Assembly: GCF_000429105.1 (NCBI RefSeq)
Contig: NZ_AUBF01000006.1
Span: 62,001-126,000, forward strand
Length of the DNA stretch: 64,000 nucleotides
Source: Schaalia suimastitidis DSM 15538
GTDB taxonomy: Bacteria; Actinomycetota; Actinomycetes; Actinomycetales; Actinomycetaceae
Direction of reading: 5' to 3'
Positions 1 through 64,000 of this stretch are shown in pieces. The notes under the pieces were generated by a model, which did no database searches, was not told the origin of the DNA, and worked only from the letters and a program-made list of their open reading frames with translations. Each line of letters starts with the position of its first letter. The first letter of the stretch is position 1. Position numbers and translations under genes: made by a program.

Positions 1-842
1 AAACCGTTGCGGTACAGGTACAGCACGATGGTATTCGTGGATTCACCTGGGCCACCCATGGTGAGGAAATAGGGTTGTGCGAAGACTTTGAAGGCGCCGA
101 TAACAGTCATGACAGTGCAGAAGAAGACGGTCGGCGAAATCATTGGGAAAACAACAAGGAAGAAACGGTTCCATGCGTTGGTGCCGTCAATTTTTGCTGC
201 CTCTAGGACGGAGGTGTTGAGGCCGTTCAGACCTGCCGTCAGCACGACGATGTTGTAACCCAGGCCCTGCCATAGCGACATCACCAGAAGTGATCCCATT
301 GCCAGTGTTGGGTCGTTGAGCCACGGCACCATGTCGAATCCCAGCTTTTCAAGGGCTGAGTTCACCACGCCTTGGTCGTTCAGAAGCAGGCGCCAAATCA
401 GAGCATTTCCTGCCATCGGGGTCACTACTGGGATGAAGAAGATGACACGCATGAGGCGTGAAAGCCACTCGGGGACTGATTGCAGCCAGTAGGAGATGGC
501 AATAGCGATGATGAGGTTGAGAATCGTGTAGGCAATCGCGAAAACCACTGTATTTCGCATGACTGTCCAGAATGCTGGGTCAGCGCCACTAAGCATCCTC
601 TTGTAGTTGTCCAGTCCAACGAATTCAGCACCGCCATGTAATGACCAGGTGAAAAGGCTGATTACAAGCGAGGCGAGGAGGGGGATCACGATGAAAAGTA
701 GGAAGCCGATCATCCCCGGCGCGAGGTAAAGGGCAGCTTTCGCCCCATCACCGCGCGGCGTGTCCGCGGAGCGCTTGGCTCCGCGGACACGCTTGGGGTT
801 CTCAGCGAGTTTCACCGTCGTTGAGGCGGTTGTGGTACTCAC
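1..842 (-). CDS. Carbohydrate ABC transporter permease (MalF/UgpA type), cut by the window edge
   Basis: Membrane subunit of a binding-protein-dependent sugar importer. Reading leftward from a GTG at 840-842 gives about 280 codons and runs off the left edge, so the C-terminus is missing. A hydrophilic, basic N-tail of about 40 residues precedes the first membrane segment (LAPGMIGFLLFIVIPLL). Several further hydrophobic segments follow, then the conserved cytoplasmic EAA loop (EAAKIDGTNAW) that docks on the ATPase. It lies just downstream of the binding-protein gene on the same strand, so the two are presumably co-transcribed; the second permease would lie outside the window. The substrate cannot be told. 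The family call is firm; the start is chosen because no in-frame ATG precedes the conserved region. Confidence 0.88.
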   Translation of the reverse strand, partial: MSTTTASTTVKLAENPKRVRGAKRSADTPRGDGAKAALYLAPGMIGFLLFIVIPLLASLVISLFTWSLHGGAEFVGLDNYKRMLSGADPAFWTVMRNTVVFAIAYTILNLIIAIAISYWLQSVPEWLSRLMRVIFFIPVVTPMAGNALIWRLLLNDQGVVNSALEKLGFDMVPWLNDPTLAMGSLLVMSLWQGLGYNIVVLTAGLNGLNTSVLEAAKIDGTNAWNRFFLVVFPMISPTVFFCTVMTVIGAFKVFAQPYFLTMGGPGESTNTIVLYLYRNG

Positions 843-868
843 GATAGAACCTTTACATTCTCAGGTGG

Positions 869-2104
869 TCACTGTGCAGAGTCAGAAATTGTCTTGAGCA
901 TATCCGCAGCGGTCTGGGTGCCGCGGTAGCCTTCAGGGCTGTACTGCACAAATGAGGTGGACACTTGGTTCCACACGGAGTTGGTGACCAGTGGCTTGCC
1001 ATTTTCCAGGAGGGTTTCGATGGCGGCAACATTGTCGGCGGCCTTGTTTTCGGCCCAGCGGTCGATCTGGCTGGCGACGGAGGGAACAGTGCCTTGCTTG
1101 GCGGCGACTGCGCCGATGACCTCGGGAGTGACCAGCTTCATGAGGTTAGCGAAGGCAGCTTCTTTGTTTTCGCAGGACTGGGCGATGCCGAAGCCGGAGC
1201 CTTGGATTACCGCTGTGGTCTTGCCTTCGGGGCTGGGGATAACAGCGACACCAAGGTCGTCACCCAGCAATTCGGCGAAGGAGCCGTACATCCACGGGCC
1301 GTCGAAGATCATTGCGGCAGTGCCCGAGGTGAAGGCGCCCTGAGCGACGTCATCGCCGTCAGCTGCTGATGGGGCAAGGGCGACACCGTGGCTGTGGGCA
1401 AGGTCGAAAGCGAATTGAACGCCTTCAACGAAGGCATCTGAGGTGATGGAGAGTTCACCGTCGGTCGTTACTTCGCCGCCGAAGGCGTAGGCGAGGGTAC
1501 CGGGGGCGTTATCCATGAGGCCTGGCTTGAGTGCGACGCCGTATTTTCCGTCAGTGGTCAGTGCCTTGGCATCTGAGAGGAACTGGTCGGTGGTGTAGTC
1601 GGTGCCGGGCAGTTCGAGGCCCGCTGCGGTGAAGAGCGCCTTGTTGTAGAAGAGGACGTCGGGTTCTGCATCATAGGGCAGGGCAAGGATCTGTCCGTCG
1701 ACGGTCATACCAGCCATCATGGCTTCGTTGTAGATGGATACGTCAAGGCCAGCGTTCTTAATGAGGTCATCGAGGGGGGTGAGAATGCCCTGGAGTTCTT
1801 GGGCGCGTGCGGCCTGAGTGGTGAGGATGCAAGGGGCATCCTTGTCGGTCATGCGGGTCTTGACTTTGGTCCAGTAGTCATTGAATGACGGGCCGTCGAA
1901 GGTGAGATTGAAGTTCGGGTCGGCTTCCTTCGCAGCGTCAACGAATGACTGCCATTGAGCGCGGTCATTTGCAGTCGACACCCAGGTGTACATCTCTGCA
2001 GAGTGATCAGCGGAATCGGTGCTGGAAGCCGTAGAGCAGGCTGCCAGGCCAAGAGACATTGTTACCGCCACAGCGGCAGCTACGGTTTTGCGTGTAGGAG
2101 TCAC
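869..2104 (-). CDS. Sugar ABC transporter substrate-binding lipoprotein (family 1, MalE/UgpB-like)
   Basis: Extracytoplasmic binding protein for the sugar importer whose permease lies just downstream. A signal peptide ends in a lipobox (LGLAAC), so it should be lipid-anchored. The body of about 410 residues has family 1 features: a YTWVSTANDR start, LPYDAEPDVLFYNKALF, and a GTAAMIFDGPW segment. I prefer the GTG at 2104, preceded by AGAGGA at about nine bases and giving a compact signal peptide. An in-frame ATG at 2140 would add 12 residues. Trp/Tyr-rich positions are consistent with carbohydrate binding, but the substrate is not predictable. Confidence 0.9.
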   Translation of the reverse strand: MTPTRKTVAAAVAVTMSLGLAACSTASSTDSADHSAEMYTWVSTANDRAQWQSFVDAAKEADPNFNLTFDGPSFNDYWTKVKTRMTDKDAPCILTTQAARAQELQGILTPLDDLIKNAGLDVSIYNEAMMAGMTVDGQILALPYDAEPDVLFYNKALFTAAGLELPGTDYTTDQFLSDAKALTTDGKYGVALKPGLMDNAPGTLAYAFGGEVTTDGELSITSDAFVEGVQFAFDLAHSHGVALAPSAADGDDVAQGAFTSGTAAMIFDGPWMYGSFAELLGDDLGVAVIPSPEGKTTAVIQGSGFGIAQSCENKEAAFANLMKLVTPEVIGAVAAKQGTVPSVASQIDRWAENKAADNVAAIETLLENGKPLVTNSVWNQVSTSFVQYSPEGYRGTQTAADMLKTISDSAQ

Positions 2105-2176
2105 TGCAATTCGTCCTCTCATGGGTGGGCAGAAGCGCATCTATGCGTTCTACCCGGCAATGATTGTTGGTATGAG

Positions 2177-2202
2177 AAGAAATGTCAACGATGCCATTTC
2201 TT
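2177..2202. promoter_or_regulatory. Inverted repeat upstream of the sugar importer genes (possible operator)
   Basis: AAGAAATG and CATTTCTT form a perfect 8-bp inverted repeat separated by 10 bp, about 75 bp upstream of the binding-protein start. LacI-family repressors commonly control such importers, but this is not a classical LacI half-site; function is inferred from symmetry and position only. The rest of the 2105-2456 gap is AT-rich and shows no gene. A TAGAAT box near 2394 could be the -10 of the rightward fhaA operon. Confidence 0.35.
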
Positions 2203-2456
2203 GTCTCCCAAACCTACAAGCACTGGCTGTTAACCTGCATATTTGGAAGTCTCACCCTCGCCTCGTTTTCGAAGCGTAGCACAATGATAACACATACAGG
2301 TCAAAAGTCACTACAAATACCTAAATTGTATGTTCATGCATGTGGTGCCCCCTCCCACAGTGAAGAATCGCACCTCAATTCATCGACCCGGTTTAGAATG
2401 ACATAGATACCGTATTACCAGTCGCCGCCGAGGCGACACCGACATAAGGAGGCGCC

Positions 2457-3158
2457 ATGAGCATCTTCGACCGCTTTGAACACGCGGTTGAACGCGGCCT
2501 AAATGGCGCCTTCTCTCGCGTCTTCAAATCCGGCATTAAAGCTGTTGACGTCACCACCGCAATTCGCCGCGCCCAAGACAATAACGTCCACGAAGTGTCC
2601 ACCGACCGCGTTGTTGCCCCCAACCGCTTCGTCGTCCACCTTTCCCCCACCGACCTAGCAAACCTTGGCCCATCAGCAGATGCGCTCGCTGAAGAGTTCG
2701 GCAACCAGGCAAGTGAACATGCAGCTGCCAGCGGCTATGCGCTCCTTGGTCCCGTGGCCGTTGAATTCGCAGCCGATGAGGCTGAGGCCACCGGTCGCCT
2801 GCGCGTTGAAGCGTCCAGTGTGCGCGGTAGCGTCGCCCCCGCAGCCAATGTCGCTGCATCGCCGCAGCATCCCATTATTGAGATTGGCGATCAACGCTGG
2901 CTACTCACAGAGGCGGTCACAGTTCTTGGGCGCAGCTCAGAAGCCGACATCATGGTGGACGACACCGGGGTATCGCGCCGTCACCTCGAATTACGTATCA
3001 CCCCCACCGGCGTCATTGCCACCGACCTCGGCTCAACGAATGGCACTTTCGTCGAAGGACACAAAATCGAGGCAGCCACCCTGCTTAACGGAAATGAAAT
3101 CGTCATTGGCCGCACCCCGATCCTTTTCTGGACTGACAGCTCTGGAGACTACGTATGA
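2457..3158 (+). CDS. fhaA: FhaA: DUF3662 and FHA domain protein
   Basis: First gene of the fhaA-pknB operon. Residues 1-120 are the DUF3662 domain typical of actinobacterial FhaA (MSIFDRFEHAVERGLNG). Residues about 145-225 are an FHA domain with the phosphothreonine-binding signatures GRSSEAD, SRRH and STNGT. In mycobacteria FhaA binds phosphorylated partners of the Ser/Thr kinases, including MviN, and tunes peptidoglycan synthesis. At 233 aa it is shorter than the mycobacterial protein because the central linker is short. The start is preceded by AAGGAGG. It overlaps the next gene by ATGA. Confidence 0.95.
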   Translation: MSIFDRFEHAVERGLNGAFSRVFKSGIKAVDVTTAIRRAQDNNVHEVSTDRVVAPNRFVVHLSPTDLANLGPSADALAEEFGNQASEHAAASGYALLGPVAVEFAADEAEATGRLRVEASSVRGSVAPAANVAASPQHPIIEIGDQRWLLTEAVTVLGRSSEADIMVDDTGVSRRHLELRITPTGVIATDLGSTNGTFVEGHKIEAATLLNGNEIVIGRTPILFWTDSSGDYV

Positions 3159-3655
3159 CTTCAGACCTGACATTTACCGTACTGCGTTTGGGCTACCTGG
3201 CCCTCATATGGCTCCTTGTTCTGTGGGCCGTACATACACTGCGTCGCGACATCTTCGGCACCGTCGTTACTCCACGCGGCAAGGGACGTAAAGACGCTGA
3301 TAGCCGACGTAAAAAATCCATTAAAGAACGCCGGGAAGCACGCAAACAAGGAACCGACGCCTCGGTCACCAGCCTGCTCGTTACTGGCGGCCCTCTGGTT
3401 GGTACCCTCCTTCCACTGGGGGCAACACCGGTTGTCATTGGGCGATCCCCTGCCAGCACCCTTGTCTTGGAAGATGAGTACGCCTCGGCCCAACACGCCC
3501 GACTCCTGCCCGACCAGGACGGCAATTGGTGGATCGAAGATATGGGATCACGTAACGGCACCACCGTCGATGACGAGAGGCTCACCGCACCTCGCTATGT
3601 CAAAGCTGGCGACATTATTCGCATCGGCCAAACGACATTAGAGTTGGTGCGCTAA
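3155..3655 (+). CDS. fhaB: FhaB (FipA-like): membrane-anchored FHA protein
   Basis: A 166-aa protein with one N-terminal membrane segment (residues about 8-26), a basic linker, and a C-terminal FHA domain (about 85-160) with GRSPAST, QH and SRNGT. The usual SxxH is replaced by SAQH, as in other FhaB proteins. The homologue FipA is a substrate of PknA/PknB and links phosphorylation to septal growth. Its start overlaps the fhaA stop (ATGA) and pstP begins two bases after its stop, so translation is probably coupled. Confidence 0.94.
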   Translation: MTSDLTFTVLRLGYLALIWLLVLWAVHTLRRDIFGTVVTPRGKGRKDADSRRKKSIKERREARKQGTDASVTSLLVTGGPLVGTLLPLGATPVVIGRSPASTLVLEDEYASAQHARLLPDQDGNWWIEDMGSRNGTTVDDERLTAPRYVKAGDIIRIGQTTLELVR

Positions 3656-3657
3656 CT

Positions 3658-4986
3658 ATGGCTGTCGTCGAGTTCCACAGTGCCGCCCGCTCTGATGTGG
3701 GTCTCGTTCGCGTCAATAATCAAGATTCGGGCTATGCCGGTTCAAATCTTTTGCTCCTCGCTGACGGGATGGGTGGTCCCGCGGGCGGCGATATCGCCTC
3801 CTCGGTTGCTGTGGCACATTTTGTGCCACTCGACACCGACACTCACCCGGCGGAAAGTCTACTTCCGCTGCTGCGCAAAGCGTTGATGGACGCCCACGAA
3901 GAACTCACTGAACGTTCTTCGCATGACCCTGACCTTGTTGGACTTGGCACGACCTGCATTGCGATTTTGCGTTCGGGCAACAAATTGGCCATGGTTCACA
4001 TTGGTGACTCACGCGCCTACGTATTGCGTGGGGGAACCCTCACCCAGGTCACCACTGATCATTCCTTCGTTCAGTACCTTGTTGACACTGGTCAGATCAG
4101 TGCCGAAGAAGCTGAACACCACCCCAAACGAAATGTCGTCATGCGGATCCTTGGTGATCTGCAGGCCGACACTACTCCAGATGAAACCATTCGGGAAGCC
4201 GTTGTCGGTGATCGGTGGCTCTTATGTTCTGATGGCTTATCCGGTGTCGTTTCAACCGACACCATTGGCGAGGTACTTGGCAGTATCGCTGACCCTGGAC
4301 AGTGCGCCGAGGAACTCATTCGTCTGGCTCTACTTGCTGGCGGCCCTGACAATATCACCTGCGTTGTTGCTGATGTCGTTCCCTCAGGCACCGTGCCACC
4401 CGCACCCGCGCAGGTTGTGGGTGCTGCCGCCTCGAATCGCCAAATTCCAACACGAGGCGGTGGCGGCGCTGCAGCGCGAGCAGCGGCCCTAAGTGCGCCC
4501 ACACCTCAGCCTGATGCATCACCACCAGACACTGACGATGAAACACCACGTCAGCGACGCGGCTCATGGTGGGCGCCGGTGGCCACCTTTCTGTTAGCTG
4601 CGGTGATTATTGCCGGCTCATGGATTGGGTGGACATGGAGTCAAACGCAGTACTACGCCTTGGGTGTTGACGGCAAAGTAGTGATCCACCAGGGTATTCC
4701 CCAATCCATCGGCCCTTGGGAATTGTCACGGGCCGTCGAAATTACCAACGTGAACCTTGCTGACCTTGAACCTGTGGATCAACAGCGTCTCACAGAACCG
4801 GTTATACGATCATCTCGGGAATTGATCGACGCCTATGTGGCGCAGCTTGAACTGGGCATTGCCCAACGACAAGCAGCACAGGCCAATACGCAAATATCGT
4901 CTGCCAACTCCGGGACCACAACGACTACGCACACCACCGGGGATGCTTCCGCAACACAAGAGACGCCAACCGAAGGTAACCCCTAA
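3658..4986 (+). CDS. pstP: PstP: PP2C-family Ser/Thr phosphatase
   Basis: Metal-dependent phosphatase opposing PknA and PknB. The catalytic PP2C domain spans about residues 5-235 with LADGMGGPAGG, GDSRAYVLRGG, CSDGLSGVV and GGPDNITCVV, which carry the metal-binding aspartates. A Pro/Ala-rich linker leads to one membrane segment (about 303-325) and an extracellular domain ending in a Thr-rich tail, the normal PstP layout, although the extracellular part is divergent. Its TAA stop shares one base with the rodA ATG. Confidence 0.95.
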   Translation: MAVVEFHSAARSDVGLVRVNNQDSGYAGSNLLLLADGMGGPAGGDIASSVAVAHFVPLDTDTHPAESLLPLLRKALMDAHEELTERSSHDPDLVGLGTTCIAILRSGNKLAMVHIGDSRAYVLRGGTLTQVTTDHSFVQYLVDTGQISAEEAEHHPKRNVVMRILGDLQADTTPDETIREAVVGDRWLLCSDGLSGVVSTDTIGEVLGSIADPGQCAEELIRLALLAGGPDNITCVVADVVPSGTVPPAPAQVVGAAASNRQIPTRGGGGAAARAAALSAPTPQPDASPPDTDDETPRQRRGSWWAPVATFLLAAVIIAGSWIGWTWSQTQYYALGVDGKVVIHQGIPQSIGPWELSRAVEITNVNLADLEPVDQQRLTEPVIRSSRELIDAYVAQLELGIAQRQAAQANTQISSANSGTTTTTHTTGDASATQETPTEGNP

Positions 4987-6374
4987 TGGCTACCGTTTCG
5001 ATTGCGCCAGCGCGGCCTCGCCGTCTGTTAGAAATCATGCTGATGTTTGCTGCACTGGCGGTAGGCGTCGGCGGGTACGTGCTGACCTCAATTAACCGCA
5101 CTGGGGAAGCTCCCGCTGACCTGGTGCAACACGTTATCATCCTTGTCGTGGTGGCAATTATTGCCGAGGTGGGCGTCCATTTTTTGGCGCCCTACGCCGA
5201 TCCGGTGATCCTGCCCGTCTCGGTAGCACTGACTGGCCTTGGCCTCGCAATGATCCACCGCCTCGACCTGTCGTACGCGGCCCTTGGGGAGCCAACCGTT
5301 GGCATGCGACAGCTACTATTCGTCGGTCTTGCTATTGCTGTGGCGGCCTTCATTCTCATTGGCGTGAAAGATCACCGTAAATTACGCCGTTTCACCTATT
5401 CATTTGGGGCATTGTCGGTGATTTTGCTGCTGCTACCTATGGTGCCGTTCCTCGGTCGGGAAACCTTTGGTGCACGCGTGTGGATACGCCTGGGACCGTT
5501 GTCGCTACAGCCCGGCGAATTAGTCAAAATTACCCTCGCGATCTTCTTCGCAGGTTATCTTGTTGCCAACCGTGACAACCTGGCCATCGGTGGCAGAAAG
5601 ATCCTGGGTTTGCGCCTGCCGCGCCTACGTGACCTTGGCCCGATCATGGTGATCTGGCTCATGGGTCTGGCCATCTTGATCCTCCAACGAGACCTCGGCA
5701 CTTCACTGCTGCTCTTCGGTCTCTTTGTGGCGATGCTCTATGTGGCAACCAACCGTGTGTCGTGGCTGCTCATTGGTTTTGCGCTTTTCGTGCCTGCAGT
5801 GGCGGTCGCAATCCGCATATTTCCCCACGTAGCTGGGCGTTTTGACGCGTGGCTCAATGCCTTAGACCCGCAAATGTACGAACGTGAATTTGGTGGCTCG
5901 TACCAGCTTGTGCAGTCCTTTTTTGGGCAAGCCTCCGGTGGCCTTATGGGCACCGGGTGGGGTCGTGGCTATCCTCAGCTGGTCCCTTTAGCGAACTCTG
6001 ATTTCATTTTGTCCTCCCTTGCAGAGGAACTGGGACTCACTGGCTTGTTCGCTATTTTGCTGCTGTACCTGATCCTCATTGAACGTGGAATGCGTGCCGC
6101 CATCGGTGTGCGCGACGGCTTTGGCAAATTATTGGCAACAGGGTTGAGTTTTTCGTTGGCGTTGCAACTTTTTGTGGTTCTTGGTGGCGTCAGCGGCCTT
6201 ATTCCATTGACGGGTCTGACGGCACCATTCCTGGCGGCAGGTGGTTCCTCCATGCTGTCGTCGTGGATCACCGTTGCCTTACTCATGCGTGTCTCTGATG
6301 CAGCGCGCCGACCAGCTGCAGTTGTCCCGTGGAACGGCGAGGCGCCCAACGACCAGGCGGGAGACGGACAATGA
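4986..6374 (+). CDS. rodA: RodA/FtsW-family (SEDS) peptidoglycan glycosyltransferase
   Basis: Polytopic SEDS protein (462 aa, about 12 membrane segments) that polymerises lipid II together with a class B PBP. Signatures seen include LQPGELVKITLAIF, LQRDLGTSLLLFG and the periplasmic loop leading to FILSSLAEELGLTGLF. Its partner is presumably the PbpA encoded immediately downstream, which overlaps by ATGA. The position between pstP and pbpA identifies it as the elongation-type RodA of Actinobacteria rather than the FtsW of the dcw cluster. Confidence 0.95.
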   Translation: MATVSIAPARPRRLLEIMLMFAALAVGVGGYVLTSINRTGEAPADLVQHVIILVVVAIIAEVGVHFLAPYADPVILPVSVALTGLGLAMIHRLDLSYAALGEPTVGMRQLLFVGLAIAVAAFILIGVKDHRKLRRFTYSFGALSVILLLLPMVPFLGRETFGARVWIRLGPLSLQPGELVKITLAIFFAGYLVANRDNLAIGGRKILGLRLPRLRDLGPIMVIWLMGLAILILQRDLGTSLLLFGLFVAMLYVATNRVSWLLIGFALFVPAVAVAIRIFPHVAGRFDAWLNALDPQMYEREFGGSYQLVQSFFGQASGGLMGTGWGRGYPQLVPLANSDFILSSLAEELGLTGLFAILLLYLILIERGMRAAIGVRDGFGKLLATGLSFSLALQLFVVLGGVSGLIPLTGLTAPFLAAGGSSMLSSWITVALLMRVSDAARRPAAVVPWNGEAPNDQAGDGQ

Positions 6375-7825
6375 ATACGCAGGTTCGTCGGCTTTTCATC
6401 ATCGTCCTCGTCATGTTTTGCGCACTTGCCCTGGCTGTGACTAATAACCACGTATTCCGTGCAGCGAGCCTCAACGCCGACACACGCAACGCCCGCACGA
6501 TTTTGCATGCCGCAGAAACCGACCGTGGACCAATTATCGTGGCAGGGGAGGCCATCGCCTCGTCAAGCAAAATTGACGGCACGCAACGCTACCAGCGGAA
6601 CTACCCACAAGGTGGTCTCTATGCGGCAGTCACCGGCTACTTCTCATCCTCTTTCTCTCAGGCAACGGGCTTGGAGGCGGCGGCCTCGCAAATCCTCAGT
6701 GGGGAATCGGACGCATTAATCGTGCAGCGCATCGTCAACCTGTTCACAGGCAAGACCCGCCAAGGTGGTGGCGTCACCCTGACCCTGAATCCCGCGATGC
6801 AGCAGGTCGCCGCCCAGCAGCTAGGCAATAGACGAGGCGCAGTGGTGGCTTTGGACGTCAAAACTGGGGCCGTACTCGCCCTGTATTCATCCCCGTCGTA
6901 CGATCCGAATCTCCTGGCAACATCCGACACAACAGCCGCCAACGCTTCCTATGAAGCATTGCTCGCTGACCCAGCCAAGCCGCTGTATAACCGTGCTATC
7001 AACGGTGATCTTTACCCGCCAGGATCCACCTTTAAAATCCTGTCAACCATTGCACTGTTGGAAAAAGGCGTGGCCACAGCTGACACTGTGATGGAATCGC
7101 CAGTGTCAACCATCCTGCCTGGCACAACCACCGAAATTGCCAATGACTCGAACGCTGCCTGCGGCAATGGCATGCCAACCCTGGCTGAAGCCTTCGCGCG
7201 TTCGTGTAACACCACTTTCGTTTTGGCTTCTCAGCAACTCAGCCACGACGACTTGGCGGATGTTGCCTCTCGGTTTGGCTTCGGCACGGCGCTAGATATC
7301 CCGCTGTACGTCACCCCATCGACCTTCCCAGCGTCCACAGATGCGTCACAGCTGGCCCTGTCGTCTATTGGACAGTACGACGTCCGCGTCACCCCCATGC
7401 AGATGGCACAGGTCGCCCAGACGATTGCTAATGGTGGCGAAGGTATGCATCCTTATGTCATCGACCAGGTTGTTGATGCGGATTTGCAGACACAGTCGAC
7501 AACGCGTCCTCAGAGCCTTGGGCAGATCATTAGCAAAGATACGGCGTCAGTAATGACTAGCCTGATGGACGGTGTTGTTTCTGCTCCGTATGGCACAGCC
7601 CAGTCAATGGCTATTGACGGGGTACCGATTGCTGCAAAAACGGGCACCGCTCAAGTTGGCGATACGGGTTACACAAATGCGTGGGTTGTCGGTTTCGCGC
7701 CCGCAAACGACCCACAAATTGCTTTTGCTGTTGTCGTCGAAGGCGATGAAACGGACCCTGCGCCTTACGGCAGTGTTGCCGCGGGCCCGATTGCTCGCGC
7801 GCTGATCCTAGCGGGGTTGCAATGA
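6371..7825 (+). CDS. pbpA: PbpA: class B penicillin-binding protein (transpeptidase)
   Basis: Peptidoglycan D,D-transpeptidase anchored by one N-terminal membrane segment (LFIIVLVMFCALALAV). The three active-site motifs are intact: SxxK as STFK in YPPGSTFKIL, SxN as SCN, and KTG as AKTGTAQ. The dimerisation domain is short, so the 484 aa total resembles PbpA rather than FtsI. I start at the ATG overlapping the rodA TGA, preceded by GGGAGA; an ATG 42 bases upstream lies inside rodA and would spoil the signal anchor. Confidence 0.94.
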   Translation: MNTQVRRLFIIVLVMFCALALAVTNNHVFRAASLNADTRNARTILHAAETDRGPIIVAGEAIASSSKIDGTQRYQRNYPQGGLYAAVTGYFSSSFSQATGLEAAASQILSGESDALIVQRIVNLFTGKTRQGGGVTLTLNPAMQQVAAQQLGNRRGAVVALDVKTGAVLALYSSPSYDPNLLATSDTTAANASYEALLADPAKPLYNRAINGDLYPPGSTFKILSTIALLEKGVATADTVMESPVSTILPGTTTEIANDSNAACGNGMPTLAEAFARSCNTTFVLASQQLSHDDLADVASRFGFGTALDIPLYVTPSTFPASTDASQLALSSIGQYDVRVTPMQMAQVAQTIANGGEGMHPYVIDQVVDADLQTQSTTRPQSLGQIISKDTASVMTSLMDGVVSAPYGTAQSMAIDGVPIAAKTGTAQVGDTGYTNAWVVGFAPANDPQIAFAVVVEGDETDPAPYGSVAAGPIARALILAGLQ

Positions 7826-9567
7826 CAGCACAGCCACCCTCACTTGCGGGCCGACGCCTCGGCGGGCGTTATACGCTGCTGACCCACATTGCCCAGGGTG
7901 GCATGGGGGAAGTGTGGAAGGCGCGTGACCAGCAAACAGGTCACCTCGTCGCCGTCAAAGTCTTACGTAATGAGCTCTCGGGGCAGGAATTGTCCTTGTC
8001 GCGCCTACGTATCGAGGCGGCCAACGCCATGCGTATCCACCACCCAAATGTCGCCAATGTCTTGGACTCTGGGGAGGATGACGGTCGCGGATGGATCGTG
8101 ATGGAGCTTGTGGAGTCACGCCCCTTGACGGCATATTTGTCAGGCGGACGCAGGCTAAGCGCAGCGCACCTGTTGCCGATACTCATGCAGGTAGCGATGG
8201 CGTTAGCCGCTGCGGATAAAGCCGGTGTTGTTCACCGCGACATTAAGCCTGCCAATATTTTGGTCCGCAAAGACGGGGTTGTGAAGCTCACTGACTTCGG
8301 CATTTCCCGCACCACCGATCAGGTGACCTTAACTGGGGATGGAATGGTGATGGGAACGGCGCAGTATTTGCCGCCGGAACAAGCGATGGGGAAAGAAGCC
8401 ACCACATCGGGGGACCTGTATGCGCTGGGTGTGATTGCCTTTGAAGCCCTTGCAGGCAAACGGCCCTACACTGGTTCCACACAGGTCGATATTGCTTTTG
8501 CCCACGTCAACGAACCGTTGCCGCCTCTGCCGTCAGATGTGGACGAGGCTGTGGCTGCTTTGGTGCGCCGCATGTTAGAAAAGAATCCTGCTGATCGTCC
8601 TGCTTCTGCGACTGCGCTAGCGCGCGAGGTCGCGCAGGTTGCGACCAAACTTGGTGTGGACGTCGCCCCGCATCCACTTCCCCTTGCCGACGGCATGGTT
8701 GAGACAGCGCGTACTGCCGCGCAGCCAGTTGTTCCTCCAGTCAAACACGAGACACGCTCTCGTCTTCCGCGCGAGATGCTCCAACCTGTTGATATGGAGA
8801 AGGTCCTGAGAGGGCCGCTGGACGGTTCATCTGCGCGCACATCGCCCGATCAGGTGAAGTCGCCAACTGCAGGTCAGGCACTGGCAGATCGCAGGGCGGC
8901 GACATCATCCGTTTCGAGTAGTGCCACTCTACCCTCTACCACCCAGGCCTCCACTGGCCGAGCTACCTCACCTGCTTCGCCGGGTTTTAGACAAGGCGCT
9001 TCAGGGCGAAGCGTGATCTCAGGACATGACGCTTTGGAACGTAATGCTTCTGGGAAAGGCACGCCTGGCGACCACACCACCTCGGGACCAGGTGCCTCGG
9101 GGCGAAGCGGAGCCAGCAGCCGCACCACCTCGGACCGCGTCGCTGCACGGACAGCTGCATCCCCCGCACAGACAGCTGCATCCTCCACCCGGACGTCCGC
9201 ATCTCCCACCCGAGCGGCAGCGTCCCCCACCCGGACGTCCGCATCTCCCACCCGAGCGGCAGCATCCTCCACCCGGACGTCCGCATCTCCCACCCGAGCG
9301 GCAGCGTCCCCCACAGGGGCCACGCCCAGCGAGCCCACCGACCCCCCTTTGGCCACAAAATACAACCGATCCACCGTGGCCAAACCTGAGCCAACAGCTC
9401 AAAAAATCGGAAAATGGACAGTAATCTCACTATTCATCCTCACCCTGATACTCGTTGTTGTCGCTACTATCCAAAACAGGTTTGGTTTTTCGCTGCTGGG
9501 TAGCGGCGTCGAAACCGTCACGATCGAGGAGGTCAAGACATGGCAGAGCCTGTGGTCCGTCAGTTAG
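7822..9567 (+). CDS. pknA: PknA-like Ser/Thr protein kinase with repetitive linker
   Basis: Hanks-type kinase. Domain about residues 14-275: glycine loop AQGGMGEVW, lysine in VAVKVLR, catalytic HRDIKPANIL, DFGIS and GTAQYLPPEQA. Residues about 290-530 form a Ser/Thr/Ala/Pro-rich low-complexity linker, part of it encoded by a 42-bp minisatellite. A single membrane segment (about 535-556) lies close to the C-terminus, leaving only a short outer tail without PASTA domains, as expected for PknA. It overlaps pbpA by ATGA, and its last 28 bases overlap the pknB start. Confidence 0.93.
   Translation: MTAQPPSLAGRRLGGRYTLLTHIAQGGMGEVWKARDQQTGHLVAVKVLRNELSGQELSLSRLRIEAANAMRIHHPNVANVLDSGEDDGRGWIVMELVESRPLTAYLSGGRRLSAAHLLPILMQVAMALAAADKAGVVHRDIKPANILVRKDGVVKLTDFGISRTTDQVTLTGDGMVMGTAQYLPPEQAMGKEATTSGDLYALGVIAFEALAGKRPYTGSTQVDIAFAHVNEPLPPLPSDVDEAVAALVRRMLEKNPADRPASATALAREVAQVATKLGVDVAPHPLPLADGMVETARTAAQPVVPPVKHETRSRLPREMLQPVDMEKVLRGPLDGSSARTSPDQVKSPTAGQALADRRAATSSVSSSATLPSTTQASTGRATSPASPGFRQGASGRSVISGHDALERNASGKGTPGDHTTSGPGASGRSGASSRTTSDRVAARTAASPAQTAASSTRTSASPTRAAASPTRTSASPTRAAASSTRTSASPTRAAASPTGATPSEPTDPPLATKYNRSTVAKPEPTAQKIGKWTVISLFILTLILVVVATIQNRFGFSLLGSGVETVTIEEVKTWQSLWSVS
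9145..9318 (+). repeat. 42-bp minisatellite inside pknA
   Basis: Units beginning ACCCGGACGTCC recur at 9187, 9229 and 9271, exactly 42 bp apart, with half-unit relatives before them. They encode 14-residue repeats of the type TRTSASPTRAAASP, in frame. The sequence extends the juxtamembrane linker of the kinase and, being near-identical between units, probably varies in copy number between strains. Confidence 0.9.
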
Positions 9568-11534
9568 GCGGTCGCTACGAAGTGCGTTCGCTTATCGGAC
9601 GCGGAGGCATGGCCGAGGTGTACCTCGGCTTCGACGCGCGCCTTTCGCGAGTCGTTGCCATCAAGATTCTGCGCGAAGAACTGGCCCGAGACTCAGTCTT
9701 CCAAGCACGATTCCGGCGAGAAGCACAATCCGCCGCATCCCTGAACCACCCCAATATTGTTGCGGTGTACGACACCGGCGAAGAATCGGTGATCGGGGCT
9801 GACGGACGCAACCTCGCGCTGCCCTACATCGTCATGGAGTACGTCGAGGGACACACCGTAAAGGACCTCCTGTCCGACGGAACCCCCGTGCCAATCGACG
9901 AGGCAGTCGACATTACCTCCGGCGTGCTTTCAGCCTTGGAATACTCCCACTCCAAAGATCTGGTGCACCGCGACATCAAACCGGGCAATATCATGCTCAC
10001 CACCCAGGGCAAGGTCAAAGTCATGGACTTTGGTATTGCCCGAGCGTTGACCGATTCACAGTCCACCATGACGCAAACAAATGCCGTTGTAGGCACTGCA
10101 CAATACCTCTCCCCCGAACAGGCACGAGGCGAACAGGTCGATCCGCGCTCCGATCTGTACTCAACCGGTGTGGTCCTCTTCGAACTCCTTACCGGGCAGC
10201 CACCCTTTAAAGGCGATTCCGCTGTTGCCGTTGCCTACCAGCATGTGCAACAAATCCCGCCGACGCCCTCGTCAATCGCATCAGATGTTCCCGAACCGCT
10301 TGACCGCATCGTCCTCAAAGCGATGGCAAAGAATCCTGCGGACCGCTACCCCACCGCCTCGTCAATGAAAGCAGACCTCATTCGCCTAACCTCAGGCGCA
10401 CAAGTCAATGCGCCTGCAGCTGCGGTTTGGACAGCAGCAAGTGCTGGAGCGGCAGCTACCACGGTGACTGAAGCAATCAGCGCACCACCGATGCCCGCTG
10501 CGACAATGACGAGGCTCGCCGACGGCACCCAAGTGATGGCATCGGTGCCGCCACCTGCCGACAACGAAAGTACACGGAAAAAAGTGCCATGGGGTTGGAT
10601 CGGGGCGGCACTCGTCGTTGCTGCGCTGGTAATTTTTGGGATATATGCGCTGCTCAACAACAATACGACCCAGACTGAAACAAAACCTGTTCCTGACGTA
10701 ACCAACATGACCCAGGAAGCCGCGAAGGCAGCTATCGAGTCGGCTGGTTTCGTATGGAAACTTGGTGAATCGGAGCCTTCTGACACGATTGCAGAAAACT
10801 CCGTCGTGCGCACCGACCCGCCGGCCACCACCGAGCTAGCTGTTGGCTCTGAAGTAACGGCCTACCTGTCCAGCGGCAAAGAAAGCGTCGACATCCCCGC
10901 TGATCTTGTTGGAATGACACCTGAAGAGGCAAAAGCGGCCGTTGAGGCGCTCGGATTAGTGTGGGAAGTTTCCGACGAACAAGTCGCCTCCGAAGAGGTT
11001 GAAGCAGGCAAGATCGCTAAAACCAATCCATCGCCGGGGAAGAAAGTGAAGACCGGTTCGACTGTCACTGGGTATGTCTCGTCTGGCAGCGAACAAGTGG
11101 CCGTACCTGACCTCAGCGGCATGACGCAGGACCAGGCACGTCAAGCGCTGACTGCGGCGGGCCTGACCGTGGGTAACGTGACGGTGGCCAATAGTGCCGA
11201 TGTGGCGGAAGGACGCGTGATTTCGTCGACGCCCGCTGCCAACGAAATGCTCCGCAAAGGCGAGTCAGTGGCACTAGTACTGTCTGACGGCAAGGTCACC
11301 ATTCCGACAGGGATTCTGAATTCCACCATTGATGATGCTGCTGCGAAGCTCCAAGCGCTGGGACTTGAGGTGTATAAGACCGAGGTTTACAGCTCCACAG
11401 CGGCCGCTGGAACAGTCGTCGGCATGTCTGAACGTGAAGGCGCAGTGGTGGCTCAACGCAGCCGCATCACCCTCGAGGTATCGCTGGGCGCAGATCCGGG
11501 TACAAGTGGCAACGCCAATACAAACGCACCATGA
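9540..11534 (+). CDS. pknB: PknB: Ser/Thr kinase with four PASTA domains
   Basis: Essential-type actinobacterial kinase sensing muropeptides or lipid II. The kinase domain (about 8-275) shows GRGGMAEVYLG, VAIKILREEL, HRDIKPGNIM, DFGIAR and GTAQYLSPEQA. One membrane segment (about 352-374, WIGAALVVAALVIFGIYALL) is followed by four consecutive PASTA domains (about 381-650), each starting with a V/I-P-x-x-x-G/N-M pattern. Last gene of the fhaA operon. The ATG at 9540 is preceded by GGAGG and overlaps pknA. The end is followed by a strong hairpin. Confidence 0.96.
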   Translation: MAEPVVRQLGGRYEVRSLIGRGGMAEVYLGFDARLSRVVAIKILREELARDSVFQARFRREAQSAASLNHPNIVAVYDTGEESVIGADGRNLALPYIVMEYVEGHTVKDLLSDGTPVPIDEAVDITSGVLSALEYSHSKDLVHRDIKPGNIMLTTQGKVKVMDFGIARALTDSQSTMTQTNAVVGTAQYLSPEQARGEQVDPRSDLYSTGVVLFELLTGQPPFKGDSAVAVAYQHVQQIPPTPSSIASDVPEPLDRIVLKAMAKNPADRYPTASSMKADLIRLTSGAQVNAPAAAVWTAASAGAAATTVTEAISAPPMPAATMTRLADGTQVMASVPPPADNESTRKKVPWGWIGAALVVAALVIFGIYALLNNNTTQTETKPVPDVTNMTQEAAKAAIESAGFVWKLGESEPSDTIAENSVVRTDPPATTELAVGSEVTAYLSSGKESVDIPADLVGMTPEEAKAAVEALGLVWEVSDEQVASEEVEAGKIAKTNPSPGKKVKTGSTVTGYVSSGSEQVAVPDLSGMTQDQARQALTAAGLTVGNVTVANSADVAEGRVISSTPAANEMLRKGESVALVLSDGKVTIPTGILNSTIDDAAAKLQALGLEVYKTEVYSSTAAAGTVVGMSEREGAVVAQRSRITLEVSLGADPGTSGNANTNAP

Positions 11535-11553
11535 GGTAAGTGCCTGACGACAC

Positions 11554-11585
11554 TGGGCCCTACAGGTCATAGCCTGTAGGGCCCA
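11554..11585 (+). terminator. Terminator of the fhaA-pknB operon
   Basis: A perfect 13-bp stem (TGGGCCCTACAGG with its complement) encloses the 6-base loop TCATAG, 19 bases after the pknB stop. It is followed by a mildly T-rich stretch. No other gene follows on this strand for 3 kb. Confidence 0.8.
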
Positions 11586-11718
11586 CGCCTTTCACGCCAA
11601 CTACCAGAGCGTCAACACACGCACATTTCCCCTTTAGGCCCGCTCCTCTTTACTCAATTCTCTTTGGTTTCGACCATGCACTCATCTATAGAAAACCCTA
11701 AATAGCCGTAGCCTCAGC

Positions 11719-11929
11719 GTGGACACACCGAATGGATTTGTGCCTTCCGTTTCGTGTGTCGACCTAAAGAAAAGAAGGCCAACATCTTGGCCTCGCACAG
11801 ATCAACACACCAAACGGATGTACAGCTACCGTTTCGTGTGTCAATGATGACCAACTGCTCCTTTTGCTCGGACGGCACAACCGATCAACACACCGAACGG
11901 ACATACAGCTACCGCACGCTGTGTCGACC
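11719..11929. repeat. Palindrome array A (three units, 82-83 bp period)
   Basis: Three ~47-bp imperfect palindromes with left arms like ATCAACACACCAAACGG and right arms like CCGTTTCGTGTGTCGACC. The CACACC cores sit at 11724, 11806 and 11889 (steps 82 and 83). A weak fourth left arm is near 11960. It fills much of the 11586-12197 gap between pknB and the convergent amidotransferase gene; the remainder (12060-12120) has short GACAGGC/GCCTGTC inverted repeats that could end transcription from either side. I see no gene here. Confidence 0.9.
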
Positions 11930-12197
11930 GCATTGCACGAGCATCCTCAATGCAGCCAACACACCACCGCACAGACCGGCAACCCGACGAAGATGACACC
12001 ACCTCGTCCATTACGAACCCACCGCGCAGCGGACTCAAATGCCCCCGCTCAGACAAGCCGCCCCACAGCCAACCTGACAGGCAAGCCCCCACAACCAGCC
12101 TGTCCAACTTGACAGGCATGCTATCCAGTAGGCTGACTCAACCCCTGGCTCACACCCATCCGAGCACGCCAATCTCCGGCGCCACAAACCGTCCTGT

Positions 12198-12839
12198 CTA
12201 CAAGCGTGCCCGCTGTGCAACCACAGGAGACAAAGAAGCGGCGCGAGCCACGGAGTCGTGATCCCCACAGGCAGCCAACCAGTTAGCAAACATCATGTGA
12301 CCCTGCTGGGTCATCACCGACTCTGGATGGAACTGGACACCTTCAAGCGGCGCCTCACGATGTCGAACGCCCATAATGAGGCCATTCTCAGTGCGGGCAC
12401 TCACCTCCAGCTCCTCGGGCAGTGTCGCTGGATCAATAGCCAAAGAGTGGTAGCGCGTCACCGTCAGTGGCGACGCCACCCCAACGAAAACACCACGCCC
12501 ATCATGGGTGATCACCGAGGTTTTCCCATGCATCAATTCAGGCGCATGACCCACAGTCGCACCACACAGCTCACCAAGCGCCTGGTGGCCCAAACACACA
12601 CCAAGCATCGGAATGGAGTGTGCTCGACAGTCAGCAATCACTTGCAAACTGGCACCAGCACCCTTCGGATCACCTGGTCCTGGGGAAATGAGGACCCCAT
12701 CGTAAATCGCCCCGGAGTACCAAGAAGGATCAACCTGGTCATTGCGGACGACATCAACACTTGCCCCCATATGGCGCAGATAGCCAACAATTGTCCACAC
12801 GAACGAGTCATAGTTATCAACACACAGTATGCGCACCAT
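12198..12839 (-). CDS. pabA: Aminodeoxychorismate/anthranilate synthase component II (glutamine amidotransferase)
   Basis: Class I glutamine amidotransferase that supplies ammonia to a chorismate-using partner for p-aminobenzoate (folate) or anthranilate (tryptophan). All landmarks are present: VDNYDSFVWTIVGYL, ISPGPGDPKGAG, nucleophile in GVCLGHQALGE, and the His/Glu pair in VQFHPES. 213 aa is standard. The gene occurs next to pknB in many Actinobacteria, where it is annotated pabA or trpG; without the large subunit nearby the two roles cannot be separated. It follows the small membrane protein gene by nine bases. Confidence 0.92.
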   Translation of the reverse strand: MVRILCVDNYDSFVWTIVGYLRHMGASVDVVRNDQVDPSWYSGAIYDGVLISPGPGDPKGAGASLQVIADCRAHSIPMLGVCLGHQALGELCGATVGHAPELMHGKTSVITHDGRGVFVGVASPLTVTRYHSLAIDPATLPEELEVSARTENGLIMGVRHREAPLEGVQFHPESVMTQQGHMMFANWLAACGDHDSVARAASLSPVVAQRARL

Positions 12840-12848
12840 CTGGCTACC

Positions 12849-13007
12849 TCAGACTGCCACGCTTGAAGCGCCAAGCTCAAAATAAGCCTGCGCCCAAGGG
12901 AAAACCCATTTAAACAGAGCAAAGACAATAGCTGCAACAATCACGAGCGCTTCGATGACTTTGAACCACGTCGGCCCCGGTAAGTGACGGAATATCCAGC
13001 CGTACAT
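12849..13007 (-). CDS. Small single-pass membrane protein (52 aa)
   Basis: An ORF begins at an ATG at 13005-13007 preceded by AAGAGGAGACC, a strong ribosome binding site. It encodes 52 residues starting MYGWIFRHLPGPTWFKVIEA, then a hydrophobic segment (LVIVAAIVFALFKWVFPWA) and a short polar tail. It lies between the sortase and amidotransferase genes on the same strand with short spacers, so it is part of that operon. Proline and tryptophan at the membrane edge suggest a defined topology. No function is known to me; it may assist the neighbouring sortase or division proteins. Confidence 0.75.
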   Translation of the reverse strand: MYGWIFRHLPGPTWFKVIEALVIVAAIVFALFKWVFPWAQAYFELGASSVAV

Positions 13008-13020
13008 CAGTGGTCTCCTC

Positions 13021-13770
13021 TTAGCTCTCAGGTTCTTCCAGTAAAACTGCGGGCTTCCCCGTAGATTTACTCATCCAGTACTTATATTTCAGGTGGACGA
13101 TGTACCGCTCTGTATTGCCCCACTCGGGATGGCAGGTGGTCATCGTCATCCATCGTTCCGTCGGCGTTTGTGACAGGGTGACATCCCCAGGAACAGGAGC
13201 AATGACACGGTAGTTTTCCGGATCAGTAGCCGAAACGATTTCCCAGTTGTCCACCTCGTACACGAGGTAGTGATCCTGGAGGTCAACGACTATTTCATCC
13301 CCCACCTGCATCTCTTCTACACGGCGGAAATTGTTGCCGTAGGAACGGCGGTGTCCTGCCACCGAAAAGTTCCCGATTTCACCAGGCTGAGCAGTATCCG
13401 GGTAGTGGCCCGCCCACCCCATGTCCAACACATCCGCCCCAACGCCTTGAGCGAGCGGAGTCTTCATCCAGTCCCATTTCGGGAAATGGATTAATCCATA
13501 CACTTCAGCATTTGCGAGGTTTGTCGGTGCGGGAGGAGGCTCGCTCGTTTCAATCACACCCTCACCTGTCGAGGCAGGGGCATGCTCCTCTTCAAATTGA
13601 GCAATGACAGCAGCGCGAGGCGCCTCCACCTCGTAACTCGTCCAGAAGGCCTGCCAGAACGCGAAAAGCGCCAAAATGACGGCGGCAGTGATCAGCAATT
13701 CTCCAATCACCCCGATTGTGCCGTAAACGAATGACCTTACCCGGGCGGGTCTGCGGATATGTCCGCCCAC
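13021..13770 (-). CDS. srtE: Class E sortase
   Basis: Membrane-anchored cysteine transpeptidase that attaches surface proteins to the wall; class E enzymes in Actinobacteria usually recognise LAXTG. One N-terminal membrane segment (about 21-42) is followed by a sortase beta-barrel of about 150 residues. The catalytic histidine is in VAGHRRSYG, the cysteine in TMTTCHPEW and the likely arginine in NTERYIVH. The GTG start abuts the DUF881 stop directly, so the two genes are translationally linked. Synteny with crgA and pknB is typical for srtE. Confidence 0.92.
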   Translation of the reverse strand: MGGHIRRPARVRSFVYGTIGVIGELLITAAVILALFAFWQAFWTSYEVEAPRAAVIAQFEEEHAPASTGEGVIETSEPPPAPTNLANAEVYGLIHFPKWDWMKTPLAQGVGADVLDMGWAGHYPDTAQPGEIGNFSVAGHRRSYGNNFRRVEEMQVGDEIVVDLQDHYLVYEVDNWEIVSATDPENYRVIAPVPGDVTLSQTPTERWMTMTTCHPEWGNTERYIVHLKYKYWMSKSTGKPAVLLEEPES

Positions 13771-14814
13771 TCACTCCACCACCTTTGCGTATGAGACCGT
13801 CGCATCCGTTGACGCCGCCGGCATATGCATCACTTCTTTCTTTTCGAGCTTCCAGCCCATTTTGTAGAGTGCCACATATTGCATGTAGTTCACCACACGA
13901 GGATTCGTCTCCACAGCAGTCACAAGTGCCGAAATATCGCCAATTGCTGCGATTTCGTAAGGCGGTGAGTACGATGCACCATCAACTAAAATCACATTTC
14001 CAATACAACGAATCACCGTTCGGCTGGACACGCGCACGCCCTGAACGGTCATTGCCTCGGCACCGCCGTCCCACAGCGCATTCATCACGTCCTCAATGTC
14101 TTGTTGATGAATAACCAGGTCGTTTGGTGTCGCACCCTCTGGTATGTCACCCGCAGGAGCATCCGTCAGCGTAATCACCACACCCGGTCCACTAATGGCC
14201 GATCTGTTGAAATTACTTGCCGACGCAGACGTCAGTGGCGCAGCGAGGTCAGTATCGCTGTGCTCGGCAACCTGGTTGGCGATGGCGTCGCGTTCAGCCT
14301 CGAGTTCGGCGACAACCGCCTGCCGATGTCTCACCAAATTGACGAGGTCACCGTCAGTTGCGGCACCACTTTGACTTGCGGTGGTGGCTGAGGCATGAAA
14401 AAGCAAACCGGAGGCGGCAGTGACAAGGAAAACAGACAGTGCTGATCGCAGGTTCAGGGCTCGGTGTGGCGAGGCGTTGTCTGTGCTGGACGTGCCCGAG
14501 ACGGTGGCTGTTCTAATGCCACCACCCCGGTCGGAAGTTGTGGTCTCGGTGGGCAATGTCGTTGAAATAGGCTCGTCAGTGGATGTTTTGGTAATGGCTG
14601 ACTCGCCGGTCGGCATCGTGGTAGCTAATTGGTCGGCGGTGTGCGCCTGGTGGCTGTCATCTCCCACGGTTGCGCACGCCTCGTCGCTGTCACCTGCCCC
14701 ACTGGCCCAAGCCTCGTCACTGTCAAGCACGCTGTCATTTCCATCCGTTGCAACAGCATCTTCAAAGGAGGCCGCCTCATCGTCATGCGGTTTCGTGGGA
14801 TGATTTTTCCCCAA
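13771..14814 (-). CDS. DUF881 family membrane protein with long acidic N-terminus
   Basis: A 347-aa protein. Residues 1-110 are acidic and Ser/Thr-rich, with near-repeats around SDEA; one membrane segment lies at about 124-142. The C-terminal about 200 residues form the DUF881 domain with the signatures IRCIGNVILVDGASYSPPYE and AIGD. DUF881 proteins sit beside crgA and sortase genes across Actinobacteria (Rv0012 in M. tuberculosis) and are thought to act at the cell envelope or divisome; the biochemical role is unknown. The low-complexity cytoplasmic extension is longer than usual. Confidence 0.9.
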   Translation of the reverse strand: MGKNHPTKPHDDEAASFEDAVATDGNDSVLDSDEAWASGAGDSDEACATVGDDSHQAHTADQLATTMPTGESAITKTSTDEPISTTLPTETTTSDRGGGIRTATVSGTSSTDNASPHRALNLRSALSVFLVTAASGLLFHASATTASQSGAATDGDLVNLVRHRQAVVAELEAERDAIANQVAEHSDTDLAAPLTSASASNFNRSAISGPGVVITLTDAPAGDIPEGATPNDLVIHQQDIEDVMNALWDGGAEAMTVQGVRVSSRTVIRCIGNVILVDGASYSPPYEIAAIGDISALVTAVETNPRVVNYMQYVALYKMGWKLEKKEVMHMPAASTDATVSYAKVVE

Positions 14815-14941
14815 TTCTTTGTCACCTCCCTTTTGTCCACTTTGATAGATTCCCCTGCCAGACTAGGCTAGGCGCAGTACCCCTGCTCGCTGTACACGCC
14901 TAGATGTTGTTTTCGAGCCACCTATCAACGGAAGGACTGCC

Positions 14942-15205
14942 GTGCCTGAGTCAAAGAAGCGTAAGAAGAACGGCCATGAGGTCGCCGATGACACAACGTT
15001 GCCTCGTTGGACTGATGGCATACCGTTGTCGCCAAGTTGGTGGGCTCCAACCTTTATCACCTTGCTGCTTGTCGGTCTTGTTTGGCTGCTCGTCTATTAC
15101 ATCTCTGGTGGTCAATACCCAATCCCCGGCGTGAACTGGTGGAACCTGGTCATCGGCTTGTCCGTAATGATGGTCGGCTTCATAATGACAATGAAGTGGC
15201 GCTAA
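14942..15205 (+). CDS. crgA: CrgA cell division protein
   Basis: Small integral membrane protein (87 aa) that in mycobacteria and Streptomyces recruits or stabilises septal components such as FtsZ, FtsQ, FtsI and CwsA. A basic N-tail (PESKKRKKNG) is followed by two membrane segments (about 32-53 and 66-84) separated by a short loop, GGQYPIPGVNWW, conserved in CrgA. The start is GTG, preceded by GGAAGGA. It is transcribed divergently from the DUF881-sortase group. Confidence 0.95.
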   Translation: MPESKKRKKNGHEVADDTTLPRWTDGIPLSPSWWAPTFITLLLVGLVWLLVYYISGGQYPIPGVNWWNLVIGLSVMMVGFIMTMKWR

Positions 15206-15453
15206 CTCGATCAATCACACCGCCCACGCGGAACTGAAATCGCACTCCCGCACTCGTCGCGCGAGTAACGCAGAAACCAGCCTCTGAGTTCCCACTACCT
15301 TCACGGAACCCCAAACGCACGGTTGCCGCGGGACTGAGAGTGAATGTGCACGTGCCCTCACAGGATTTTTTGAACCTTCGGTTGAGCCACGGCCGCAGAC
15401 AATTGCTGTAGTAGGCACCGCTTATCTGGGAAAACGATGCTCTTCGGAGCTAG

Positions 15454-15477
15454 CGTTGCCCGGCATAACGGGCAACG
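15454..15477. other. Hairpin-forming inverted repeat in a long intergenic region
   Basis: CGTTGCCCG and CGGGCAACG are perfect complements around a 6-base loop GCATAA. It lies about 250 bp after crgA without a T tract; it may be a weak terminator or the remnant of a mobile palindrome. Apart from this, array B and a DnaA box, I see no gene in 15206-16595. Confidence 0.5.
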
Positions 15478-15786
15478 TGAGTAAAATCTGCGTCTCCTGG
15501 GATAACACGTACTGCTCGTCGGAACCCGCAGTGCCCGTCGTGCTACGCGTTGGCCGTTGACGCTTATGCGGCTTTTTCGCGACCGTGCACTGATGTTTTC
15601 AACGAAAACCTGCCCACGCCTCGTCAATTGACCCTAGCGTGTCCTAGATCCGGGCGCGTGCTTGTCTGCGACCCTGGAGCAAGTGCGCGCTGAATCGTCG
15701 AGCAAAGGTGGATCCTCCACGACGACAGTGGGTTGAACTGATGTTGATCCACAATGACCACCACCTCCTCGCTTCCCATGTCTACC

Positions 15787-16102
15787 GTCGACACACCAAA
15801 CGGATTTCTCCTTGGCCGTCCTTGGTGCCTTTCACGCCTAGCTCGTCCTATGGGTAATAAAACCATCCAGTACTCTCGTCTCTCGCCCGGGTCGACACAT
15901 GAAACGGTCGGCGTTCTTCCGTTTGATGTGTCGACCCAATACGGACAGACTCGCCAACGCCGGTATCTCAAAGGTGAACACACGAAACGGTCGACACTCA
16001 TCCATTCGGTGTGTCGACCCGACACAGAAGTAGGCAACAGACGTGCTATCTGATGGATCAACACACGAAACGGTTGTGGATAGTCCATTCGGTGTGTTGA
16101 CC
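15787..16102. repeat. Palindrome array B (four units, 83 bp period in the last three)
   Basis: Cores at 15792, 15896, 15979 and 16062. The last three steps are exactly 83 bp; the first is 104 bp and its right arm has decayed. Left arms carry GACACATGAAACGG or AACACACGAAACGG, right arms CCATTCGGTGTGTCGACC or similar. Loops (12-13 bp) and spacers (about 36 bp) differ between units. Confidence 0.9.
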
Positions 16103-16171
16103 GGGATAATTGTTGAATTGGGTGTATTTGCTCCAAGTGCCGTCAAAGCAATCCACAGCTATTTCCCCAGA

Positions 16172-16180
16172 TGTGGATAA
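16172..16180 (-). promoter_or_regulatory. Perfect DnaA box outside oriC
   Basis: TGTGGATAA, the complement of the consensus DnaA box TTATCCACA, about 42 kb from dnaA. A related ATCCACAGC lies 20 bp before it. Single perfect boxes occur by chance; with a near match beside it in an intergenic region it could titrate DnaA. Confidence 0.4.
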
Positions 16181-16595
16181 GTTACAGGCGTGTATTTTCC
16201 CTTTGAGACGTCGTGACCCGTAGTCCTGCCACACCCCTGCTTGATCCGTATTGTCCCAACCGGAGGTAACATCTCAACCAGGCGTGACGGTGATGTCATC
16301 ACATGAAACAGGCACGAGTTACCACAGAACACGACCTCGACATCGAATCACCATGCGCGAACGACGGTGAGTAGTGTCGACAAACCGAATCCTTATACGC
16401 ATGAACCCACGACATCGGTCGCAGAAGCGCCGGCGGCAAAGGCCCCGGTATTGGTAGCAGCTCCAGCAGCACAACAGCGGCAAAACTCCCAGCAATCGCA
16501 ACAACAAAATGATCCACTAGCATGCACCTCAGCGATGGCAGTACCTGCGGCAGCGGCCCCTGCAAGCGGAGCGCAGGCATCTAACCAATGTTGAA

Positions 16596-16976
16596 CTAGT
16601 GTTCCTCGTCATACCGCCGTCGGTGAGCCTCCACTTCGTCCACATGCTGCTCCGACCATCGACGCAACATAGCTAACGGTTCAACGACCGTTGATCCAAA
16701 CTCGGTCAGTTGATAGTCCACTCGCGGCGGAATACTCGCTGTAACCTTGCGGATCACCAATCCATCACGCTCCATTAGCCGTAACGTTTCAGTCAATACC
16801 TTTGGAGAAATCCCCTGAACTTTCTCCTGTATTTCTTTAAAACGCACGGGGACCCTCTGCGCCAAAACCGCAACAATCAACGGCGTCCATCGGCCTGTGA
16901 GATGCCGCAGCACAGTGCGTGACGGGCACTTCTGTTCAAGGACATTGGCTCGCCGTGAGCTATTTTCTGCACTCAC
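16596..16976 (-). CDS. HxlR-family transcriptional regulator
   Basis: Winged-helix regulator of about 126 aa with the HxlR pattern: an N-terminal cysteine in QKCPSR, LTGRWTPLIVAVLA, the recognition region FKEIQEKVQGISPKVLTETL, and YQLTEFG. Members such as YodB and QorR sense quinones or electrophiles through this cysteine. I start at the GTG at 16976, preceded by GGAGGT at a perfect distance; an upstream ATG at 17027 would overlap the promoter region. It is divergent from an NAD(P)H-binding oxidoreductase gene, the usual target arrangement. Confidence 0.88.
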   Translation of the reverse strand: MSAENSSRRANVLEQKCPSRTVLRHLTGRWTPLIVAVLAQRVPVRFKEIQEKVQGISPKVLTETLRLMERDGLVIRKVTASIPPRVDYQLTEFGSTVVEPLAMLRRWSEQHVDEVEAHRRRYDEEH

Positions 16977-17031
16977 TAATACCTCCAGCGAAGGATCACT
17001 TTGTCGCAGATCACAAATATCTTCCAATTAC

Positions 17032-17045
17032 TTACCTTGAGGTAA
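17032..17045. promoter_or_regulatory. Palindromic operator between the HxlR gene and the divergent oxidoreductase gene
   Basis: TTACCTTGAGGTAA is a perfect 6-bp inverted repeat with a 2-base centre, 56 bp upstream of the regulator GTG and about 60 bp upstream of the oxidoreductase start. HxlR dimers bind short palindromes of the TAC(n)GTA type between divergent genes, so this is the probable autoregulatory operator. Confidence 0.65.
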
Positions 17046-17105
17046 TCAGTATCTAATCCATACCATTGTGGTGTCAATAGGAAACAGCACCCAAAGGAAA
17101 ACCTC

Positions 17106-17717
17106 ATGCGCATTTCAGTGATCGGAGCAGCCGGCATGGTTGGCACACAAATTGTCGCCGAAGCAACCGCACGTCACCACGACGTTGTGACCTACACGCG
17201 ATCAGGAAACCTCGAAGGAAGTCAGACACTCGATTTCTCTGACACTTCAGCTGTCCACGCGATTGTCAACACCTCAGATGTCGCCATCATTTCTGTGGCG
17301 AGCCGCGACAACTACCAAGCAGCCATTGATGCACATAAGAGGCTCATCGAAAGTCAGCCCACAGGGCGCATCATCGTCATTGGCGGCGCGGGCGCACTGT
17401 CCGTAGGAAACGATCACCTACTGCTCGACAGCCCCGATTTTCCTGACGAGTACCGCCCTGAAGCACAAGCATTCGCTGTGGTTTACCAAGAATATCTGGC
17501 GTCAAATAATCTCAACTGGACGATGGTCGCTCCCTCGCCCATCATCGCTCCCGGCATCCGCACAGGCAGTTACACCACAGCGCTGAACACACCTGCGGGC
17601 AACTTTGTCTCCGCCCAGGATTTTGCAGTCGCCGTCATTGACGAGGCGGAATCTCCCCAACACGAAAAGCAACGATTCACGGTGGCATCCTCCGACGAGC
17701 ATACTGCACAGAGATAA
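17106..17717 (+). CDS. NAD(P)H-binding oxidoreductase (NmrA/SDR-like)
   Basis: A Rossmann-fold protein of 203 aa starting with the dinucleotide motif GAAGMVGTQIV. IIVIGGAGAL at the end of strand 4 and WTMVAPSPIIAPG match the atypical SDR family, which includes BVR-B-like and NmrA-like NAD(P)H-binding proteins. It is short and lacks a classical YxxxK catalytic pair in the expected place, as in that subgroup. Divergence from an HxlR regulator suggests induction by reactive electrophiles or quinones. The substrate is unknown. Confidence 0.82.
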   Translation: MRISVIGAAGMVGTQIVAEATARHHDVVTYTRSGNLEGSQTLDFSDTSAVHAIVNTSDVAIISVASRDNYQAAIDAHKRLIESQPTGRIIVIGGAGALSVGNDHLLLDSPDFPDEYRPEAQAFAVVYQEYLASNNLNWTMVAPSPIIAPGIRTGSYTTALNTPAGNFVSAQDFAVAVIDEAESPQHEKQRFTVASSDEHTAQR

Positions 17718-17836
17718 GGCCACACGCGAACTGTTGACATTTTCAGAGCGCAGCATTGTTCGACGGGTCGCTGTCACAAAACTAGAGCACCAACCATGTG
17801 GTTCCTCAGACGATGCTCATGTGACACCCAACGATT

Positions 17837-17875
17837 AGCCGAGGCGTGACGGAACGACACCACCACGCCTCGGCT
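17837..17875. terminator. Bidirectional terminator between convergent genes
   Basis: AGCCGAGGCGTG and its exact complement CACGCCTCGGCT form a 12-bp stem around a 15-base loop, between the convergent oxidoreductase and rhomboid genes. The arms contain the CCGAGGC core that is over-represented across this window. Confidence 0.75.
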
Positions 17876-17884
17876 TGGGTACCG

Positions 17885-18748
17885 CTAGGCCAGTGTCGCC
17901 TCGAGAATCAGACGGTAGGTCAGTGCAACGAGACCCACCATCGCGAGCGCAATTGCCAACGCAGCCCCAATTGACTGCCACATTTGCTTGCGTGCTGTCA
18001 CATGGGGACGAGGCGCGGCAACCGCAGTCAGCACCCACGTCGCAAACAAGCCCGTCAGTAGCCCACCGAGGTGAGCTTGCCACGACACATTAGGTAGCAA
18101 AAGACCGTACAAGAAGTTCACTGCAAGCAACCCGACGACTGCTCGAGTATCTATACCGGACCTCTTCTGAACGACGAAGATCGCAGCGAAAAGGCCAAAT
18201 ACTGCTCCCGACGCGCCTACCGTAACCTGTTGGAAAGTCGACGGCTGGAACAGTGCCCAGACAAGCACAGCTAAAGTTCCACCTACTGCGCTGAGCAAAT
18301 ACACAGTGAGATACTGCCAGCGACCAAGCACCGCCTCAAGGCTCTGTCCAACGAAATACAGCGCCAACATGTTAAACAGCAGGTGCATAATGCCGCTGTG
18401 GAGAAAGGCGGTGGTGAGGAATCTCCACGGTTGGAAATAGCCAACTATCGGGTTAAAGGCTAAAAGTTCCCACGTCGAGGTGGAAATCCACGACAAAAGG
18501 AACAACGCAACACTGATGCCGATCAAGCCATAGGTCACCACTGGCGTGCCCGAGGCCACCTGCCGCCTCACATTCCGACCCGCACATTCCACACAAAGGG
18601 AACGCACCTCAGTGCGAATCATACAATCGACGCATATGGGACGATTACAACGCTTGCAATAGTCCACTGACTGCACATTGGGGTGTCGCGGGCATGGAGG
18701 AGCCGCACGCGGATCAGACCGCTGACCGTACCGAGGTAACTCATTCAT
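17885..18748 (-). CDS. Rhomboid-family intramembrane serine protease with N-terminal zinc finger
   Basis: A 287-aa polytopic protein. Residues about 18-60 hold paired cysteines and histidine (CPRHPN, CKRCNRPIC, CVDC, CVEC) forming a B-box-like zinc-binding module. The rhomboid core follows with six or more membrane segments. It contains the catalytic serine in GASGAVFGLF, the histidine in WQAHLGGLLTG and the HSGIMHLLFNM loop. This architecture is common beside the cyclophilin gene near oriC in Actinobacteria. Substrates are unknown. Confidence 0.93.
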   Translation of the reverse strand: MNELPRYGQRSDPRAAPPCPRHPNVQSVDYCKRCNRPICVDCMIRTEVRSLCVECAGRNVRRQVASGTPVVTYGLIGISVALFLLSWISTSTWELLAFNPIVGYFQPWRFLTTAFLHSGIMHLLFNMLALYFVGQSLEAVLGRWQYLTVYLLSAVGGTLAVLVWALFQPSTFQQVTVGASGAVFGLFAAIFVVQKRSGIDTRAVVGLLAVNFLYGLLLPNVSWQAHLGGLLTGLFATWVLTAVAAPRPHVTARKQMWQSIGAALAIALAMVGLVALTYRLILEATLA

Positions 18749-18907
18749 AAGGCCAATCTTGTCACTTCAAGCACTTTCACGCCCAGCAGCCGTTCCCCAA
18801 CCCTCGCCTATCAGCGCTGATCTGTTGAGGCCAATTTCTTCGCCTTCGACTGTCAACGCCACTTCGCACCTATCAGCATTGACCCGATGACGCGGCGACG
18901 AGGCAGT

Positions 18908-18951
18908 CCACACGCCCAAACCCCTCCACCCACACGCCCAAACCCCTCCAC
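18908..18951. repeat. 22-bp tandem duplication
   Basis: CCACACGCCCAAACCCCTCCA occurs at 18908 and again at 18930 with one base between copies. It lies in the gap between the rhomboid and cyclophilin genes, beside the cyclophilin terminator. Confidence 0.85.
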
Positions 18952-18958
18952 GACAAAG

Positions 18959-18990
18959 GCCGGGCCTACCTGGTGGCAAGCCCGGCCGAT
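18959..18990 (-). terminator. Probable terminator of the cyclophilin gene
   Basis: GGCCGGGC and GCCCGGCC bracket about 16 bases just downstream (leftward) of the cyclophilin stop. A further CAAGCCCGGCC copy follows at about 19000, so alternative stems are possible. Confidence 0.55.
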
Positions 18991-19032
18991 GCGGCAAGCC
19001 CGGCCCATATCGCCGGTACTACGACCTGAAGA

Positions 19033-19554
19033 TCACTCAACCACATCCACCGATGTGATTGTCACATCTTCGACTGGACGGTCATTGCGTCCCGTCGGTA
19101 CCGAAACGATGGCATCAACGACACGCTTCGACGCCTCGTCAACTACCTTGCCGAAAATCGTGTGATTGCCAAGCAGCCACGGTGTCGGCGCAACGGTGAT
19201 GAAGAACTGCGAACCATTCGTGCCGCGCCCCATACGCTTGCCTGCATTGGCCATAGCGAGCAAGTAAGGCTCATTGAAGTTGAGTTCGGGGTGAATCTCG
19301 TCGTTGAAGGCGTAGCCAGGGCCGCCGGTTCCAGTGCCCAGAGGGTCGCCACCTTGAATCATGAAGCCTGGGATAACACGGTGAAAAATCACGCCATCAT
19401 AAAGAGGACGAGTCGTCTTCTGGCCAGTCGCAGGATCAACCCACTCACGCTGACCGAGCGCGAGGTCAACAAAATTCTTGACCGTATGAGGAGCATGATC
19501 AGGGAAAAGCTCGATGCGGATATCGCCAAGGGAAGTATGAATCGTGGTTTCCAT
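19033..19554 (-). CDS. ppiA: Cyclophilin-type peptidyl-prolyl cis-trans isomerase
   Basis: Cytoplasmic foldase of 173 aa that isomerises X-Pro bonds. Conserved cyclophilin segments are complete: HAPHTVKNFVDLA, FHRVIPGFMIQGGDPLGTG, LLAMANAG, TNGSQFFITV and HTIFGKV. I start at the ATG at 19554, preceded by GGAG; the ATG 54 bases upstream adds a cysteine-rich tail not seen in the family. The gene sits near oriC in many Actinobacteria (Rv0009). It is divergent from the following membrane protein gene. Confidence 0.94.
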   Translation of the reverse strand: METTIHTSLGDIRIELFPDHAPHTVKNFVDLALGQREWVDPATGQKTTRPLYDGVIFHRVIPGFMIQGGDPLGTGTGGPGYAFNDEIHPELNFNEPYLLAMANAGKRMGRGTNGSQFFITVAPTPWLLGNHTIFGKVVDEASKRVVDAIVSVPTGRNDRPVEDVTITSVDVVE

Positions 19555-19742
19555 AGCTCCATCGTCGCAGAGTTCGTCCCTGCATGCGCGTTTGTTCGCA
19601 CACAACACTCAGGACTTAGGTTGCATGTCACAATTGTGCTGCAGCATCGGCACGTTCAAGGCACAATAGAGGAGAGAGCGTCAACAGGCTGGTCATGCCA
19701 ACCTGTCGTGAGCAGAGCACTAGGACAAGGAAGGCACCCACC

Positions 19743-20351
19743 ATGGCCAAACCCAGCAATTTCGACCCCGACAAACTCAAGACCGAGGCTCTACATATCC
19801 GCGACACCCTTGCTGTTCATGCAGGTCGCGCTGCGGTCGCGGCGACCGATCTGGCAGAGCAAGGCCTGGATTGGGCTGCGCCTCGTGCACAGGCAGCCTT
19901 AGAAGGTGCCCTTAAGCGCGCCACCCCCCTCGTAGAAACCGCAGCTGACAAAGCCGTTGACGCCATCGACCGCGCTAAACCTAAGTTGGAAACAGCGCGC
20001 CACAATGTGGTTGACGACTACCTTCCGCGCATTCACCGTGCAGTGGAGGACTCCGCCTCGGCGCTCACCTCTGACGCCCCGCTCGCTGAACGAGCCGCCG
20101 CCGCGCGTATCGCCTCAAGTCGCGCTCTTACGACGCCCACCCGCACGGTTCGCCGCAAACGACGTTTCCTGCGTGTGCTGGGTTGGACAGCGGCGACCAC
20201 TGCTGTTGCAGGCGTGGGCTACCTGTTGTGGAAACGTAGCCAACCGATTGAGGACCCCTGGGCAGAAGAGTACTGGGCTGACCTTGATTCTAATGTTGAG
20301 GTACCCGAAATGGATGCCGAAAAGGTGGAAGAAGTAACCGAGGAGGAGTGA
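19743..20351 (+). CDS. Amphipathic-helix membrane protein of unknown function
   Basis: A 202-aa protein whose first about 115 residues are alanine-rich and strongly helical with regular heptad-like spacing (VETAADKAVDAIDRAKPKLE). One membrane segment (about 143-163, LGWTAATTAVAGVGYLLW) and an acidic tail ending in EEVTEEE follow. This resembles YtxH- or apolipoprotein-like stress proteins of actinobacteria, but I do not recognise a named family. The start is the ATG within ACCATGG, preceded by GGAAGG; an upstream ATG at 19695 lacks a ribosome site. A strong hairpin follows the stop. Confidence 0.8.
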   Translation: MAKPSNFDPDKLKTEALHIRDTLAVHAGRAAVAATDLAEQGLDWAAPRAQAALEGALKRATPLVETAADKAVDAIDRAKPKLETARHNVVDDYLPRIHRAVEDSASALTSDAPLAERAAAARIASSRALTTPTRTVRRKRRFLRVLGWTAATTAVAGVGYLLWKRSQPIEDPWAEEYWADLDSNVEVPEMDAEKVEEVTEEE

Positions 20352-20387
20352 TTTTCCTTCACAGCTGCGAATTCTTTCGCTGATTGA

Positions 20388-20423
20388 CGAGGCCGGGCTT
20401 CCTACTGTGTGGGCCCGGCCTCG
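20388..20423 (+). terminator. Terminator after the amphipathic membrane protein gene
   Basis: CGAGGCCGGGC and GCCCGGCCTCG form an 11-bp perfect stem around 14 bases, 37 bases past the stop. The left arm is immediately preceded by TTGA, completing one copy of the over-represented TTGACGAGGC motif. Confidence 0.75.
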
Positions 20424-20559
20424 CGCTGTGCTGTACGTCGGTTCCTGCTGCATCCCAAGGTTGAGCCTTTCAGTCACCTGGATATGAACCTCTTGCCTCT
20501 CGCACTCTCGGCTTTCAGACCCACGTCTATCAACCGCACAGCCATCGCACGCCCACCAC

Positions 20560-20796
20560 GTCGACACATGGTGCGGAAATCAGCGGGCGCTAATCGCCGT
20601 CCGCAGAAATGTCGACACATGGTGCGGTGCTCCCCACGCCGTTTGCTGTGTCGTTGCTGTCGCAAAAGCAATGAGACACCCCCGCACAAAAGGGTCGACA
20701 CATGGTGCGGTAGAAGAATGTCCAAAGCATGTGTTGACTCAGATATCGTCAGACTGATATGGCCCGTTTAACAGATGTGAACACGGCGAACGGTGC
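20560..20796. repeat. Palindrome array C (variant arms, 83 bp period)
   Basis: Three copies of GTCGACACATGGTGCGG start at 20560, 20611 and 20694; the last two are 83 bp apart. A degenerate arm (GAACACGGCGAACGG) has its core at 20782, again 83 bp on. Right arms are CCGTTTGCTGTGTCG near 20637 and AGCATGTGTTGACTC near 20726; another CCGTTTGCTGTGTCGATCC stands alone at about 20942. This subfamily has ATGGTGCGG instead of ACCAAACGG. The 20424-21181 gap otherwise shows no gene. Confidence 0.82.
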
Positions 20797-21181
20797 GAAA
20801 CCCTGAAAAATGCTGCTAGGAAAAGAAGGTTCGCATGGAATACCTTCGCCCTCATACCCACAAAAATGCTGTGCAGTAGCGTCATCGATGGGTCGGAATG
20901 CCTTCGGCGGAAAAGATTTCCACCTTCGTTGGATCGGCAGGATCCGTTTGCTGTGTCGATCCGCAGACAAACAGCAACCTATCCCCGTGACACAACACTA
21001 TTCGGTTACAACGTCTTCCAGTGCAAATGCCATGAGGTCTGAAATTTGCGCAATGCCACGCCCGTTGACGCCGTAAATAACAACAACCGACGGAAAATAT
21101 GCATCGCAATCAAAAGCAACGTCTGCATAACTATTGTCTACTGATCACAATGTCGATAATGGTTGATCGTATTACGAAGCG

Positions 21182-22267
21182 TTACGACATGCTGCGGCGG
21201 CGCTGATTTCGCCGACGCCACTGCCGATCAGCAGCCTTCAGGTGACGTTCAACTTGTGACAACAGTGCATCAGCGTGCGAAAAGTCAGTCCATCGCACAC
21301 GAATCACAGTCCAACCCAACGCTTCTATCTCACGTTGGCGCCGATTTTCCTTCTCTTCGGCACGATGAATATCTTCGACGGTGGTACCGTATTTTGCTCG
21401 TCCATCAAACTCCAATGCAACATGTTGCCGAGGAAACGCGATATCAACGAAATACGGTGCGTCGGCATCAGTCCGAGCAATGGGGTGCTGCATCTCCATT
21501 CCTGAAAATCCCGCCTCCATTAACAATGCAAGCAGACGAGCCTCCCCTGGAGAGTCACACGCGGGTGAGGCGCCATGAAGCACCCAACGAGCTTTTCTTG
21601 TGTCACGTGCGGTCTTGGGCAGGGATCTAATCAACGCCAACAGGTGTTGACGAGATCTTTCCGCCTCCCGGTGACATTGCTGTGCCTTCCACTTATTGAA
21701 TCGGCTCACCCACTGCAGGGACGTGCACGCAAGCGAGAACGCCGTGATTCGGTCGTGAATTAAAGATCCGACCATCGTGGCAACATCTAAGCGATCACAG
21801 ACAATATCGAGGATGCGAGTCGTTGTCGGGCCAACATGGGGTCGGTGGTGGACTTTTGCAATTGCTTCCTTTGCGAGGACTTTTCCTTCGAATGTCACTT
21901 CCGGAAGATGAGCTTTGGTGGTGCACCTCCGATTTTGTGTGCGCAGATATACGGTGCCGTCTGACGAGGTGGTGGGAAGTCCGTGCATCACGGCTGCACT
22001 GACGCCGGTTGGGACGCAGGCGGGTTTGAGCCGTGACAACGCAATGATGCGCGCAACCTCAATCACCTTATCGATGTCATAACGATTCGTACACGATTGC
22101 AGTATCGACGCGCAAAGGTAGCATCCGCGGTAGATACGAATGTAGCCCCGTCGGTGGCGGACATTGCGGAATGTTGCTTGTGAGGTAAACACCATGTTTT
22201 CTCGGACAAGTGCCACGGTAATTCGTGACGCTTCATGAGCATTGCTGTGCCGGTATTCCCGAAACAT
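21182..22267 (-). CDS. AbiEi-like / DUF559 (Vsr-like endonuclease fold) protein
   Basis: A 361-aa protein. The N-terminal half resembles the AbiEi-type antitoxin winged-helix module of actinobacteria (RHRRGYIRIYRGCYL, PTGVSAAVMHGLP). The C-terminal about 110 residues match the DUF559/PD-(D/E)XK fold: FVDIAFPRQHVALEFDGRAKYG supplies the Asp and Glu, EKENRRQREIEALGWTVIRVRW follows. Such orphan fusions are frequent in Actinobacteria and have no proven role; nuclease activity and an antiphage role are inference. No AbiEii toxin gene is beside it. It is flanked on both sides by long non-coding regions with palindrome arrays. Confidence 0.75.
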   Translation of the reverse strand: MFREYRHSNAHEASRITVALVRENMVFTSQATFRNVRHRRGYIRIYRGCYLCASILQSCTNRYDIDKVIEVARIIALSRLKPACVPTGVSAAVMHGLPTTSSDGTVYLRTQNRRCTTKAHLPEVTFEGKVLAKEAIAKVHHRPHVGPTTTRILDIVCDRLDVATMVGSLIHDRITAFSLACTSLQWVSRFNKWKAQQCHREAERSRQHLLALIRSLPKTARDTRKARWVLHGASPACDSPGEARLLALLMEAGFSGMEMQHPIARTDADAPYFVDIAFPRQHVALEFDGRAKYGTTVEDIHRAEEKENRRQREIEALGWTVIRVRWTDFSHADALLSQVERHLKAADRQWRRRNQRRRSMS

Positions 22268-22574
22268 TGTGCCTCCTCGTCATCAACGTGTTGCCTATAA
22301 CCACGATGGCGTTGGCATCCGATGTCAGCAATCCAAAGGTGCGTCATTGTGGAAATACCTTGTCGGCTTCTTTGACTGTGGAAATCGATAGCCAGGAAGA
22401 CCCGTGTATCTTCGATGGTCGTCCGCTTCGACCCTTAGTGGTAGTGCCCCAGCAACATCATGGTCCTGTTCGCACACAAACGACCCCGTGTTGTGTGAAG
22501 AGTCCTGTTGCACGAATCAACCATTCATGTAGGACTGCTAGGACTGCACAGCTTGAGGTTGGATGTTCACCACC

Positions 22575-22820
22575 GTTCAGCACACCATTCGGATCGACAC
22601 TCCTTTTCAACACACCATTTGGATGCCGATCGTCCATTCAATGTGTCGATCACTGTTTCGTCCACCTCGTGCCAGAATTATCTGCTAAGTCAACACACCG
22701 AACGGCATCGTTTCGACCGTTCTGTGTGTCGACGCGTCAGAAGGCAGGTAGGATCTTGACGCTTCACGAAGGTCAACACACTGAACGGCACTCTTTTGTC
22801 CGCATGCTGTGTCGATCAAG
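22575..22820. repeat. Palindrome array D (83 bp period)
   Basis: CACACC-type cores at 22581, 22611, 22694 and 22777; the last two steps are exactly 83 bp, the first is 30 bp. Right arms include CCATTCAATGTGTCGATC, CCGTTCTGTGTGTCGAC and CGCATGCTGTGTCGATC. It lies in the 22268-23181 gap, in which I see no credible gene. Confidence 0.88.
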
Positions 22821-22854
22821 GACGGGGGTCAAGCAGACGATGGGGAGTAATCCG

Positions 22855-22900
22855 AGGAGACGACCGAATGTTGAAGGTGGAGACGACCGAATGTTGAAGG
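22855..22900. repeat. 23-bp tandem duplication
   Basis: Two adjacent identical copies of a 23-bp unit beginning GGAGACGACCGAATG follow array D. No associated gene is visible. Confidence 0.85.
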
Positions 22901-23181
22901 TCACGAGATTGAGGGATATCACGGCATTGTGTTGAAATCGGCCAACGCCGAGTTCAATCACCACAGCGGGGCATTAAGGTCATTCGCATAGCTCACCGTC
23001 CACCTCGCCGTAAACAGGCATGTCCCACTACAGATAGGTCAGATCTGCGCGTCCGTCAATCTTCTAGTCGCACCGTGCCAACCCGAACATGTGCAAGAGC
23101 CCGATAGTAGCCACGCCGCAAAACACAGGAGCTACGAACCTCAAGTAGCACTGACAACCCAAACACCGCGCAGCGCTCAGA

Positions 23182-24060
23182 TCACAAGCCAAGAAGATGC
23201 CTTGTGACGGTAAAGACGCCGCCATCATTATTTGAGGGAGCAATATATCGGGCTGCCTCAACCACATCTGGGTGCGCGTTAGCCATGGCGAAGGACCATT
23301 TGGCGGCAGCTAGCATCCCTAGATCATTGTGAAAATCGCCAAAAGCCAAGGTTTGTTCGCGAGTCACGCCCAGATATTCCTGCAATGCTGTGACAGCCGC
23401 ACCTTTGTCAACGCCCGCCGTTTGCAGGTCCGCCCAGTTGTAGCCCGACACCACGTACTGATGAGTCGAAGCAAATGGTTCCAGCGCCACCTCGGCAATT
23501 GGCTGCACTGCATCAAAACAGAAAACTGCGAGTTTAATGATGTCGTCATCGAGTTCACCGGATCCGATACGAGCAAGAACATCAAGTTGATCATCGACCA
23601 CTGCAGTGCGGTGGTAGTACGGCAGTACCGAGTCCATAAAGGGCTGATCGAAACGTTCTACGTAGCCGCTTGCTTTCCCGCACATCATTAATCCGGCATT
23701 AATCCCTCCGGCCACTGCTGAACGCACACGACGTACCACCTCGGCAACCGTTTCATGATCCATGGGGACGCTGGAAACTTCTTTTCCGTCTCGCATGACG
23801 ATTGCACCATTTTCGGCGATAACGGTTAGTCCTTCGCCGACTCTTTCAAACATATCAATGAGCGTCCAACACTGACGGCCCGACGATGGCGCGAAGGTCA
23901 CGCCACGCTGAGCAAGCTGAGCAAGCATCGGCCACAGTTGTTCAGGGATTTTCTTGTCATCTCCCAACAGCGTGCCATCCATGTCAACCGCCACGAGGCG
24001 AATATCGACATTGGTGGGGAGGCTGGACAGGGGTGTCGGTTCTGCGGGAGTGAAAGTCAT
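23182..24060 (-). CDS. HAD-superfamily hydrolase, Cof/subclass IIB
   Basis: Sugar-phosphate-type phosphatase of 292 aa. Motif I is VDMDGTLLGDDK with the nucleophilic aspartate, motif II lies in VTFAPSSGR, and motifs III/IV are the lysine near DKGAAVTALQ and the acidic GDFHNDLGML. The C-terminal ANAHPDVVEAARYIAPSNNDGGV is characteristic of Cof proteins. The substrate is unknown; Cof members act on FMN, sugar phosphates or PLP. It stands alone, divergent from the next gene. Confidence 0.9.
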   Translation of the reverse strand: MTFTPAEPTPLSSLPTNVDIRLVAVDMDGTLLGDDKKIPEQLWPMLAQLAQRGVTFAPSSGRQCWTLIDMFERVGEGLTVIAENGAIVMRDGKEVSSVPMDHETVAEVVRRVRSAVAGGINAGLMMCGKASGYVERFDQPFMDSVLPYYHRTAVVDDQLDVLARIGSGELDDDIIKLAVFCFDAVQPIAEVALEPFASTHQYVVSGYNWADLQTAGVDKGAAVTALQEYLGVTREQTLAFGDFHNDLGMLAAAKWSFAMANAHPDVVEAARYIAPSNNDGGVFTVTRHLLGL

Positions 24061-24179
24061 ACCCGTATTGTCTCCCAGTCATTGCCGAGGCGCCTTCAGG
24101 CGCACCATCAATCGGTCACTATTCCCGTCACACGTGTGTTGTGCGAGCATGTGTCGTCACGTGATTTTCCTGTCCACAG

Positions 24180-26216
24180 TTGGCAGTTATGCGCGTGTTT
24201 TCCGCGTGCCACAGCCACGGAGGCACGCATATTCTTGATACGGTTCGACACGTTCCTACCCATCTCTCCTCGCCTGCGTTGCGTGCGCAGGTGATTCTGC
24301 GACGTTTTGCTTCGGCTACAAACTTGCTGATCTGCGGTCAGCGTTTCCTCATCATTTGCGGAATTGACGAGGCCACAGCCACTCACCTGCATCATTTGCT
24401 GTGCCGCTTGGGTGCGTTTCCGGAGTTGTTGCACCCGTTGACGTCACATAGAGATCGTTGGCTGCCCAGTGGGGATCGCGCTGCGGTGAGTGCTATGCAG
24501 TACGCAACGTCTACCGATCCGTGTGTCGACGCAGGCGACAAAACGGCAAAGGAAGCCGATCCGTGTGTCGACCAGGATGTTTCGCCTGTGGCCACTACCG
24601 ATCCGTGTGTCGATCGGGACGATGTGGGGGGGTTGCGTAGCTCATCTGCAACAATGACGGGAGGTTTTGCCCGTTATAGCGCAGTCTTTGATTTTGTTGG
24701 CACCATAGTCGAAGCTGTCGACACTGTCCTTGTGCGTATCCCACGAGCATTCGTGACACATGTACCCACAAGCTCTTCGGCAATATCGACGATTCCCGCG
24801 CCTGTCACGAGCACGACAGTCACCCACACGAACTCCATCTCTTCCATTGCTCATCCAGACCAGCCACCTTTTGATACAGCAAGTAGTTCAATTACCGCCA
24901 ACACCGCGAGCGACCCCCACAACCCATCCACCGCCAACACCGCAAGTGCTTTACTCCCCGGTGACCCCCGCAAGGTCATTCGTATTTTCAGCCCCGACGG
25001 ACATGAACTTCACGACCCTCACAGTCGTACTCCAAATAGCGCCATTGAATATCTCACTTGGGCACGCCGTCACATGCCCGTCACGTCCGAGGCAGCCAAG
25101 CGCCTGAAAGCTTCAGGTGTACTTCAGGGTCGCAGCATCGGATTGTCCCTCGTGTTGGAGCCGAAAACCGCCGTCCTCGCCATGTTCCTCGCCGAAGCAG
25201 GCGCCACAGTCAGTGTTTTTGGCCATGCTCAAGAGATCCGGGAAGACGCCGCCTACCTCAAAGGGGTGGGTATCCCAGTATTTGGTGCATCAACTGCCAC
25301 ACGCCAGGAAGAAACCGAGTATGCCACCGCCTTCCTCGCCCAACAGCTCGATGTGCTTCTCGACGATGGTTCTCACCTGATTCGCTTAGCTCATGACTCG
25401 ACCCTCGCACCTGGTGCCTTGGACAACATGGTCGGCGCCGCAGAAGAAACGACCTCCGGGCTGCGCCCCTTGCGTGACATGGACTCGGCCCGCACTCTCC
25501 GTATTCCAGTGATTGCCAGCAATGATGCGCGATCGAAAACGCTTTTTGATAATGCTTATGGCACTGGACAGTCGTGCTTGTTTACCATCCTCGATCTCAT
25601 TGATCCTCACGAGGCGGGGGTTGATATGGCACGTCAACGTGTCCTCGTCATTGGATATGGTGACGTGGGTAAGGGTTTTGCTCGACTAAGTCGTGCCATG
25701 GGCGCCGCTGTGTGTGTCGCTGATACTGATCCGGTGCGTGCCCTTCAAGCTCGCCTCGACGGCTTTGAGGTTGACGAGGCCCCCACCCTCGCGTCGCGCT
25801 GCACGTGGATTATTTCAGCAACAGGGGTGCGCCACACGATTGACGAGTTGATCCTTCAGGCAGCCCCAAATGAAGCAGTATGCGCTGTAATCGGTGGTGT
25901 GGCGCAAGAAATTGCCATTGACCAGACGGTAGTAGCAGGGGCGCATATGGGACCCTCGTCGATGCGTGCCGTTGACACGTTGACGTTACCCAACGGGAAA
26001 CGTTTGACAATCCTGGACAAGGGCGGGTGTATCAACTGCACTGCTGGCGAAGGTAACCCTATCGAAATCATGGATTTGTCTTTTGGTGTACAAAGCGCCG
26101 CCATTGAATATTTACTTTCGACGGAACTGGAACCTGGAGTAATTCCTGTGCCCGACGAGTCAGACCGTGCCGTTGCCGCATTGGCCCTCAACCACATGAT
26201 TGGTCGTACCCTATGA
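24180..26216 (+). CDS. Divergent S-adenosylhomocysteine-hydrolase-like protein with long N-terminal extension
   Basis: Residues about 260-678 resemble adenosylhomocysteinase, which splits SAH to adenosine and homocysteine. EETTSGL, the catalytic Lys/Asp pair in RSKTLFDNAYG, and the NAD-binding GYGDVGKG are present. The usual C-terminal lysine/tyrosine tail is missing, and the loop normally NLGCATGHP reads INCTAGEGNP, so activity may differ. Residues 1-100 are an unrecognised domain and about 105-230 a low-complexity linker including three DPCVD repeats derived from the palindrome family. The start is uncertain; internal starts up to residue 255 are possible. The next gene, an amidohydrolase related to SAH/MTA deaminases, overlaps by ATGA, suggesting a shared purine-thioether salvage role. 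Confidence 0.78.
   Translation: MAVMRVFSACHSHGGTHILDTVRHVPTHLSSPALRAQVILRRFASATNLLICGQRFLIICGIDEATATHLHHLLCRLGAFPELLHPLTSHRDRWLPSGDRAAVSAMQYATSTDPCVDAGDKTAKEADPCVDQDVSPVATTDPCVDRDDVGGLRSSSATMTGGFARYSAVFDFVGTIVEAVDTVLVRIPRAFVTHVPTSSSAISTIPAPVTSTTVTHTNSISSIAHPDQPPFDTASSSITANTASDPHNPSTANTASALLPGDPRKVIRIFSPDGHELHDPHSRTPNSAIEYLTWARRHMPVTSEAAKRLKASGVLQGRSIGLSLVLEPKTAVLAMFLAEAGATVSVFGHAQEIREDAAYLKGVGIPVFGASTATRQEETEYATAFLAQQLDVLLDDGSHLIRLAHDSTLAPGALDNMVGAAEETTSGLRPLRDMDSARTLRIPVIASNDARSKTLFDNAYGTGQSCLFTILDLIDPHEAGVDMARQRVLVIGYGDVGKGFARLSRAMGAAVCVADTDPVRALQARLDGFEVDEAPTLASRCTWIISATGVRHTIDELILQAAPNEAVCAVIGGVAQEIAIDQTVVAGAHMGPSSMRAVDTLTLPNGKRLTILDKGGCINCTAGEGNPIEIMDLSFGVQSAAIEYLLSTELEPGVIPVPDESDRAVAALALNHMIGRTL
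24503..24617. repeat. Palindrome-family half-sites embedded in coding sequence (42-bp period)
   Basis: CCGATCCGTGTGTCGAC-like right arms recur three times, with GTGTGTCGA at 24521, 24563 and 24605, exactly 42 bp apart and in frame, giving TDPCVD, ADPCVD, TDPCVD. A left-arm-like GCGACAAAACGG lies between the first two. The period is about half the 83-bp unit seen in the intergenic arrays. Confidence 0.75.
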
Positions 26217-27555
26217 GTACCTTCCACAATACTTCAGCGCGCACCGATATCCTTCACGTGTGGTCAGCTGACATGGTGATCCCAATTACGGCGCCTTCTG
26301 TCCTTGGTGGAGCTGTTGCCGTGCGAGGTGATCGCATTGAACACGTTGGTTCGCGTGATTGGGTGATTGCTACCCTTCACAGTCGTCGCCTTGCTTTCCG
26401 CGAAACGAAGCTACCTGGCGTACTAATGCCCGGCCTCGTCAATGCCCACACCCACCTGCAGTATTCAAATATGCAGGAGGTTGGACAACGCCAGTACGAC
26501 GGTTTCCCCTCCTGGATGGCTGCCTTCGACGAGGTGTATGACGCCGACGGTCTCGACTGGCAGGCGGGTGCAGCCCAAGGTGCACGTGAACTTTTGCGCT
26601 ATGGCACAACCTGCGCTGCCGACGTCGTGTCAGATATTGAAGCCGCAAGCGCGCTTCATGATGCTGGTCTGCATGGCGTGACCTATTGGGAGGTGATGGG
26701 GTATTCCAACGAAGAGTGGGCTCACAGCGGCCTGGAGGTGGTTGAGTCGTTTCTCGCGCAAGTGCCTTCGCCTCCGGCTGTGGGAATCTCGCCCCATGCC
26801 CCGTACTCTCTTGAGGTTGCACCCCTCCTGGAAGTGCCTGATTTGGCACGTAGGCGCGGTATGCGTCTGCATATTCATCTTGGCGAGGCGCACACCGAGG
26901 CCCGGTGGGATGACGTCGAAGGTGGTACGCCTTTGGCTGAACTGTGGCACAGCGGCAAAGCGGCATCCTTCACGGCGATGCGCGAGGCGGGGTTGGGTTT
27001 TCGGCAACAGAATTCGTTGATCAGCTGGGGGTCTTGGGGCCCGACTGCCATATTGCCCACGGTGTTTATATGACAGCTGATGACCGTCGTCGTCTACGTG
27101 CCCGAGGCACGGCCGTCGCATTATGTCCCCGCTCGAATCGCGTCATTGGTTTAGATGAGCCACCCGTTGCTGCCTATCTTGACGAGGGTAACCTGGTGGC
27201 TGTCGGTACCGATTCATTATCGTCGTCTCCAAGTTTAGATCTGCTGGAAGATGTGGCGGCACTCTATGACATTGCTCGTCGACAGGGCTATACGAAACCA
27301 GAGTTGGCGCGCCAGCTTTTACAGGCAGCTACCTTAGGTGGGGCCACGGCCCTTGGTTTAGCTACTGGCGAGCATCGTGTTGGTCAGCTCCAGGCGGGTG
27401 CGTTGGCTGATATGACGGTCGTTGATGTACCAGTGACCGATATTGTTGGCACGATTGAAAATCTTGTTCGCCATGGTGCTGGCCAGCAGATTGCCACCGT
27501 CATTGAAGGCCGTTTGCGTTGGGGTGCGCCAGGAGTATTACAGGAGCAGCAATGA
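26213..27555 (+). pseudogene. Amidohydrolase (MtaD/SAH-deaminase-like), frameshifted
   Basis: Two overlapping frames together make one intact metal-dependent amidohydrolase of about 447 aa. The first (26213-27073) has MPGLVNAHTHLQYSNM with the HxH metal site and HIHLGEAHTE; the second supplies IAHGVYM, SNRVIGLDEP and GTDSLSSSPSLDLLEDV with the remaining His and Asp. Homology passes from frame 1 to the -1 frame at 26995-27001, GGGTTTT, which fits a -1 slippery heptamer in phase (G GGT TTT). Either one base is missing here (pseudogene or sequencing error) or expression uses frameshifting. The start overlaps the preceding stop by ATGA. Related enzymes deaminate SAH, MTA, guanine or chlorinated triazines. 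Confidence 0.8.
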
Positions 27556-28046
27556 TGTATTCGTCGCATCACCATGACGAAATGGAAGGTCTGTCCGTTT
27601 CCCGGCATCGCGGCGCTCAGCAAGCGTCGGTGATCGCGACTATACGTGGGATGGCTCCTCATCCTGAGGGTGGGTGGTACAAGCGCACCTGGACGGCACC
27701 TGACCACATCGTCACCTCGCGAGGCAAACGTGCCTGCGCCTCGGCAATTATTTTCCTGCTTGATCAAGACCAGGAGGCCGCATGGCACCTGGTGCATGCG
27801 GATGAACTGTGGCTCTGGCACGGTCCAGGCACGCTGGAGATCCACTTAGGTGGCCGAGGCGAGGCGCCCATCCTCGACCCTTCTCCTACCGTCCTGTCTG
27901 GCGAGCCGACGACAGGACAGATGCAGCTCCTTGTTCCAGCCGGAACGTGGCAACGGACTTTTGCTCGCCAGGACATGGCATTTGCCACATGTGTTGTGGC
28001 CCCTGAGTTCTCTTTCGACGACTGGCAACTGGCCAACAACAGTTGA
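27552..28046 (+). CDS. DUF985 cupin protein
   Basis: A 164-aa single-domain cupin of the DUF985 family. Conserved segments are PHPEGGWYKRTW, SAIIFLLDQDQEAAWHLVHADELWLWH, the glycine-containing LEIHLGG, and the C-terminal VVAPEFSFDDW. Members are small beta-barrels with unknown, possibly metal-dependent or sugar-epimerase-like activity. The ATG overlaps the amidohydrolase stop (ATGA), so it is the last gene of the SAH-hydrolase-like operon; a linked metabolic function is inferred only from this. Confidence 0.88.
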   Translation: MMYSSHHHDEMEGLSVSRHRGAQQASVIATIRGMAPHPEGGWYKRTWTAPDHIVTSRGKRACASAIIFLLDQDQEAAWHLVHADELWLWHGPGTLEIHLGGRGEAPILDPSPTVLSGEPTTGQMQLLVPAGTWQRTFARQDMAFATCVVAPEFSFDDWQLANNS

Positions 28047-28252
28047 CAATATCTGCAATTCTGCGCATCTTCCCCGATCACGGCCTTTTGTGTGCGGTAC
28101 AACGCAGCCGACACGCATCACTATTGTGACGATGTTGCATCGTCTCATTGGAATACATGGAGCCTGGCCACCCCTTTGTGACCCCAGTAGGCTCGTCAAC
28201 AGCGAACGGTCCATACGGTCCGCTTCAACCCCGTCACAATCAGGGGTTCCCA

Positions 28253-29116
28253 ATGGCATGCCTTAATCGCACACTTGTTGCTCTTGGCGCAGCATGTGCC
28301 CTTGTCTTGTCCGCCTGCTCTGGTACAACCACCACCTCAGAAAGCAGCGACGCCGCCGAAACCGGCACCACGTCAGAATCTAGCCTCGCTACCCTCACCG
28401 AAGGTAAGCTCACGATCGCCACCGGCCAGCCCGCATTTTCTCCGTGGGTCGAAAACGATGATCCGGCCTCAGGTCAGGGCTTTGAAGCTGCGGTAGCCTA
28501 TGCCGTCGCAGAGCAGCTGGGCTTTGCTAAGGAAGATGTGGTGTGGGTCCGCTCCACCTTCGACTCCGCCATTGCTCCTGGAGCAAAAGACTGGGATTTC
28601 AACCTGCAGCAGTTCTCCATCACCGATGAACGCAAACAAGCTGTTGACTTCTCCACTCCCTACTACACCACATCGCAAGCTGTGTTGACGGTTGAAGGCT
28701 CAGCAGCGGCATCCGCGACCTCGCTGGCTGACCTCAAGGATCTTCAATTCGGCGTTCAAGTGGGTACCACAAGCCAGGAAACCTTGGAAGCTGCAGTGGA
28801 ACTCAGCAAAGATGTGCTGATTTTCAACAACTCTGTTGACGTCGTTCAGGCCTTGAAAGGCGGCCAGGTTGATGCCGTCGTCGTTGACCTGCCGACCGCA
28901 CTTTACCTGTCTGCTGTTGGAGTTGAAGGCGGCACCATTATCGGTCAATTCGAAGATCACTCTGGTGGCGACAACTACGGTCTCGTCCTACCAAAGGGGT
29001 CCGCACTCACCGAGCAAGTGAGCGCTGCAGTCGATGTACTCCGTGAAAATGGCACCCTGGCTGCGCTTGAAAAGACGTGGCTATCCGACGCAGTGTCGGT
29101 CCCGGTCCTGAAGTAG
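28253..29116 (+). CDS. Amino-acid ABC transporter substrate-binding lipoprotein (family 3)
   Basis: Periplasmic-type binding protein (287 aa) for a polar amino acid importer. A signal peptide ends at the lipobox LVLSACSG. The SBP-family-3 pattern is seen: KLTIATGQPAFSPWV, GQGFEAAVAYAVAEQLGF, DFNLQQFSITDERKQAVDFS and QVGTTSQETLE. I start at the ATG at 28253, preceded by CAGGGG; earlier in-frame ATGs would put 35 residues before the signal peptide. The last codons and the stop lie inside a 23-bp tandem repeat. Permease and ATPase genes follow. Confidence 0.93.
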   Translation: MACLNRTLVALGAACALVLSACSGTTTTSESSDAAETGTTSESSLATLTEGKLTIATGQPAFSPWVENDDPASGQGFEAAVAYAVAEQLGFAKEDVVWVRSTFDSAIAPGAKDWDFNLQQFSITDERKQAVDFSTPYYTTSQAVLTVEGSAAASATSLADLKDLQFGVQVGTTSQETLEAAVELSKDVLIFNNSVDVVQALKGGQVDAVVVDLPTALYLSAVGVEGGTIIGQFEDHSGGDNYGLVLPKGSALTEQVSAAVDVLRENGTLAALEKTWLSDAVSVPVLK

Positions 29117-29198
29117 TGCCGGTCCCGGTCCTGAAGTAGTGCCGGGCTTGGTCCTGAAGTAGTGCCGGTCCCGGTCCTGAAGTAGTGCCGGACCTGCT
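29093..29198. repeat. 23-bp tandem repeat overlapping the end of the binding-protein gene
   Basis: About four and a half copies of a unit starting GTGCCGGTCCCGG begin at 29093, 29116, 29139, 29162 and 29185. The first copy encodes the C-terminal SVPVLK and the stop; the rest lie in the spacer before the permease gene. Copy 3 differs by a few bases. Confidence 0.95.
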
Positions 29199-29325
29199 CT
29201 GATTTAAGCCACAAGCGCCTCGTCCGCAGGCAAAGAATGGTTGCATGCAGCTCCGAGGACAACGCAAAGGTTACTGCTCAGGACACCACATATGGGCGCA
29301 GGCTAGCTATCCCCAACACTGGATA

Positions 29326-29359
29326 CGGGCGCAGCGCATGGACACAGGCGCTGCGCCCG
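29326..29359. terminator. Strong hairpin between binding protein and permease genes
   Basis: CGGGCGCAGCGC and GCGCTGCGCCCG form a perfect 12-bp stem with a 10-base loop. It could stop most transcripts after the binding-protein gene, which would explain higher expression of binding protein than permease, or protect the upstream mRNA 3' end. The remaining spacer (29200-29504) holds no gene. Confidence 0.6.
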
Positions 29360-29504
29360 CAATCCGAACGATTCACCCCGGCATAGGGCAGCAAATTTGC
29401 TCACTGCCCAGTAACTGTCTGTGCCCAGCAACTGCCTCTAAACGCTAAAACCCACCCACCACTCAACAAACCGACACCAATGAATGGCTATTTTGGGAGC
29501 TTTC

Positions 29505-30404
29505 ATGACCAGCACGTCCCATACACAACGCTCTGACGTGGTTGAAATGATAGGTGACTTCCGCCACGAAGTGAGCGATGTCGAACTCGCGCGACGCCAA
29601 TGGCGCAAAAACCGCGCCCGCCGATCGCTAAGCGTCGCCACCGCCTCGTCAATTCTGGTCATCGTACTCATCGCGCTCCTCTTGGCCACCTCCCCCGGTT
29701 GGGCCGCAACCCAGCAGGCATTTTTCTCGGGCGAGTACTTCATGGAAGCTCTGCCCAAGGTCCTCGAAGGCATGTGGCTCAACGTGCGCATTCTGGTGGT
29801 ATCCACCGTTTTTGTTGCCCTTTTCGCGACCCTGCTGGCAGCTGCTCGCTCGCTTCGTGGACCAGTTTTCTTTCCTTTACGCTTCTTGGCGGCCGCCTAC
29901 ACGGATTTATTCCGGGGGCTGCCATTTATCGTGGTGCTCTACCTCGTAGGCTTCGGCATTCCAGCACTCAATCCCACTACACGCATTCCAGTAGCGCTAC
30001 TTGGTGGCACTGCGTTGGTACTGACCTACACCTCGTATGTCGCTGAGGTTTTGCGTGCCGGTCTTGAGGCGGTACACCCCTCGCAGCGTGCAGCCGCCCG
30101 CTCCTTAGGTCTCAGCCACAGTCAGACTTTGCGGCATATTGTGGTTCCTCAGGCGATCCGTAAAGTGACGCCAGCCTTGATGAATGACTTCATTTCGATG
30201 CAAAAAGATGTGGGGCTCATTTCGACGCTCGGCGCTGTCGACGCGATCCGAGCGGCACAAACCCACCAGGCAAGCACCTACAATTTCACTGCCTACGTTG
30301 TCGCAGGCCTTCTTTTTATCTTGTTGAGCTTGCCGTTCATTCGCCTCTCAGACTGGTATACCGCCAGACTTCAGGCCCGCGAACAACAGGGAGGTGCCTT
30401 CTGA
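29505..30404 (+). CDS. Amino-acid ABC transporter permease (HisM/GlnP type)
   Basis: Integral membrane subunit of 299 aa. A charged N-terminal cytoplasmic segment precedes one early helix (about 47-65) and the His/Glu/Gln/Arg/opine permease core (about 85-285). FRGLPFIVVLYL and the EAA loop RAAARSLGLSHSQTLRHIVVPQA are characteristic. The start at 29505 follows GGGAG; an ATG at 29484 is possible. The stop overlaps the ATPase ATG by one base. Confidence 0.92.
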   Translation: MTSTSHTQRSDVVEMIGDFRHEVSDVELARRQWRKNRARRSLSVATASSILVIVLIALLLATSPGWAATQQAFFSGEYFMEALPKVLEGMWLNVRILVVSTVFVALFATLLAAARSLRGPVFFPLRFLAAAYTDLFRGLPFIVVLYLVGFGIPALNPTTRIPVALLGGTALVLTYTSYVAEVLRAGLEAVHPSQRAAARSLGLSHSQTLRHIVVPQAIRKVTPALMNDFISMQKDVGLISTLGAVDAIRAAQTHQASTYNFTAYVVAGLLFILLSLPFIRLSDWYTARLQAREQQGGAF

Positions 30405-31153
30405 TGAGCACTAATTCCGCTACGCCTGTGCTTGATTGCCGAGGCGTCGTCAAAGCTTTCGGGTCAAATGTCGTTTTGCGGGGGCTCGATTTGCAAATTG
30501 CCCCTCATGAAGTTGTCGTCTTACTTGGCGCGTCGGGGTCAGGAAAGTCCACACTGCTACGCACGGCAAACCTACTGGAACGTGTTGACGACGGTCAGAT
30601 TTTCCTGTCAGGCGAAGATATTACTGACCCTGGTGTCAATGTCGATCGGGTGCGGGCACGTATTGGTGTCGTTTTCCAGCACTACAACCTTTTTCCGCAT
30701 CTGAAGGTACTCGACAACGTGACTCTGGCATCTCGTATGGTTCACGGTGAAAGCCGTGCTGATGCTGAGACACGCGGCATGGAACTGCTGGCGCGCATCG
30801 GATTGGAAGCGAAAGCCAAGGAGTATCCGGACCGCCTTTCAGGTGGACAACAGCAACGCGTTGCGATCGTCCGAGCTTTGGCCACCAATCCAGAACTGTT
30901 ACTTCTTGACGAGATTACCTCTGCGCTTGATCCAATCCTTGTTGGGGAAGTCCTCGATTTGGTGCGAGAGGTCAAAGCACAAGGGTCAACAATTTTGATG
31001 GCCACCCACGAGATCGGCTTCGCCCGCAGTGCTGCTGACCGCGTGGTTTTCTTGGAGCGAGGACGTATCGTCGAGCAGGGACCACCTGAGCAAGTCATAG
31101 ACAATCCTCGTGAGGTTGCGACGCAGGACTTCCTAAGGCGCGTCCTCCATTAA
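30404..31153 (+). CDS. Amino-acid ABC transporter ATP-binding protein (GlnQ type)
   Basis: ATPase of the polar amino-acid importer (249 aa). Walker A GASGSGKST, Q loop in FQHYNLFPH, signature LSGGQQQR, Walker B LLLLDEITSALD and switch His in MATHE are all intact. In the Walker B region the typical P of DEPTSALD is replaced by I (DEITSALD), as in some actinobacterial members. Third gene of the binding protein-permease-ATPase operon. The specific amino acid is not predictable. Confidence 0.94.
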   Translation: MSTNSATPVLDCRGVVKAFGSNVVLRGLDLQIAPHEVVVLLGASGSGKSTLLRTANLLERVDDGQIFLSGEDITDPGVNVDRVRARIGVVFQHYNLFPHLKVLDNVTLASRMVHGESRADAETRGMELLARIGLEAKAKEYPDRLSGGQQQRVAIVRALATNPELLLLDEITSALDPILVGEVLDLVREVKAQGSTILMATHEIGFARSAADRVVFLERGRIVEQGPPEQVIDNPREVATQDFLRRVLH

Positions 31154-31169
31154 GTGCAGAGTCTATCTG

Positions 31170-31255
31170 GCTTGCCTGCGTGCTAACGCGCGGCTGTATG
31201 GAGGCTTGCCGGTGCGCTAACGCGCGACTGCATGAAAGCTTGCCCTTGTGCGACC
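31170..31255. repeat. 34-bp tandem repeat (about 2.5 copies)
   Basis: Units starting GCTTGCC are at 31170, 31204 and 31238, containing GTGCTAACGCGCGGCTG in the first and a 90%-similar version in the second. They lie directly after the ATPase gene. Confidence 0.8.
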
Positions 31256-31280
31256 ACTTGCCGACAGCGCCCACCTTCCC

Positions 31281-31452
31281 GTCGACACACCAAACGGTCC
31301 CCGAAGACGACACTCCTCTTGATCAACACACCAAACGGAATTGGATCTTCCATTCGGTGTGTCGACCGCACAAATAGGCATCCAAATCATCGGATTCCCA
31401 ACAGATCAACACACCAAACGGAATTGGGTCTTCCATTCGGTGTGTCGATCGT
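31281..31452. repeat. Palindrome array E (41 and 83 bp steps)
   Basis: Left-arm cores at 31286, 31327 and 31410, steps 41 and 83 bp. The second and third units share nearly the same loop (GAATTGGRTCTT) and right arm CCATTCGGTGTGTCGA. The 31154-31651 gap between the convergent ATPase and lipoprotein genes otherwise holds no gene. Confidence 0.9.
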
Positions 31453-31651
31453 TGACGCCATGAAGCCAAGGAAGCCCGAGGTAGCCCACAGTCTCATTGA
31501 GGGACCAAGACGCACCAACAAGTAGACGAACCGACCTATCAGTGATCCGCAAACGGTCTGCCTGGGAATGGTCTCAGGCAGCACATCCCCACGTCTTTAG
31601 CCACACAAGCTCCACAGACCCGCACCTTTCAGCCCGATACCGTCGTCGAAA

Positions 31652-32110
31652 TTAGTTGGAGCCTGGCGTCACCGTCAATGTGAAAATCACAGTTTCACCA
31701 CTTGGCGACGTGAGCGTCGCCTCGGTAGAACCTTCAGTAACCGGTGTAAACCGCGGCCTCATGTCGGCACTACCAGCCGCGAATTCTGCGATTGATGGAT
31801 CCGACACCGACGCTTGCCATTTGTCTGCGTCGCTGTCGACCGAAAGTTCAAGTCCACGAAGCATCGGCACTTTGACTTCAGAGTCGGCAAGAAGCTCCGG
31901 TTTCTTTACAATCGCAGCAAGTTCTCGTGTGCCGGTGTTCTGGCCGCTTGTCGAGGCGGAGGCGTCCGAGGCGGAAGAGCCAGAGTCTGCAGTTCCCGAG
32001 GTCGCGGCACTTTCGGATGTCGATTCGCCCATGGTTGTTGCTGACTGACATGCAGCCAACGACCCAGCTGCCAACAGAAGCACTATCGATGTGGTAACAA
32101 TCTTTCGCAC
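31652..32110 (-). CDS. Putative lipoprotein with C-terminal Ig-like region
   Basis: A 152-aa secreted protein: signal peptide with lipobox LAAC at about residues 18-21, a Ser/Thr/Ala linker (about 22-60), and a C-terminal beta-rich region (about 65-152) ending ETVIFTLTVTPGSN. The pattern LELSVDSDADKWQASVSDPSIAEF recalls bacterial Ig-like or chagasin-type folds, but the chagasin NPTTGY motif is absent. It lies 80 bp downstream of an FtsX-type permease gene on the same strand. No function can be given. Confidence 0.75.
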   Translation of the reverse strand: MRKIVTTSIVLLLAAGSLAACQSATTMGESTSESAATSGTADSGSSASDASASTSGQNTGTRELAAIVKKPELLADSEVKVPMLRGLELSVDSDADKWQASVSDPSIAEFAAGSADMRPRFTPVTEGSTEATLTSPSGETVIFTLTVTPGSN

Positions 32111-32190
32111 ACTTCTATAGTAACCATACGTACCGCTGACAACCTACTTGTATGACACCACACGACGCACCGCCAGTGTGCATCTGCTAC

Positions 32191-33543
32191 CTACGATCCG
32201 AGCCGACGTATGGCCTGCTTTCCAACAGGTGCCGCCACTTCTGACGCCACTAGGACCAGAAGCGTGCCTGCGATAGCCAGCCCAACGGTGGATGCTAGGG
32301 CAGAAAGCATACCCGGAGAGGTAATTGCTGGAATCATAAAAGCAATACCTGCCCCCATCGAGCCGCCAATAAGCAACAGAGCGGGAATTCCCACTTCAAT
32401 GCGACGTGAGCGAGCAAGGAATGTTGGTTTCGCCCCTGCGCGTAATAGAGCTTTGCATTGAGAGGCGGAATCGACAGCTCGGATCGATTGATTAACGGCG
32501 GTGGCAATTGCCGCAAGGACGAAGGTGATCGCCAAGGTCAGAGCGATTCCTGTACCAATATCGCGCGAAAAGATGAGGACTTCTTTCGGAATCTCGTCCC
32601 CAGCTTGAAGTTGGCTTGTTTGAACTGCCAGCACGGTCATCACGGGATACAAAATGCCCGCAATGAAGCCAACAACGGGGATTGAACCGTAGGACCGCCA
32701 CACGCTTTTGGGGTCATCGGCGAGGCGCCGACCTGCAAGCAGCATCTGCGGGCTTCGCGCAAAGCGTGCCATGATGCGTCCAATCACTGACAGTGACCAC
32801 GTGCCAACCGCATTCACCAGCGCAATCATCAACGCGGTGAAACCAAGAAGTATCCCGGTACCAATCGTTCGCCCAAGACCAAGGAGCTGCGCTCCAGCAG
32901 CGAGCCACACAACGCCTAGAATCAGCGCGATAAGCACACCCCAAGGCTTGATATGTTGCGCCTCACTGCGGCGTGCGACACCCAGCGGCGTGATGGCAAC
33001 TTTACGCATCCCCATCCACGAACTTGCCGCGGACAGAAGAATCATTGCACCTGCGGCACCAAGCAGTACAAGCGGGCCAGTCCACATTTCTGATGCGGAC
33101 AGGGGCATTTCTTGGAATGTAATGAGTGACCAGATGGGTAGCGTCGCGGCATATATCACTGAACCGGCAATCACACCCACCACCGCATGAAGGCAGGTGT
33201 CCACCACACATGCGGCACGTGCTGTCACACCGCTGACACCAACGAGTCGCAGTACAGCGAGGTCTTGTGCGCGTCTACTCAAGCCGAGGCGTGCCGCAGC
33301 AGCACCCATTGACGCGGCCGGTACGACAAGGAGTACCGTCGCGAATGCTGCCAGTGGCACATAGGCTTCTTCTCCCATCGCCATGTTTATTGGCGAGGCT
33401 GCCCTGTCGATGAAGGCGAAAAGGCCACCTAGGACGGCGAGGAGTACCGCATGAGGTAGTGCAAATGCGAGGATGGTTAAGACTGATGTGGCTTTGTCTC
33501 GACTGGCCACGATTGCCCGGGTGGCGACAATGATGCTGTTCAT
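32191..33543 (-). CDS. ABC transporter permease, FtsX/MacB family
   Basis: A 450-aa membrane protein with an FtsX-like layout: N-terminal helix (SVLTILAFALPHAVLLAVLGG), three more near 80-170, then a second four-helix set (about 200-440). It is short, with no large extracellular MacB domain, like permeases of peptide/bacitracin export or lipoprotein-type systems. Its partner ATPase lies 11 bases upstream on the same strand. Substrate unknown; the system could export antimicrobial peptides or act in envelope remodelling. Confidence 0.85.
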   Translation of the reverse strand: MNSIIVATRAIVASRDKATSVLTILAFALPHAVLLAVLGGLFAFIDRAASPINMAMGEEAYVPLAAFATVLLVVPAASMGAAAARLGLSRRAQDLAVLRLVGVSGVTARAACVVDTCLHAVVGVIAGSVIYAATLPIWSLITFQEMPLSASEMWTGPLVLLGAAGAMILLSAASSWMGMRKVAITPLGVARRSEAQHIKPWGVLIALILGVVWLAAGAQLLGLGRTIGTGILLGFTALMIALVNAVGTWSLSVIGRIMARFARSPQMLLAGRRLADDPKSVWRSYGSIPVVGFIAGILYPVMTVLAVQTSQLQAGDEIPKEVLIFSRDIGTGIALTLAITFVLAAIATAVNQSIRAVDSASQCKALLRAGAKPTFLARSRRIEVGIPALLLIGGSMGAGIAFMIPAITSPGMLSALASTVGLAIAGTLLVLVASEVAAPVGKQAIRRLGS

Positions 33544-33554
33544 TGTGTGGCTCC

Positions 33555-34403
33555 TTAGTTGTGCGGTCGGGCGAGGGCCACGGCCTCTACTGACTGGGAG
33601 GTGTCAGGGACTGGAGTGCCACCATCTGCAGCCTCAAATGTTGCCGTCTTAACCTCTTTGGTCTGCGTCGGTGCATTTCCAGCCCCATTGGCCGCCACTT
33701 GGATGTGCCCGTCACGCACGTGGATGGTGTGGGGTAGCCGTTCGGCAACTTCACTATCGTGGGTGACCAGTACGAGGCTCGCGCCAGTTGCGGCACATGC
33801 CTGCGTGAGCACTTGCATGATTTCCGCGCCTGTTGTCCGATCAAGCGACCCAGTTGGCTCATCAGCAAATACGACAGCAGGTCCGGTAATAAGCGCACGA
33901 GCGATGGCAACACGTTGGGCTTGTCCACCAGAAAGTTGACCAGGACGGTGAGGGCCAAGGCCTGCCAATCCGACTTTGGCCAGCAAATCGCGTGCGCGAG
34001 CAACCGCCTCGTTTCGCGAGGCTCCGAGCAGCATCAGCGGTAATGCCACGTTTTCCTCGGCGGGCAGTTCTGCCAAAAGTTGTCCATCTTGGAATACGAA
34101 ACCGAAATGTTGAAGCCGAAGTTTGGATATGGCTGCATCTGAAAGGCCGGTGAGCTGTTGTCCATTGACAATGACATTTCCCGAAGTGGGAGTCAGTATG
34201 CCAGCAAGACAATGAAGTAGCGTGGTTTTTCCTGATCCTGAAGGACCCATGATCGCCACCTGTGTGCCTTGTGGCAGATGAAGGTTGACATTGTCGAGGG
34301 CGTGAACTGGCTGTCCGCCTCGCTGATAGATTTTTGTCAGCCCAGTGGCGACAATTCCTTGTTGTTGATTCGCAGGTACTGTGTTCATATCTCCATGCTG
34401 CAT
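33555..34403 (-). CDS. ABC transporter ATP-binding protein (LolD/MacB type)
   Basis: ATPase partner of the FtsX-type permease. Walker A GPSGSGKTT, signature LSGGQAQR, Walker B VVFADEPTGSLD and switch His in LVTHD are intact; LHCLAGILTPTSG is typical of the LolD/SalX subgroup. The final about 45 residues form a non-conserved tail. The first ATG (34403) is used here; a second ATG at 34388 is equally possible since neither has a clear ribosome site. No two-component system is adjacent. Confidence 0.9.
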   Translation of the reverse strand: MQHGDMNTVPANQQQGIVATGLTKIYQRGGQPVHALDNVNLHLPQGTQVAIMGPSGSGKTTLLHCLAGILTPTSGNVIVNGQQLTGLSDAAISKLRLQHFGFVFQDGQLLAELPAEENVALPLMLLGASRNEAVARARDLLAKVGLAGLGPHRPGQLSGGQAQRVAIARALITGPAVVFADEPTGSLDRTTGAEIMQVLTQACAATGASLVLVTHDSEVAERLPHTIHVRDGHIQVAANGAGNAPTQTKEVKTATFEAADGGTPVPDTSQSVEAVALARPHN

Positions 34404-34614
34404 CCACCGTTGACCTGCAAACTATTGCGGTTTGCCCTGATTGAACCCTTATGTTGCCCCGACAACCCTCAGGGAAAGCGTCGTTGATCTGCAGGACAAA
34501 AGCAGTGCGGGAGCTCAATAAAAGCAGTATGGGTACTCAGTGTCCATTATGCGCTCCAAAGGCAGTGCAGACACTCAACCCCTACCATTGAAGCAACATG
34601 TGGAAAGGATTGTC

Positions 34615-35406
34615 ATGACGCCTCAATCACTCACTATTCCCGAGACCACGCCCGTTTCGACGCCTACGATCGATCTTCAGCTCCGGCACCGCACCATTCG
34701 GTCTTTCACCGATCAAAAGGTGAGCGACGACGTGATGCAGACGCTTTTCGAGGTGGCACGTCATACGGCAACGTGCGCCTACTTGCAACAACTCACAATA
34801 ATCCACGTAAAAGACCCGGACATACGCCAGACGCTCTGCGAGGTATCAGGACAACCCTATGTTGGTGGCGACCGTGGTGAATTAATTGTTTTCGTGGCTG
34901 ATCTTCATCGCAATGCACAGATCCGTGCCGAAGTGGGTATTGCCTCGCAATCTTTCGGGCGAATCAACATGTTCCTTTCCGCAGCCGAAGACGTGCTCCT
35001 TGCCGCGCAGAATGTCGTCGTCGCGGCAGAATCATTAGGTTTGGGTACGGTGTATCTGGGCTCAATTGGAAATGATCCTCAGCGTGTTGTCGACGCACTG
35101 AAATTGCCGTCGTTGACCTACCCTGTGCTTGGCCTGGTGGTGGGCTACCCCAATCAGGAGCCACAATTCAAGCCTCGTTTACCTCTCGCTGTGACAGTCG
35201 GGGTCGACACGTATCCGCAGGTTGATTCCTACACTGAGGCCCTTGCCTCGTACGACGAGCAAGTTACCGAATACTACGACTTACGCAATGCCAATCAACG
35301 CGTTGATTCTTTCACCGCGCAGGTTCGGGCACGAGCGGGTGACTTACCTGCCGAAAACTCTCCAGTCCTTGAGGTCCTTCACCGCCAAGGCCTCGCGCTG
35401 TCGTAG
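34615..35406 (+). CDS. NADPH-dependent nitro/flavin reductase (NfsA family)
   Basis: FMN oxidoreductase of 263 aa. RHRTIRSFTDQKVSDDVMQTLFE, the flavin-contacting QQLTIIHV region and GLGTVYLGSIGNDPQRVVDALKLP with GLVVGYPNQEP match NfsA/FRP-type nitroreductases. The C-terminal arm (YPQVDSYTEALASYDEQ) is also typical. I start at the ATG at 34615, preceded by AAAGGA; an ATG at 34540 would prefix 25 unrelated residues. Likely roles are nitroaromatic or quinone reduction; the in vivo substrate is unknown. Confidence 0.9.
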   Translation: MTPQSLTIPETTPVSTPTIDLQLRHRTIRSFTDQKVSDDVMQTLFEVARHTATCAYLQQLTIIHVKDPDIRQTLCEVSGQPYVGGDRGELIVFVADLHRNAQIRAEVGIASQSFGRINMFLSAAEDVLLAAQNVVVAAESLGLGTVYLGSIGNDPQRVVDALKLPSLTYPVLGLVVGYPNQEPQFKPRLPLAVTVGVDTYPQVDSYTEALASYDEQVTEYYDLRNANQRVDSFTAQVRARAGDLPAENSPVLEVLHRQGLALS

Positions 35407-35469
35407 CGCGGAGCCAGCCACGAGGAACACCCATGAACATGGTTTCCTCAACCTCCCCAAGGAGAGAAC

Positions 35470-36111
35470 ATGCAGACGACACTTGGTTTTCAAACATATG
35501 TCTTCGTTGAACGAGTGAGTCAAAACGCCGCACTACTCCACCCGTTCCCCGAATACTCCTACCAGACGGTGGCGGATGCGCTCACTGAAGCCGGGATAGA
35601 TGCCCGCCCTTTCGGCCCCGACATGCCTGAGCGTGGGGAACTCATGTATTTCCAGGAAAGCGCCTTTGATGACGACGTTCTTGGCCTCATCGCTGATTCG
35701 TTGACACTGCGCGGGATCGGAGCCTACGCCTACAGTTTGCTCGACGAAGATATTGGCGATGCGTATGTTCACGTGTTTCGGCGCGAAGGACAGGCGTGGC
35801 CACGGTCAGGCAGACGCATCGTGTTGACGCGCCTATATGTGGGCGACGACGAGGATGGTCCTGCTGCGACAACGTGGATATTTGGGGCCGCCAACGATTT
35901 GGAGGAGGCACTTACAGCACTATCGGCACATTTCACAGTGTCCCCGGTTGCCGATCCTAGTGGCGTTGCAGCTCTTGAAATACGGCATCCGGAGTTCAGA
36001 GTAGGACTGCAATCCCCAATGGAATTAATGGATCAGGTCCTTCAGGTACTTGGGTCGGCGGGCTTTGAAGGCCCAGCTTTTTGTACCAATGTTCGCGAAG
36101 GAAACCTGTGA
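35470..36111 (+). CDS. Conserved-looking protein of unknown function
   Basis: A 213-aa soluble acidic protein that I do not recognise. It begins MQTTLGFQTYVFVERVSQ and looks like two similar alpha/beta halves, without signal peptide, membrane segment or cysteine motif. The start is preceded by AAGGAGAG. The gene is followed after 19 bases by the DUF523 gene on the same strand, with which it is probably co-transcribed. Codon use looks like its neighbours. Confidence 0.7.
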   Translation: MQTTLGFQTYVFVERVSQNAALLHPFPEYSYQTVADALTEAGIDARPFGPDMPERGELMYFQESAFDDDVLGLIADSLTLRGIGAYAYSLLDEDIGDAYVHVFRREGQAWPRSGRRIVLTRLYVGDDEDGPAATTWIFGAANDLEEALTALSAHFTVSPVADPSGVAALEIRHPEFRVGLQSPMELMDQVLQVLGSAGFEGPAFCTNVREGNL

Positions 36112-36130
36112 TGAACGCCGAGGTGGCACA

Positions 36131-36622
36131 GTGAGTCACGACGCGGCACCGCCTCGTGACGCTCAACCGATTCTCGTCAGTGCTTGTCTTGCGGGCATCG
36201 CCTGCCGTTACGACGGTGCGGCAAAGCGTGATGGTCACATTGTGGCGCTTGTCGAGGCGGGCTTGGCCATCCCGGTGTGCGCTGAGATTCTGGGAGGCTT
36301 AGCTACGCCTCGGCCACCTGCAGAAATCTCTGGTGGTGACGGACACGATGTGCTTGCCGGACGGGCGCATGTGATAACAGCCAGTGGTGAAGATGTCAGC
36401 GAAGCTTTTGTTGAGGGAGCAAGTCGGGTGGTTGACCTTGCCCGCGAGCGAGGCGTTACCGTGGCGGTGTTGCAGCCGAAAAGTCCCTCATGCGGTGTTG
36501 GCCAGATTTACGACGGTTCTCATGAGCGACGCTTACGTGAAGGCGACGGCGTGCTCGTTGCTGCTTTGAAACAGGTCGGTGTTGAGGTAGTCGCTCATCG
36601 CCCTGAAACGACGAACACCTGA
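36131..36622 (+). CDS. DUF523 protein (YbbK-like)
   Basis: A 163-aa DUF523 protein. The family signatures are clear: ILVSACLAGIACRYDG at the N-terminus, CAEILGGLATPRPPAEI (the first usually reads CPE) and QPKSPSCGVGQIYDG. The conserved cysteines suggest metal or redox chemistry; the family is also found fused to DUF1722. No reaction is established. The GTG at 36131 follows GAGG; the longer ORF from 36050 would overlap the preceding gene. Confidence 0.86.
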   Translation: MSHDAAPPRDAQPILVSACLAGIACRYDGAAKRDGHIVALVEAGLAIPVCAEILGGLATPRPPAEISGGDGHDVLAGRAHVITASGEDVSEAFVEGASRVVDLARERGVTVAVLQPKSPSCGVGQIYDGSHERRLREGDGVLVAALKQVGVEVVAHRPETTNT

Positions 36623-36667
36623 TTACGAGTTTCAACCGTAACTGTCGCACCCCCACCCACCCGTCCT

Positions 36668-37133
36668 GATCAACACACCAAACGGTTCAACACACCAAAC
36701 GGCACACACTGTTCCGTTCGGTGTGTCGTCCTTCGCCAGGAATGCTCTGCCGCCTCGTTCCAAATACGATCAACACACCAAACGGACGCCCTCCTACCGT
36801 TCGGTGTGCCAACCTCTACGATCGTCGGCACGACTTCTCACTCGTCGCCCCTTCGACACACCTAATGGACGCAGACCTACCGTTTGGTGTGTTTACACGG
36901 CTAGAAAAGAGTGCCTTGCCCGTCCTCGATACGCATCGACACACCAAACGGCATCTGTCCTTCCGTTCGGTGTGTCGACCCCGGCTAGTAATGGTCTATT
37001 GCCTCGTTCCAAACACGACCAACACACCAAACGGAAATGATGCGACCGTTCCATGTGTCGACCAGTTGAAGGAAGGGCAACAAGTGCCGCCAATATGTGC
37101 GTCGACACAGCACACAAGCGGTGTGGTCGACGA
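36668..37133. repeat. Palindrome array F (six phased units, exact 83 bp period)
   Basis: The best array. Left-arm cores stand at 36691, 36774, 36857, 36940, 37023 and 37106, each exactly 83 bp apart, with an extra left arm at 36674. Each unit is a 45-48-bp imperfect palindrome, for example 36767-36814 with arms ATCAACACACCAAACGG and CCGTTCGGTGTGCCAACC. Loops are 12-14 bp, spacers 35-37 bp. Spacers 36732-36767 and 36981-37016 share GCCTCGTTCCAAAYACGA, three units apart, showing tandem descent. The last unit is decayed. Confidence 0.95.
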
Positions 37134-37322
37134 GGTAGCAACGATCTCAATCGTTTCCAGCCGGTTTGTGATGCCTACACTCAACTGCAGGCAAAAACAG
37201 CCTTCCCCTATGGGCCAAAAGCAACATTGATGCTCCCCAGGGACGAACAAGGTCCCGGCGCAAACAACAACACCAAATAAACGTCAGCTCCGTCCTAATG
37301 CGGGTCTAAACGTCAGCGAGCA

Positions 37323-37410
37323 TGCCCACTAGTGGTTCAGAAACAAGAGGGCTTGCCCGCCATAAGGTCTAGAAACAAGAAGACCTGCCCATCAGCGGTT
37401 CCAAACATGG
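37323..37410. repeat. 31-32-bp degenerate tandem repeat (three copies)
   Basis: Units starting TGCCC are at 37323, 37354 and 37386; the first two share AGAAACAAGA. A further duplication of ATCAGGTTGAGCACG is at about 37483 and 37508. Apart from these and array F, the 36623-37741 gap shows no credible gene; a 61-codon GTG frame at 37433-37618 (minus) lacks a ribosome site. Confidence 0.75.
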
Positions 37411-37741
37411 CAATGTCCACGAAGAAGCAGATCTACACACAAACGACTGCTGAGACAAACGCTACGCGAACAGTCGCAAGAATCAGGTTGAGCACGCGAA
37501 CAAAAATCAGGTTGAGCACGAGCAGCCCTTCGCCATCGACGTGATCGTCCGCTTCAGCAATAACCTGAGCCGCCGCACACAAGGCGTATGTGGCGGCTTC
37601 AAGGAATGCCAAGGTCACGACTTACGAGGCGATAATCTGGTCACTAGTCCTGTGACCTAAGCGGTCGGTAGAGTCACTCGGTAGCATCGTTCATCCTACC
37701 GTCGAAGCCCCAAACTCAGGTCGGTTCTAGTACCACGGGCC

Positions 37742-38005
37742 TTATTTTTTCTTCCCAGTCAGGAGTCCCCAAATTGCGAGGGCAACAATTGAACCAGCAA
37801 TGGCCAAAACCCACGTTTGTATCGACCAGAAACTCGTCAGATTAACGTTAAACAGTACCGAGCCGAGCCAACCGCCAATATTTGCCCCAATAACACCAAG
37901 GGCCAAGGTGGCGAACCAGCCACCACCTTGTTCACCAGGCATCAGGCCCTTGGCAATGGCTCCTGCGAAAAGTCCAAGTGCAAGAAACGAAATAAAGCCC
38001 ATCAT
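37742..38005 (-). CDS. GlsB/YeaQ/YmgE-family stress membrane protein
   Basis: An 87-aa, three-helix glycine-rich membrane protein: ISFLALGLFAGAIAKGLMPG, GGWFATLALGVIGANIGGWLGSVLF and a third helix ending IWGLLTGKKK. In Enterococcus GlsB and in E. coli YeaQ/YmgE the family responds to envelope or general stress, often with Asp23 proteins; none is adjacent here. A start codon preceded by AAGGAGCC supports the ATG at 38005. A 24-bp palindrome lies about 55 bp upstream. Confidence 0.92.
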   Translation of the reverse strand: MMGFISFLALGLFAGAIAKGLMPGEQGGGWFATLALGVIGANIGGWLGSVLFNVNLTSFWSIQTWVLAIAGSIVALAIWGLLTGKKK

Positions 38006-38057
38006 GGCTCCTTCTATCGTGGAATAGTCGATTCCAGCCTGTCATGTTTTTTCATCA

Positions 38058-38081
38058 TTCGCACACCATGTGGTGTGCGAA
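38058..38081. promoter_or_regulatory. 24-bp palindrome upstream of the GlsB gene
   Basis: TTCGCACACCA and TGGTGTGCGAA are perfect 11-bp arms around TG, 53-76 bp upstream of the GlsB-family start. The position and symmetry fit a repressor or activator site, but the convergent spacing from the ATPase end would also allow a terminator hairpin. The 38006-38293 region otherwise contains only short CTCACGCAAA repeats. Confidence 0.5.
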
Positions 38082-38293
38082 ACGTGCCGGTCACACAAGG
38101 ACCTCACGCAGTGTTGAGGTAGCCAACACGCGCTGCCTCACACAAATGCTGTATGAAGCGGCTATTGACGCCGTCACGCAAAAGGGCCCACTTCGCCGCC
38201 TCACGCAAAGGCTGGTTGAAACACCCCTAATTGGCATTACGCACACGCCGATGTTGCCTCAAACTGACACCCCTACGCCACCTCAAGCAAGGG

Positions 38294-41152
38294 CTATGCG
38301 ACGCCTGCGACGTGAGCTACACGGGCACGCCTCACCACTTTACGTAGCTCGTCAAACCACAGAACACACGAAGCAAAGGCCACACATATCAACCAGTGGT
38401 GCAACTGTAGGGATGTTGTCGAAAAGGCTGTTTGCAACAGCGGCAATTCAACAACGGCAATTTGAAGGGTCACGCCCAAAGCCAACGATGCCCACAGCCA
38501 TTTGTTAGTAAAGAGGTGCTCGAAGGCGCTGATGTCTTCTGACCGTGAATTCACTGTGTTGAATAGCTGGGTAAAGACCAAAGTGGTGAAGCCTGCTGTG
38601 CGTGCAACGTCAAGGGAATCCACACCAATCCATGGTGCCAGCGTGCTGGTCAACAAACCGCCCGGAGAGAAAAGATCGATCGTCAACAATGTCACCAGTG
38701 CCATCACTGCACTGATGCTGATTACCCCTGTCCACATTGCGCCGTCGATCACGCGGTCACCAGTACGCCTCGGACCGCGCCCCATAAGGTCACCTGAAGC
38801 CGGATCAACACCCATTGCCAAGGCTGGACCTGAGTCGGTGACAAGGTTAATCCACAGGATCTGTGTGGCCACCAGGGGTACAACCACGGCGCCATTGGCG
38901 TCTGTTAAACCAATGACACCTGCAAGGAGGACACCACCAAAGACCGTCATTACTTCGCCCATATTTGATGACAGGAGGTAACGGAGGAATTTGCGAATAT
39001 TGTCAAATATGCGGCGTCCTTCCGCGACAGCATCAACGATGGTGGCGAAGTTATCGTCAGCCAATACCATCGCTCCGGCCTCTTTCGTCACCTGGGTACC
39101 CGCGATTCCCATGGCAACACCAATATCTGCCTGCCGCAAAGCGGGCGCATCATTGACACCATCGCCCGTCATCGCCACGATTTCCCCGCCTGCTTGCAGG
39201 GACTTCACAATGGCCATCTTATGAGCGGGCGCAACGCGGGCATATACGTTGACGGTACGCACCGCCTCGTCAAATTGTTCGGGCGTCATCTGGGATAACT
39301 CGCTACCGGTGAGGACACGCGCGCCGACACTGACAATGCCAAGGTCTTCAGCAATCCTGCCGGCGGTAGCTGGATGGTCACCTGTAATCATCAGAACACG
39401 TATGCCTGCCCTGCGTGCCTGAGCAACGGCTTGCGCCGCCTCGGGACGAGGTGGGTCGATGATGCCGACGACGCCCACCAATATTAGGTCGCTTTCTACC
39501 TGCTGCGCCTGCTTGTCGTCGATTCCGTTGTCACTGTTGTCGTGTGTATGAAGAGGACGATAGGCCACGGCTAGTGTGCGTAGTGCCCGGGACGACATGT
39601 CCGCAACCTCATCGAGCATATGGGAGCGCATATCGTCGGTCAGTGCCTCCACGGCGTCACCAATTCGTACCCTGGTACACCGTTCCATCAATACATCCGG
39701 CGCACCTTTGGTGAGTACGACGACGGCATCATCAGCAGTGTCGCGGTGAATGACGCTCATAAGTTTACGTTCCGAGGTGAAAGGAATCAGCCCTACGCGC
39801 GTAAAGCGGCCTTCTCGATTGGAATCAACTCCCAGCTTCTTCTCGGCCACTAAGAACGCGCCTTCAGTGGGGTCACCAAGGACCTGCCAGGCGCCTTCCT
39901 CGTCACGGAACAGTTCCGCGTCCGAGGCCAAGGCGCCGCCCGACAGCACAAAGGCGACTTCGCTTCTCCTGGGGCCCGTCAACTCTGGATGGTCCATCAC
40001 GTAATCGCGATCCTCGTCCGGGCCGAGGTCACCTGCAGGTTTGTAGCCTACACCGCTGACGATGGTGGCACCGGAGGCGGTGACGACCTCTTGTATGGTC
40101 ATTTCCGACCGGGTCAGGGTGCCAGTTTTGTCTGAGCAGATGACACTGGCGGAACCGAGGGTTTCGACACTCGTGAGTTCTTTGACGACGGCATTTCTGC
40201 CTGCCATACGTCGTACACCTAGTGCCAACACCAGCGACAGGATCGCAGGGAGGCCTTCGGGTACCGCTGCAACGGCCAGGGAGACACCAAGCAGCAGTGA
40301 GTCAATAATGCCTTGGCTTGTCGAGGCGCCGCCAAGGGCAAGCATGACGGCAACAACGACGATGGCAATGATGCCCACGATAATGCCCAGCATCTTTGAA
40401 ATGCGGTGCGTTTCTTGTTGGAGCGGCGTTGGACTTTCTTCCACGGAGTCCAGCAGGGTGGCAATATGCCCCATCTGTGTGTCTGCTCCAGTTGCGGTCA
40501 CCACTGCCATGCCTGAGCCTCGAGCGACTGCTGTTCCTCTAAACACCATGCAGGTTCGATCGCCAATCTGGGAGTCTTCAGCGACGACGTCGGTCGTTTT
40601 TGCCACTGGTTCTGATTCACCGGTGAGCGAGGATTCGATGACTTTCAACGCGTCAGCTCGTAGGAGTCGCGCGTCAGCTGCCACTTGGTCGCCTTCTGCT
40701 AGTACAAGGAGGTCACCTTTGACCAGGTTGGCTGCGACAACGCTTTGTTTACGGCCATCGCGGATCACAACGGCGGTGGCTTCAGTCATTTTTTGTAGTG
40801 CCGCCACTGCCTCGGCGGCTTGTGACTCTTGGGTGATACCTAGGGCGGCGTTCAGGAGGATGACCAACGCGATGACGATGGCATCGACTGGCGCCCCATG
40901 TGCTCCTTCAAGGATCCACGCCACTATTGAAATGGCAATGGCAATGAGGAGTAGGACAACTAACGGGTCAGAGAATTGGGCAAGGATCTTGCGCCACAGC
41001 GGTGTTGGTGGTTCTTGCGGGAGGACATTCGGTCCATTGGCAGCTAGACGAGCTGCTGCCTCTGCCTCAGAAAGACCGGTTTCGTGGTTGCTGCCAACTT
41101 TGTCGAGTACTTCGCCCGCGTCCAGGGTGTGCGGAGCAAAATGAGTTCCCAT
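38294..41152 (-). CDS. Cation-transporting P-type ATPase (Ca2+/PMCA-like)
   Basis: P-type pump of about 952 aa with about ten membrane segments. The N-terminal cation-ATPase domain (GLSEAEAAARLAANGPN) precedes helices 1-2, the actuator TGES in SSLTGESEPV, and PEGLP in helix 4. The phosphorylated DKTGTLT, KGAPDVLMERC, MITGDHPATA and TGDGVNDAPALRQADIG follow, then six C-terminal helices. Motifs place it with PMR1/SERCA-like Ca2+ or Ca2+/Mn2+ exporters. The ATG at 41152 is chosen; a GTG at 41200 would add 16 residues. Confidence 0.93.
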   Translation of the reverse strand: MGTHFAPHTLDAGEVLDKVGSNHETGLSEAEAAARLAANGPNVLPQEPPTPLWRKILAQFSDPLVVLLLIAIAISIVAWILEGAHGAPVDAIVIALVILLNAALGITQESQAAEAVAALQKMTEATAVVIRDGRKQSVVAANLVKGDLLVLAEGDQVAADARLLRADALKVIESSLTGESEPVAKTTDVVAEDSQIGDRTCMVFRGTAVARGSGMAVVTATGADTQMGHIATLLDSVEESPTPLQQETHRISKMLGIIVGIIAIVVVAVMLALGGASTSQGIIDSLLLGVSLAVAAVPEGLPAILSLVLALGVRRMAGRNAVVKELTSVETLGSASVICSDKTGTLTRSEMTIQEVVTASGATIVSGVGYKPAGDLGPDEDRDYVMDHPELTGPRRSEVAFVLSGGALASDAELFRDEEGAWQVLGDPTEGAFLVAEKKLGVDSNREGRFTRVGLIPFTSERKLMSVIHRDTADDAVVVLTKGAPDVLMERCTRVRIGDAVEALTDDMRSHMLDEVADMSSRALRTLAVAYRPLHTHDNSDNGIDDKQAQQVESDLILVGVVGIIDPPRPEAAQAVAQARRAGIRVLMITGDHPATAGRIAEDLGIVSVGARVLTGSELSQMTPEQFDEAVRTVNVYARVAPAHKMAIVKSLQAGGEIVAMTGDGVNDAPALRQADIGVAMGIAGTQVTKEAGAMVLADDNFATIVDAVAEGRRIFDNIRKFLRYLLSSNMGEVMTVFGGVLLAGVIGLTDANGAVVVPLVATQILWINLVTDSGPALAMGVDPASGDLMGRGPRRTGDRVIDGAMWTGVISISAVMALVTLLTIDLFSPGGLLTSTLAPWIGVDSLDVARTAGFTTLVFTQLFNTVNSRSEDISAFEHLFTNKWLWASLALGVTLQIAVVELPLLQTAFSTTSLQLHHWLICVAFASCVLWFDELRKVVRRARVAHVAGVA

Positions 41153-41209
41153 ATGGACGATCCAAGCATGTGGTGAAGGCGGCCGCTCAACAAGGTCCAC
41201 TTCGTGGCA

Positions 41210-41302
41210 TAGCGCCCGCTCAACAACACACTACCTGCGGCACCGCTCACCCAACAAAGCCCGCCACGTGCAATACCGCCCACCCAACAAAGCCCGCCAC
41301 GC
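41210..41302. repeat. 33-bp tandem repeat (about three degenerate copies)
   Basis: CCGCTCACCCAACAAAGCCCGCCACG at 41243-41268 recurs with one change at 41276-41301 (period 33); a more diverged copy begins near 41210. It occupies the gap between the ATPase and the YchJ-like gene and may overlap the promoters of both. Confidence 0.8.
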
Positions 41303-41328
41303 GGTGCGGGTAACGCTATTGTGCAGTT

Positions 41329-41814
41329 ATGGTTATCTCCGCTACAGCACCTTGTCCTTGCTGTTCTGGTGCATCATTTGAGTCGTGTTGCAGCCCTTAC
41401 CTGGACGGATCTGTTCCAGATAGTGCCGAGGCGGTGATGCGTTCGCGCTATACAGCATTTGCTGTCGGTAATGAGGACTACTTGTTTCGCACCTGGCATC
41501 CGCGCACTAGGCCACAACCACCGTATTTTGATCCGGCGATTAGCTGGTGTGGCCTGACTATTGTTGAGGTCGTTGATGGTGTTGGTGATTGTCCGACAGG
41601 AATTGTTGAGTTCGTTGCTTCCTATCAGTTTCGGGACGAGGCGGGGGCACTTCACCAGGCGGACGGGCGCGGCAGCAGTCAACGTCCCCATGCGGGCGCG
41701 CGCAGCAAAGAACGCACACCCCACCGCCACCAACTCCGCAGCGGTCAGATCCGCGAGCGTTCCCTCTTTACGCGACGAGGCGGACGTTGGGTTTATGTGG
41801 AGGCGATCTCTTAG
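41329..41814 (+). CDS. YchJ-family (UPF0225) protein with an in-frame insertion
   Basis: A 161-aa protein with the N-terminal SEC-C zinc motif (CPCCSGASFESCC) and the YchJ/NTF2-like body: AVMRSRYTAFAVGNEDYL, TWHPRTRP, GIVEFVASYQF. Normally the last strands run directly from LHE into SxF..GRWYYV. Here about 33 Arg/Gln/His-rich residues (QADGRGSSQRPHAGARSKER and following) lie between ALHQ and RERSLFTRRGGRWVYVE. The insertion keeps frame but has a composition unlike the rest, so the gene may be damaged or carry a tolerated insertion. Function of the family is unknown; SEC-C suggests binding to the translation or secretion machinery. Confidence 0.8.
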   Translation: MVISATAPCPCCSGASFESCCSPYLDGSVPDSAEAVMRSRYTAFAVGNEDYLFRTWHPRTRPQPPYFDPAISWCGLTIVEVVDGVGDCPTGIVEFVASYQFRDEAGALHQADGRGSSQRPHAGARSKERTPHRHQLRSGQIRERSLFTRRGGRWVYVEAIS

Positions 41815-41879
41815 ATCACCCTCGCGACGTGCAATATCCAATTCCCAGGAAACTCTAAGGGAGTCTGGGGGTGTCTACA

Positions 41880-42045
41880 CAGGTTTGTGACCTACCGTTA
41901 TTTCCACAAGGGCGGGAGCCGGAAGCGACCCAACAGGGGGCCGCAAGAGCCCCCAACTGGAAAGGTTGCTGCATCGGGAGAACTCGCACTGTGTTGATGG
42001 GATACTTTGAGGGGCCAGCCATTAGGCTGGCCCCTCAAAGTTTGC
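41880..42045 (+). ncRNA. Putative structured small RNA, copy 1, with terminator
   Basis: A non-coding segment after the YchJ-like gene that recurs at 42965-43126. The copies share a 29-base identical block (41975-42003), the loop YGCAAGA closed by a changed stem (GGGGGC/GCCCCC here), and end in related hairpins. Here the terminator stem is 17 bp (42004-42020 with 42025-42041, loop ATTA) followed by TTGCC. Conserved loops with altered stems suggest selection on RNA structure. I do not recognise the class; it is not a B12, TPP, SAM-I or T-box leader by eye. No rightward gene follows directly, so it looks like a free-standing RNA. Confidence 0.6.
42004..42041 (+). terminator. Terminator of putative small RNA copy 1
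   Basis: A perfect 17-bp stem, ACTTTGAGGGGCCAGCC with its complement, and the 4-base loop ATTA. It could also serve the convergent AlkD-like gene from the other side. Confidence 0.85.
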
Positions 42046-42156
42046 CTCCCCATAATCGGAGCAATAACCCGGACTATCGGGGACATTGGCCAACCCCTAG
42101 GTGAAGGTCACCAAAATATGAGTGGATTCTCTCCACACCCCACAAGGGTTCAACCG

Positions 42157-42870
42157 TTAATTCGGCTTCGCCAAAGGTGCCCGGGGCAACCCTGCACGTA
42201 CTAAGCGCAACTGCACCTTCGCCTCGTCACACACACGATAGGACTCCAGTGCTTTTTGGATCGCTTTGCGACGGATAGGCATATCCAATCCGCGGTCTTC
42301 AAGGAGCCACGGCAAAGCCGCTTCCTCCTGTTTCGCGCATGCTTCCGCAAAATACCACGCCACCATCATTTGCAGATAGTACTCGGTGGTATCGATGGCG
42401 CCGACTAAGTCAAGAAACTCGGTGCGGAAGTGCTCGGTGAGGAAATGGGACATTAGGATGCCGACGCCGAAACGGCGAGTGTACAGGTGCGTGTGAGCGA
42501 TCCACCGCCGTGCTGCAGCCTCCAGCATTTGAGGATCACGCCCCAAGGCTTTGGGGTTCAAAGAGTCGCAGGTAGCCCAGTTGTCGATATATGGCACGAA
42601 TGCCTCAACGTGCGCAAGACAGGTGTTGAAGTCTTTTTCTTGGGTGATGAGGAAAGCGTGGAGTTGATTCTCATCGAAATAGTGGTGCGGCACCTCGGCA
42701 AAAAATGTGAAAGCGTCGTCGCGGCGATGTCGCCATATCTCTTTGGCTAAAGAACGCAAAATTGGCGTGCGTATGCCGAGAACCGTTTCTGGATCGACTG
42801 TCGGCATTAATTTGGCAATAAATGCCGCATTATCGGGATCAGCGAGGGCTTCAATTTCTTCACGAAACAT
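42157..42870 (-). CDS. DNA alkylation repair protein (AlkD-like HEAT-repeat glycosylase)
   Basis: A 237-aa all-helical protein of the DNA alkylation repair family. GIRTPILRSLAKEIWRH, HAFLITQEKDF, VPYIDNWATCDSLNPKALG and RRFGVGILMSHFL match the conserved HEAT-like helices; the Trp/Asp pair in DNWATCD is in the position of the AlkD catalytic region. AlkD removes bulky or positively charged alkylated bases without base flipping. It stands alone on the minus strand between the two copies of the putative small RNA. Confidence 0.88.
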   Translation of the reverse strand: MFREEIEALADPDNAAFIAKLMPTVDPETVLGIRTPILRSLAKEIWRHRRDDAFTFFAEVPHHYFDENQLHAFLITQEKDFNTCLAHVEAFVPYIDNWATCDSLNPKALGRDPQMLEAAARRWIAHTHLYTRRFGVGILMSHFLTEHFRTEFLDLVGAIDTTEYYLQMMVAWYFAEACAKQEEAALPWLLEDRGLDMPIRRKAIQKALESYRVCDEAKVQLRLVRAGLPRAPLAKPN

Positions 42871-42964
42871 AGGATTATCTTTGCAAATCGGCCACTGGAC
42901 GCCAATGCTTTGACGCGCCCTATTTTTCCATAGGATTTTCTAAGGTTAGACCAGGGCTTTTCTT

Positions 42965-43126
42965 AAGGTTCACCACGTAACTTATGTACCAACAAGGCAG
43001 GAAGCCAGAAGTAATCCAACCGGGGGTTGCAAGAGTTTCCTTCGCCGGGAAGGGTCGACATTCGGGAGAACTCGCACTGTGTTGATGGGATGCCTCAAGG
43101 GGTCAGCCAATCGGCTGGCCCCTTTT
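42965..43126 (+). ncRNA. Putative structured small RNA, copy 2, with terminator
   Basis: Second copy of the RNA-like element at 41880-42045. It keeps the 29-base block at 43063-43091 and the TGCAAGA loop, here closed by GGGGGT/GTTTCC through G-U and U-G pairs. It ends in a 12-bp hairpin (43097-43108 with 43113-43124) followed by TTTT. The copies agree over about 140 bases but diverge at the 5' end, so the true 5' boundary is unknown. The PAP2 gene starts 40 bases after the terminator, so a leader role for that gene is possible. Confidence 0.6.
43097..43126 (+). terminator. Intrinsic terminator of putative small RNA copy 2
   Basis: A stem AAGGGGTCAGCC with GGCTGGCCCCTT (one G-U pair), loop AATC, running into TTTT. 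The classical form supports rightward transcription of this element. Confidence 0.85.
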
Positions 43127-43166
43127 GGTGCGTAGAAGATATTGAGAAGAAAGTAGGCTAGCGGTT

Positions 43167-43835
43167 ATGTCTCGCATTCACACCGTGTATTTACCCGCTG
43201 TGGCGCTGTTTGTGATATCTGCAGTGACACTGGCGGGTTACGTGGTCACCCCCACCCCCACAATTGATCAATGGGTTCTTCAATCGTTTGTCGCTATGCG
43301 CACGCCTGGCACTACAGTGGTGATGGAGGCTGTGACATGGATATTTGACCCTTGGAGAGCGACGGTACTAGCCGTAGCACTTGGGGTTGTCACCGGTTGG
43401 GTGACGAGGCAGTGGCGAGCGGGGGTGTATGTCACCGGTTCGGTTGCGGTGGCAGCGTTGATCACTAGCGGCATTAAGAATCTTCACGATCGTCTGCGGC
43501 CACCGGAGTTTTTGCGACTCACCGTAGAACACACGTACTCGTTCCCGTCTGGTCATACCACGGCTGCTGCTGCAATCGGTGTTTCCCTTGCCATTGTTTT
43601 CATACTTTTTTCCCGCAAAGTGACACTCGTTTCTCGCGCACTGGTATGGATCGGGGCCGTCGCTCTGATAGTCCTGATCGGTGTGACACGCATGTACCTC
43701 GGGGTGCACTGGTTGACCGATGTCCTGGCCGGCGCATGCGTGGGCAGTGGTGCGGCACTGATCCTGTCCCCCATTTTGCTCAAGCGCCCTGTGCTGACCA
43801 AAATGCAAAGGTATGCGTCCTCAGAGAATGCCTGA
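43167..43835 (+). CDS. PAP2-superfamily phosphatase
   Basis: Membrane phosphatase of 222 aa with six hydrophobic segments. The three PAP2 motifs are complete: KNLHDRLRPPE (KxxxxxxRP), PSGHTT and SRxxxxxH in the form TRMYLGVHWLTDVLAG. Enzymes of this group dephosphorylate undecaprenyl diphosphate, phosphatidic acid or phosphatidylglycerol phosphate at the outer face of the membrane. The exact lipid cannot be inferred. A short GGGCATA/TATGCCC hairpin at 43858-43876 follows; the rest of 43836-44159 shows no gene. Confidence 0.92.
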   Translation: MSRIHTVYLPAVALFVISAVTLAGYVVTPTPTIDQWVLQSFVAMRTPGTTVVMEAVTWIFDPWRATVLAVALGVVTGWVTRQWRAGVYVTGSVAVAALITSGIKNLHDRLRPPEFLRLTVEHTYSFPSGHTTAAAAIGVSLAIVFILFSRKVTLVSRALVWIGAVALIVLIGVTRMYLGVHWLTDVLAGACVGSGAALILSPILLKRPVLTKMQRYASSENA

Positions 43836-44159
43836 GAGACGAAGAGAACCTCACACAGGGCATAGACCTTATGCCCACCACACGTAGCGATTGACCCGCG
43901 AAATACTGATTTCTTCCACTCAGCGGCTCAGTATCGTGGGCCATATCTGACTGTGCCAAGTGATTTCAGATGCCCTGCCCCATGCGCGCCTCGGGCAGCC
44001 GGCCTTGGCGTGCTCCGCTCCCCCCTTTTTTGCACATTGCCTGCACAGGTACCCATAGCCTCGTAACACACACTCCTCACGTCGCAGTACCAACACCTTC
44101 ACCTATTCACCATCGTTGTGGCGCAGTAGACTACGACAATCAACGCTGATGGAGGCCTT

Positions 44160-45275
44160 ATGTCTGCACAACTTTTCAAAAAACTTGTTATTCCTACACG
44201 CAGCGGCAACGGACTTACCATGAAAAACCGGGCAATCGTTGCCCCCATGTGTCAGTACAGTGTGACAGCAGGCGACGGCAAACCGACCGACTGGCATTTC
44301 GTTCACTACGGCGCGTTGGCCGCAGGTGGCTTCTCCTTGGTCACCGTTGAAGCAACAGCGGTCGAGGCGCGAGGCCGCATTTCCCCATTTGATCTTGGCC
44401 TATGGGACGACGAGCAGATCGAAGGGCACAGGCGCCTCGTCGATTTTGCTCATAGCCTTGGCACGAAGATCGCTGTTCAACTTGGCCATGCCGGCGGTAA
44501 GGCATCCACCCCACCGTGGCTACCTGGAGCCTTAGGTGGCACCCTCGGTATCAACGACGGCGGATGGTCCACGGTGGCACCCTGCGCTACGCCAACCCTG
44601 CCCGACCTGGATACCCCCCAGGCATTATCCGCCTCTGAAATTGACCAGGTGGTAGCCTCTTTCGCTGCGGCGGCACAGCGAGCGAATGAGGCGGGGTACG
44701 ACGCTATCCAACTCCACGGCGCCCACGGATATCTGATCCACCAGTTCCTTTCGCCGCTGAGTAATACACGTGACGATACTTACGGCGGCAACTGGGATGG
44801 TCGGACGCGTTTTATTCACGAGGTTGTGGCGGCCGTAGCCGACATATGGCCCAAAGACAAAGTGCTGGGACTGCGTATCAGCGCAACTGACTGGATTGAC
44901 GGTGCATGGGATGTGTTCCAGTCGGCGCGCCTCATTCGCTCGTTGTGGGAAGAGTCTGGCCTGACGTGGGTGGATATTTCTTCGGGCGGACTCACCGACC
45001 TGTCGGCCATTCCTATTGGTTTTGGCTACCAGGTACCTTTGGCGGCGCAGCTTGTCCGCGACCTGGCCGATACCGATGTCGTCATCTCGACGGTCGGGAT
45101 GATCAACAACCCTGTGCAAGCAGAAACAGTGCTGCGTACACGGCAGGCTCACGCCTTATCTTTTGGTCGTGTTGCCTTGGGTAATCCTCACTGGGCATCA
45201 CATGCTGCCGCGCAATTACGGGTACATCCAGAGCATATGCCAAGCCCCGCACCCCTGTGGCGCGCCCAGTATTAG
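44160..45275 (+). CDS. Old Yellow Enzyme family NADH:flavin oxidoreductase (YqjM-like)
   Basis: FMN-dependent ene-reductase of 371 aa. Landmarks: KNRAIVAPMCQYSV with the YqjM-type cysteine, GGFSLVTVEATAV, QLGHAGGKAS, the substrate-binding HGAH in QLHGAHGYLIHQFLSP, and the flavin-phosphate region ISTVGMINNP with ALSFGRVALGNP. Such enzymes reduce activated C=C bonds in electrophiles as a detoxification step. The start is preceded by GGAGG. Its end overlaps the convergent DUF1801 gene by four bases. Confidence 0.94.
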   Translation: MSAQLFKKLVIPTRSGNGLTMKNRAIVAPMCQYSVTAGDGKPTDWHFVHYGALAAGGFSLVTVEATAVEARGRISPFDLGLWDDEQIEGHRRLVDFAHSLGTKIAVQLGHAGGKASTPPWLPGALGGTLGINDGGWSTVAPCATPTLPDLDTPQALSASEIDQVVASFAAAAQRANEAGYDAIQLHGAHGYLIHQFLSPLSNTRDDTYGGNWDGRTRFIHEVVAAVADIWPKDKVLGLRISATDWIDGAWDVFQSARLIRSLWEESGLTWVDISSGGLTDLSAIPIGFGYQVPLAAQLVRDLADTDVVISTVGMINNPVQAETVLRTRQAHALSFGRVALGNPHWASHAAAQLRVHPEHMPSPAPLWRAQY

Positions 45276-45943
45276 TGCCGTTCCCACGCCTCGGCAATCA
45301 TCACCCGCAATACTGAGAGGTCAACCTTGGCAAGATTGGTGACGTAGAGGCACCCCACCCCTAACTTATGCGGGCCGAGGCGGGCGACGTTTTCAGCAAA
45401 ATGCGGCCCACTTTGAAGACCGTAAAGGCTGAGACTTGCTTTCCGGGGACTAAATCCGACAGCGAACCAATCGCCTTCGCGACCTGAATCAGACTTGTAG
45501 TGGACCTCGCCATAGCCCACCATGGTCGGTCCCCACATGGTTGCTTTTTCACCGGTGACCTGGTCAAATAAGTCGAGGAGAGTAAGACCGTCATCAATGC
45601 GACGCGGCCACGTCAATTGTCGAATAAAATCCTCGGGTGCAATATCAGTGGGGCGCGTCTTGATGTCCTTGGCAACCTTGCCTGTATGTCCTTTCGTGAT
45701 GGTGACCTTCGTTGTGGCAGCCTCAATGTCAGCATCTGTGGGACTATTACTCATATCTCCGCCTTTTGCCCGCAATGCTGCCAGCACGCGGTTCAAGCCT
45801 TTCGCACCAACACCATGCAAGGACAACAATTGGCGATAGTCTGCCCCGTTGAGCTGGTCAAGGCTATGGAATCCCGCGAATGCTAAGGCAGAACGCAGCG
45901 GCGCTCCAACACCAGGGATATGTAGCGAGGTATCGTCAGTCAT
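45272..45943 (-). CDS. DUF1801 protein with N-terminal helix-hairpin-helix
   Basis: A 223-aa protein. Residues about 1-65 form a helix-hairpin-helix module (IPGVGAPLRSALAFAGF, LHGVGAKGLNRVLAALR), as in TfoX C-terminal domains. Residues about 95-223 are a DUF1801/YdhG-type domain (TLLDLFDQVTG, MWGPTMVGYGEVHYKS, FSPRKASLSLYG, LGPHKLGVGCLYVTNLAKVD). The combination is typical of actinobacteria; DNA binding by the HhH is plausible but no function is proven. It is convergent with the OYE gene, sharing four bases. Confidence 0.87.
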   Translation of the reverse strand: MTDDTSLHIPGVGAPLRSALAFAGFHSLDQLNGADYRQLLSLHGVGAKGLNRVLAALRAKGGDMSNSPTDADIEAATTKVTITKGHTGKVAKDIKTRPTDIAPEDFIRQLTWPRRIDDGLTLLDLFDQVTGEKATMWGPTMVGYGEVHYKSDSGREGDWFAVGFSPRKASLSLYGLQSGPHFAENVARLGPHKLGVGCLYVTNLAKVDLSVLRVMIAEAWERH

Positions 45944-46124
45944 GGCACCAGATTAGTCCCAATGCCACCTTGTGGTGACAAGGACACTTGCCACTGTGTT
46001 CGTGGGAGCCACTGAAGTCATTGTGAGACACGTGTAGATACTTGAGATATTGCTTGTTACAGACAGTGACATCCCTTTCTTTGATGTTGGCGTCTTCACC
46101 CCCAGCATCTATCAGGTCTATTAG

Positions 46125-46336
46125 GTCGACACACCGAACGGTACTTTGACGACCATTTGGTGTGCTCACCCTAGGTCACCACATTTGTATTTCCCCGGAT
46201 CAGTCTGATCGACACACCGAACGGACCTTCGTCGTCCGTTTCGTGTGTTGATCATCAGCATTTGGCATTAGAAGCGGCCATCGCGCACGGTCGACACACC
46301 GAACGGTACTTTGACGACCGTTTGGTGTGTCGACCG
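46125..46336. repeat. Palindrome array G (three units, 83 and 82 bp steps)
   Basis: Cores at 46130, 46213 and 46295. Units 1 and 3 have almost the same sequence (left arm GGTCGACACACCGAACGG, loop TACTTTGACGA); right arms are CCATTTGGTGTGCTCACC, CCGTTTCGTGTGTTGATC and CCGTTTGGTGTGTCGACC. The last palindrome is nearly perfect. The 45944-46764 gap otherwise shows no gene. Confidence 0.92.
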
Positions 46337-46764
46337 GTGGCAGATCATGTTTCAAGGCTGAGGGCAACACTGGTACATGCACACGAAGAGCCGTGATGAT
46401 GGAACACGGGATCACAAACTGGTGAGTATGCGGCCTGGTGAGTATGCAGCGATTTCAAATGAACCAGCTGCTCAGCAATAGGCGACACCTACTGGCGTGA
46501 TCTTCTGGTGACACCTCGGTCATTTCACCACCGATAAATCCACATGAATTATCCTGTTGATTAGCCCGCGATTCACACCCATATCACTGAACACTTCCCT
46601 CGCCTGAACTCACAGTCCAAGTCACTCAGAGATTCAAACGAGTGCCTTGGCCCGACTCGAAGAACGATTCCCCCTCACCAGAGAAGATTCTCCACTCGAC
46701 GCTACCCTGCCTCGTTGACTGCCCCCACCTGGCAAACGCCCAGACAATAGAAGGAAAGTGAAGA

Positions 46765-47751
46765 ATGCGTGTTGCAACTATGCGTGCCATTGTCCTTGCA
46801 GAGCCCGGTCCTGTGTCCAACCTCCACTTTCATCACCTACCCGTTCCACAACCACGCGACGGCTGGGTCCTTATTCGCATCAAAGCCTTTGGGTTGAACC
46901 GCTCAGAGCTACACACACGCCTTGGTCTGGCCGAAGGTGTCACCTTCCCACGCGTACTCGGTATTGAGGCTACTGGTGTGATCGCTGCCGACCCAAGCGG
47001 AACCTTTACTGAAGGCCAGAAGGTGATGACGATGATGGGAGGGATGGGTCGCGTATTTGATGGCGGGTACGCAGAGTACACCTGCGTTCCACTGAACCAA
47101 ATTATTCCTTTCACTTCTGATCTTGACTGGGCTGTCCTGGGAGCTATTCCAGAGATGCTTCAGACGGCCTACGGTTCACTCACCGTCGGCCTCGATGCCA
47201 AACCTGGGCAAAGCATCCTTATACGAGGCGGTACATCGTCAGTGGGGATGGCTACTGCCATACTCGCCAAGCGCCTCGGTATGAGCGTGTTTGCGACAAC
47301 TCGTAACCCAGCGAAAGTTCCGTCCCTCATCAAACTTGGTGTCGATCATGTCCTTGTTGACAATGGTGATATTGCACAACAAGTTCGAGCGATTCTGCCT
47401 GACGGTGTCGACACCGCTCTGGAGCTTGTTGGCACACCCACCCTTCCCGACACGCTCCGCGCAACACGTGTTCATGGTGTCGTTTGTTTTACTGGCATGT
47501 TGTCCAACGAATGGACCGTTAAGGATTTTTATCCGATCGCTTACCTGCCTCACGGCGTGCGACTCACCGCCTATGCCGGAGAAGCCGCTGATCTTCCACC
47601 ACACATCCTTCAGTCCTACCTTGACGATGTGGTATCAGGTAAAGCCATTGTTCCGATTGATCGCGTCTATGCCTTTGATGAGATCCGTGATGCGCACGCA
47701 CGCATGGAGGCCGGTCACGCCGCAGGCAAACTCGTCGTCGTCACGCCATAG
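46765..47751 (+). CDS. Zinc-independent MDR oxidoreductase (quinone reductase-like)
   Basis: Medium-chain dehydrogenase/reductase of 328 aa. The N-terminal GroES-like domain (GWVLIRIKAFGLNRSELHTRLG, VLGIEATGVI) lacks the structural-zinc cysteines and catalytic Cys, as in quinone oxidoreductases. The NADP domain carries GGTSSVGMATAILAKRLG. HARMEAGHAAGKLVVV closes it. Likely NADPH-dependent reduction of quinones or enones. The ATG follows AAGGAAAGTGAAGA. The last 20 bases are tandemly repeated just past the stop (CGTCGTCGTCAC at 47737 and 47758). Confidence 0.92.
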   Translation: MRVATMRAIVLAEPGPVSNLHFHHLPVPQPRDGWVLIRIKAFGLNRSELHTRLGLAEGVTFPRVLGIEATGVIAADPSGTFTEGQKVMTMMGGMGRVFDGGYAEYTCVPLNQIIPFTSDLDWAVLGAIPEMLQTAYGSLTVGLDAKPGQSILIRGGTSSVGMATAILAKRLGMSVFATTRNPAKVPSLIKLGVDHVLVDNGDIAQQVRAILPDGVDTALELVGTPTLPDTLRATRVHGVVCFTGMLSNEWTVKDFYPIAYLPHGVRLTAYAGEAADLPPHILQSYLDDVVSGKAIVPIDRVYAFDEIRDAHARMEAGHAAGKLVVVTP

Positions 47752-47969
47752 ACTCGTCGTCGTCACACCACAGAAACGCTCGCCAGTGGCACCGTCCTCC
47801 TGTCTGATCCGCAGGATAGAACGCCCTGAAATCTGAAGGTACAAAAGGCGAAAATGCCTAGAACGGCACCTTTTCATATCGCAAAGGAACAGCTTCGACG
47901 GGGAAGTGAGAACACGACCGACAAAGGTCCAGAGCAGAAATACAAAGCAAAAATACAAACGCTAAAGGG

Positions 47970-47990
47970 CCGAAAGCACTGACCTTTCGG
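47970..47990 (-). terminator. Terminator after tRNA-Ala (end of the gyr-tRNA unit)
   Basis: CCGAAAG and CTTTCGG form a 7-bp stem. Read leftward it lies ten bases after the tRNA and is followed by CCCTTTAGCGTTTGTATTTTT, a T-rich run. 47752-47969 contains no gene. Confidence 0.65.
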
Positions 47991-47999
47991 ACCTATCTG

Positions 48000-48072
48000 T
48001 GGAGCCAAGGGGACTCGAACCCCTAACCCCCTGCTTGCAAAGCAGGTGCGCTACCAATTGCGCCATGGCCCC
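48000..48072 (-). tRNA. tRNA-Ala(TGC)
   Basis: A full cloverleaf of 73 nt read leftward: acceptor GGGGCCA pairs with TGGCTCC (one G-U), D arm GCGCAATTGGTAGCGC, anticodon stem CCTGC/GCAGG around TTTGCAA giving anticodon TGC, T arm with GGTTCGAGTCC. Discriminator A; CCA is not encoded. tRNA-Ala next to tRNA-Ile downstream of gyrA is common near actinobacterial oriC. Confidence 0.97.
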
Positions 48073-48084
48073 GCGCGTTCCCTA

Positions 48085-48222
48085 CTAGGGTAACGCAGGT
48101 TCGTCCGTTACGGACTGCCACAAGTCTGCAGAGTCGGAAAGATCCTCAACGATTTGGCGAACCACAAGACCAACGGCCACCAGGCCGCCGACAACCACGA
48201 GGGTTGTGATCCACTTTTTCAT
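48085..48222 (-). CDS. DLW-39 family small membrane protein
   Basis: A 45-aa protein starting MKKWITTLVVVGGLVAVGLV, followed by RQIVEDLSDSADLWQSV. The DLW tripeptide near residue 33-35 and the location between tRNA-Ile and tRNA-Ala next to gyrA are diagnostic of the DLW-39 family, found only in Actinobacteria. One N-terminal membrane helix and an acidic tail. The ATG at 48222 is preceded by GGAGGTTCCCG. Function unknown. Confidence 0.92.
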   Translation of the reverse strand: MKKWITTLVVVGGLVAVGLVVRQIVEDLSDSADLWQSVTDEPALP

Positions 48223-48254
48223 CGGGAACCTCCGAGTGCACACGATGTGGGCAG

Positions 48255-48328
48255 TGGGCCTAGGTGGGCTCGAACCACCGACCTCAGTCTTATCAGGACT
48301 GCGCTCTAACCTACTGAGCTATAGGCCC
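48255..48328 (-). tRNA. tRNA-Ile(GAT)
   Basis: A 74-nt cloverleaf read leftward: acceptor GGGCCTA/TAGGCCC, D arm AGCTCAGTAGGTTAGAGC, anticodon stem CAGTC/GACTG around CTGATAA (anticodon GAT), T arm with GGTTCGAGCCC, discriminator A. Confidence 0.97.
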
Positions 48329-48438
48329 AACCTGACCCCAGGGCCAGATCCGTTACCCTTTGAAGGGCACCGGATTATGGTACACGGCAAGTAAGGTGAG
48401 AAACAAACTGATGAACGTGACGTCCAGCACCTATGTCG

Positions 48439-48834
48439 TTATTCGTCCATCAACGACACGCGAATACCACCAACGAGGGATGCCACAACGTTATATAACA
48501 GCGCACCCAGTGTCGAGATAGCGGTCAGTAACACCACATTCACCACGGCGATAATCGTTGCATACGACATCACCTTCGGCAGGCGCACATAGTCCAGGAG
48601 TGCCTTGAAGCTTTCCGCTCCGATCGTGGTGAGGAATTCTTCGATGGTGGCAAAGACGTGCATACTGTCAACGAGGAACCACAGCACCGCCGTGGCCACC
48701 ACTGATGCAATACCAAGACCAACGCTCAGAAGGAAACTCACCTTGAGCACAGTCCATGGATCAACGCTGGCAACAGTGAGGTCCACTCGGCGCGGCGCAT
48801 CCTCTGACTCATGCACCTGTGTTGTCACACTCAT
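48439..48834 (-). CDS. DUF3566 membrane protein
   Basis: A 131-aa actinobacterial protein with two membrane segments (about 33-55 and 88-115) and the DUF3566 pattern [21 protein letters not shown] plus [11 protein letters not shown]. It follows gyrA with an ATGA overlap, as in mycobacteria (Rv0007) and corynebacteria. Role unknown; the position suggests co-expression with gyrase. Confidence 0.94.
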
Positions 48835-51446
48835 TGGTCATCCTCCTGTGTATCCGTCACTGTAGACGCTACAGCCTTTTCGTCGCTTTCGTCTGCCGCT
48901 TCACTATGAGAGTTTTCTTCTTCAGCCTCAGCGGCACTACCCGCAGCCTCGTCGTCAATATCACGTTCCGAATTGCGGGTAATGGCAATAATGCGGTCAT
49001 CAGCGTCGGGGCGAGCGAAGATCACTCCCATTGTATTGCGTGCAGTTGGGCGCACATCGGAAGCGTTGACCTGAACAAGTTTGCCTGATTCGGTGATGAC
49101 CATGACGTCCTCGTCGGGATTGACGATCAGCGCACCAACCAGTCCGCCTCGTTCTTCGACAAGTTTGCCAACGCGCACACCCAAGGTGCCACGACCCTTC
49201 GTGGGGTACTCCTCCACCGGAGTACGTTTGGCATAACCAGAATCGGTGACGATAAGCAGGTCAGCACCGGCACGAGGCACCTCCATCGAGAGCAATTCGT
49301 CATCCTCACGGAAGCGCATACCTCGCACGCCGGCGGTGGCTCGGCCCATGGGGCGTAGTTGCTCGTCAGTAGCACTGAAGCGAGCTGCTTGGCCGTCGCG
49401 TGAGACCAGCAGCAGGTCATCATCAGCATTGACAAGTTGAGCGCTGACCAGTTCGTCAGGTCGTCCTTGTTCGTCTTCGCGCAGGTTGATGGCGATAATG
49501 CCGCCTGTGCGGGCACTGTCGTAATCGCCCAGTCGAGTTTTCTTCACCAGGCCAGATTTGGTTGCTAAAACCAGGTAGTCTGCCGACTCATAGTCAGGGA
49601 TAGCTAAAACCTGAGCGATCCGTTCATCCTTCTGGAATGCCAAAAGATTGGCGACGTGTTGGCCTTTCGCGTCACGGCCACCTTCAGGGATTTCGTAGGC
49701 TTTCGCACGATAAACGCGACCAAGGTTGGTGAAGAACAGCAGCCAATGGTGCGTGGTAGTGACAAAGAAGTGTTCCACTACATCGTCACCACGCAGCTGT
49801 GTACCACGCACACCCTTACCGCCGCGTTTTTGGCTGCGGTAGTTGTCGGTGCGTGTACGTTTCGCAAAGCCATCGCGCGTAATGGTCACGACGACGTCTT
49901 CGCAGGGAATAAGGTCTTCCATGGACATTTCGCCATCAAATGGCACGATCGTGGTTCGACGTTCATCACCGTATTTATCGACGATCTCAGCCAATTCAGA
50001 TGACACGATCGAACGTTGACGCTCAGGACGTTCCAAGATGTCCTGCAGATCCAAGACGCGTGCCGTCAGCTCGGCGTGTTCGTCCATAATCTTTTGACGC
50101 TCCAGTGCAGCCAAACGACGTAACTGCAGGGCAAGGATTGCGTCAGCTTGGACCTCGTCAATAGCTAGCAGTGACTGCAAACCTGCGCGCGCCTCGTCAA
50201 CAGTGGCACTACGTCGAATAAGGGCAATCACTTCGTCGAGGGCGTCCAGGGCTTTGAGGTACCCCTCAAGGATGTGGAGCCGTTCTTTGGTTTTGGCCAA
50301 ACGGAATTGGGTGCGTCGCACAATGACATCAAGCTGGTGACTCACCCAGTGGCGGACAAAGCCGTCAATGGACAGCGTGCGTGGCACACCATCAACTAGG
50401 GCCAGCATATTGGCCGAGAAATTTTCCTGTAGTGGCGTGCGCTTATACAGGTTGTTGAGGACTACTTTGGCCACGGCGTCGCGTTTGAGGACAATGACGA
50501 GGCGTTGGCCTGTACGTCCAGATGTCTCGTCGCGAATATCGGCGATACCTTGTACGGTGCCGTCACGTACCAGTTGAGCAATCTTGTCGGCGAGGTTGTC
50601 AGGGTTGACTTGGTATGGCAGTTCAGTGACGACTAGGCACTGGCGGCCATGTATTTCTTCAACGCTGACCACCGCACGCTGAGTAATGGAACCGCGACCC
50701 GTCCGGTAGGCATCGTCAATACCTTTGCGGCCCAGAATGGTGGCGCCCGTTGGGAAATCAGGGCCAGGAATAATCTTGATCAGCGCTTCAAGGAGTTCTT
50801 CGCGACTGGCCTGCGGGTTGTCAAGGTACCACTGCACACCTTTGGCTACTTCACGGAGGTTGTGTGGCGGTATGCGTGTGGCCATACCTACCGCGATACC
50901 TTCGGAGCCGTTGACCAAAAGGTTGGGGAAACGGGCAGGCAAAATGGTGGGTTCTTGGTCGCGCCCGTCGTAGTTATCTTGGAAATCAACGGTGTCTTCG
51001 TCAATATCGCGCACCATTTCCATGGCCAGCGGCGCCATCTTACATTCGGTGTAACGAGGAGCTGCTGGCCCGAGGTTGCCAGGTGTGCCGAAATTGCCTT
51101 GGCCGGCTACCAGTGGGGCGCGCATAGACCACCATTGGACGAGGCGGGCCAGGGCATCGTAGATAGCACTGTCACCGTGGGGGTGGTAGGTACCCATGAC
51201 GTCGCCGACGACACGTGACGATTTAGAAAATGATGATGTGGGGCGGTATCCACCGTCATACATGGCGTAGAGGATGCGCCGGTGTACTGGTTTGAGTCCG
51301 TCGCGTACATCGGGCAGTGCACGTCCAACGATCACGCTCATGGCGTAGTCGAGGTAGGAGCGTTGCATTTCCAGCTGCAGGTCTACCTGCTGGACACGGT
51401 CGTATTCGGTGACCTCGTCGGCAGGCGTGGAGGGTAGGTCGCTCAC
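48831..51446 (-). CDS. gyrA: DNA gyrase subunit A
   Basis: Breakage-reunion subunit of gyrase (871 aa), which introduces negative supercoils with GyrB. The catalytic tyrosine lies in [12 protein letters not shown]. The quinolone-determining region reads [15 protein letters not shown], with Ser and Asp at the positions usually mutated in resistance, so it looks wild-type. The GyrA box KRGGKGVRG and six-bladed C-terminal repeats ([36 protein letters not shown]) are present, followed by an acidic tail. The GTG start follows AAAGGAA and lies 48 bases after gyrB. Confidence 0.98.
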
Positions 51447-51494
51447 GGTGTTCCTTTGTTCATTTGCCGAGGCTTGGCGGCCTCGGGCGGTCGA

Positions 51495-53525
51495 TTAAAT
51501 GTCGAGGAAGCGCACGTCCGTGGCGTTGCGCTGGATAAAGGAGCGACGACGGTCAACGTCATCACCCATGAGGATGGAGAAGATTTCGTCGGCGTCGGCG
51601 GCTTCATCAAGGGTGACCTTCTTGAGGATGCGCTGCGCAGGATCCATTGTGGTTTCCCACAATTCGTGATCATTCATTTCGCCCAGACCTTTGTAGCGTT
51701 GAATACCGCCTTCTTTAGGGAGTCGACGGCCCTTCTCAGCGCCAGCTAGGAGGAGGGCATCACGTTCCTTATCGGAATAGGCGAATTCGTGTTCCGCATT
51801 GGTCCATTTGAGCCTAAATAGTGGCGGCATTGCGATGTACACATGCCCGTTTTCCACCAGTGGTCGCATATAGCGGAACAGCAATGTCAGCAGCAGTGTG
51901 GCGATATGTTGACCGTCCACGTCTGCGTCGGCCATGATGACGATTTTGCCGTAACGCAGTTTCGCAAGATCAAAGTCTTCGCCGATGCCTGTGCCGAATG
52001 CGGTGATCAATGACCGGATTGTGTCGGAGGATAAGGCTTTGTCTAGGCGCGCTTTTTCAACATTTAAGATTTTGCCGCGAATGGGCAGGATCGCCTGATG
52101 TTCAGGGTCGCGGCCACCAACAGCTGAGCCGCCTGCGGAGTCACCTTCGACAATAAAGATTTCGCATTTTTCTGTTTCGCGGGACGAGCAGTCGCGGAGT
52201 TTTCCTGGCATTGAGGCTGATTCCAACACGCCTTTGCGTCGTGTTGCTTCACGTGCTTTGCGTGCAGCAACACGGGCAAGTTGTGCCTGCTGCCCTTTAG
52301 CTACAATGGCTTTGGCGTCGGCGGGATGTGCGTCTAACCAGTCTGTCAGCATCTGGTTCACGGTTTTTTGTACGAAAGTCCGTGCCTCAGTATTGCCCAG
52401 TTTTGTCTTGGTCTGGCCCTCAAATTGCGGTTCGGTCAGTTTTACCGAGATGACGGCCGTTAAACCTTCACGCACATCATCACCGGTGAGGTTATCGTCC
52501 TTATCTTTGAACAGACCCTTGTCGCGAGCATAGCGATTAATCACTGAGGTAAGCGCTGTGCGGAAACCTTCTTCGTGCATCCCACCTTCGGTGGTGTTAA
52601 TCGTATTAGCGTAGGTATGCACCGATGAGGAATATGCCGTTGTCCACTGCATCGCAATTTCCAACGACATGGTGCCTTCGTCATTTTCACACTCGAAATC
52701 AATGATTTCAGCATTAATCACATCGGATTTCTTGGTGGAGTCAAGATATTCGACATAGTCCCGCAACCCATGTTCATACATGTAAGAGACCTGACGATAA
52801 CCGGGAATGGGGTCATCATCAATGCCACCGGAATCGCCAGTAATTTCATCGCCTTCGTCGGTTGCCCACGGACGTTGGTCAGTGAGTGAAATACGCAGGC
52901 CCTTATTCAGGAAGGCCATCTGTTGGAAACGTGTGCGTAATGTTTCAAAACTGAACTCGACAGTGTCAAAAATCGCCGGATCCGGGTAGAAAGTTTGGGT
53001 TGTGCCCGTGGCGTCGGTCGGCTCGTCCTGTGATAGGGGCGTAATGGGTGTGCCGCCGTTAGCGAAAGACATGCGCCACACGTGGCCTTGACGACGCACT
53101 TCAGTGTCAACGCGAGTGGATAAGGCATTGACAACTGAGATGCCAACACCATGAAGGCCACCGGAAACAGCGTAGCCGCCGCCACCGAATTTGCCGCCGG
53201 CATGAAGGATTGTCATCACCACTTCAACAGTGGGTTTGCCTTCGGTTGGGTGAATATCAACAGGGATACCGCGACCATTGTCAGCAACGCGGATACCTCC
53301 GTCAGCCAGGATTGTGACATCGATATGGTCGGCGTAGCCAGCCAAAGCTTCATCAACAGAGTTATCCACCACTTCATAGACGAGGTGGTGGAGGCCACGC
53401 TCACCAGTGGAGCCGATATACATACCTGGACGTTTACGGACTGCCTCAAGGCCTTCAAGAACAGTGATATCGGCAGCGCCGTATCCTTGTTCCCCATTGG
53501 CGTTGGGTGTCATTTCTTCAGCCAC
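51495..53525 (-). CDS. gyrB: DNA gyrase subunit B
   Basis: ATPase subunit of gyrase (676 aa). The GHKL ATP site shows [19 protein letters not shown] and [14 protein letters not shown]. The TOPRIM domain has [25 protein letters not shown] and [11 protein letters not shown]. The end [14 protein letters not shown] is standard. The likely start is the GTG at 53525, preceded by GAGGGGAG. The 294-bp gap upstream (53526-53819) shows no gene and should contain the gyrBA promoter. Confidence 0.98.
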
Positions 53526-53819
53526 TCAATGGCTCCCCTCGTTGGACCGCGAATCGGCGGGCCTTTTCCTGGACAAATCTAGTGTTTCCCCAGATGGAAC
53601 ATACCGTGTAATTCTACCAATAAATGACCTTCACCAAGGTGAGGGTATATCAATAGATAGCCTCGTAAAATACCCCTTCATCAGCAAAAATGTGACTGTG
53701 AGAAGTGCCACCGCGCCATAGGGCTTCTTGTTGGATACTTACTCGTTGAGGCACCTATCAGAATCTCGCAGTGCCCCACCACCATCACGCACAGTAGCGT
53801 GCAAAACATCTGCGATTAT

Positions 53820-54521
53820 TTAGCCGTATGTATCGCGCGGACCACGCCCAGGAACCGAAATAGCACCCTTTTTCCACGAGGGCGTCAATGGGCCTCGGAT
53901 AATGACCTGAGTGACAATCCCAGGGCCCACCACCTCGTCAATTCGACGCTCAATGGTCGGCAATAATAAACGCAATTGCTTGGTCCATGCCGTTGACGTA
54001 CAGCGAATAATCAAGGTTGAACCTTCAAAGGTTTCTACACCGCAATGCTGCGCCACCGTTGTGCCCACGATATGTGGCCACTGTTGCATCACCATGCCCA
54101 TGCCGGTTTCTTGCCGCCACCCATTGTGCTCAATTGCTCGTCTCAGTGTTGTCCGCAGTGACTTCACCGGCATGTAGCGAATCCGTGTCGCTGCCCGTCC
54201 CACCTGAGATCGCCACATCGTTTCACCTTGAGCACTTGGTGTCACAACAGAGGTCAGATCACCGTCGACATCAGCAGCCCTGCCCAGAGCCCGAAGACCC
54301 TCATCGTCACCCACGTCGTCTGATGGAATAAAGATCGCGTGATCTTCACTCAGACCAGCCTGCCTGGCAAGATAATTGCGTCGCTTCCGGGGCAACGGTC
54401 GACGCATGAGTCCCCGCGCCTTGGCAACTTCTTGTGCGCGATGTAATGCCGATGCAGCAAAGGTTGCTGCGGCCTCGTCCATCGGATCAGCAGCATCCGG
54501 ATCAGCAGCGTCACCTATCAC
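53820..54521 (-). CDS. dciA: DUF721 protein (DciA family)
   Basis: A 233-aa protein between recF and gyrB, the classic actinobacterial position. The C-terminal DUF721/DciA domain (about 125-225) contains NGWRQETGMGMVMQQWPHIVG, the hallmark W, and STAWTKQLRLLLPTIERRIDEVVG. DciA loads or activates the replicative helicase DnaB in bacteria without DnaC/DnaI. The first about 115 residues are alanine- and acid-rich and poorly conserved. It overlaps recF by four bases. Confidence 0.93.
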   Translation of the reverse strand: MIGDAADPDAADPMDEAAATFAASALHRAQEVAKARGLMRRPLPRKRRNYLARQAGLSEDHAIFIPSDDVGDDEGLRALGRAADVDGDLTSVVTPSAQGETMWRSQVGRAATRIRYMPVKSLRTTLRRAIEHNGWRQETGMGMVMQQWPHIVGTTVAQHCGVETFEGSTLIIRCTSTAWTKQLRLLLPTIERRIDEVVGPGIVTQVIIRGPLTPSWKKGAISVPGRGPRDTYG

Positions 54522-55687
54522 GTGACCACCGTACCTGTTTGAGCGTCCCAGGCAACATGAAGGATATGCGCTGACAATTCAGCGGGTACATCGTCTTCTA
54601 CGGCAGCGGTGATAATAACCTGCTCGGCATCGTTGACAACATTGACTAATGCCTGCCTACGCCCACTATCCAACTCTGCGAAAACGTCGTCGAGGATCAA
54701 AATGGGCTCCTCGCCATCGTCGGCAAGCATCGCGTAGGCACCTAGGCGAAGCCCTAAAGCCACAGACCATGATTCACCATGGCTGGCATAGCCTTTCACA
54801 GGTAAATGTCCTAGTGTCAACGACAGGTCGTCACGGTGAGCACCAACAAGGTTCACGCCGCGTTGAATTTCGTCGTCATTGCATCGGATAAGCGCTTCTT
54901 TCATGCGCTCAGTCTGGGCCTCCACGTCATTGAAGGGCGTATCTGTGCTGCCGAGGATTCGATCGACCGAGGCATCAAATGACAGCGACAATGTGCGGCC
55001 CGATTCAGCGACCGCATCATGCGCTTGCCCTGCAGGTTCAGCAAGACGTGTCATTGCACTGTAGCGGGCCGCACTCAGACGCGCAGATAGTTGTGCAAAA
55101 CGTTCATCCCACACCGCTAAGGTTGATAATTCAGGTGCATGTCCACGTCGCAACGCTCCTTGTGCTGACTTCATCAACGCTGCACGCTGCCGCGCAACCT
55201 TATCGAAGTCAGCTCTCACCTGAGCCACAAGTGGGTGAAGTTGTATTGCCACATCATCCATAAAGGCACGCCGAACAGACGGTTCACCTTTGACGAGCTG
55301 AAGATCTTCTGGAGCAAAGACGACGGTGCGTACCAAGCCGAGGATATCTCGTGGCTTCGCTGCATTGCGATTTAACCTGGCACGATTGGCGCGGCCGCGC
55401 ACAATTTCCAGCTCGATAATGTGTTCACGCCCACCGGCAAGGATGGCCTTAGCGCGGATAACCGCACCACCGGGTGGCGCCTCGTCAGGGTCGCTTGGCA
55501 GACGCACAAGGGCGGCATCGGCAGCAACACGGTGACTGCCAAATGTTGACAGATATGCCAGGGCTTCAACAAGATTCGTTTTGCCCTGTCCATTACGTCC
55601 CAACAGGACGGTACATCCTGGAGGGAACTCAACGACTCCGTGGCGGTATGAACGAAAATCGTCAACCGCGAGGTGCGAGACTCGCAC
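54518..55687 (-). CDS. recF: RecF DNA repair ATPase
   Basis: SMC-like ATPase (389 aa) that helps load RecA at gaps. Walker A LLGRNGQGKTNLVEAL, the signature region RDDLSLTLGHLPVKGYASHGESWSVALGLRLG, and Walker B EEPILILDDVFAELDSGRRQ are complete. The GTG start lies eight bases after the dnaN stop; overlap with dciA on the other side shows one operon. Confidence 0.97.
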   Translation of the reverse strand: MRVSHLAVDDFRSYRHGVVEFPPGCTVLLGRNGQGKTNLVEALAYLSTFGSHRVAADAALVRLPSDPDEAPPGGAVIRAKAILAGGREHIIELEIVRGRANRARLNRNAAKPRDILGLVRTVVFAPEDLQLVKGEPSVRRAFMDDVAIQLHPLVAQVRADFDKVARQRAALMKSAQGALRRGHAPELSTLAVWDERFAQLSARLSAARYSAMTRLAEPAGQAHDAVAESGRTLSLSFDASVDRILGSTDTPFNDVEAQTERMKEALIRCNDDEIQRGVNLVGAHRDDLSLTLGHLPVKGYASHGESWSVALGLRLGAYAMLADDGEEPILILDDVFAELDSGRRQALVNVVNDAEQVIITAAVEDDVPAELSAHILHVAWDAQTGTVVT

Positions 55688-55695
55688 AGGTAGAT

Positions 55696-56832
55696 TCAGA
55701 CGCCGAAACGAATCGGCATAATGAGGTAGCGGAAGTCGGTCTTTTCAGCATCGTCAACCTTATCTTGGCCGGTCATAATGGCAGGCTTCGTTGGATGCGT
55801 GAAGCTAAAACGCACATAGTCGGCGTCGATCACCGACAGACCTTCAATGAGGTACTGCGGGTTAAAGGCGGTGGAAATATCGTCGCCATGCAGCATCGCG
55901 TCGATAGATTCCGTTGCCTGAGCGTTGTCACCTTGGCCGGCCTCCAATGCCAACTGTGATTCAGTGAAGCTCAGTCGAACGCTGGTTTTCTTTTCCGCAA
56001 CCAACGCAACACGTTTGACGGCATCAAGTAATTGGCTGCGTTCAACGACAGCAAAGATATCCGTTGATTCGGGGAAAAGCTTAAGTACAGGCGGGTAGTC
56101 ACCATCGGTCAGTGTCGAGGTGGTGCGTCGTCCCGCTGCTTCAAAGCCGATGAGCGAGGCGGCGCCTGGTTGGGTGGATTGAGCAAGTCCAATGTCGAGG
56201 CTGTTGCCGGCAGTCATTGATTTAGCGACGTCTTGGAGGATGCGCGCCTTGACCATTGCGGCCTCGTTGATCGCATCTACGGTAGGTTTCCATGTAATTT
56301 CGCGTACTGCGAGGCGGTAGCGGTCGGTGGCCATTAGTATCATCTGTTCACCATTGACTTCGATACGCACAGCGGTCAGCAGCGGCAGGGTGTCATCTTT
56401 GGAGGCAGCAATCGTGACTTGGTGGACGGCTTGCCCAAAAATATGCGCGTCAACGGTGCCAGCAGTGTCGGGTTGTGCTGGGAGTTGTGGATACTCATCA
56501 AGCGGCATGACAGCAAGTTGGAAACGTGAAGATCCGCAGGAAAGATTCACTTTTTGACCGTCAAGTTCAACAGTGACAGGTCGGTCAGGCAGTGCTTTTG
56601 AAATATCAGCTAGTAGGCGACCTGACACAAGTACTTCACCGGCTTCCTCCACGGAAGCAGGGATACGCGAATTTGCTGACACTTCATAGTCGAAAGATGA
56701 CAGTGTGAGTTCTTCTTCGGCAGCAATAATGCGCACACCAGCAAGGATGGGTGAGGCTGGACGTACAGGAAGTGCACGTGCGGTCCACGAAACGGCCTCG
56801 GCAAGAACGTCGCGCGCGACAGTGAATTTCAT
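55696..56832 (-). CDS. dnaN: DNA polymerase III beta sliding clamp
   Basis: Ring-shaped processivity factor (378 aa) with three similar domains. It begins MKFTVARDVLAEAVSWTARAL and ends FRYLIMPIRFGV; ILAGVRIIAAEEELTLSSFDYEVS, LTAVRIEVNGEQMILMATDRYRLA and the C-terminal MPIR are typical. It carries the binding site for polymerase, DnaA/Hda-like regulators and repair factors. Located between dnaA and recF as usual. Confidence 0.98.
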   Translation of the reverse strand: MKFTVARDVLAEAVSWTARALPVRPASPILAGVRIIAAEEELTLSSFDYEVSANSRIPASVEEAGEVLVSGRLLADISKALPDRPVTVELDGQKVNLSCGSSRFQLAVMPLDEYPQLPAQPDTAGTVDAHIFGQAVHQVTIAASKDDTLPLLTAVRIEVNGEQMILMATDRYRLAVREITWKPTVDAINEAAMVKARILQDVAKSMTAGNSLDIGLAQSTQPGAASLIGFEAAGRRTTSTLTDGDYPPVLKLFPESTDIFAVVERSQLLDAVKRVALVAEKKTSVRLSFTESQLALEAGQGDNAQATESIDAMLHGDDISTAFNPQYLIEGLSVIDADYVRFSFTHPTKPAIMTGQDKVDDAEKTDFRYLIMPIRFGV

Positions 56833-57198
56833 TGCGAACCCTTCAACTGCGAATTACAAACTCGCTTAACTTTACCTTTTTTGTCTCGTAGGTGGTACCT
56901 AGATACCGGTGGCTTTTATGCCACAGCACTGTTGGAATGACATCTTTAATTCCCTGTAATTTATTCTTTCATCACATTCATAAGGGCTGTGCATACTGTG
57001 GATTGGGCACCAAATAGACGTAATTCCGCGCCTCTTACGCTGTTGGTCCATGGGGACAACGGTGTAGAGAAATGGGGAACGCTTGTGAATTACATGGATG
57101 TGCTTTACGTCGTCTCCACAGAAAACACTGCGTATCCACCAATATTTGGGATTTTTCCACCGGCGGCGGCATGACCTCTGTGGAAATACGGCTACAGC
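56833..57198. promoter_or_regulatory. dnaA-dnaN intergenic region with DnaA-box-like sites
   Basis: A 366-bp AT-rich spacer between dnaN and dnaA. TGTGGATTG (56997-57005), TGTGGAAAT (57179-57187) and TCTCCACAG (near 57113) resemble DnaA boxes with one or two mismatches. They may form a minor origin part or regulate dnaN. No gene is visible. Confidence 0.5.
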
Positions 57199-58635
57199 CT
57201 AGGAATTACGCGACTGCTGCTTAATACGGGTTGTGAGTTCAGTGACGTGATTAAATGCCTCCCGACGTTCCGCCATTTGGCTAGCGATCACTCGGTTCGC
57301 ATGCATGACCGTTGTGTGGTCGAAGCCACCGAATGCTTGGCCGATACGAGGCAGCGACATATCAGTAAGCTCTCGACACAGGTACATGGCGATCTGTCTG
57401 GCAGTGGTAATGGTGCGCGACTGGCGGCCTTTCATGCAGAGCTGTTCCAAGGTGATACCAAAGTAGTTGGCACTTTGCCCCATGATCATTGCAGCGGTTA
57501 TTTCGGTGTCTTGCGGATCTGAAATGAAATCCTTTAACTGTATTTCGGCTAGTTGGAGGTCAATGCGATCTTGCTGAGACAGATTCGCGAAGGCGATGAT
57601 ACGAACCAGCGCGCCTTCGAGTTCACGAATATTAGTGGCGATACGCGACGCGATGTAATTGAGTACCTCGGAGTCAATTTCAAGGTTTTCCGCTGCAGCT
57701 TTCTTTTGCAAGATGGCGATACGTGTTTCTAGATCCGGTGGCTGAATATCCACGGGTAATCCAGAGGCAAAACGCGAACGCAAACGGTCCTCAAAACCCG
57801 ACAGTTTATTTGGTGGAAGATCCGAGGTGAGTACGACCTGTTTCTTCGCATTAAAGAGCGAGTTAAAGGTGTGGAAGAAGGCCTCTTGCGTTTCCTGTTT
57901 GCCTTGGATGAATTGAATGTCGTCAATGAGTAGGACGTCGACGTCGCGGTAGCGGCGCTGGAATTCTTCGGCACGTTTTTCGCGGATTGCATTAATGAAG
58001 TCATTGGTGAACTCTTCGGAGTTGACATAGAGCACACGACTGTCAGGAGACAAACTCAGAACATAATTGCCAATGGCATGCAGGAGGTGTGTTTTACCTA
58101 GCCCTGAATCGCCGTAGATGAATAGGGGGTTGTAGGCCTCGGCAGGATTTTCCGCAACAGCTAGGGCGGCGACATAGGCGAAACGGTTTGATGAACCGCG
58201 CACAAAGGTATCGAAGGTGTACTTGGGGTTGAGCCGCATTGCTACTGCGCCATTTGACCCAATGCCGCTTGTGTCGATTATCGAGGCGTCCGTTCCTGCG
58301 TCGAATGGGTGAGGTGTGGGCTGTGGTGCAGATACGGGTTCGTCGTGGGTAGGTTCCGCTTTTTCGTCAGCCTCGTCGATATCGCCAACAAGTTCGGGAT
58401 CGACGGTGACGGCTAGGCGCACAGTTTTAGTCAGGACAGCTGACAGGGCGTGAGCAATCGTTGACGACTCGTCTTCTATTCGTCGTTTGGCACTGTCAGT
58501 GGAAACTGCGATGAGAATGGTGCCTTCAATGTCAGCAATGGGTCGAGCGGTTCGCAAAAATGCGCGGGTCGTGGGACGCAAATCTGTTTGCGAACACACT
58601 TCATTCCATGCGGCGGACAGTAGATCCGTAGGCAT
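57199..58635 (-). CDS. dnaA: Chromosomal replication initiator DnaA
   Basis: Initiator ATPase (478 aa) that opens oriC. Domain I (about 1-85), an acidic Pro-rich domain II, AAA+ domain III with Walker [18 protein letters not shown] and Walker [10 protein letters not shown], sensor region TSDLPPNKL, and DNA-binding domain IV with the signature [15 protein letters not shown] start at the ATG at 58635, preceded by GAAGGAG; the longer frame to 58671 adds a non-family stretch. The gene ends the region bordered by oriC. Confidence 0.98.
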
Positions 58636-58680
58636 GATGCTCCTTCGACGCCAAGACGTGAGTTCTACCACGCTTATGCG

Positions 58681-58915
58681 GGTAAAAACACCGTGGATAT
58701 TCTGAGGGATACTCTAGCCTGTTCCCCATTATTCACAGGCTGGGGAAATACTTGTGGATATAAAATCACAGAATCACAAAAATGTAATTACAACGCCGAT
58801 TCAAGGTGACAAGCCAAAAACACTGATTTACACAATGCTGTGGAAAAACGCCTCCGTGGTGAAGATGTGAATACGATGATCCACAGCCCTATCCACAGTT
58901 GTGTAAAACGAAGGT
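58681..58915. other. oriC: Chromosomal replication origin oriC with DnaA-box cluster
   Basis: The dnaA-rpmH spacer holds a cluster of DnaA-box-like 9-mers: TTATTCACA (58729-58737), TGTGGATAT (58753-58761), TGTGGAAAA (58839-58847), TGTGAATAC (58866-58874), TGATCCACA (58877-58885), CTATCCACA (58889-58897) and TTGTGTAAA (58899-58907). An AT-rich stretch (about 58755-58830) separates two groups and may be the unwinding element. Position and divergent genes are those of a canonical actinobacterial origin. Confidence 0.92.
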
Positions 58916-59090
58916 GATCTAAACCCTTTGGATGTACTGCGCGTTCCATTGACTCAGATGCCGCGGAGCCCTAATCTGGACGTTCGTATGTGCCCGGGCG
59001 ACCGGGTTGATAGCTCACAAGTGACTCTTCGAGCTGTCATGACCGACCGAATGGTGCAGCCGCGCCATTCCCGCATTTGGAGATAGACCA

Positions 59091-59231
59091 GTGACCACGA
59101 AGCGGACTTACCAGCCCAATAACCGTCGTCGTTCCAAGACGCACGGCTTCCGTCTGCGCATGAGCACCCGCGCCGGCCGCGCCATTTTGGCCGCACGTCG
59201 CCGCAAGGGTCGCAAGAGCCTCTCCGTCTGA
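59091..59231 (+). CDS. rpmH: 50S ribosomal protein L34
   Basis: A 46-aa very basic ribosomal protein with the invariant pattern [20 protein letters not shown], then [18 protein letters not shown]. The GTG start at 59091 follows GGAGATAGACC. It is divergent from dnaA across oriC and is followed by rnpA as in almost all bacteria. Confidence 0.98.
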
Positions 59232-59243
59232 GTATCAATCACG

Positions 59244-59609
59244 GTGTTGCCACGAGCACACCGCATGGTTGATCCGGCACTATTTCGCGCAGTTATCCGA
59301 GACGGAGCTCGCGCAGGTAACGCCGCAGTCGTCGTGCATTGTCGAACCGACGAGGAGCGTCGCGCGCCCCTCGTCGGTTTCGTCGTGCCTAAACGCGAGA
59401 TTGCATTAGCAACAAAACGCAACCGTCTTCGGCGTCAGGTGCGCCACCTTGTCGCTGCACGACTGGAGACAATGCCAAGCAATATTGCACTGGTCATACG
59501 CATCAATGGCAATGCGGTGGGCCTGTCCTCAGCGGAACTGGGTGTGCGCCTCGACAATGCCATGGGCCGAGCACTGCGAAAATGGCACGATAAAGCGGGA
59601 GTGCTGTGA
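59244..59609 (+). CDS. rnpA: Ribonuclease P protein component
   Basis: Protein subunit of RNase P (121 aa), which with its RNA matures tRNA 5' ends. PLVGFVVPKREIALATKRNRLRRQVRHL contains the RNR signature. The start is GTG at 59244 (or the next codon, TTG), 12 bases after rpmH. Its stop overlaps the yidD start. Confidence 0.96.
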   Translation: MLPRAHRMVDPALFRAVIRDGARAGNAAVVVHCRTDEERRAPLVGFVVPKREIALATKRNRLRRQVRHLVAARLETMPSNIALVIRINGNAVGLSSAELGVRLDNAMGRALRKWHDKAGVL

Positions 59610-60022
59610 TGGCCTCGTCAATTTTCGGACGGATCCTGGCGCTGCCAATACAGGCCTATCAACGCTTTATTTCTCCGATGATTGCCCCCAGATGCCGTTA
59701 CGCACCAACCTGCTCAGCCTATGCAGTCGAATCGCTCAGCGTCCACGGCCCCATCAAAGGTACGATTTTGGCAGTCTGGCGACTACTGAGATGCAATCCG
59801 TGGAGTCACGGTGGCGTTGACTATGTGCCTCAACGTGGCTCGTGGAAGGCACCTGAGTGGATTCCACCTGAGGATTGGGTGGGCCATCTTCACCTCGATC
59901 CGCCATTCCCTATGGGGATGGAACGCATCGATGACTGGAATGATGGTACCGAACCGAATGCACCGACCTGCCCGGAGCACTCCGGGATGACCCAGAACGC
60001 GCCGAGCGTTCACCAACCCTGA
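59606..60022 (+). CDS. yidD: Membrane protein insertion efficiency factor YidD
   Basis: Small membrane-associated factor helping YidC-dependent insertion. Residues 12-75 carry the family block YQRFISPMIAPRCRYAPTCS, AYAVESLSVHGPIKGTILAVWRLLRCNPWSHGG. The protein has an unusually long polar C-terminal tail (138 aa in total, against about 75-100). Start GTG at 59606 overlaps rnpA; an ATG follows directly at 59609. Confidence 0.95.
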   Translation: MMASSIFGRILALPIQAYQRFISPMIAPRCRYAPTCSAYAVESLSVHGPIKGTILAVWRLLRCNPWSHGGVDYVPQRGSWKAPEWIPPEDWVGHLHLDPPFPMGMERIDDWNDGTEPNAPTCPEHSGMTQNAPSVHQP

Positions 60023-60036
60023 AGGAGACAACACCC

Positions 60037-61374
60037 ATGTGGGAAGCTATCCTCCACCCCTTCGCCGTAGCCATTTCGTGGGTGTGGGTGAAGATCCACG
60101 ACCTGCTGGTTCTCGTTGGCATGTCCTCTGGTTCCGGCTTTGCGTGGGTTGTGTCTATTGTTTTACTCACCTTGGTGGTGCGCGCGCTGATTCTGCCGCT
60201 CTTCCTTAAGCAGGTGAAGTCCTCGCGCGGTATGCAGGCAATGCAGCCGGAGTTGAAGAAACTTCAGGAAAAATACAAAGGCAAGACCGATGCCGCATCG
60301 CGCCAAAAAATGGCTGAAGAACAGCAAGCACTGTATAAGAAACACGGGACAAACCCGCTTGCCTCATGTCTTCCGCTGCTGGTTCAAATGCCTATCCTTT
60401 TTGCGATGTACCGTGCGATTTTCGCTGTGAAAGACATTGCTCAAGGTACATTCACCTATCGCGGCGAGAGCGCTGACAGCCTCGGACCGATCACCCAGGC
60501 TATCGCTGCTGAAATTGACGGCTCGACCTTCCTTGGTGTTCCGCTTTCATACCGCATCACTGATGGCATTGACACCCTTGGCATTGTTGGCTTCGTTGTC
60601 ATGATTATCATCATGGTGGCCATGCAATTCCTGTCGATGCGTTTGACGATGACGCGCAATATGCCACCACAGTCTGACCCGAATAATCCGATGGTGCGCA
60701 GCCAAAAGATGATGATGTACATGATGCCAGCAATGTTCATCTTCACGGGTTTCTTCTTCCAAATGGGTCTGCTGGTGTACATGGTGACCACGACGGCATT
60801 TTCTTGGGGTCAGTCCATTTGGACCGTCAAAGTGATGCCTACCCCCGGTTCACCTGCTCATACTGATCTTGTTGCCAAGCGTCAGAGTGCCTACCAAGGT
60901 TGGGCACGGGAGTATTTCGCTGACTATGATCGCCAACGTTCCGCGATTGCTTCGGCAGATACCGCGGCCATTGATGCCCTCAATGAGCAGGCATTACGCG
61001 AGGTGAAGGCGAAGGCCTCAAAACAGAAGATTGCGTCGAATTTCCCCGAGGAAATGTCTGCGGGCGAAGTACTTACGGTGTATCGGACATTGTCCACGCA
61101 GGATTGGGATACGTTGCCTGACGAGGCGTGGATGCGCGCCATTCATCGCGCATCGGCTCGCAGCGTGGAGCGGCGCGCACAGGCCGAGGCACGCGAGCAG
61201 AATAAGCGACTTACGCGCGAACAGCGGCGCGCAAAGGCAGAGGAGGCTGCCGCGCGTTCTGCGCGTGCCGAGGCAGCTGCGCGCCCTGCAGAGTTGACCC
61301 CCGACGAAATTGAGAAGCGTCGGCAGGCCCGGAAAAAGGCAGCTCGTAACAGCAATAAGAAAAAGCGCCGCTAG
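60037..61374 (+). CDS. yidC: Membrane protein insertase YidC (Oxa1 family)
   Basis: Polytopic insertase (445 aa) that folds and inserts membrane proteins alone or with Sec. The Oxa1 core (about 30-255) shows VVRALILPLFLKQVKSSRGMQ and LPLLVQMPILFAMYRAIF with the groove arginine (LVVRALIL). Five membrane segments are visible. The C-terminal about 150 residues are charged, alanine- and arginine-rich, ending in a KKKRR cluster that may contact ribosomes. Start preceded by AAGGAGA. Confidence 0.95.
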   Translation: MWEAILHPFAVAISWVWVKIHDLLVLVGMSSGSGFAWVVSIVLLTLVVRALILPLFLKQVKSSRGMQAMQPELKKLQEKYKGKTDAASRQKMAEEQQALYKKHGTNPLASCLPLLVQMPILFAMYRAIFAVKDIAQGTFTYRGESADSLGPITQAIAAEIDGSTFLGVPLSYRITDGIDTLGIVGFVVMIIIMVAMQFLSMRLTMTRNMPPQSDPNNPMVRSQKMMMYMMPAMFIFTGFFFQMGLLVYMVTTTAFSWGQSIWTVKVMPTPGSPAHTDLVAKRQSAYQGWAREYFADYDRQRSAIASADTAAIDALNEQALREVKAKASKQKIASNFPEEMSAGEVLTVYRTLSTQDWDTLPDEAWMRAIHRASARSVERRAQAEAREQNKRLTREQRRAKAEEAAARSARAEAAARPAELTPDEIEKRRQARKKAARNSNKKKRR

Positions 61375-61428
61375 TAGACCACACAGACTTTCGGGAGATG
61401 ACTCCCACTGTTGACCAAGGAGAAATAG

Positions 61429-61965
61429 ATGAGCGATACCTCGTCGCAATTGACCAATCTTGAAGAAGAAGGCGAACTCGCCGCAGACTACCTTGAGGAG
61501 CTGCTTGATATTGCCGACCTCGATGGTGATATTGAGATTGACGTCGAGAACGGTCGTGCATCGGTGGAGATTATCTCTGATGATTCTGCTGCACTTGATC
61601 GCCTGGTGGGTGACGACGGCGAAGTTCTTGATGCACTTCAAGAATTGACGCGCCTGGCGGTACAAACTGAAACGGGTGAACGTTCGCGTCTGATGCTCGA
61701 CATTGCCGGATTCAGGGCCGAACGTAAGGCACAGCTTCAGGCATTGACTGAGGAAGCAATTACACGCCTTCGTGCGACCGGTGAGCCACAGCGTCTTGAA
61801 CCAATGAATCCGTTCGAACGCAAGGTATGCCATGATGTTGTGGCTGCGGCCGGATTGTATTCAGAGTCTGAAGGCGCAGAGCCGCGACGATACGTCGTCA
61901 TTTTGTCCTCACCTGCCGATGGCAATGAAGACATTGTCGATAGCGACGATTCTGACGAGGCCTGA
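61429..61965 (+). CDS. khpB: KhpB/Jag RNA-binding protein (KH and R3H domains)
   Basis: A 178-aa RNA-binding protein. After an acidic start, residues about 30-95 form the KH domain (EIDVENGRASVEIISDD, LIDRLVGDDGEVLDALQ-like segment) and about 100-160 the R3H domain (LMLDIAGFRAERKAQLQALTEEA, EPMNPFERKVCHDVV, RRYVVILS). It lacks the N-terminal Jag_N domain. In other bacteria KhpB, with KhpA, affects cell length and wall synthesis. It lies between yidC and rsmG as usual. Confidence 0.94.
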   Translation: MSDTSSQLTNLEEEGELAADYLEELLDIADLDGDIEIDVENGRASVEIISDDSAALDRLVGDDGEVLDALQELTRLAVQTETGERSRLMLDIAGFRAERKAQLQALTEEAITRLRATGEPQRLEPMNPFERKVCHDVVAAAGLYSESEGAEPRRYVVILSSPADGNEDIVDSDDSDEA

Positions 61966-61968
61966 GCC

Positions 61969-62625
61969 GTGGCAGCTGAGTTCACTGACGATACCGGCGT
62001 GATTGAGCCGGAGATTCCGACCCAGGCGGTGCGCGATCTTTTCGGTGTGGCTTTCGGGCAGGTCGAGGAATTTGCGCGCCTGCTTGAAGACGAAGGTGAA
62101 TTGCGCGGCCTTATTGGTCCGCGTGAGTTGCCGCGTTTGTGGTCGCGCCACTTGGTGAACTCAGCTGCGATCTTGGGCTTTTTACCTAAGAAGGGCCAGG
62201 TACTCGATATTGGTTCGGGTGCTGGTTTCCCAGGTATCGTCGCGGCAATTGCGCGTCCAAATCTGGACTTCCATCTTGCTGAACCGATGCAGCGGCGATG
62301 TGAATGGTTATATGACGTCGTTGATCATCTCGGCCTAGACAATGTCACCATCCATCAGGCACGGGCTGAAGAACTGCGCGGCAAAGGCAAAGCCGATGTG
62401 GTTACTGCACGTGCGGTGGCGAATATGTCAAAGCTGATTCGTATGACGTCGAAGCTCATTGCGCCGGGTGGTTCACTGGTCGCGCTGAAAGGGCGAAGGG
62501 CGCCGATCGAGGTAGAAGAAGCATCAATAGAATTAAAGCGACATCATCTGGGTGCGGCGATACACGAAGTGCCGAGCGTGATGGAAGATGAGGCGACATT
62601 CGTTGTCGTCTGCCGCCGCATATAG
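61969..62625 (+). CDS. rsmG: 16S rRNA (guanine-527 N7) methyltransferase RsmG
   Basis: SAM-dependent methyltransferase (218 aa), also called GidB. Motif I is LDIGSGAGFPGIVAAIARPN; LPRLWSRHLVNSAAIL, VDHLGLDNVTIHQARAEE and VTARAVANMSKLI follow the family. Loss of RsmG gives low-level streptomycin resistance in other bacteria. The start is GTG at 61969, three bases after khpB. Confidence 0.96.
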   Translation: MAAEFTDDTGVIEPEIPTQAVRDLFGVAFGQVEEFARLLEDEGELRGLIGPRELPRLWSRHLVNSAAILGFLPKKGQVLDIGSGAGFPGIVAAIARPNLDFHLAEPMQRRCEWLYDVVDHLGLDNVTIHQARAEELRGKGKADVVTARAVANMSKLIRMTSKLIAPGGSLVALKGRRAPIEVEEASIELKRHHLGAAIHEVPSVMEDEATFVVVCRRI

Positions 62626-62811
62626 GCGTGACGCCCTCGTGCGGAGCTGAAGGGCGACTGCGCGACTGGGAATGTCGCGCGGCGGTGTGTTCTTCACACG
62701 TCATATTCGATAGTTATTTCGCCTGCGCTGCATGTGCGTTTCGTCAGCTACGTTTCATTGGGCGTTCCGCTTGTGCTTTTTGCTAGGTTAGTACCTGGGA
62801 AGGTTTGAGGC

Positions 62812-63696
62812 ATGACTACACACGATCCGATTTCTACGACACCGTTGTCCGACGCTATCGCACGGAATTTCCGCGATCTTCAGATGCTTGATGCCGCTGA
62901 ATTTGCTGTTCCTGATGCCCCTGTCGTCGTTGCGATTGCGAACCAAAAAGGTGGTGTCGGGAAGACCACGACTACGGTAAATCTTGCTGCTGCCCTTGCG
63001 GACGGTGGCCTCAGAGTCCTTGTTATTGATGCCGATGCTCAGGGGAATGCGTCGTCGGCATTGGGCGTTGCACATCCATCTGGTACCCCATCTACCTACG
63101 ATGTACTGATCGGTCGTGAACGTCTTCGAGATGTACTTCAGGAATGTCCCGACGTTGCTGGGCTTTATGTCTGTCCTGCAACCATTGATCTTTCGGGCGC
63201 AGAGATTGAGCTCGTCGATATTGAGCGACGCGAGTTCCTTTTCTCCGTCGCACTGCGCGATTTCCTTGACGAAGACGCTGCCTTCGATGTTGTGTTAGTG
63301 GATTGCCCACCGTCGCTAGGACTGGTCACACTTAATGTGTTGGTGGCCGCAGATCAGGTACTCATTCCCGTGCAGACTGAATATTATGCGCTGGAAGGAC
63401 TGAGTCAACTGTGGAATACTATCGACCGTATTTCCCAGGCACTCAATCCACGTCTCCACGTTGGATCAATGTTGTTGACTATGGCAGACCGACGCACAAA
63501 GCTATCCGAAGAAGTTGAAGCAGAAGTCCGTCAACACTTTGGTGCGCTTACACTCGAAACAGTAGTGCCACGTTCCGTTCGCGTGTCGGAAGCACCGTCC
63601 TATTCACAGACTGTGATCACATATGATCCGCGTTGCGCTGGTGCGATTGCCTATCGCAAGGCGGCACTCGAGTTTAGCCGACGCTTGGCTGGCTAG
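62812..63696 (+). CDS. parA: ParA/Soj chromosome partitioning ATPase
   Basis: Chromosome-segregation ATPase (294 aa) forming a DNA-bound gradient used by ParB-parS complexes. Deviant Walker A is ANQKGGVGKTTTTVN, with LVIDADAQGNASSAL and VDCPPSLGLVTLN as Walker A'/B. The C-terminal PRSVRVSEAPSYSQTVITYDP is typical of chromosomal Soj. A short N-terminal tail precedes the ATPase, as in other actinobacteria. parB is expected just beyond the right edge. Confidence 0.97.
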   Translation: MTTHDPISTTPLSDAIARNFRDLQMLDAAEFAVPDAPVVVAIANQKGGVGKTTTTVNLAAALADGGLRVLVIDADAQGNASSALGVAHPSGTPSTYDVLIGRERLRDVLQECPDVAGLYVCPATIDLSGAEIELVDIERREFLFSVALRDFLDEDAAFDVVLVDCPPSLGLVTLNVLVAADQVLIPVQTEYYALEGLSQLWNTIDRISQALNPRLHVGSMLLTMADRRTKLSEEVEAEVRQHFGALTLETVVPRSVRVSEAPSYSQTVITYDPRCAGAIAYRKAALEFSRRLAG

Positions 63697-63801
63697 GTCG
63701 TGCGCCTCCGATGCGTGAAGATTTGGTCGCCTAGATATTGCCAGGACCATTCGTGTGTCGTGCGCCGTCAGCACTCAGGTGCCATTGGCCGTTACTCCGA
63801 G

Positions 63802-63817
63802 TGTTTCACGTGAAACA
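63802..63817. other. parS: Perfect parS centromere site
   Basis: TGTTTCACGTGAAACA, the exact 16-bp palindrome bound by ParB, lies 105 bp after parA and about 5 kb from oriC. The rest of 63697-64000 shows no start of parB before the window ends. Confidence 0.97.
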
Positions 63818-64000
63818 TTCTCATACGTTGGTGGTGACTGCTTCACAATAGAGCCGTCGAGGCTGCAGTCTCGGTACGCAGGCACACTCGGTGAGAGTTG
63901 AATTGTGCGCTGTTGTGCCAGTTGAATGTTAAGTGTTTTCGGTGGTTGAAGCCCGACCGATGATTGACGGTTGGACGTTGGGGCCTTTCGGTGGCCGAGT

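Follow-up and report, generated by a model that had tools for sequence, protein, structure and literature searches.

What are the short palindromes that recur at a nearly fixed distance from one another in this stretch of DNA (the window, 64,000 nt), and what might they be for? A preliminary description had reported seven regions carrying the same palindrome of about 47 bp, and all seven are indeed present where they had been placed (Table 1). A 47-column matrix trained on 19 window palindromes finds 22 plus-strand matches in the window, of which 21 are the palindromes of the seven arrays and the last is a right arm standing alone, as against none in five mononucleotide shuffles of it; a 12-mer core pattern is matched 47 times, compared with 8.6 +/- 2.8 in 100 shuffles. 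The region at 20560 (array 3) is the weakest of the seven, with two palindromes plus lone arms. In the whole 2.29-Mb genome a covariance-model search, with scores for 150 of 991 first-look candidates, finds 27 palindromes in nine arrays, two of the arrays lying outside the window at C2:37776-38071 and C2:59402-59531.

Table 1. Arrays, coding half-sites and origin markers; positions are those of the window unless prefixed C2.
Feature	Position	Strand	Elements	Steps (bp)	Remarks
Array 1	11718..11929		palindromes 11718, 11800, 11883	82, 83	between convergent pknB-like kinase and class-I glutamine amidotransferase genes
Array 2	15786..16102		lone left arm 15786; palindromes 15890, 15973, 16056	83, 83	
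Array 3	20559..20961		lone left arm 20559; palindromes 20610, 20693; left arm without partner 20776; lone right arm 20944	83; 83 to 20776	degenerate
Array 4	22575..22817		lone left arm 22575; palindromes 22605, 22688, 22771	83, 83	
Array 5	31280..31450		lone left arm 31280; palindromes 31321, 31404	83	
Array 6	36668..37063		lone left arm 36668; palindromes 36685, 36768, 36851, 36934, 37017	four, each 83	
Array 7	46124..46335		palindromes 46124, 46207, 46289	83, 82	closest array to dnaA
Coding half-sites	24514..24615	-	three right-arm half-sites (CCGATCCGTGTGTCGAY)	42	
gyrB	51495-53525				follows dnaA
dnaN	55696-56832				follows dnaA
dnaA	57199..58671	-			NCBIfam; marks origin side of cluster
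parS, canonical (GTTTCACGTGAAAC)	63803..63816				first of three: C2:125803, 127075, 127543

Within the nine arrays, 16 of the 18 steps are of 83 bp and the other two of 82 bp, just as first described. When 186 kb are autocorrelated with 9-mers, the peak falls at lag 83 (99 pairs), ahead of 42 (82 pairs) and 84 (80 pairs). The printed examples at lags 42 and 84 come partly from another repeat near C2:71.2 kb, inside an ORF. The loop is likewise constant, though at 11 nt in 27 of 27 palindromes and not at the 12 bp or so proposed, and the spacers measure 36 bp (35 bp in two cases). In sequence the spacers have a mean ungapped identity of about 10/36, near chance, both within and between arrays. 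A faint, weak similarity among them remains: one pair, 6.1/6.4, is clearly alike (26/36 identical without a gap), two of 153 pairs score higher than anything in 20 shuffled sets, and on average the spacers score somewhat better than shuffled ones (-2.7 vs -4.5). The idea that length is better kept than sequence accordingly holds for the spacers, and less so for the loops, which are common to some units of the same array. Inversion of the shufflon type was considered and rejected: reverse-complement similarity of spacers and flanks peaks at 10, as compared with 11 after shuffling, and loops match in reverse at no more than 8/11 positions.

The conserved unit is the half-site, TCRACACA-N5-YGG. 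ACACA, GG, CC and TGTG are invariant in all 27 palindromes, and the inner five bases are variable. Pairing between the arms of a palindrome amounts to 78.2% on one strand, vs 79.8% with shuffled partners, and to 86.5% on the other, vs 87.3%. The two arms vary independently, as half-sites, and a base-paired RNA hairpin is therefore not what is conserved. Half-sites are also found singly, and as direct repeats at 42-bp steps. All nine arrays are intergenic in the ORF set used, as had been claimed for the seven in the window, but three right-arm half-sites lie inside a gene, in the N-terminal extension of an adenosylhomocysteinase-like product, and the DPCVD repeats that they encode are absent from the four relatives compared.

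Other like-oriented arms stand at six distinct distances (104, 51, 30, 41, 17 and 42 bp). Tested for whole turns at 83/8 bp per turn, these give P 0.009, or 0.05 if the period is fitted; once the lone right arm of array 3, at 222 bp, is also counted, P is 0.048 with the period fixed and 0.16 with it fitted. The 17-bp and 222-bp distances do not fit whole turns. The test was devised post hoc on six to eight values, and its P, from 0.003 to 0.16, varies with the distances included and with the period fixed or fitted; whole-turn arm distances lend mild backing to a phased platform. As to orientation, arrays 3 and 7 are turned round in the best of 256 assignments, and a uniform orientation across all arrays is not established.

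The position of the arrays on the chromosome is narrowly defined. All 27 palindromes fall within C2:37,776-108,335, a 70.6-kb segment that lies to one side only of the dnaA-dnaN gap, at a distance of 11-81 kb; the chance of nine random arrays sharing one such stretch is about 7e-12. GC skew changes sign at about dnaA, and the three parS lie across dnaA from the arrays. The family is thus dispersed in the sense of forming several arrays and not in that of a genome-wide spread, and its confinement to one oriC flank favours a nucleoid or anchoring function over ordinary gene regulation. Six arrays occupy convergent gaps, two tandem gaps and one a divergent, promoter-bearing gap, so that they are not placed as operators. 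Among convergent gaps of at least 100 bp, six of eight hold an array, vs 3 of 25 other gaps (P 0.002), an excess that weakens on weighting by gap length (convergent gaps make up 39-44% of the bases and contain 6 of 9 arrays, P 0.08-0.15). Genes scanned within the segment are ordinary metabolic, housekeeping or regulatory ones.

Orthologous arrays, which the preliminary description had proposed to look for in relatives, were sought and not found. Only the genome of origin matched among 213 family genomes, and the motif was not found in 34 congeners, the best 150 first-look candidates being scored in each. No array turned up in 84,980 species genomes or in viral contigs, and the species-genome scan gave two matches, each a single palindrome without an array. 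Of the 27 own palindromes, its exact pattern would recover 15 and the family pattern 20, so that arrays that have diverged in other genomes may have escaped notice. Paired palindromes were also sought in six relatives without presupposing the motif, over 60 kb of each (one of these stretches reaches dnaA); none appeared at a strict setting, and a looser one, which recovers seven of the nine own arrays, gave one pair in G009 and, in G021, eight overlapping pairs at one place with a 51-bp step. A repeat near the place of array 3 in G017 is of another kind, not the same motif. Compared with a syntenic relative, array sites contain extra DNA; behind the pknB-like gene, for example, there is about 0.66 kb as against about 0.08 kb. 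The open-access literature searched gave no account of arrays of this kind.

Our tentative preference is to regard the arrays as double-stranded DNA binding platforms with an origin-proximal role. The recognised unit would be a half-site of 17-18 bp, GGTCRACACA-N5-YGG, whose two contact blocks are separated by about one helical turn, and two inverted half-sites 11 bp apart would make one palindrome for one dimeric protein. With 83 bp, or eight turns, from one dimer to the next, all would face the same way on the helix, and mutual contact across the 36-bp spacers would therefore be possible. Nine such platforms, together with isolated half-sites, would cover 70 kb flanking oriC on one side, and their most likely job would be that of RacA at ram sites, namely gathering, condensing or tethering the part of the chromosome near the origin, beside the ordinary ParABS system of the same genome. 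The protein binder, its dimeric nature and the part in origin organisation are each what we infer. Two candidate binders were rejected: a DUF559/AbiEi-like gene between arrays 3 and 4 has matches in 33 of 35 genus genomes, own included, and so does not track the arrays; and for a second ParB, each of nine genomes, own included, gave one ParB-domain match.

A phased platform, already suggested in the preliminary description, is the best-supported reading because the step length is held and the arms vary independently as half-sites; whole-turn distances add mildly to it, and the RNA hairpin offered alongside it finds no support. Some points press against the platform. Origin-organising systems are usually conserved, whereas this motif was met in none of the congeners searched, so that a fast-evolving motif would have to be assumed; and in some arrays certain units agree in the left arm and in 10-11 of the 11 loop bases, with flanks at chance level, which a pure binding model does not predict. 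The bolder proposal, of a new centromere-like or origin-organising system in one lineage, with helically phased 83-bp arrays of dimer sites marking one oriC flank and maintained by a fast-evolving protein-DNA pair in parallel to ParABS, is rather unlikely.

The main rival, itself unlikely, is a non-autonomous, locally spreading palindromic element, REP- or MITE-like, in which an enzyme would measure from a bound copy and lay a new 47-bp unit nearby at a fixed distance; spacers would then be unrelated from the start, and 83 bp would be an insertion ruler, not a function. Such copying would account for unit pairs 7.1/7.3, A1/A3, A2/A4 and 5.1/5.2, which share the left arm (17-18/18) and loop (10-11/11) with flanks 6-12/36 identical, ungapped, and it suits the presence of the arrays in one species only, the extra DNA at their sites and their excess in convergent gaps, a bias also expected from neutral insertion. 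It leaves the 70-kb confinement beside oriC unexplained, however, and the genes scanned there are, as noted, ordinary; nor does the genome hold a match to a Y1 (RAYT/IS200) transposase, or an excess of arms elsewhere that could be ends of a parent element. A genome search for half-sites with up to two mismatches, controlled with the reversed pattern, gave 57 matches, 50 in arrays or coding half-sites, one elsewhere in the segment and six outside; the seven non-array matches all carry two mismatches, and the reversed control gave 9 matches. This search revealed no full element with the same terminal repeats, as of a MITE or IS, elsewhere in the genome.

A titration or timing site is improbable. 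The datA region titrates DnaA; in a parallel with another motif, half-sites near oriC would hold a replication or cell-cycle protein and release it on copying. Many clustered sites beside oriC speak for this, but the motif is no DnaA box (consensus TTATCCACA), and the sites are spread over 70 kb, not gathered in one block.

Hairpins at regular intervals in a long non-coding RNA or 3' UTR are less probable again; the form of the palindromes, with 17-bp arms and 11-nt loops, would be apt for them. On the plus strand A-C mismatches outnumber G-T (57 vs 19), so that the minus strand would pair better through G-U wobbles; this asymmetry is the same signal as orientation and is not used as independent evidence. 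Neither strand shows covariation, pairing not exceeding that with shuffled partners; 43 of 459 cells fall outside both Watson-Crick and A-C/G-T; two of nine arrays have the opposite A-C/G-T bias; half-sites occur alone and in a coding region; and an Rfam search of the window at gathering scores returned two tRNAs only.

CRISPR-like arrays of 47-bp repeats with 36-bp acquired spacers, suggested by spacers constant in length and near-random to each other, are a reading scarcely to be credited and largely refuted, as the arrays are nine in number, tiny and made of differing repeats, the single Cas1 match of the genome sits beside another array on C9, and array 6, when searched, had no phage or plasmid match and in its own genome matched arrays of the palindrome family only.

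If the binder exists, the arrays would constitute a second origin-marking system whose rigidly phased arrays, in place of single scattered sites, have no counterpart in the present searches, and would make it possible to test directly whether one-sided origin marking arose independently in actinobacteria (compare RacA in sporulating Bacillus). If the mobile-element explanation is true instead, a short palindrome would be duplicated at a set distance and leave its flanks behind, likewise an unusual event. On either reading the array sequence is a ready bait.

Among known systems, CRISPR arrays resemble these in having repeats with constant-length spacers; here the repeats are degenerate, in nine small arrays, and loops and inner arm bases differ between most units. 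No cas gene adjoins the palindrome arrays, and on C9 the Cas1 match lies about 1.3 kb or less from a typical CRISPR array, whose 29-bp repeats follow one another at 61-bp steps. REP, BIME and REPIN sequences are likewise intergenic palindromes, sometimes in regularly spaced groups (PMC2817692, PMC3733652, PMC3116915), and some REP dimers have spacers similar in length and different in sequence (PMC3733652). REPs are tied to RAYT transposases (PMC2817692, PMC3733652, PMC3116915) and usually number more than 100 copies per genome (PMC2817692); here there are 27, confined to 70.6 kb, and the Y1 transposase model PF01797 has no match in this genome, in a search whose control matched 5 of 14 known genomes. 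Nor is a conserved GTAG or CGTC tag seen in 18 flanking columns on each side of the 27 aligned units, and the initial judgement that the family is neither REP nor CRISPR stands. Chromosomal parS sites too are palindromic and near oriC, but here they are three canonical 14-bp sites separate from the arrays, at C2:125.8-127.6 kb; the pattern GTTTCACGTGAAAC, with at most one mismatch, occurs in these three places only, none of them in an array. The ram sites are 14-bp inverted repeats. In Bacillus subtilis those bound by RacA lie mainly in the 250 kb left of oriC (PMC4949633), as short single sites spread over about 250 kb in place of 47-bp palindromes at 83-bp steps. They nevertheless resemble the arrays in being many specific sites in a long segment mainly on one side of oriC beside a separate ParABS system (PMC4949633), and the palindromes described here are similarly concentrated on one oriC flank.

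The seven palindrome regions of the preliminary description are confirmed, the array at window position 20560 being degenerate. Matches to a core 12-mer number 47 in the window, where shuffled sequence gives 8.6 ± 2.8. With 19 units as its training set, a 47-column matrix gives 22 plus-strand matches there: the seven arrays supply 21 palindromes, and the remaining match is a lone right arm. Five shuffles gave no match. The 21 window palindromes were used to build a covariance model, which identified 27 palindromes in the whole Schaalia suimastitidis genome (2,294,128 bases, 11 contigs), with 150 of 991 first-look candidates scored and, within that scope, no further match at E ≤ 1. Since the window palindromes match the model by construction, the new information lies in the six others, which form arrays A and B, and in the lack of matches from the other 2.2 Mb.

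Coordinates of the newly found arrays and of features mentioned in the text (C2, contig NZ_AUBF01000006.1; G017 and G021, genomes of relatives; L-numbers, stretches extracted from genomes)
Feature	Location	Remark
Two arrays outside the window, six palindromes together	C2:37776-38071, C2:59402-59531	covariance model, whole genome
Segment holding every copy found	C2:37,776-108,335	
gyrA, gyrB, dnaN, dnaA	C2:110.8-120.7 kb	
GC skew, mostly negative to mostly positive	C2, ~114-120 kb	
Three canonical parS	C2:125.8-127.6 kb	opposite side of dnaA from the arrays
DUF559/MTES_1575-like nuclease-domain gene	window 21182-22267	flanked by arrays 3 and 4
23-bp tandem repeat (GGAGACGACCGAATGTTGAAGGT)	window 22856-22900	directly after array 4
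Three right-arm half-sites	window 24514-24615	42-bp steps
Perfect inverted repeat, 24-bp arms then T residues	C2:59253-59314 (L032:19253-19314)	terminator-like; upstream of array B
Two more long inverted repeats	~C2:59620-59720	
Other repeat, 42- and 84-bp spacing	C2 ~71178-71300 (window ~9178-9300)	in ORF before pknB-like gene
Different short repeat TCAACTGGTCAAGGT	G017 C1 ~98380-98500 (L045)	~32-bp step; approximately syntenic place of array 3
Palindrome-like pairs	G021 C1 ~74830-74950 (L054)	51-bp step; looser agnostic search; may be coding

In each unit two 18-nt arms, left and right, enclose a loop of 11 nt (this length in 27/27), and the spacers between units measure 36 nt in 16 cases and 35 nt in two; hence the step of 83 or 82 bp. 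ACACA (positions 6-10), GG (17-18), CC (30-31) and TGTG (38-41) are invariant in all 27, the variable part of each arm being its inner five bases. The spacers have diverged, to about 10/36 identity between units; the mean score is slightly above shuffled, and 2 of 153 spacer pairs exceed the best score in 20 shuffled sets. Five arrays (2 to 6) open with a lone left arm, and array 3 also has a lone right arm, as well as an unpaired left arm that keeps the 83-bp register. An adenosylhomocysteinase-like gene carries the three right-arm half-sites (single palindrome arms), at 42-bp steps, in the coding sequence of its N-terminal extension, where the encoded repeat reads DPCVD; no such repeat turned up in a comparison with four relatives. 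The repeat before the pknB-like gene adds to the autocorrelation values at 42 and 84.

The main evidence for helical phasing is the constant 83 bp. Besides this step, the distinct distances between like-oriented arms are 104, 51, 30, 41, 17 and 42 bp, or 10.02, 4.92, 2.89, 3.95, 1.64 and 4.05 turns, respectively, at 83/8 bp per turn. In a test devised after these values were seen, P is 0.009 for a fixed period and 0.05 when it is fitted in the range 10-11; counting 42 twice gives 0.003 and 0.02, and adding the 222-bp distance of the array 3 lone right arm (21.4 turns) gives 0.048 and 0.16. This test, weakened on recount, is mild support only.

All nine arrays lie on one side of the dnaA-dnaN gap, which from actinobacteria in general we take to hold oriC, with midpoints 10.8 to 81.1 kb from it; nine random arrays would land in one such stretch with P ~7e-12. 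A genome-wide half-site search allowing up to 2 mismatches gave 57 matches, against 9 for the reversed control; six of the 57 lie outside the segment. Among the 33 gaps of at least 100 bp in the segment, as defined by our own ORF selection with eight ORFs removed by hand as spurious, arrays occupy six of the eight convergent gaps, two of the 16 tandem ones and one of the nine divergent ones. The convergent excess over the rest has P 0.002, but 0.08-0.15 when weighed by gap length; like the phasing test it is side evidence, and the weakening of both on recount leaves the odds of the readings unchanged. We consider it possible, somewhat short of probable, that the arrays are phased double-stranded binding platforms flanking the origin on one side, whose role would be to arrange or anchor it.

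What does not fit the binding-platform reading is the sharing of arms and loops without flanks. Four pairs (7.1/7.3, A1/A3, A2/A4 and 5.1/5.2, named by array and unit) have near-identical left arms and loops and flanks at chance, whereas in 6.1/6.4 the spacers are alike (26/36) and the loops unlike (4/11). Units therefore seem to have been copied or converted without their spacers, and this is the strongest point in favour of a locally spreading REP- or MITE-like palindromic element.

The arrays are known from one genome of one species. Among 35 species genomes of the genus, this one included, it alone gave a match, as it did (20 matches) with a looser fixed-gap pattern across 213 genomes of the family. 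An exact pattern, which would match 15 of the 27 units, found two single palindromes in unrelated bacteria and no arrays among 84,980 species genomes, a set that may omit this genome's own records; it had no match in viral contigs, nor had array 6 in phages and plasmids. At a strict setting, a search of six relatives, 60 kb from each, showed no periodically repeated palindromes, whatever their sequence; a looser setting, which recovers 7 of the 9 arrays here, gave one pair in relative G009 and one place with a 51-bp step in G021. From ~64 kb to dnaA, C2 is syntenic with a relative, compared with which it has extra DNA at several array sites. The genes flanking the DUF559/MTES_1575-like gene are neighbours in relative G028, and matches to its protein are common across the genus.

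Hairpins in a long RNA, proposed in the preliminary description, are not borne out, for arm pairing is no better than with shuffled partners on either strand (plus, 78.2% of cells vs 79.8%; minus, 86.5% vs 87.3%), so that each arm varies without regard to the other, and the palindrome is a conserved half-site present twice, not a conserved hairpin. A-C mismatches outnumber G-T ones (57 to 19), which would favour the minus strand as the RNA, but this excess equals the left-right arm difference, and two arrays have the opposite bias.

As to known systems, the tested defining features of REP, BIME and REPIN elements were not found here. The genome's own CRISPR differs in having 29-bp repeats at 61-bp steps and in lying on another contig, at a contig end in L081 (C9:1-9000) near the only Cas1 match. 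The ram sites of RacA are placed mainly within 250 kb left of oriC (PMC4949633); RacA/ram is the nearest functional precedent, which the arrays resemble in layout without being members of it.
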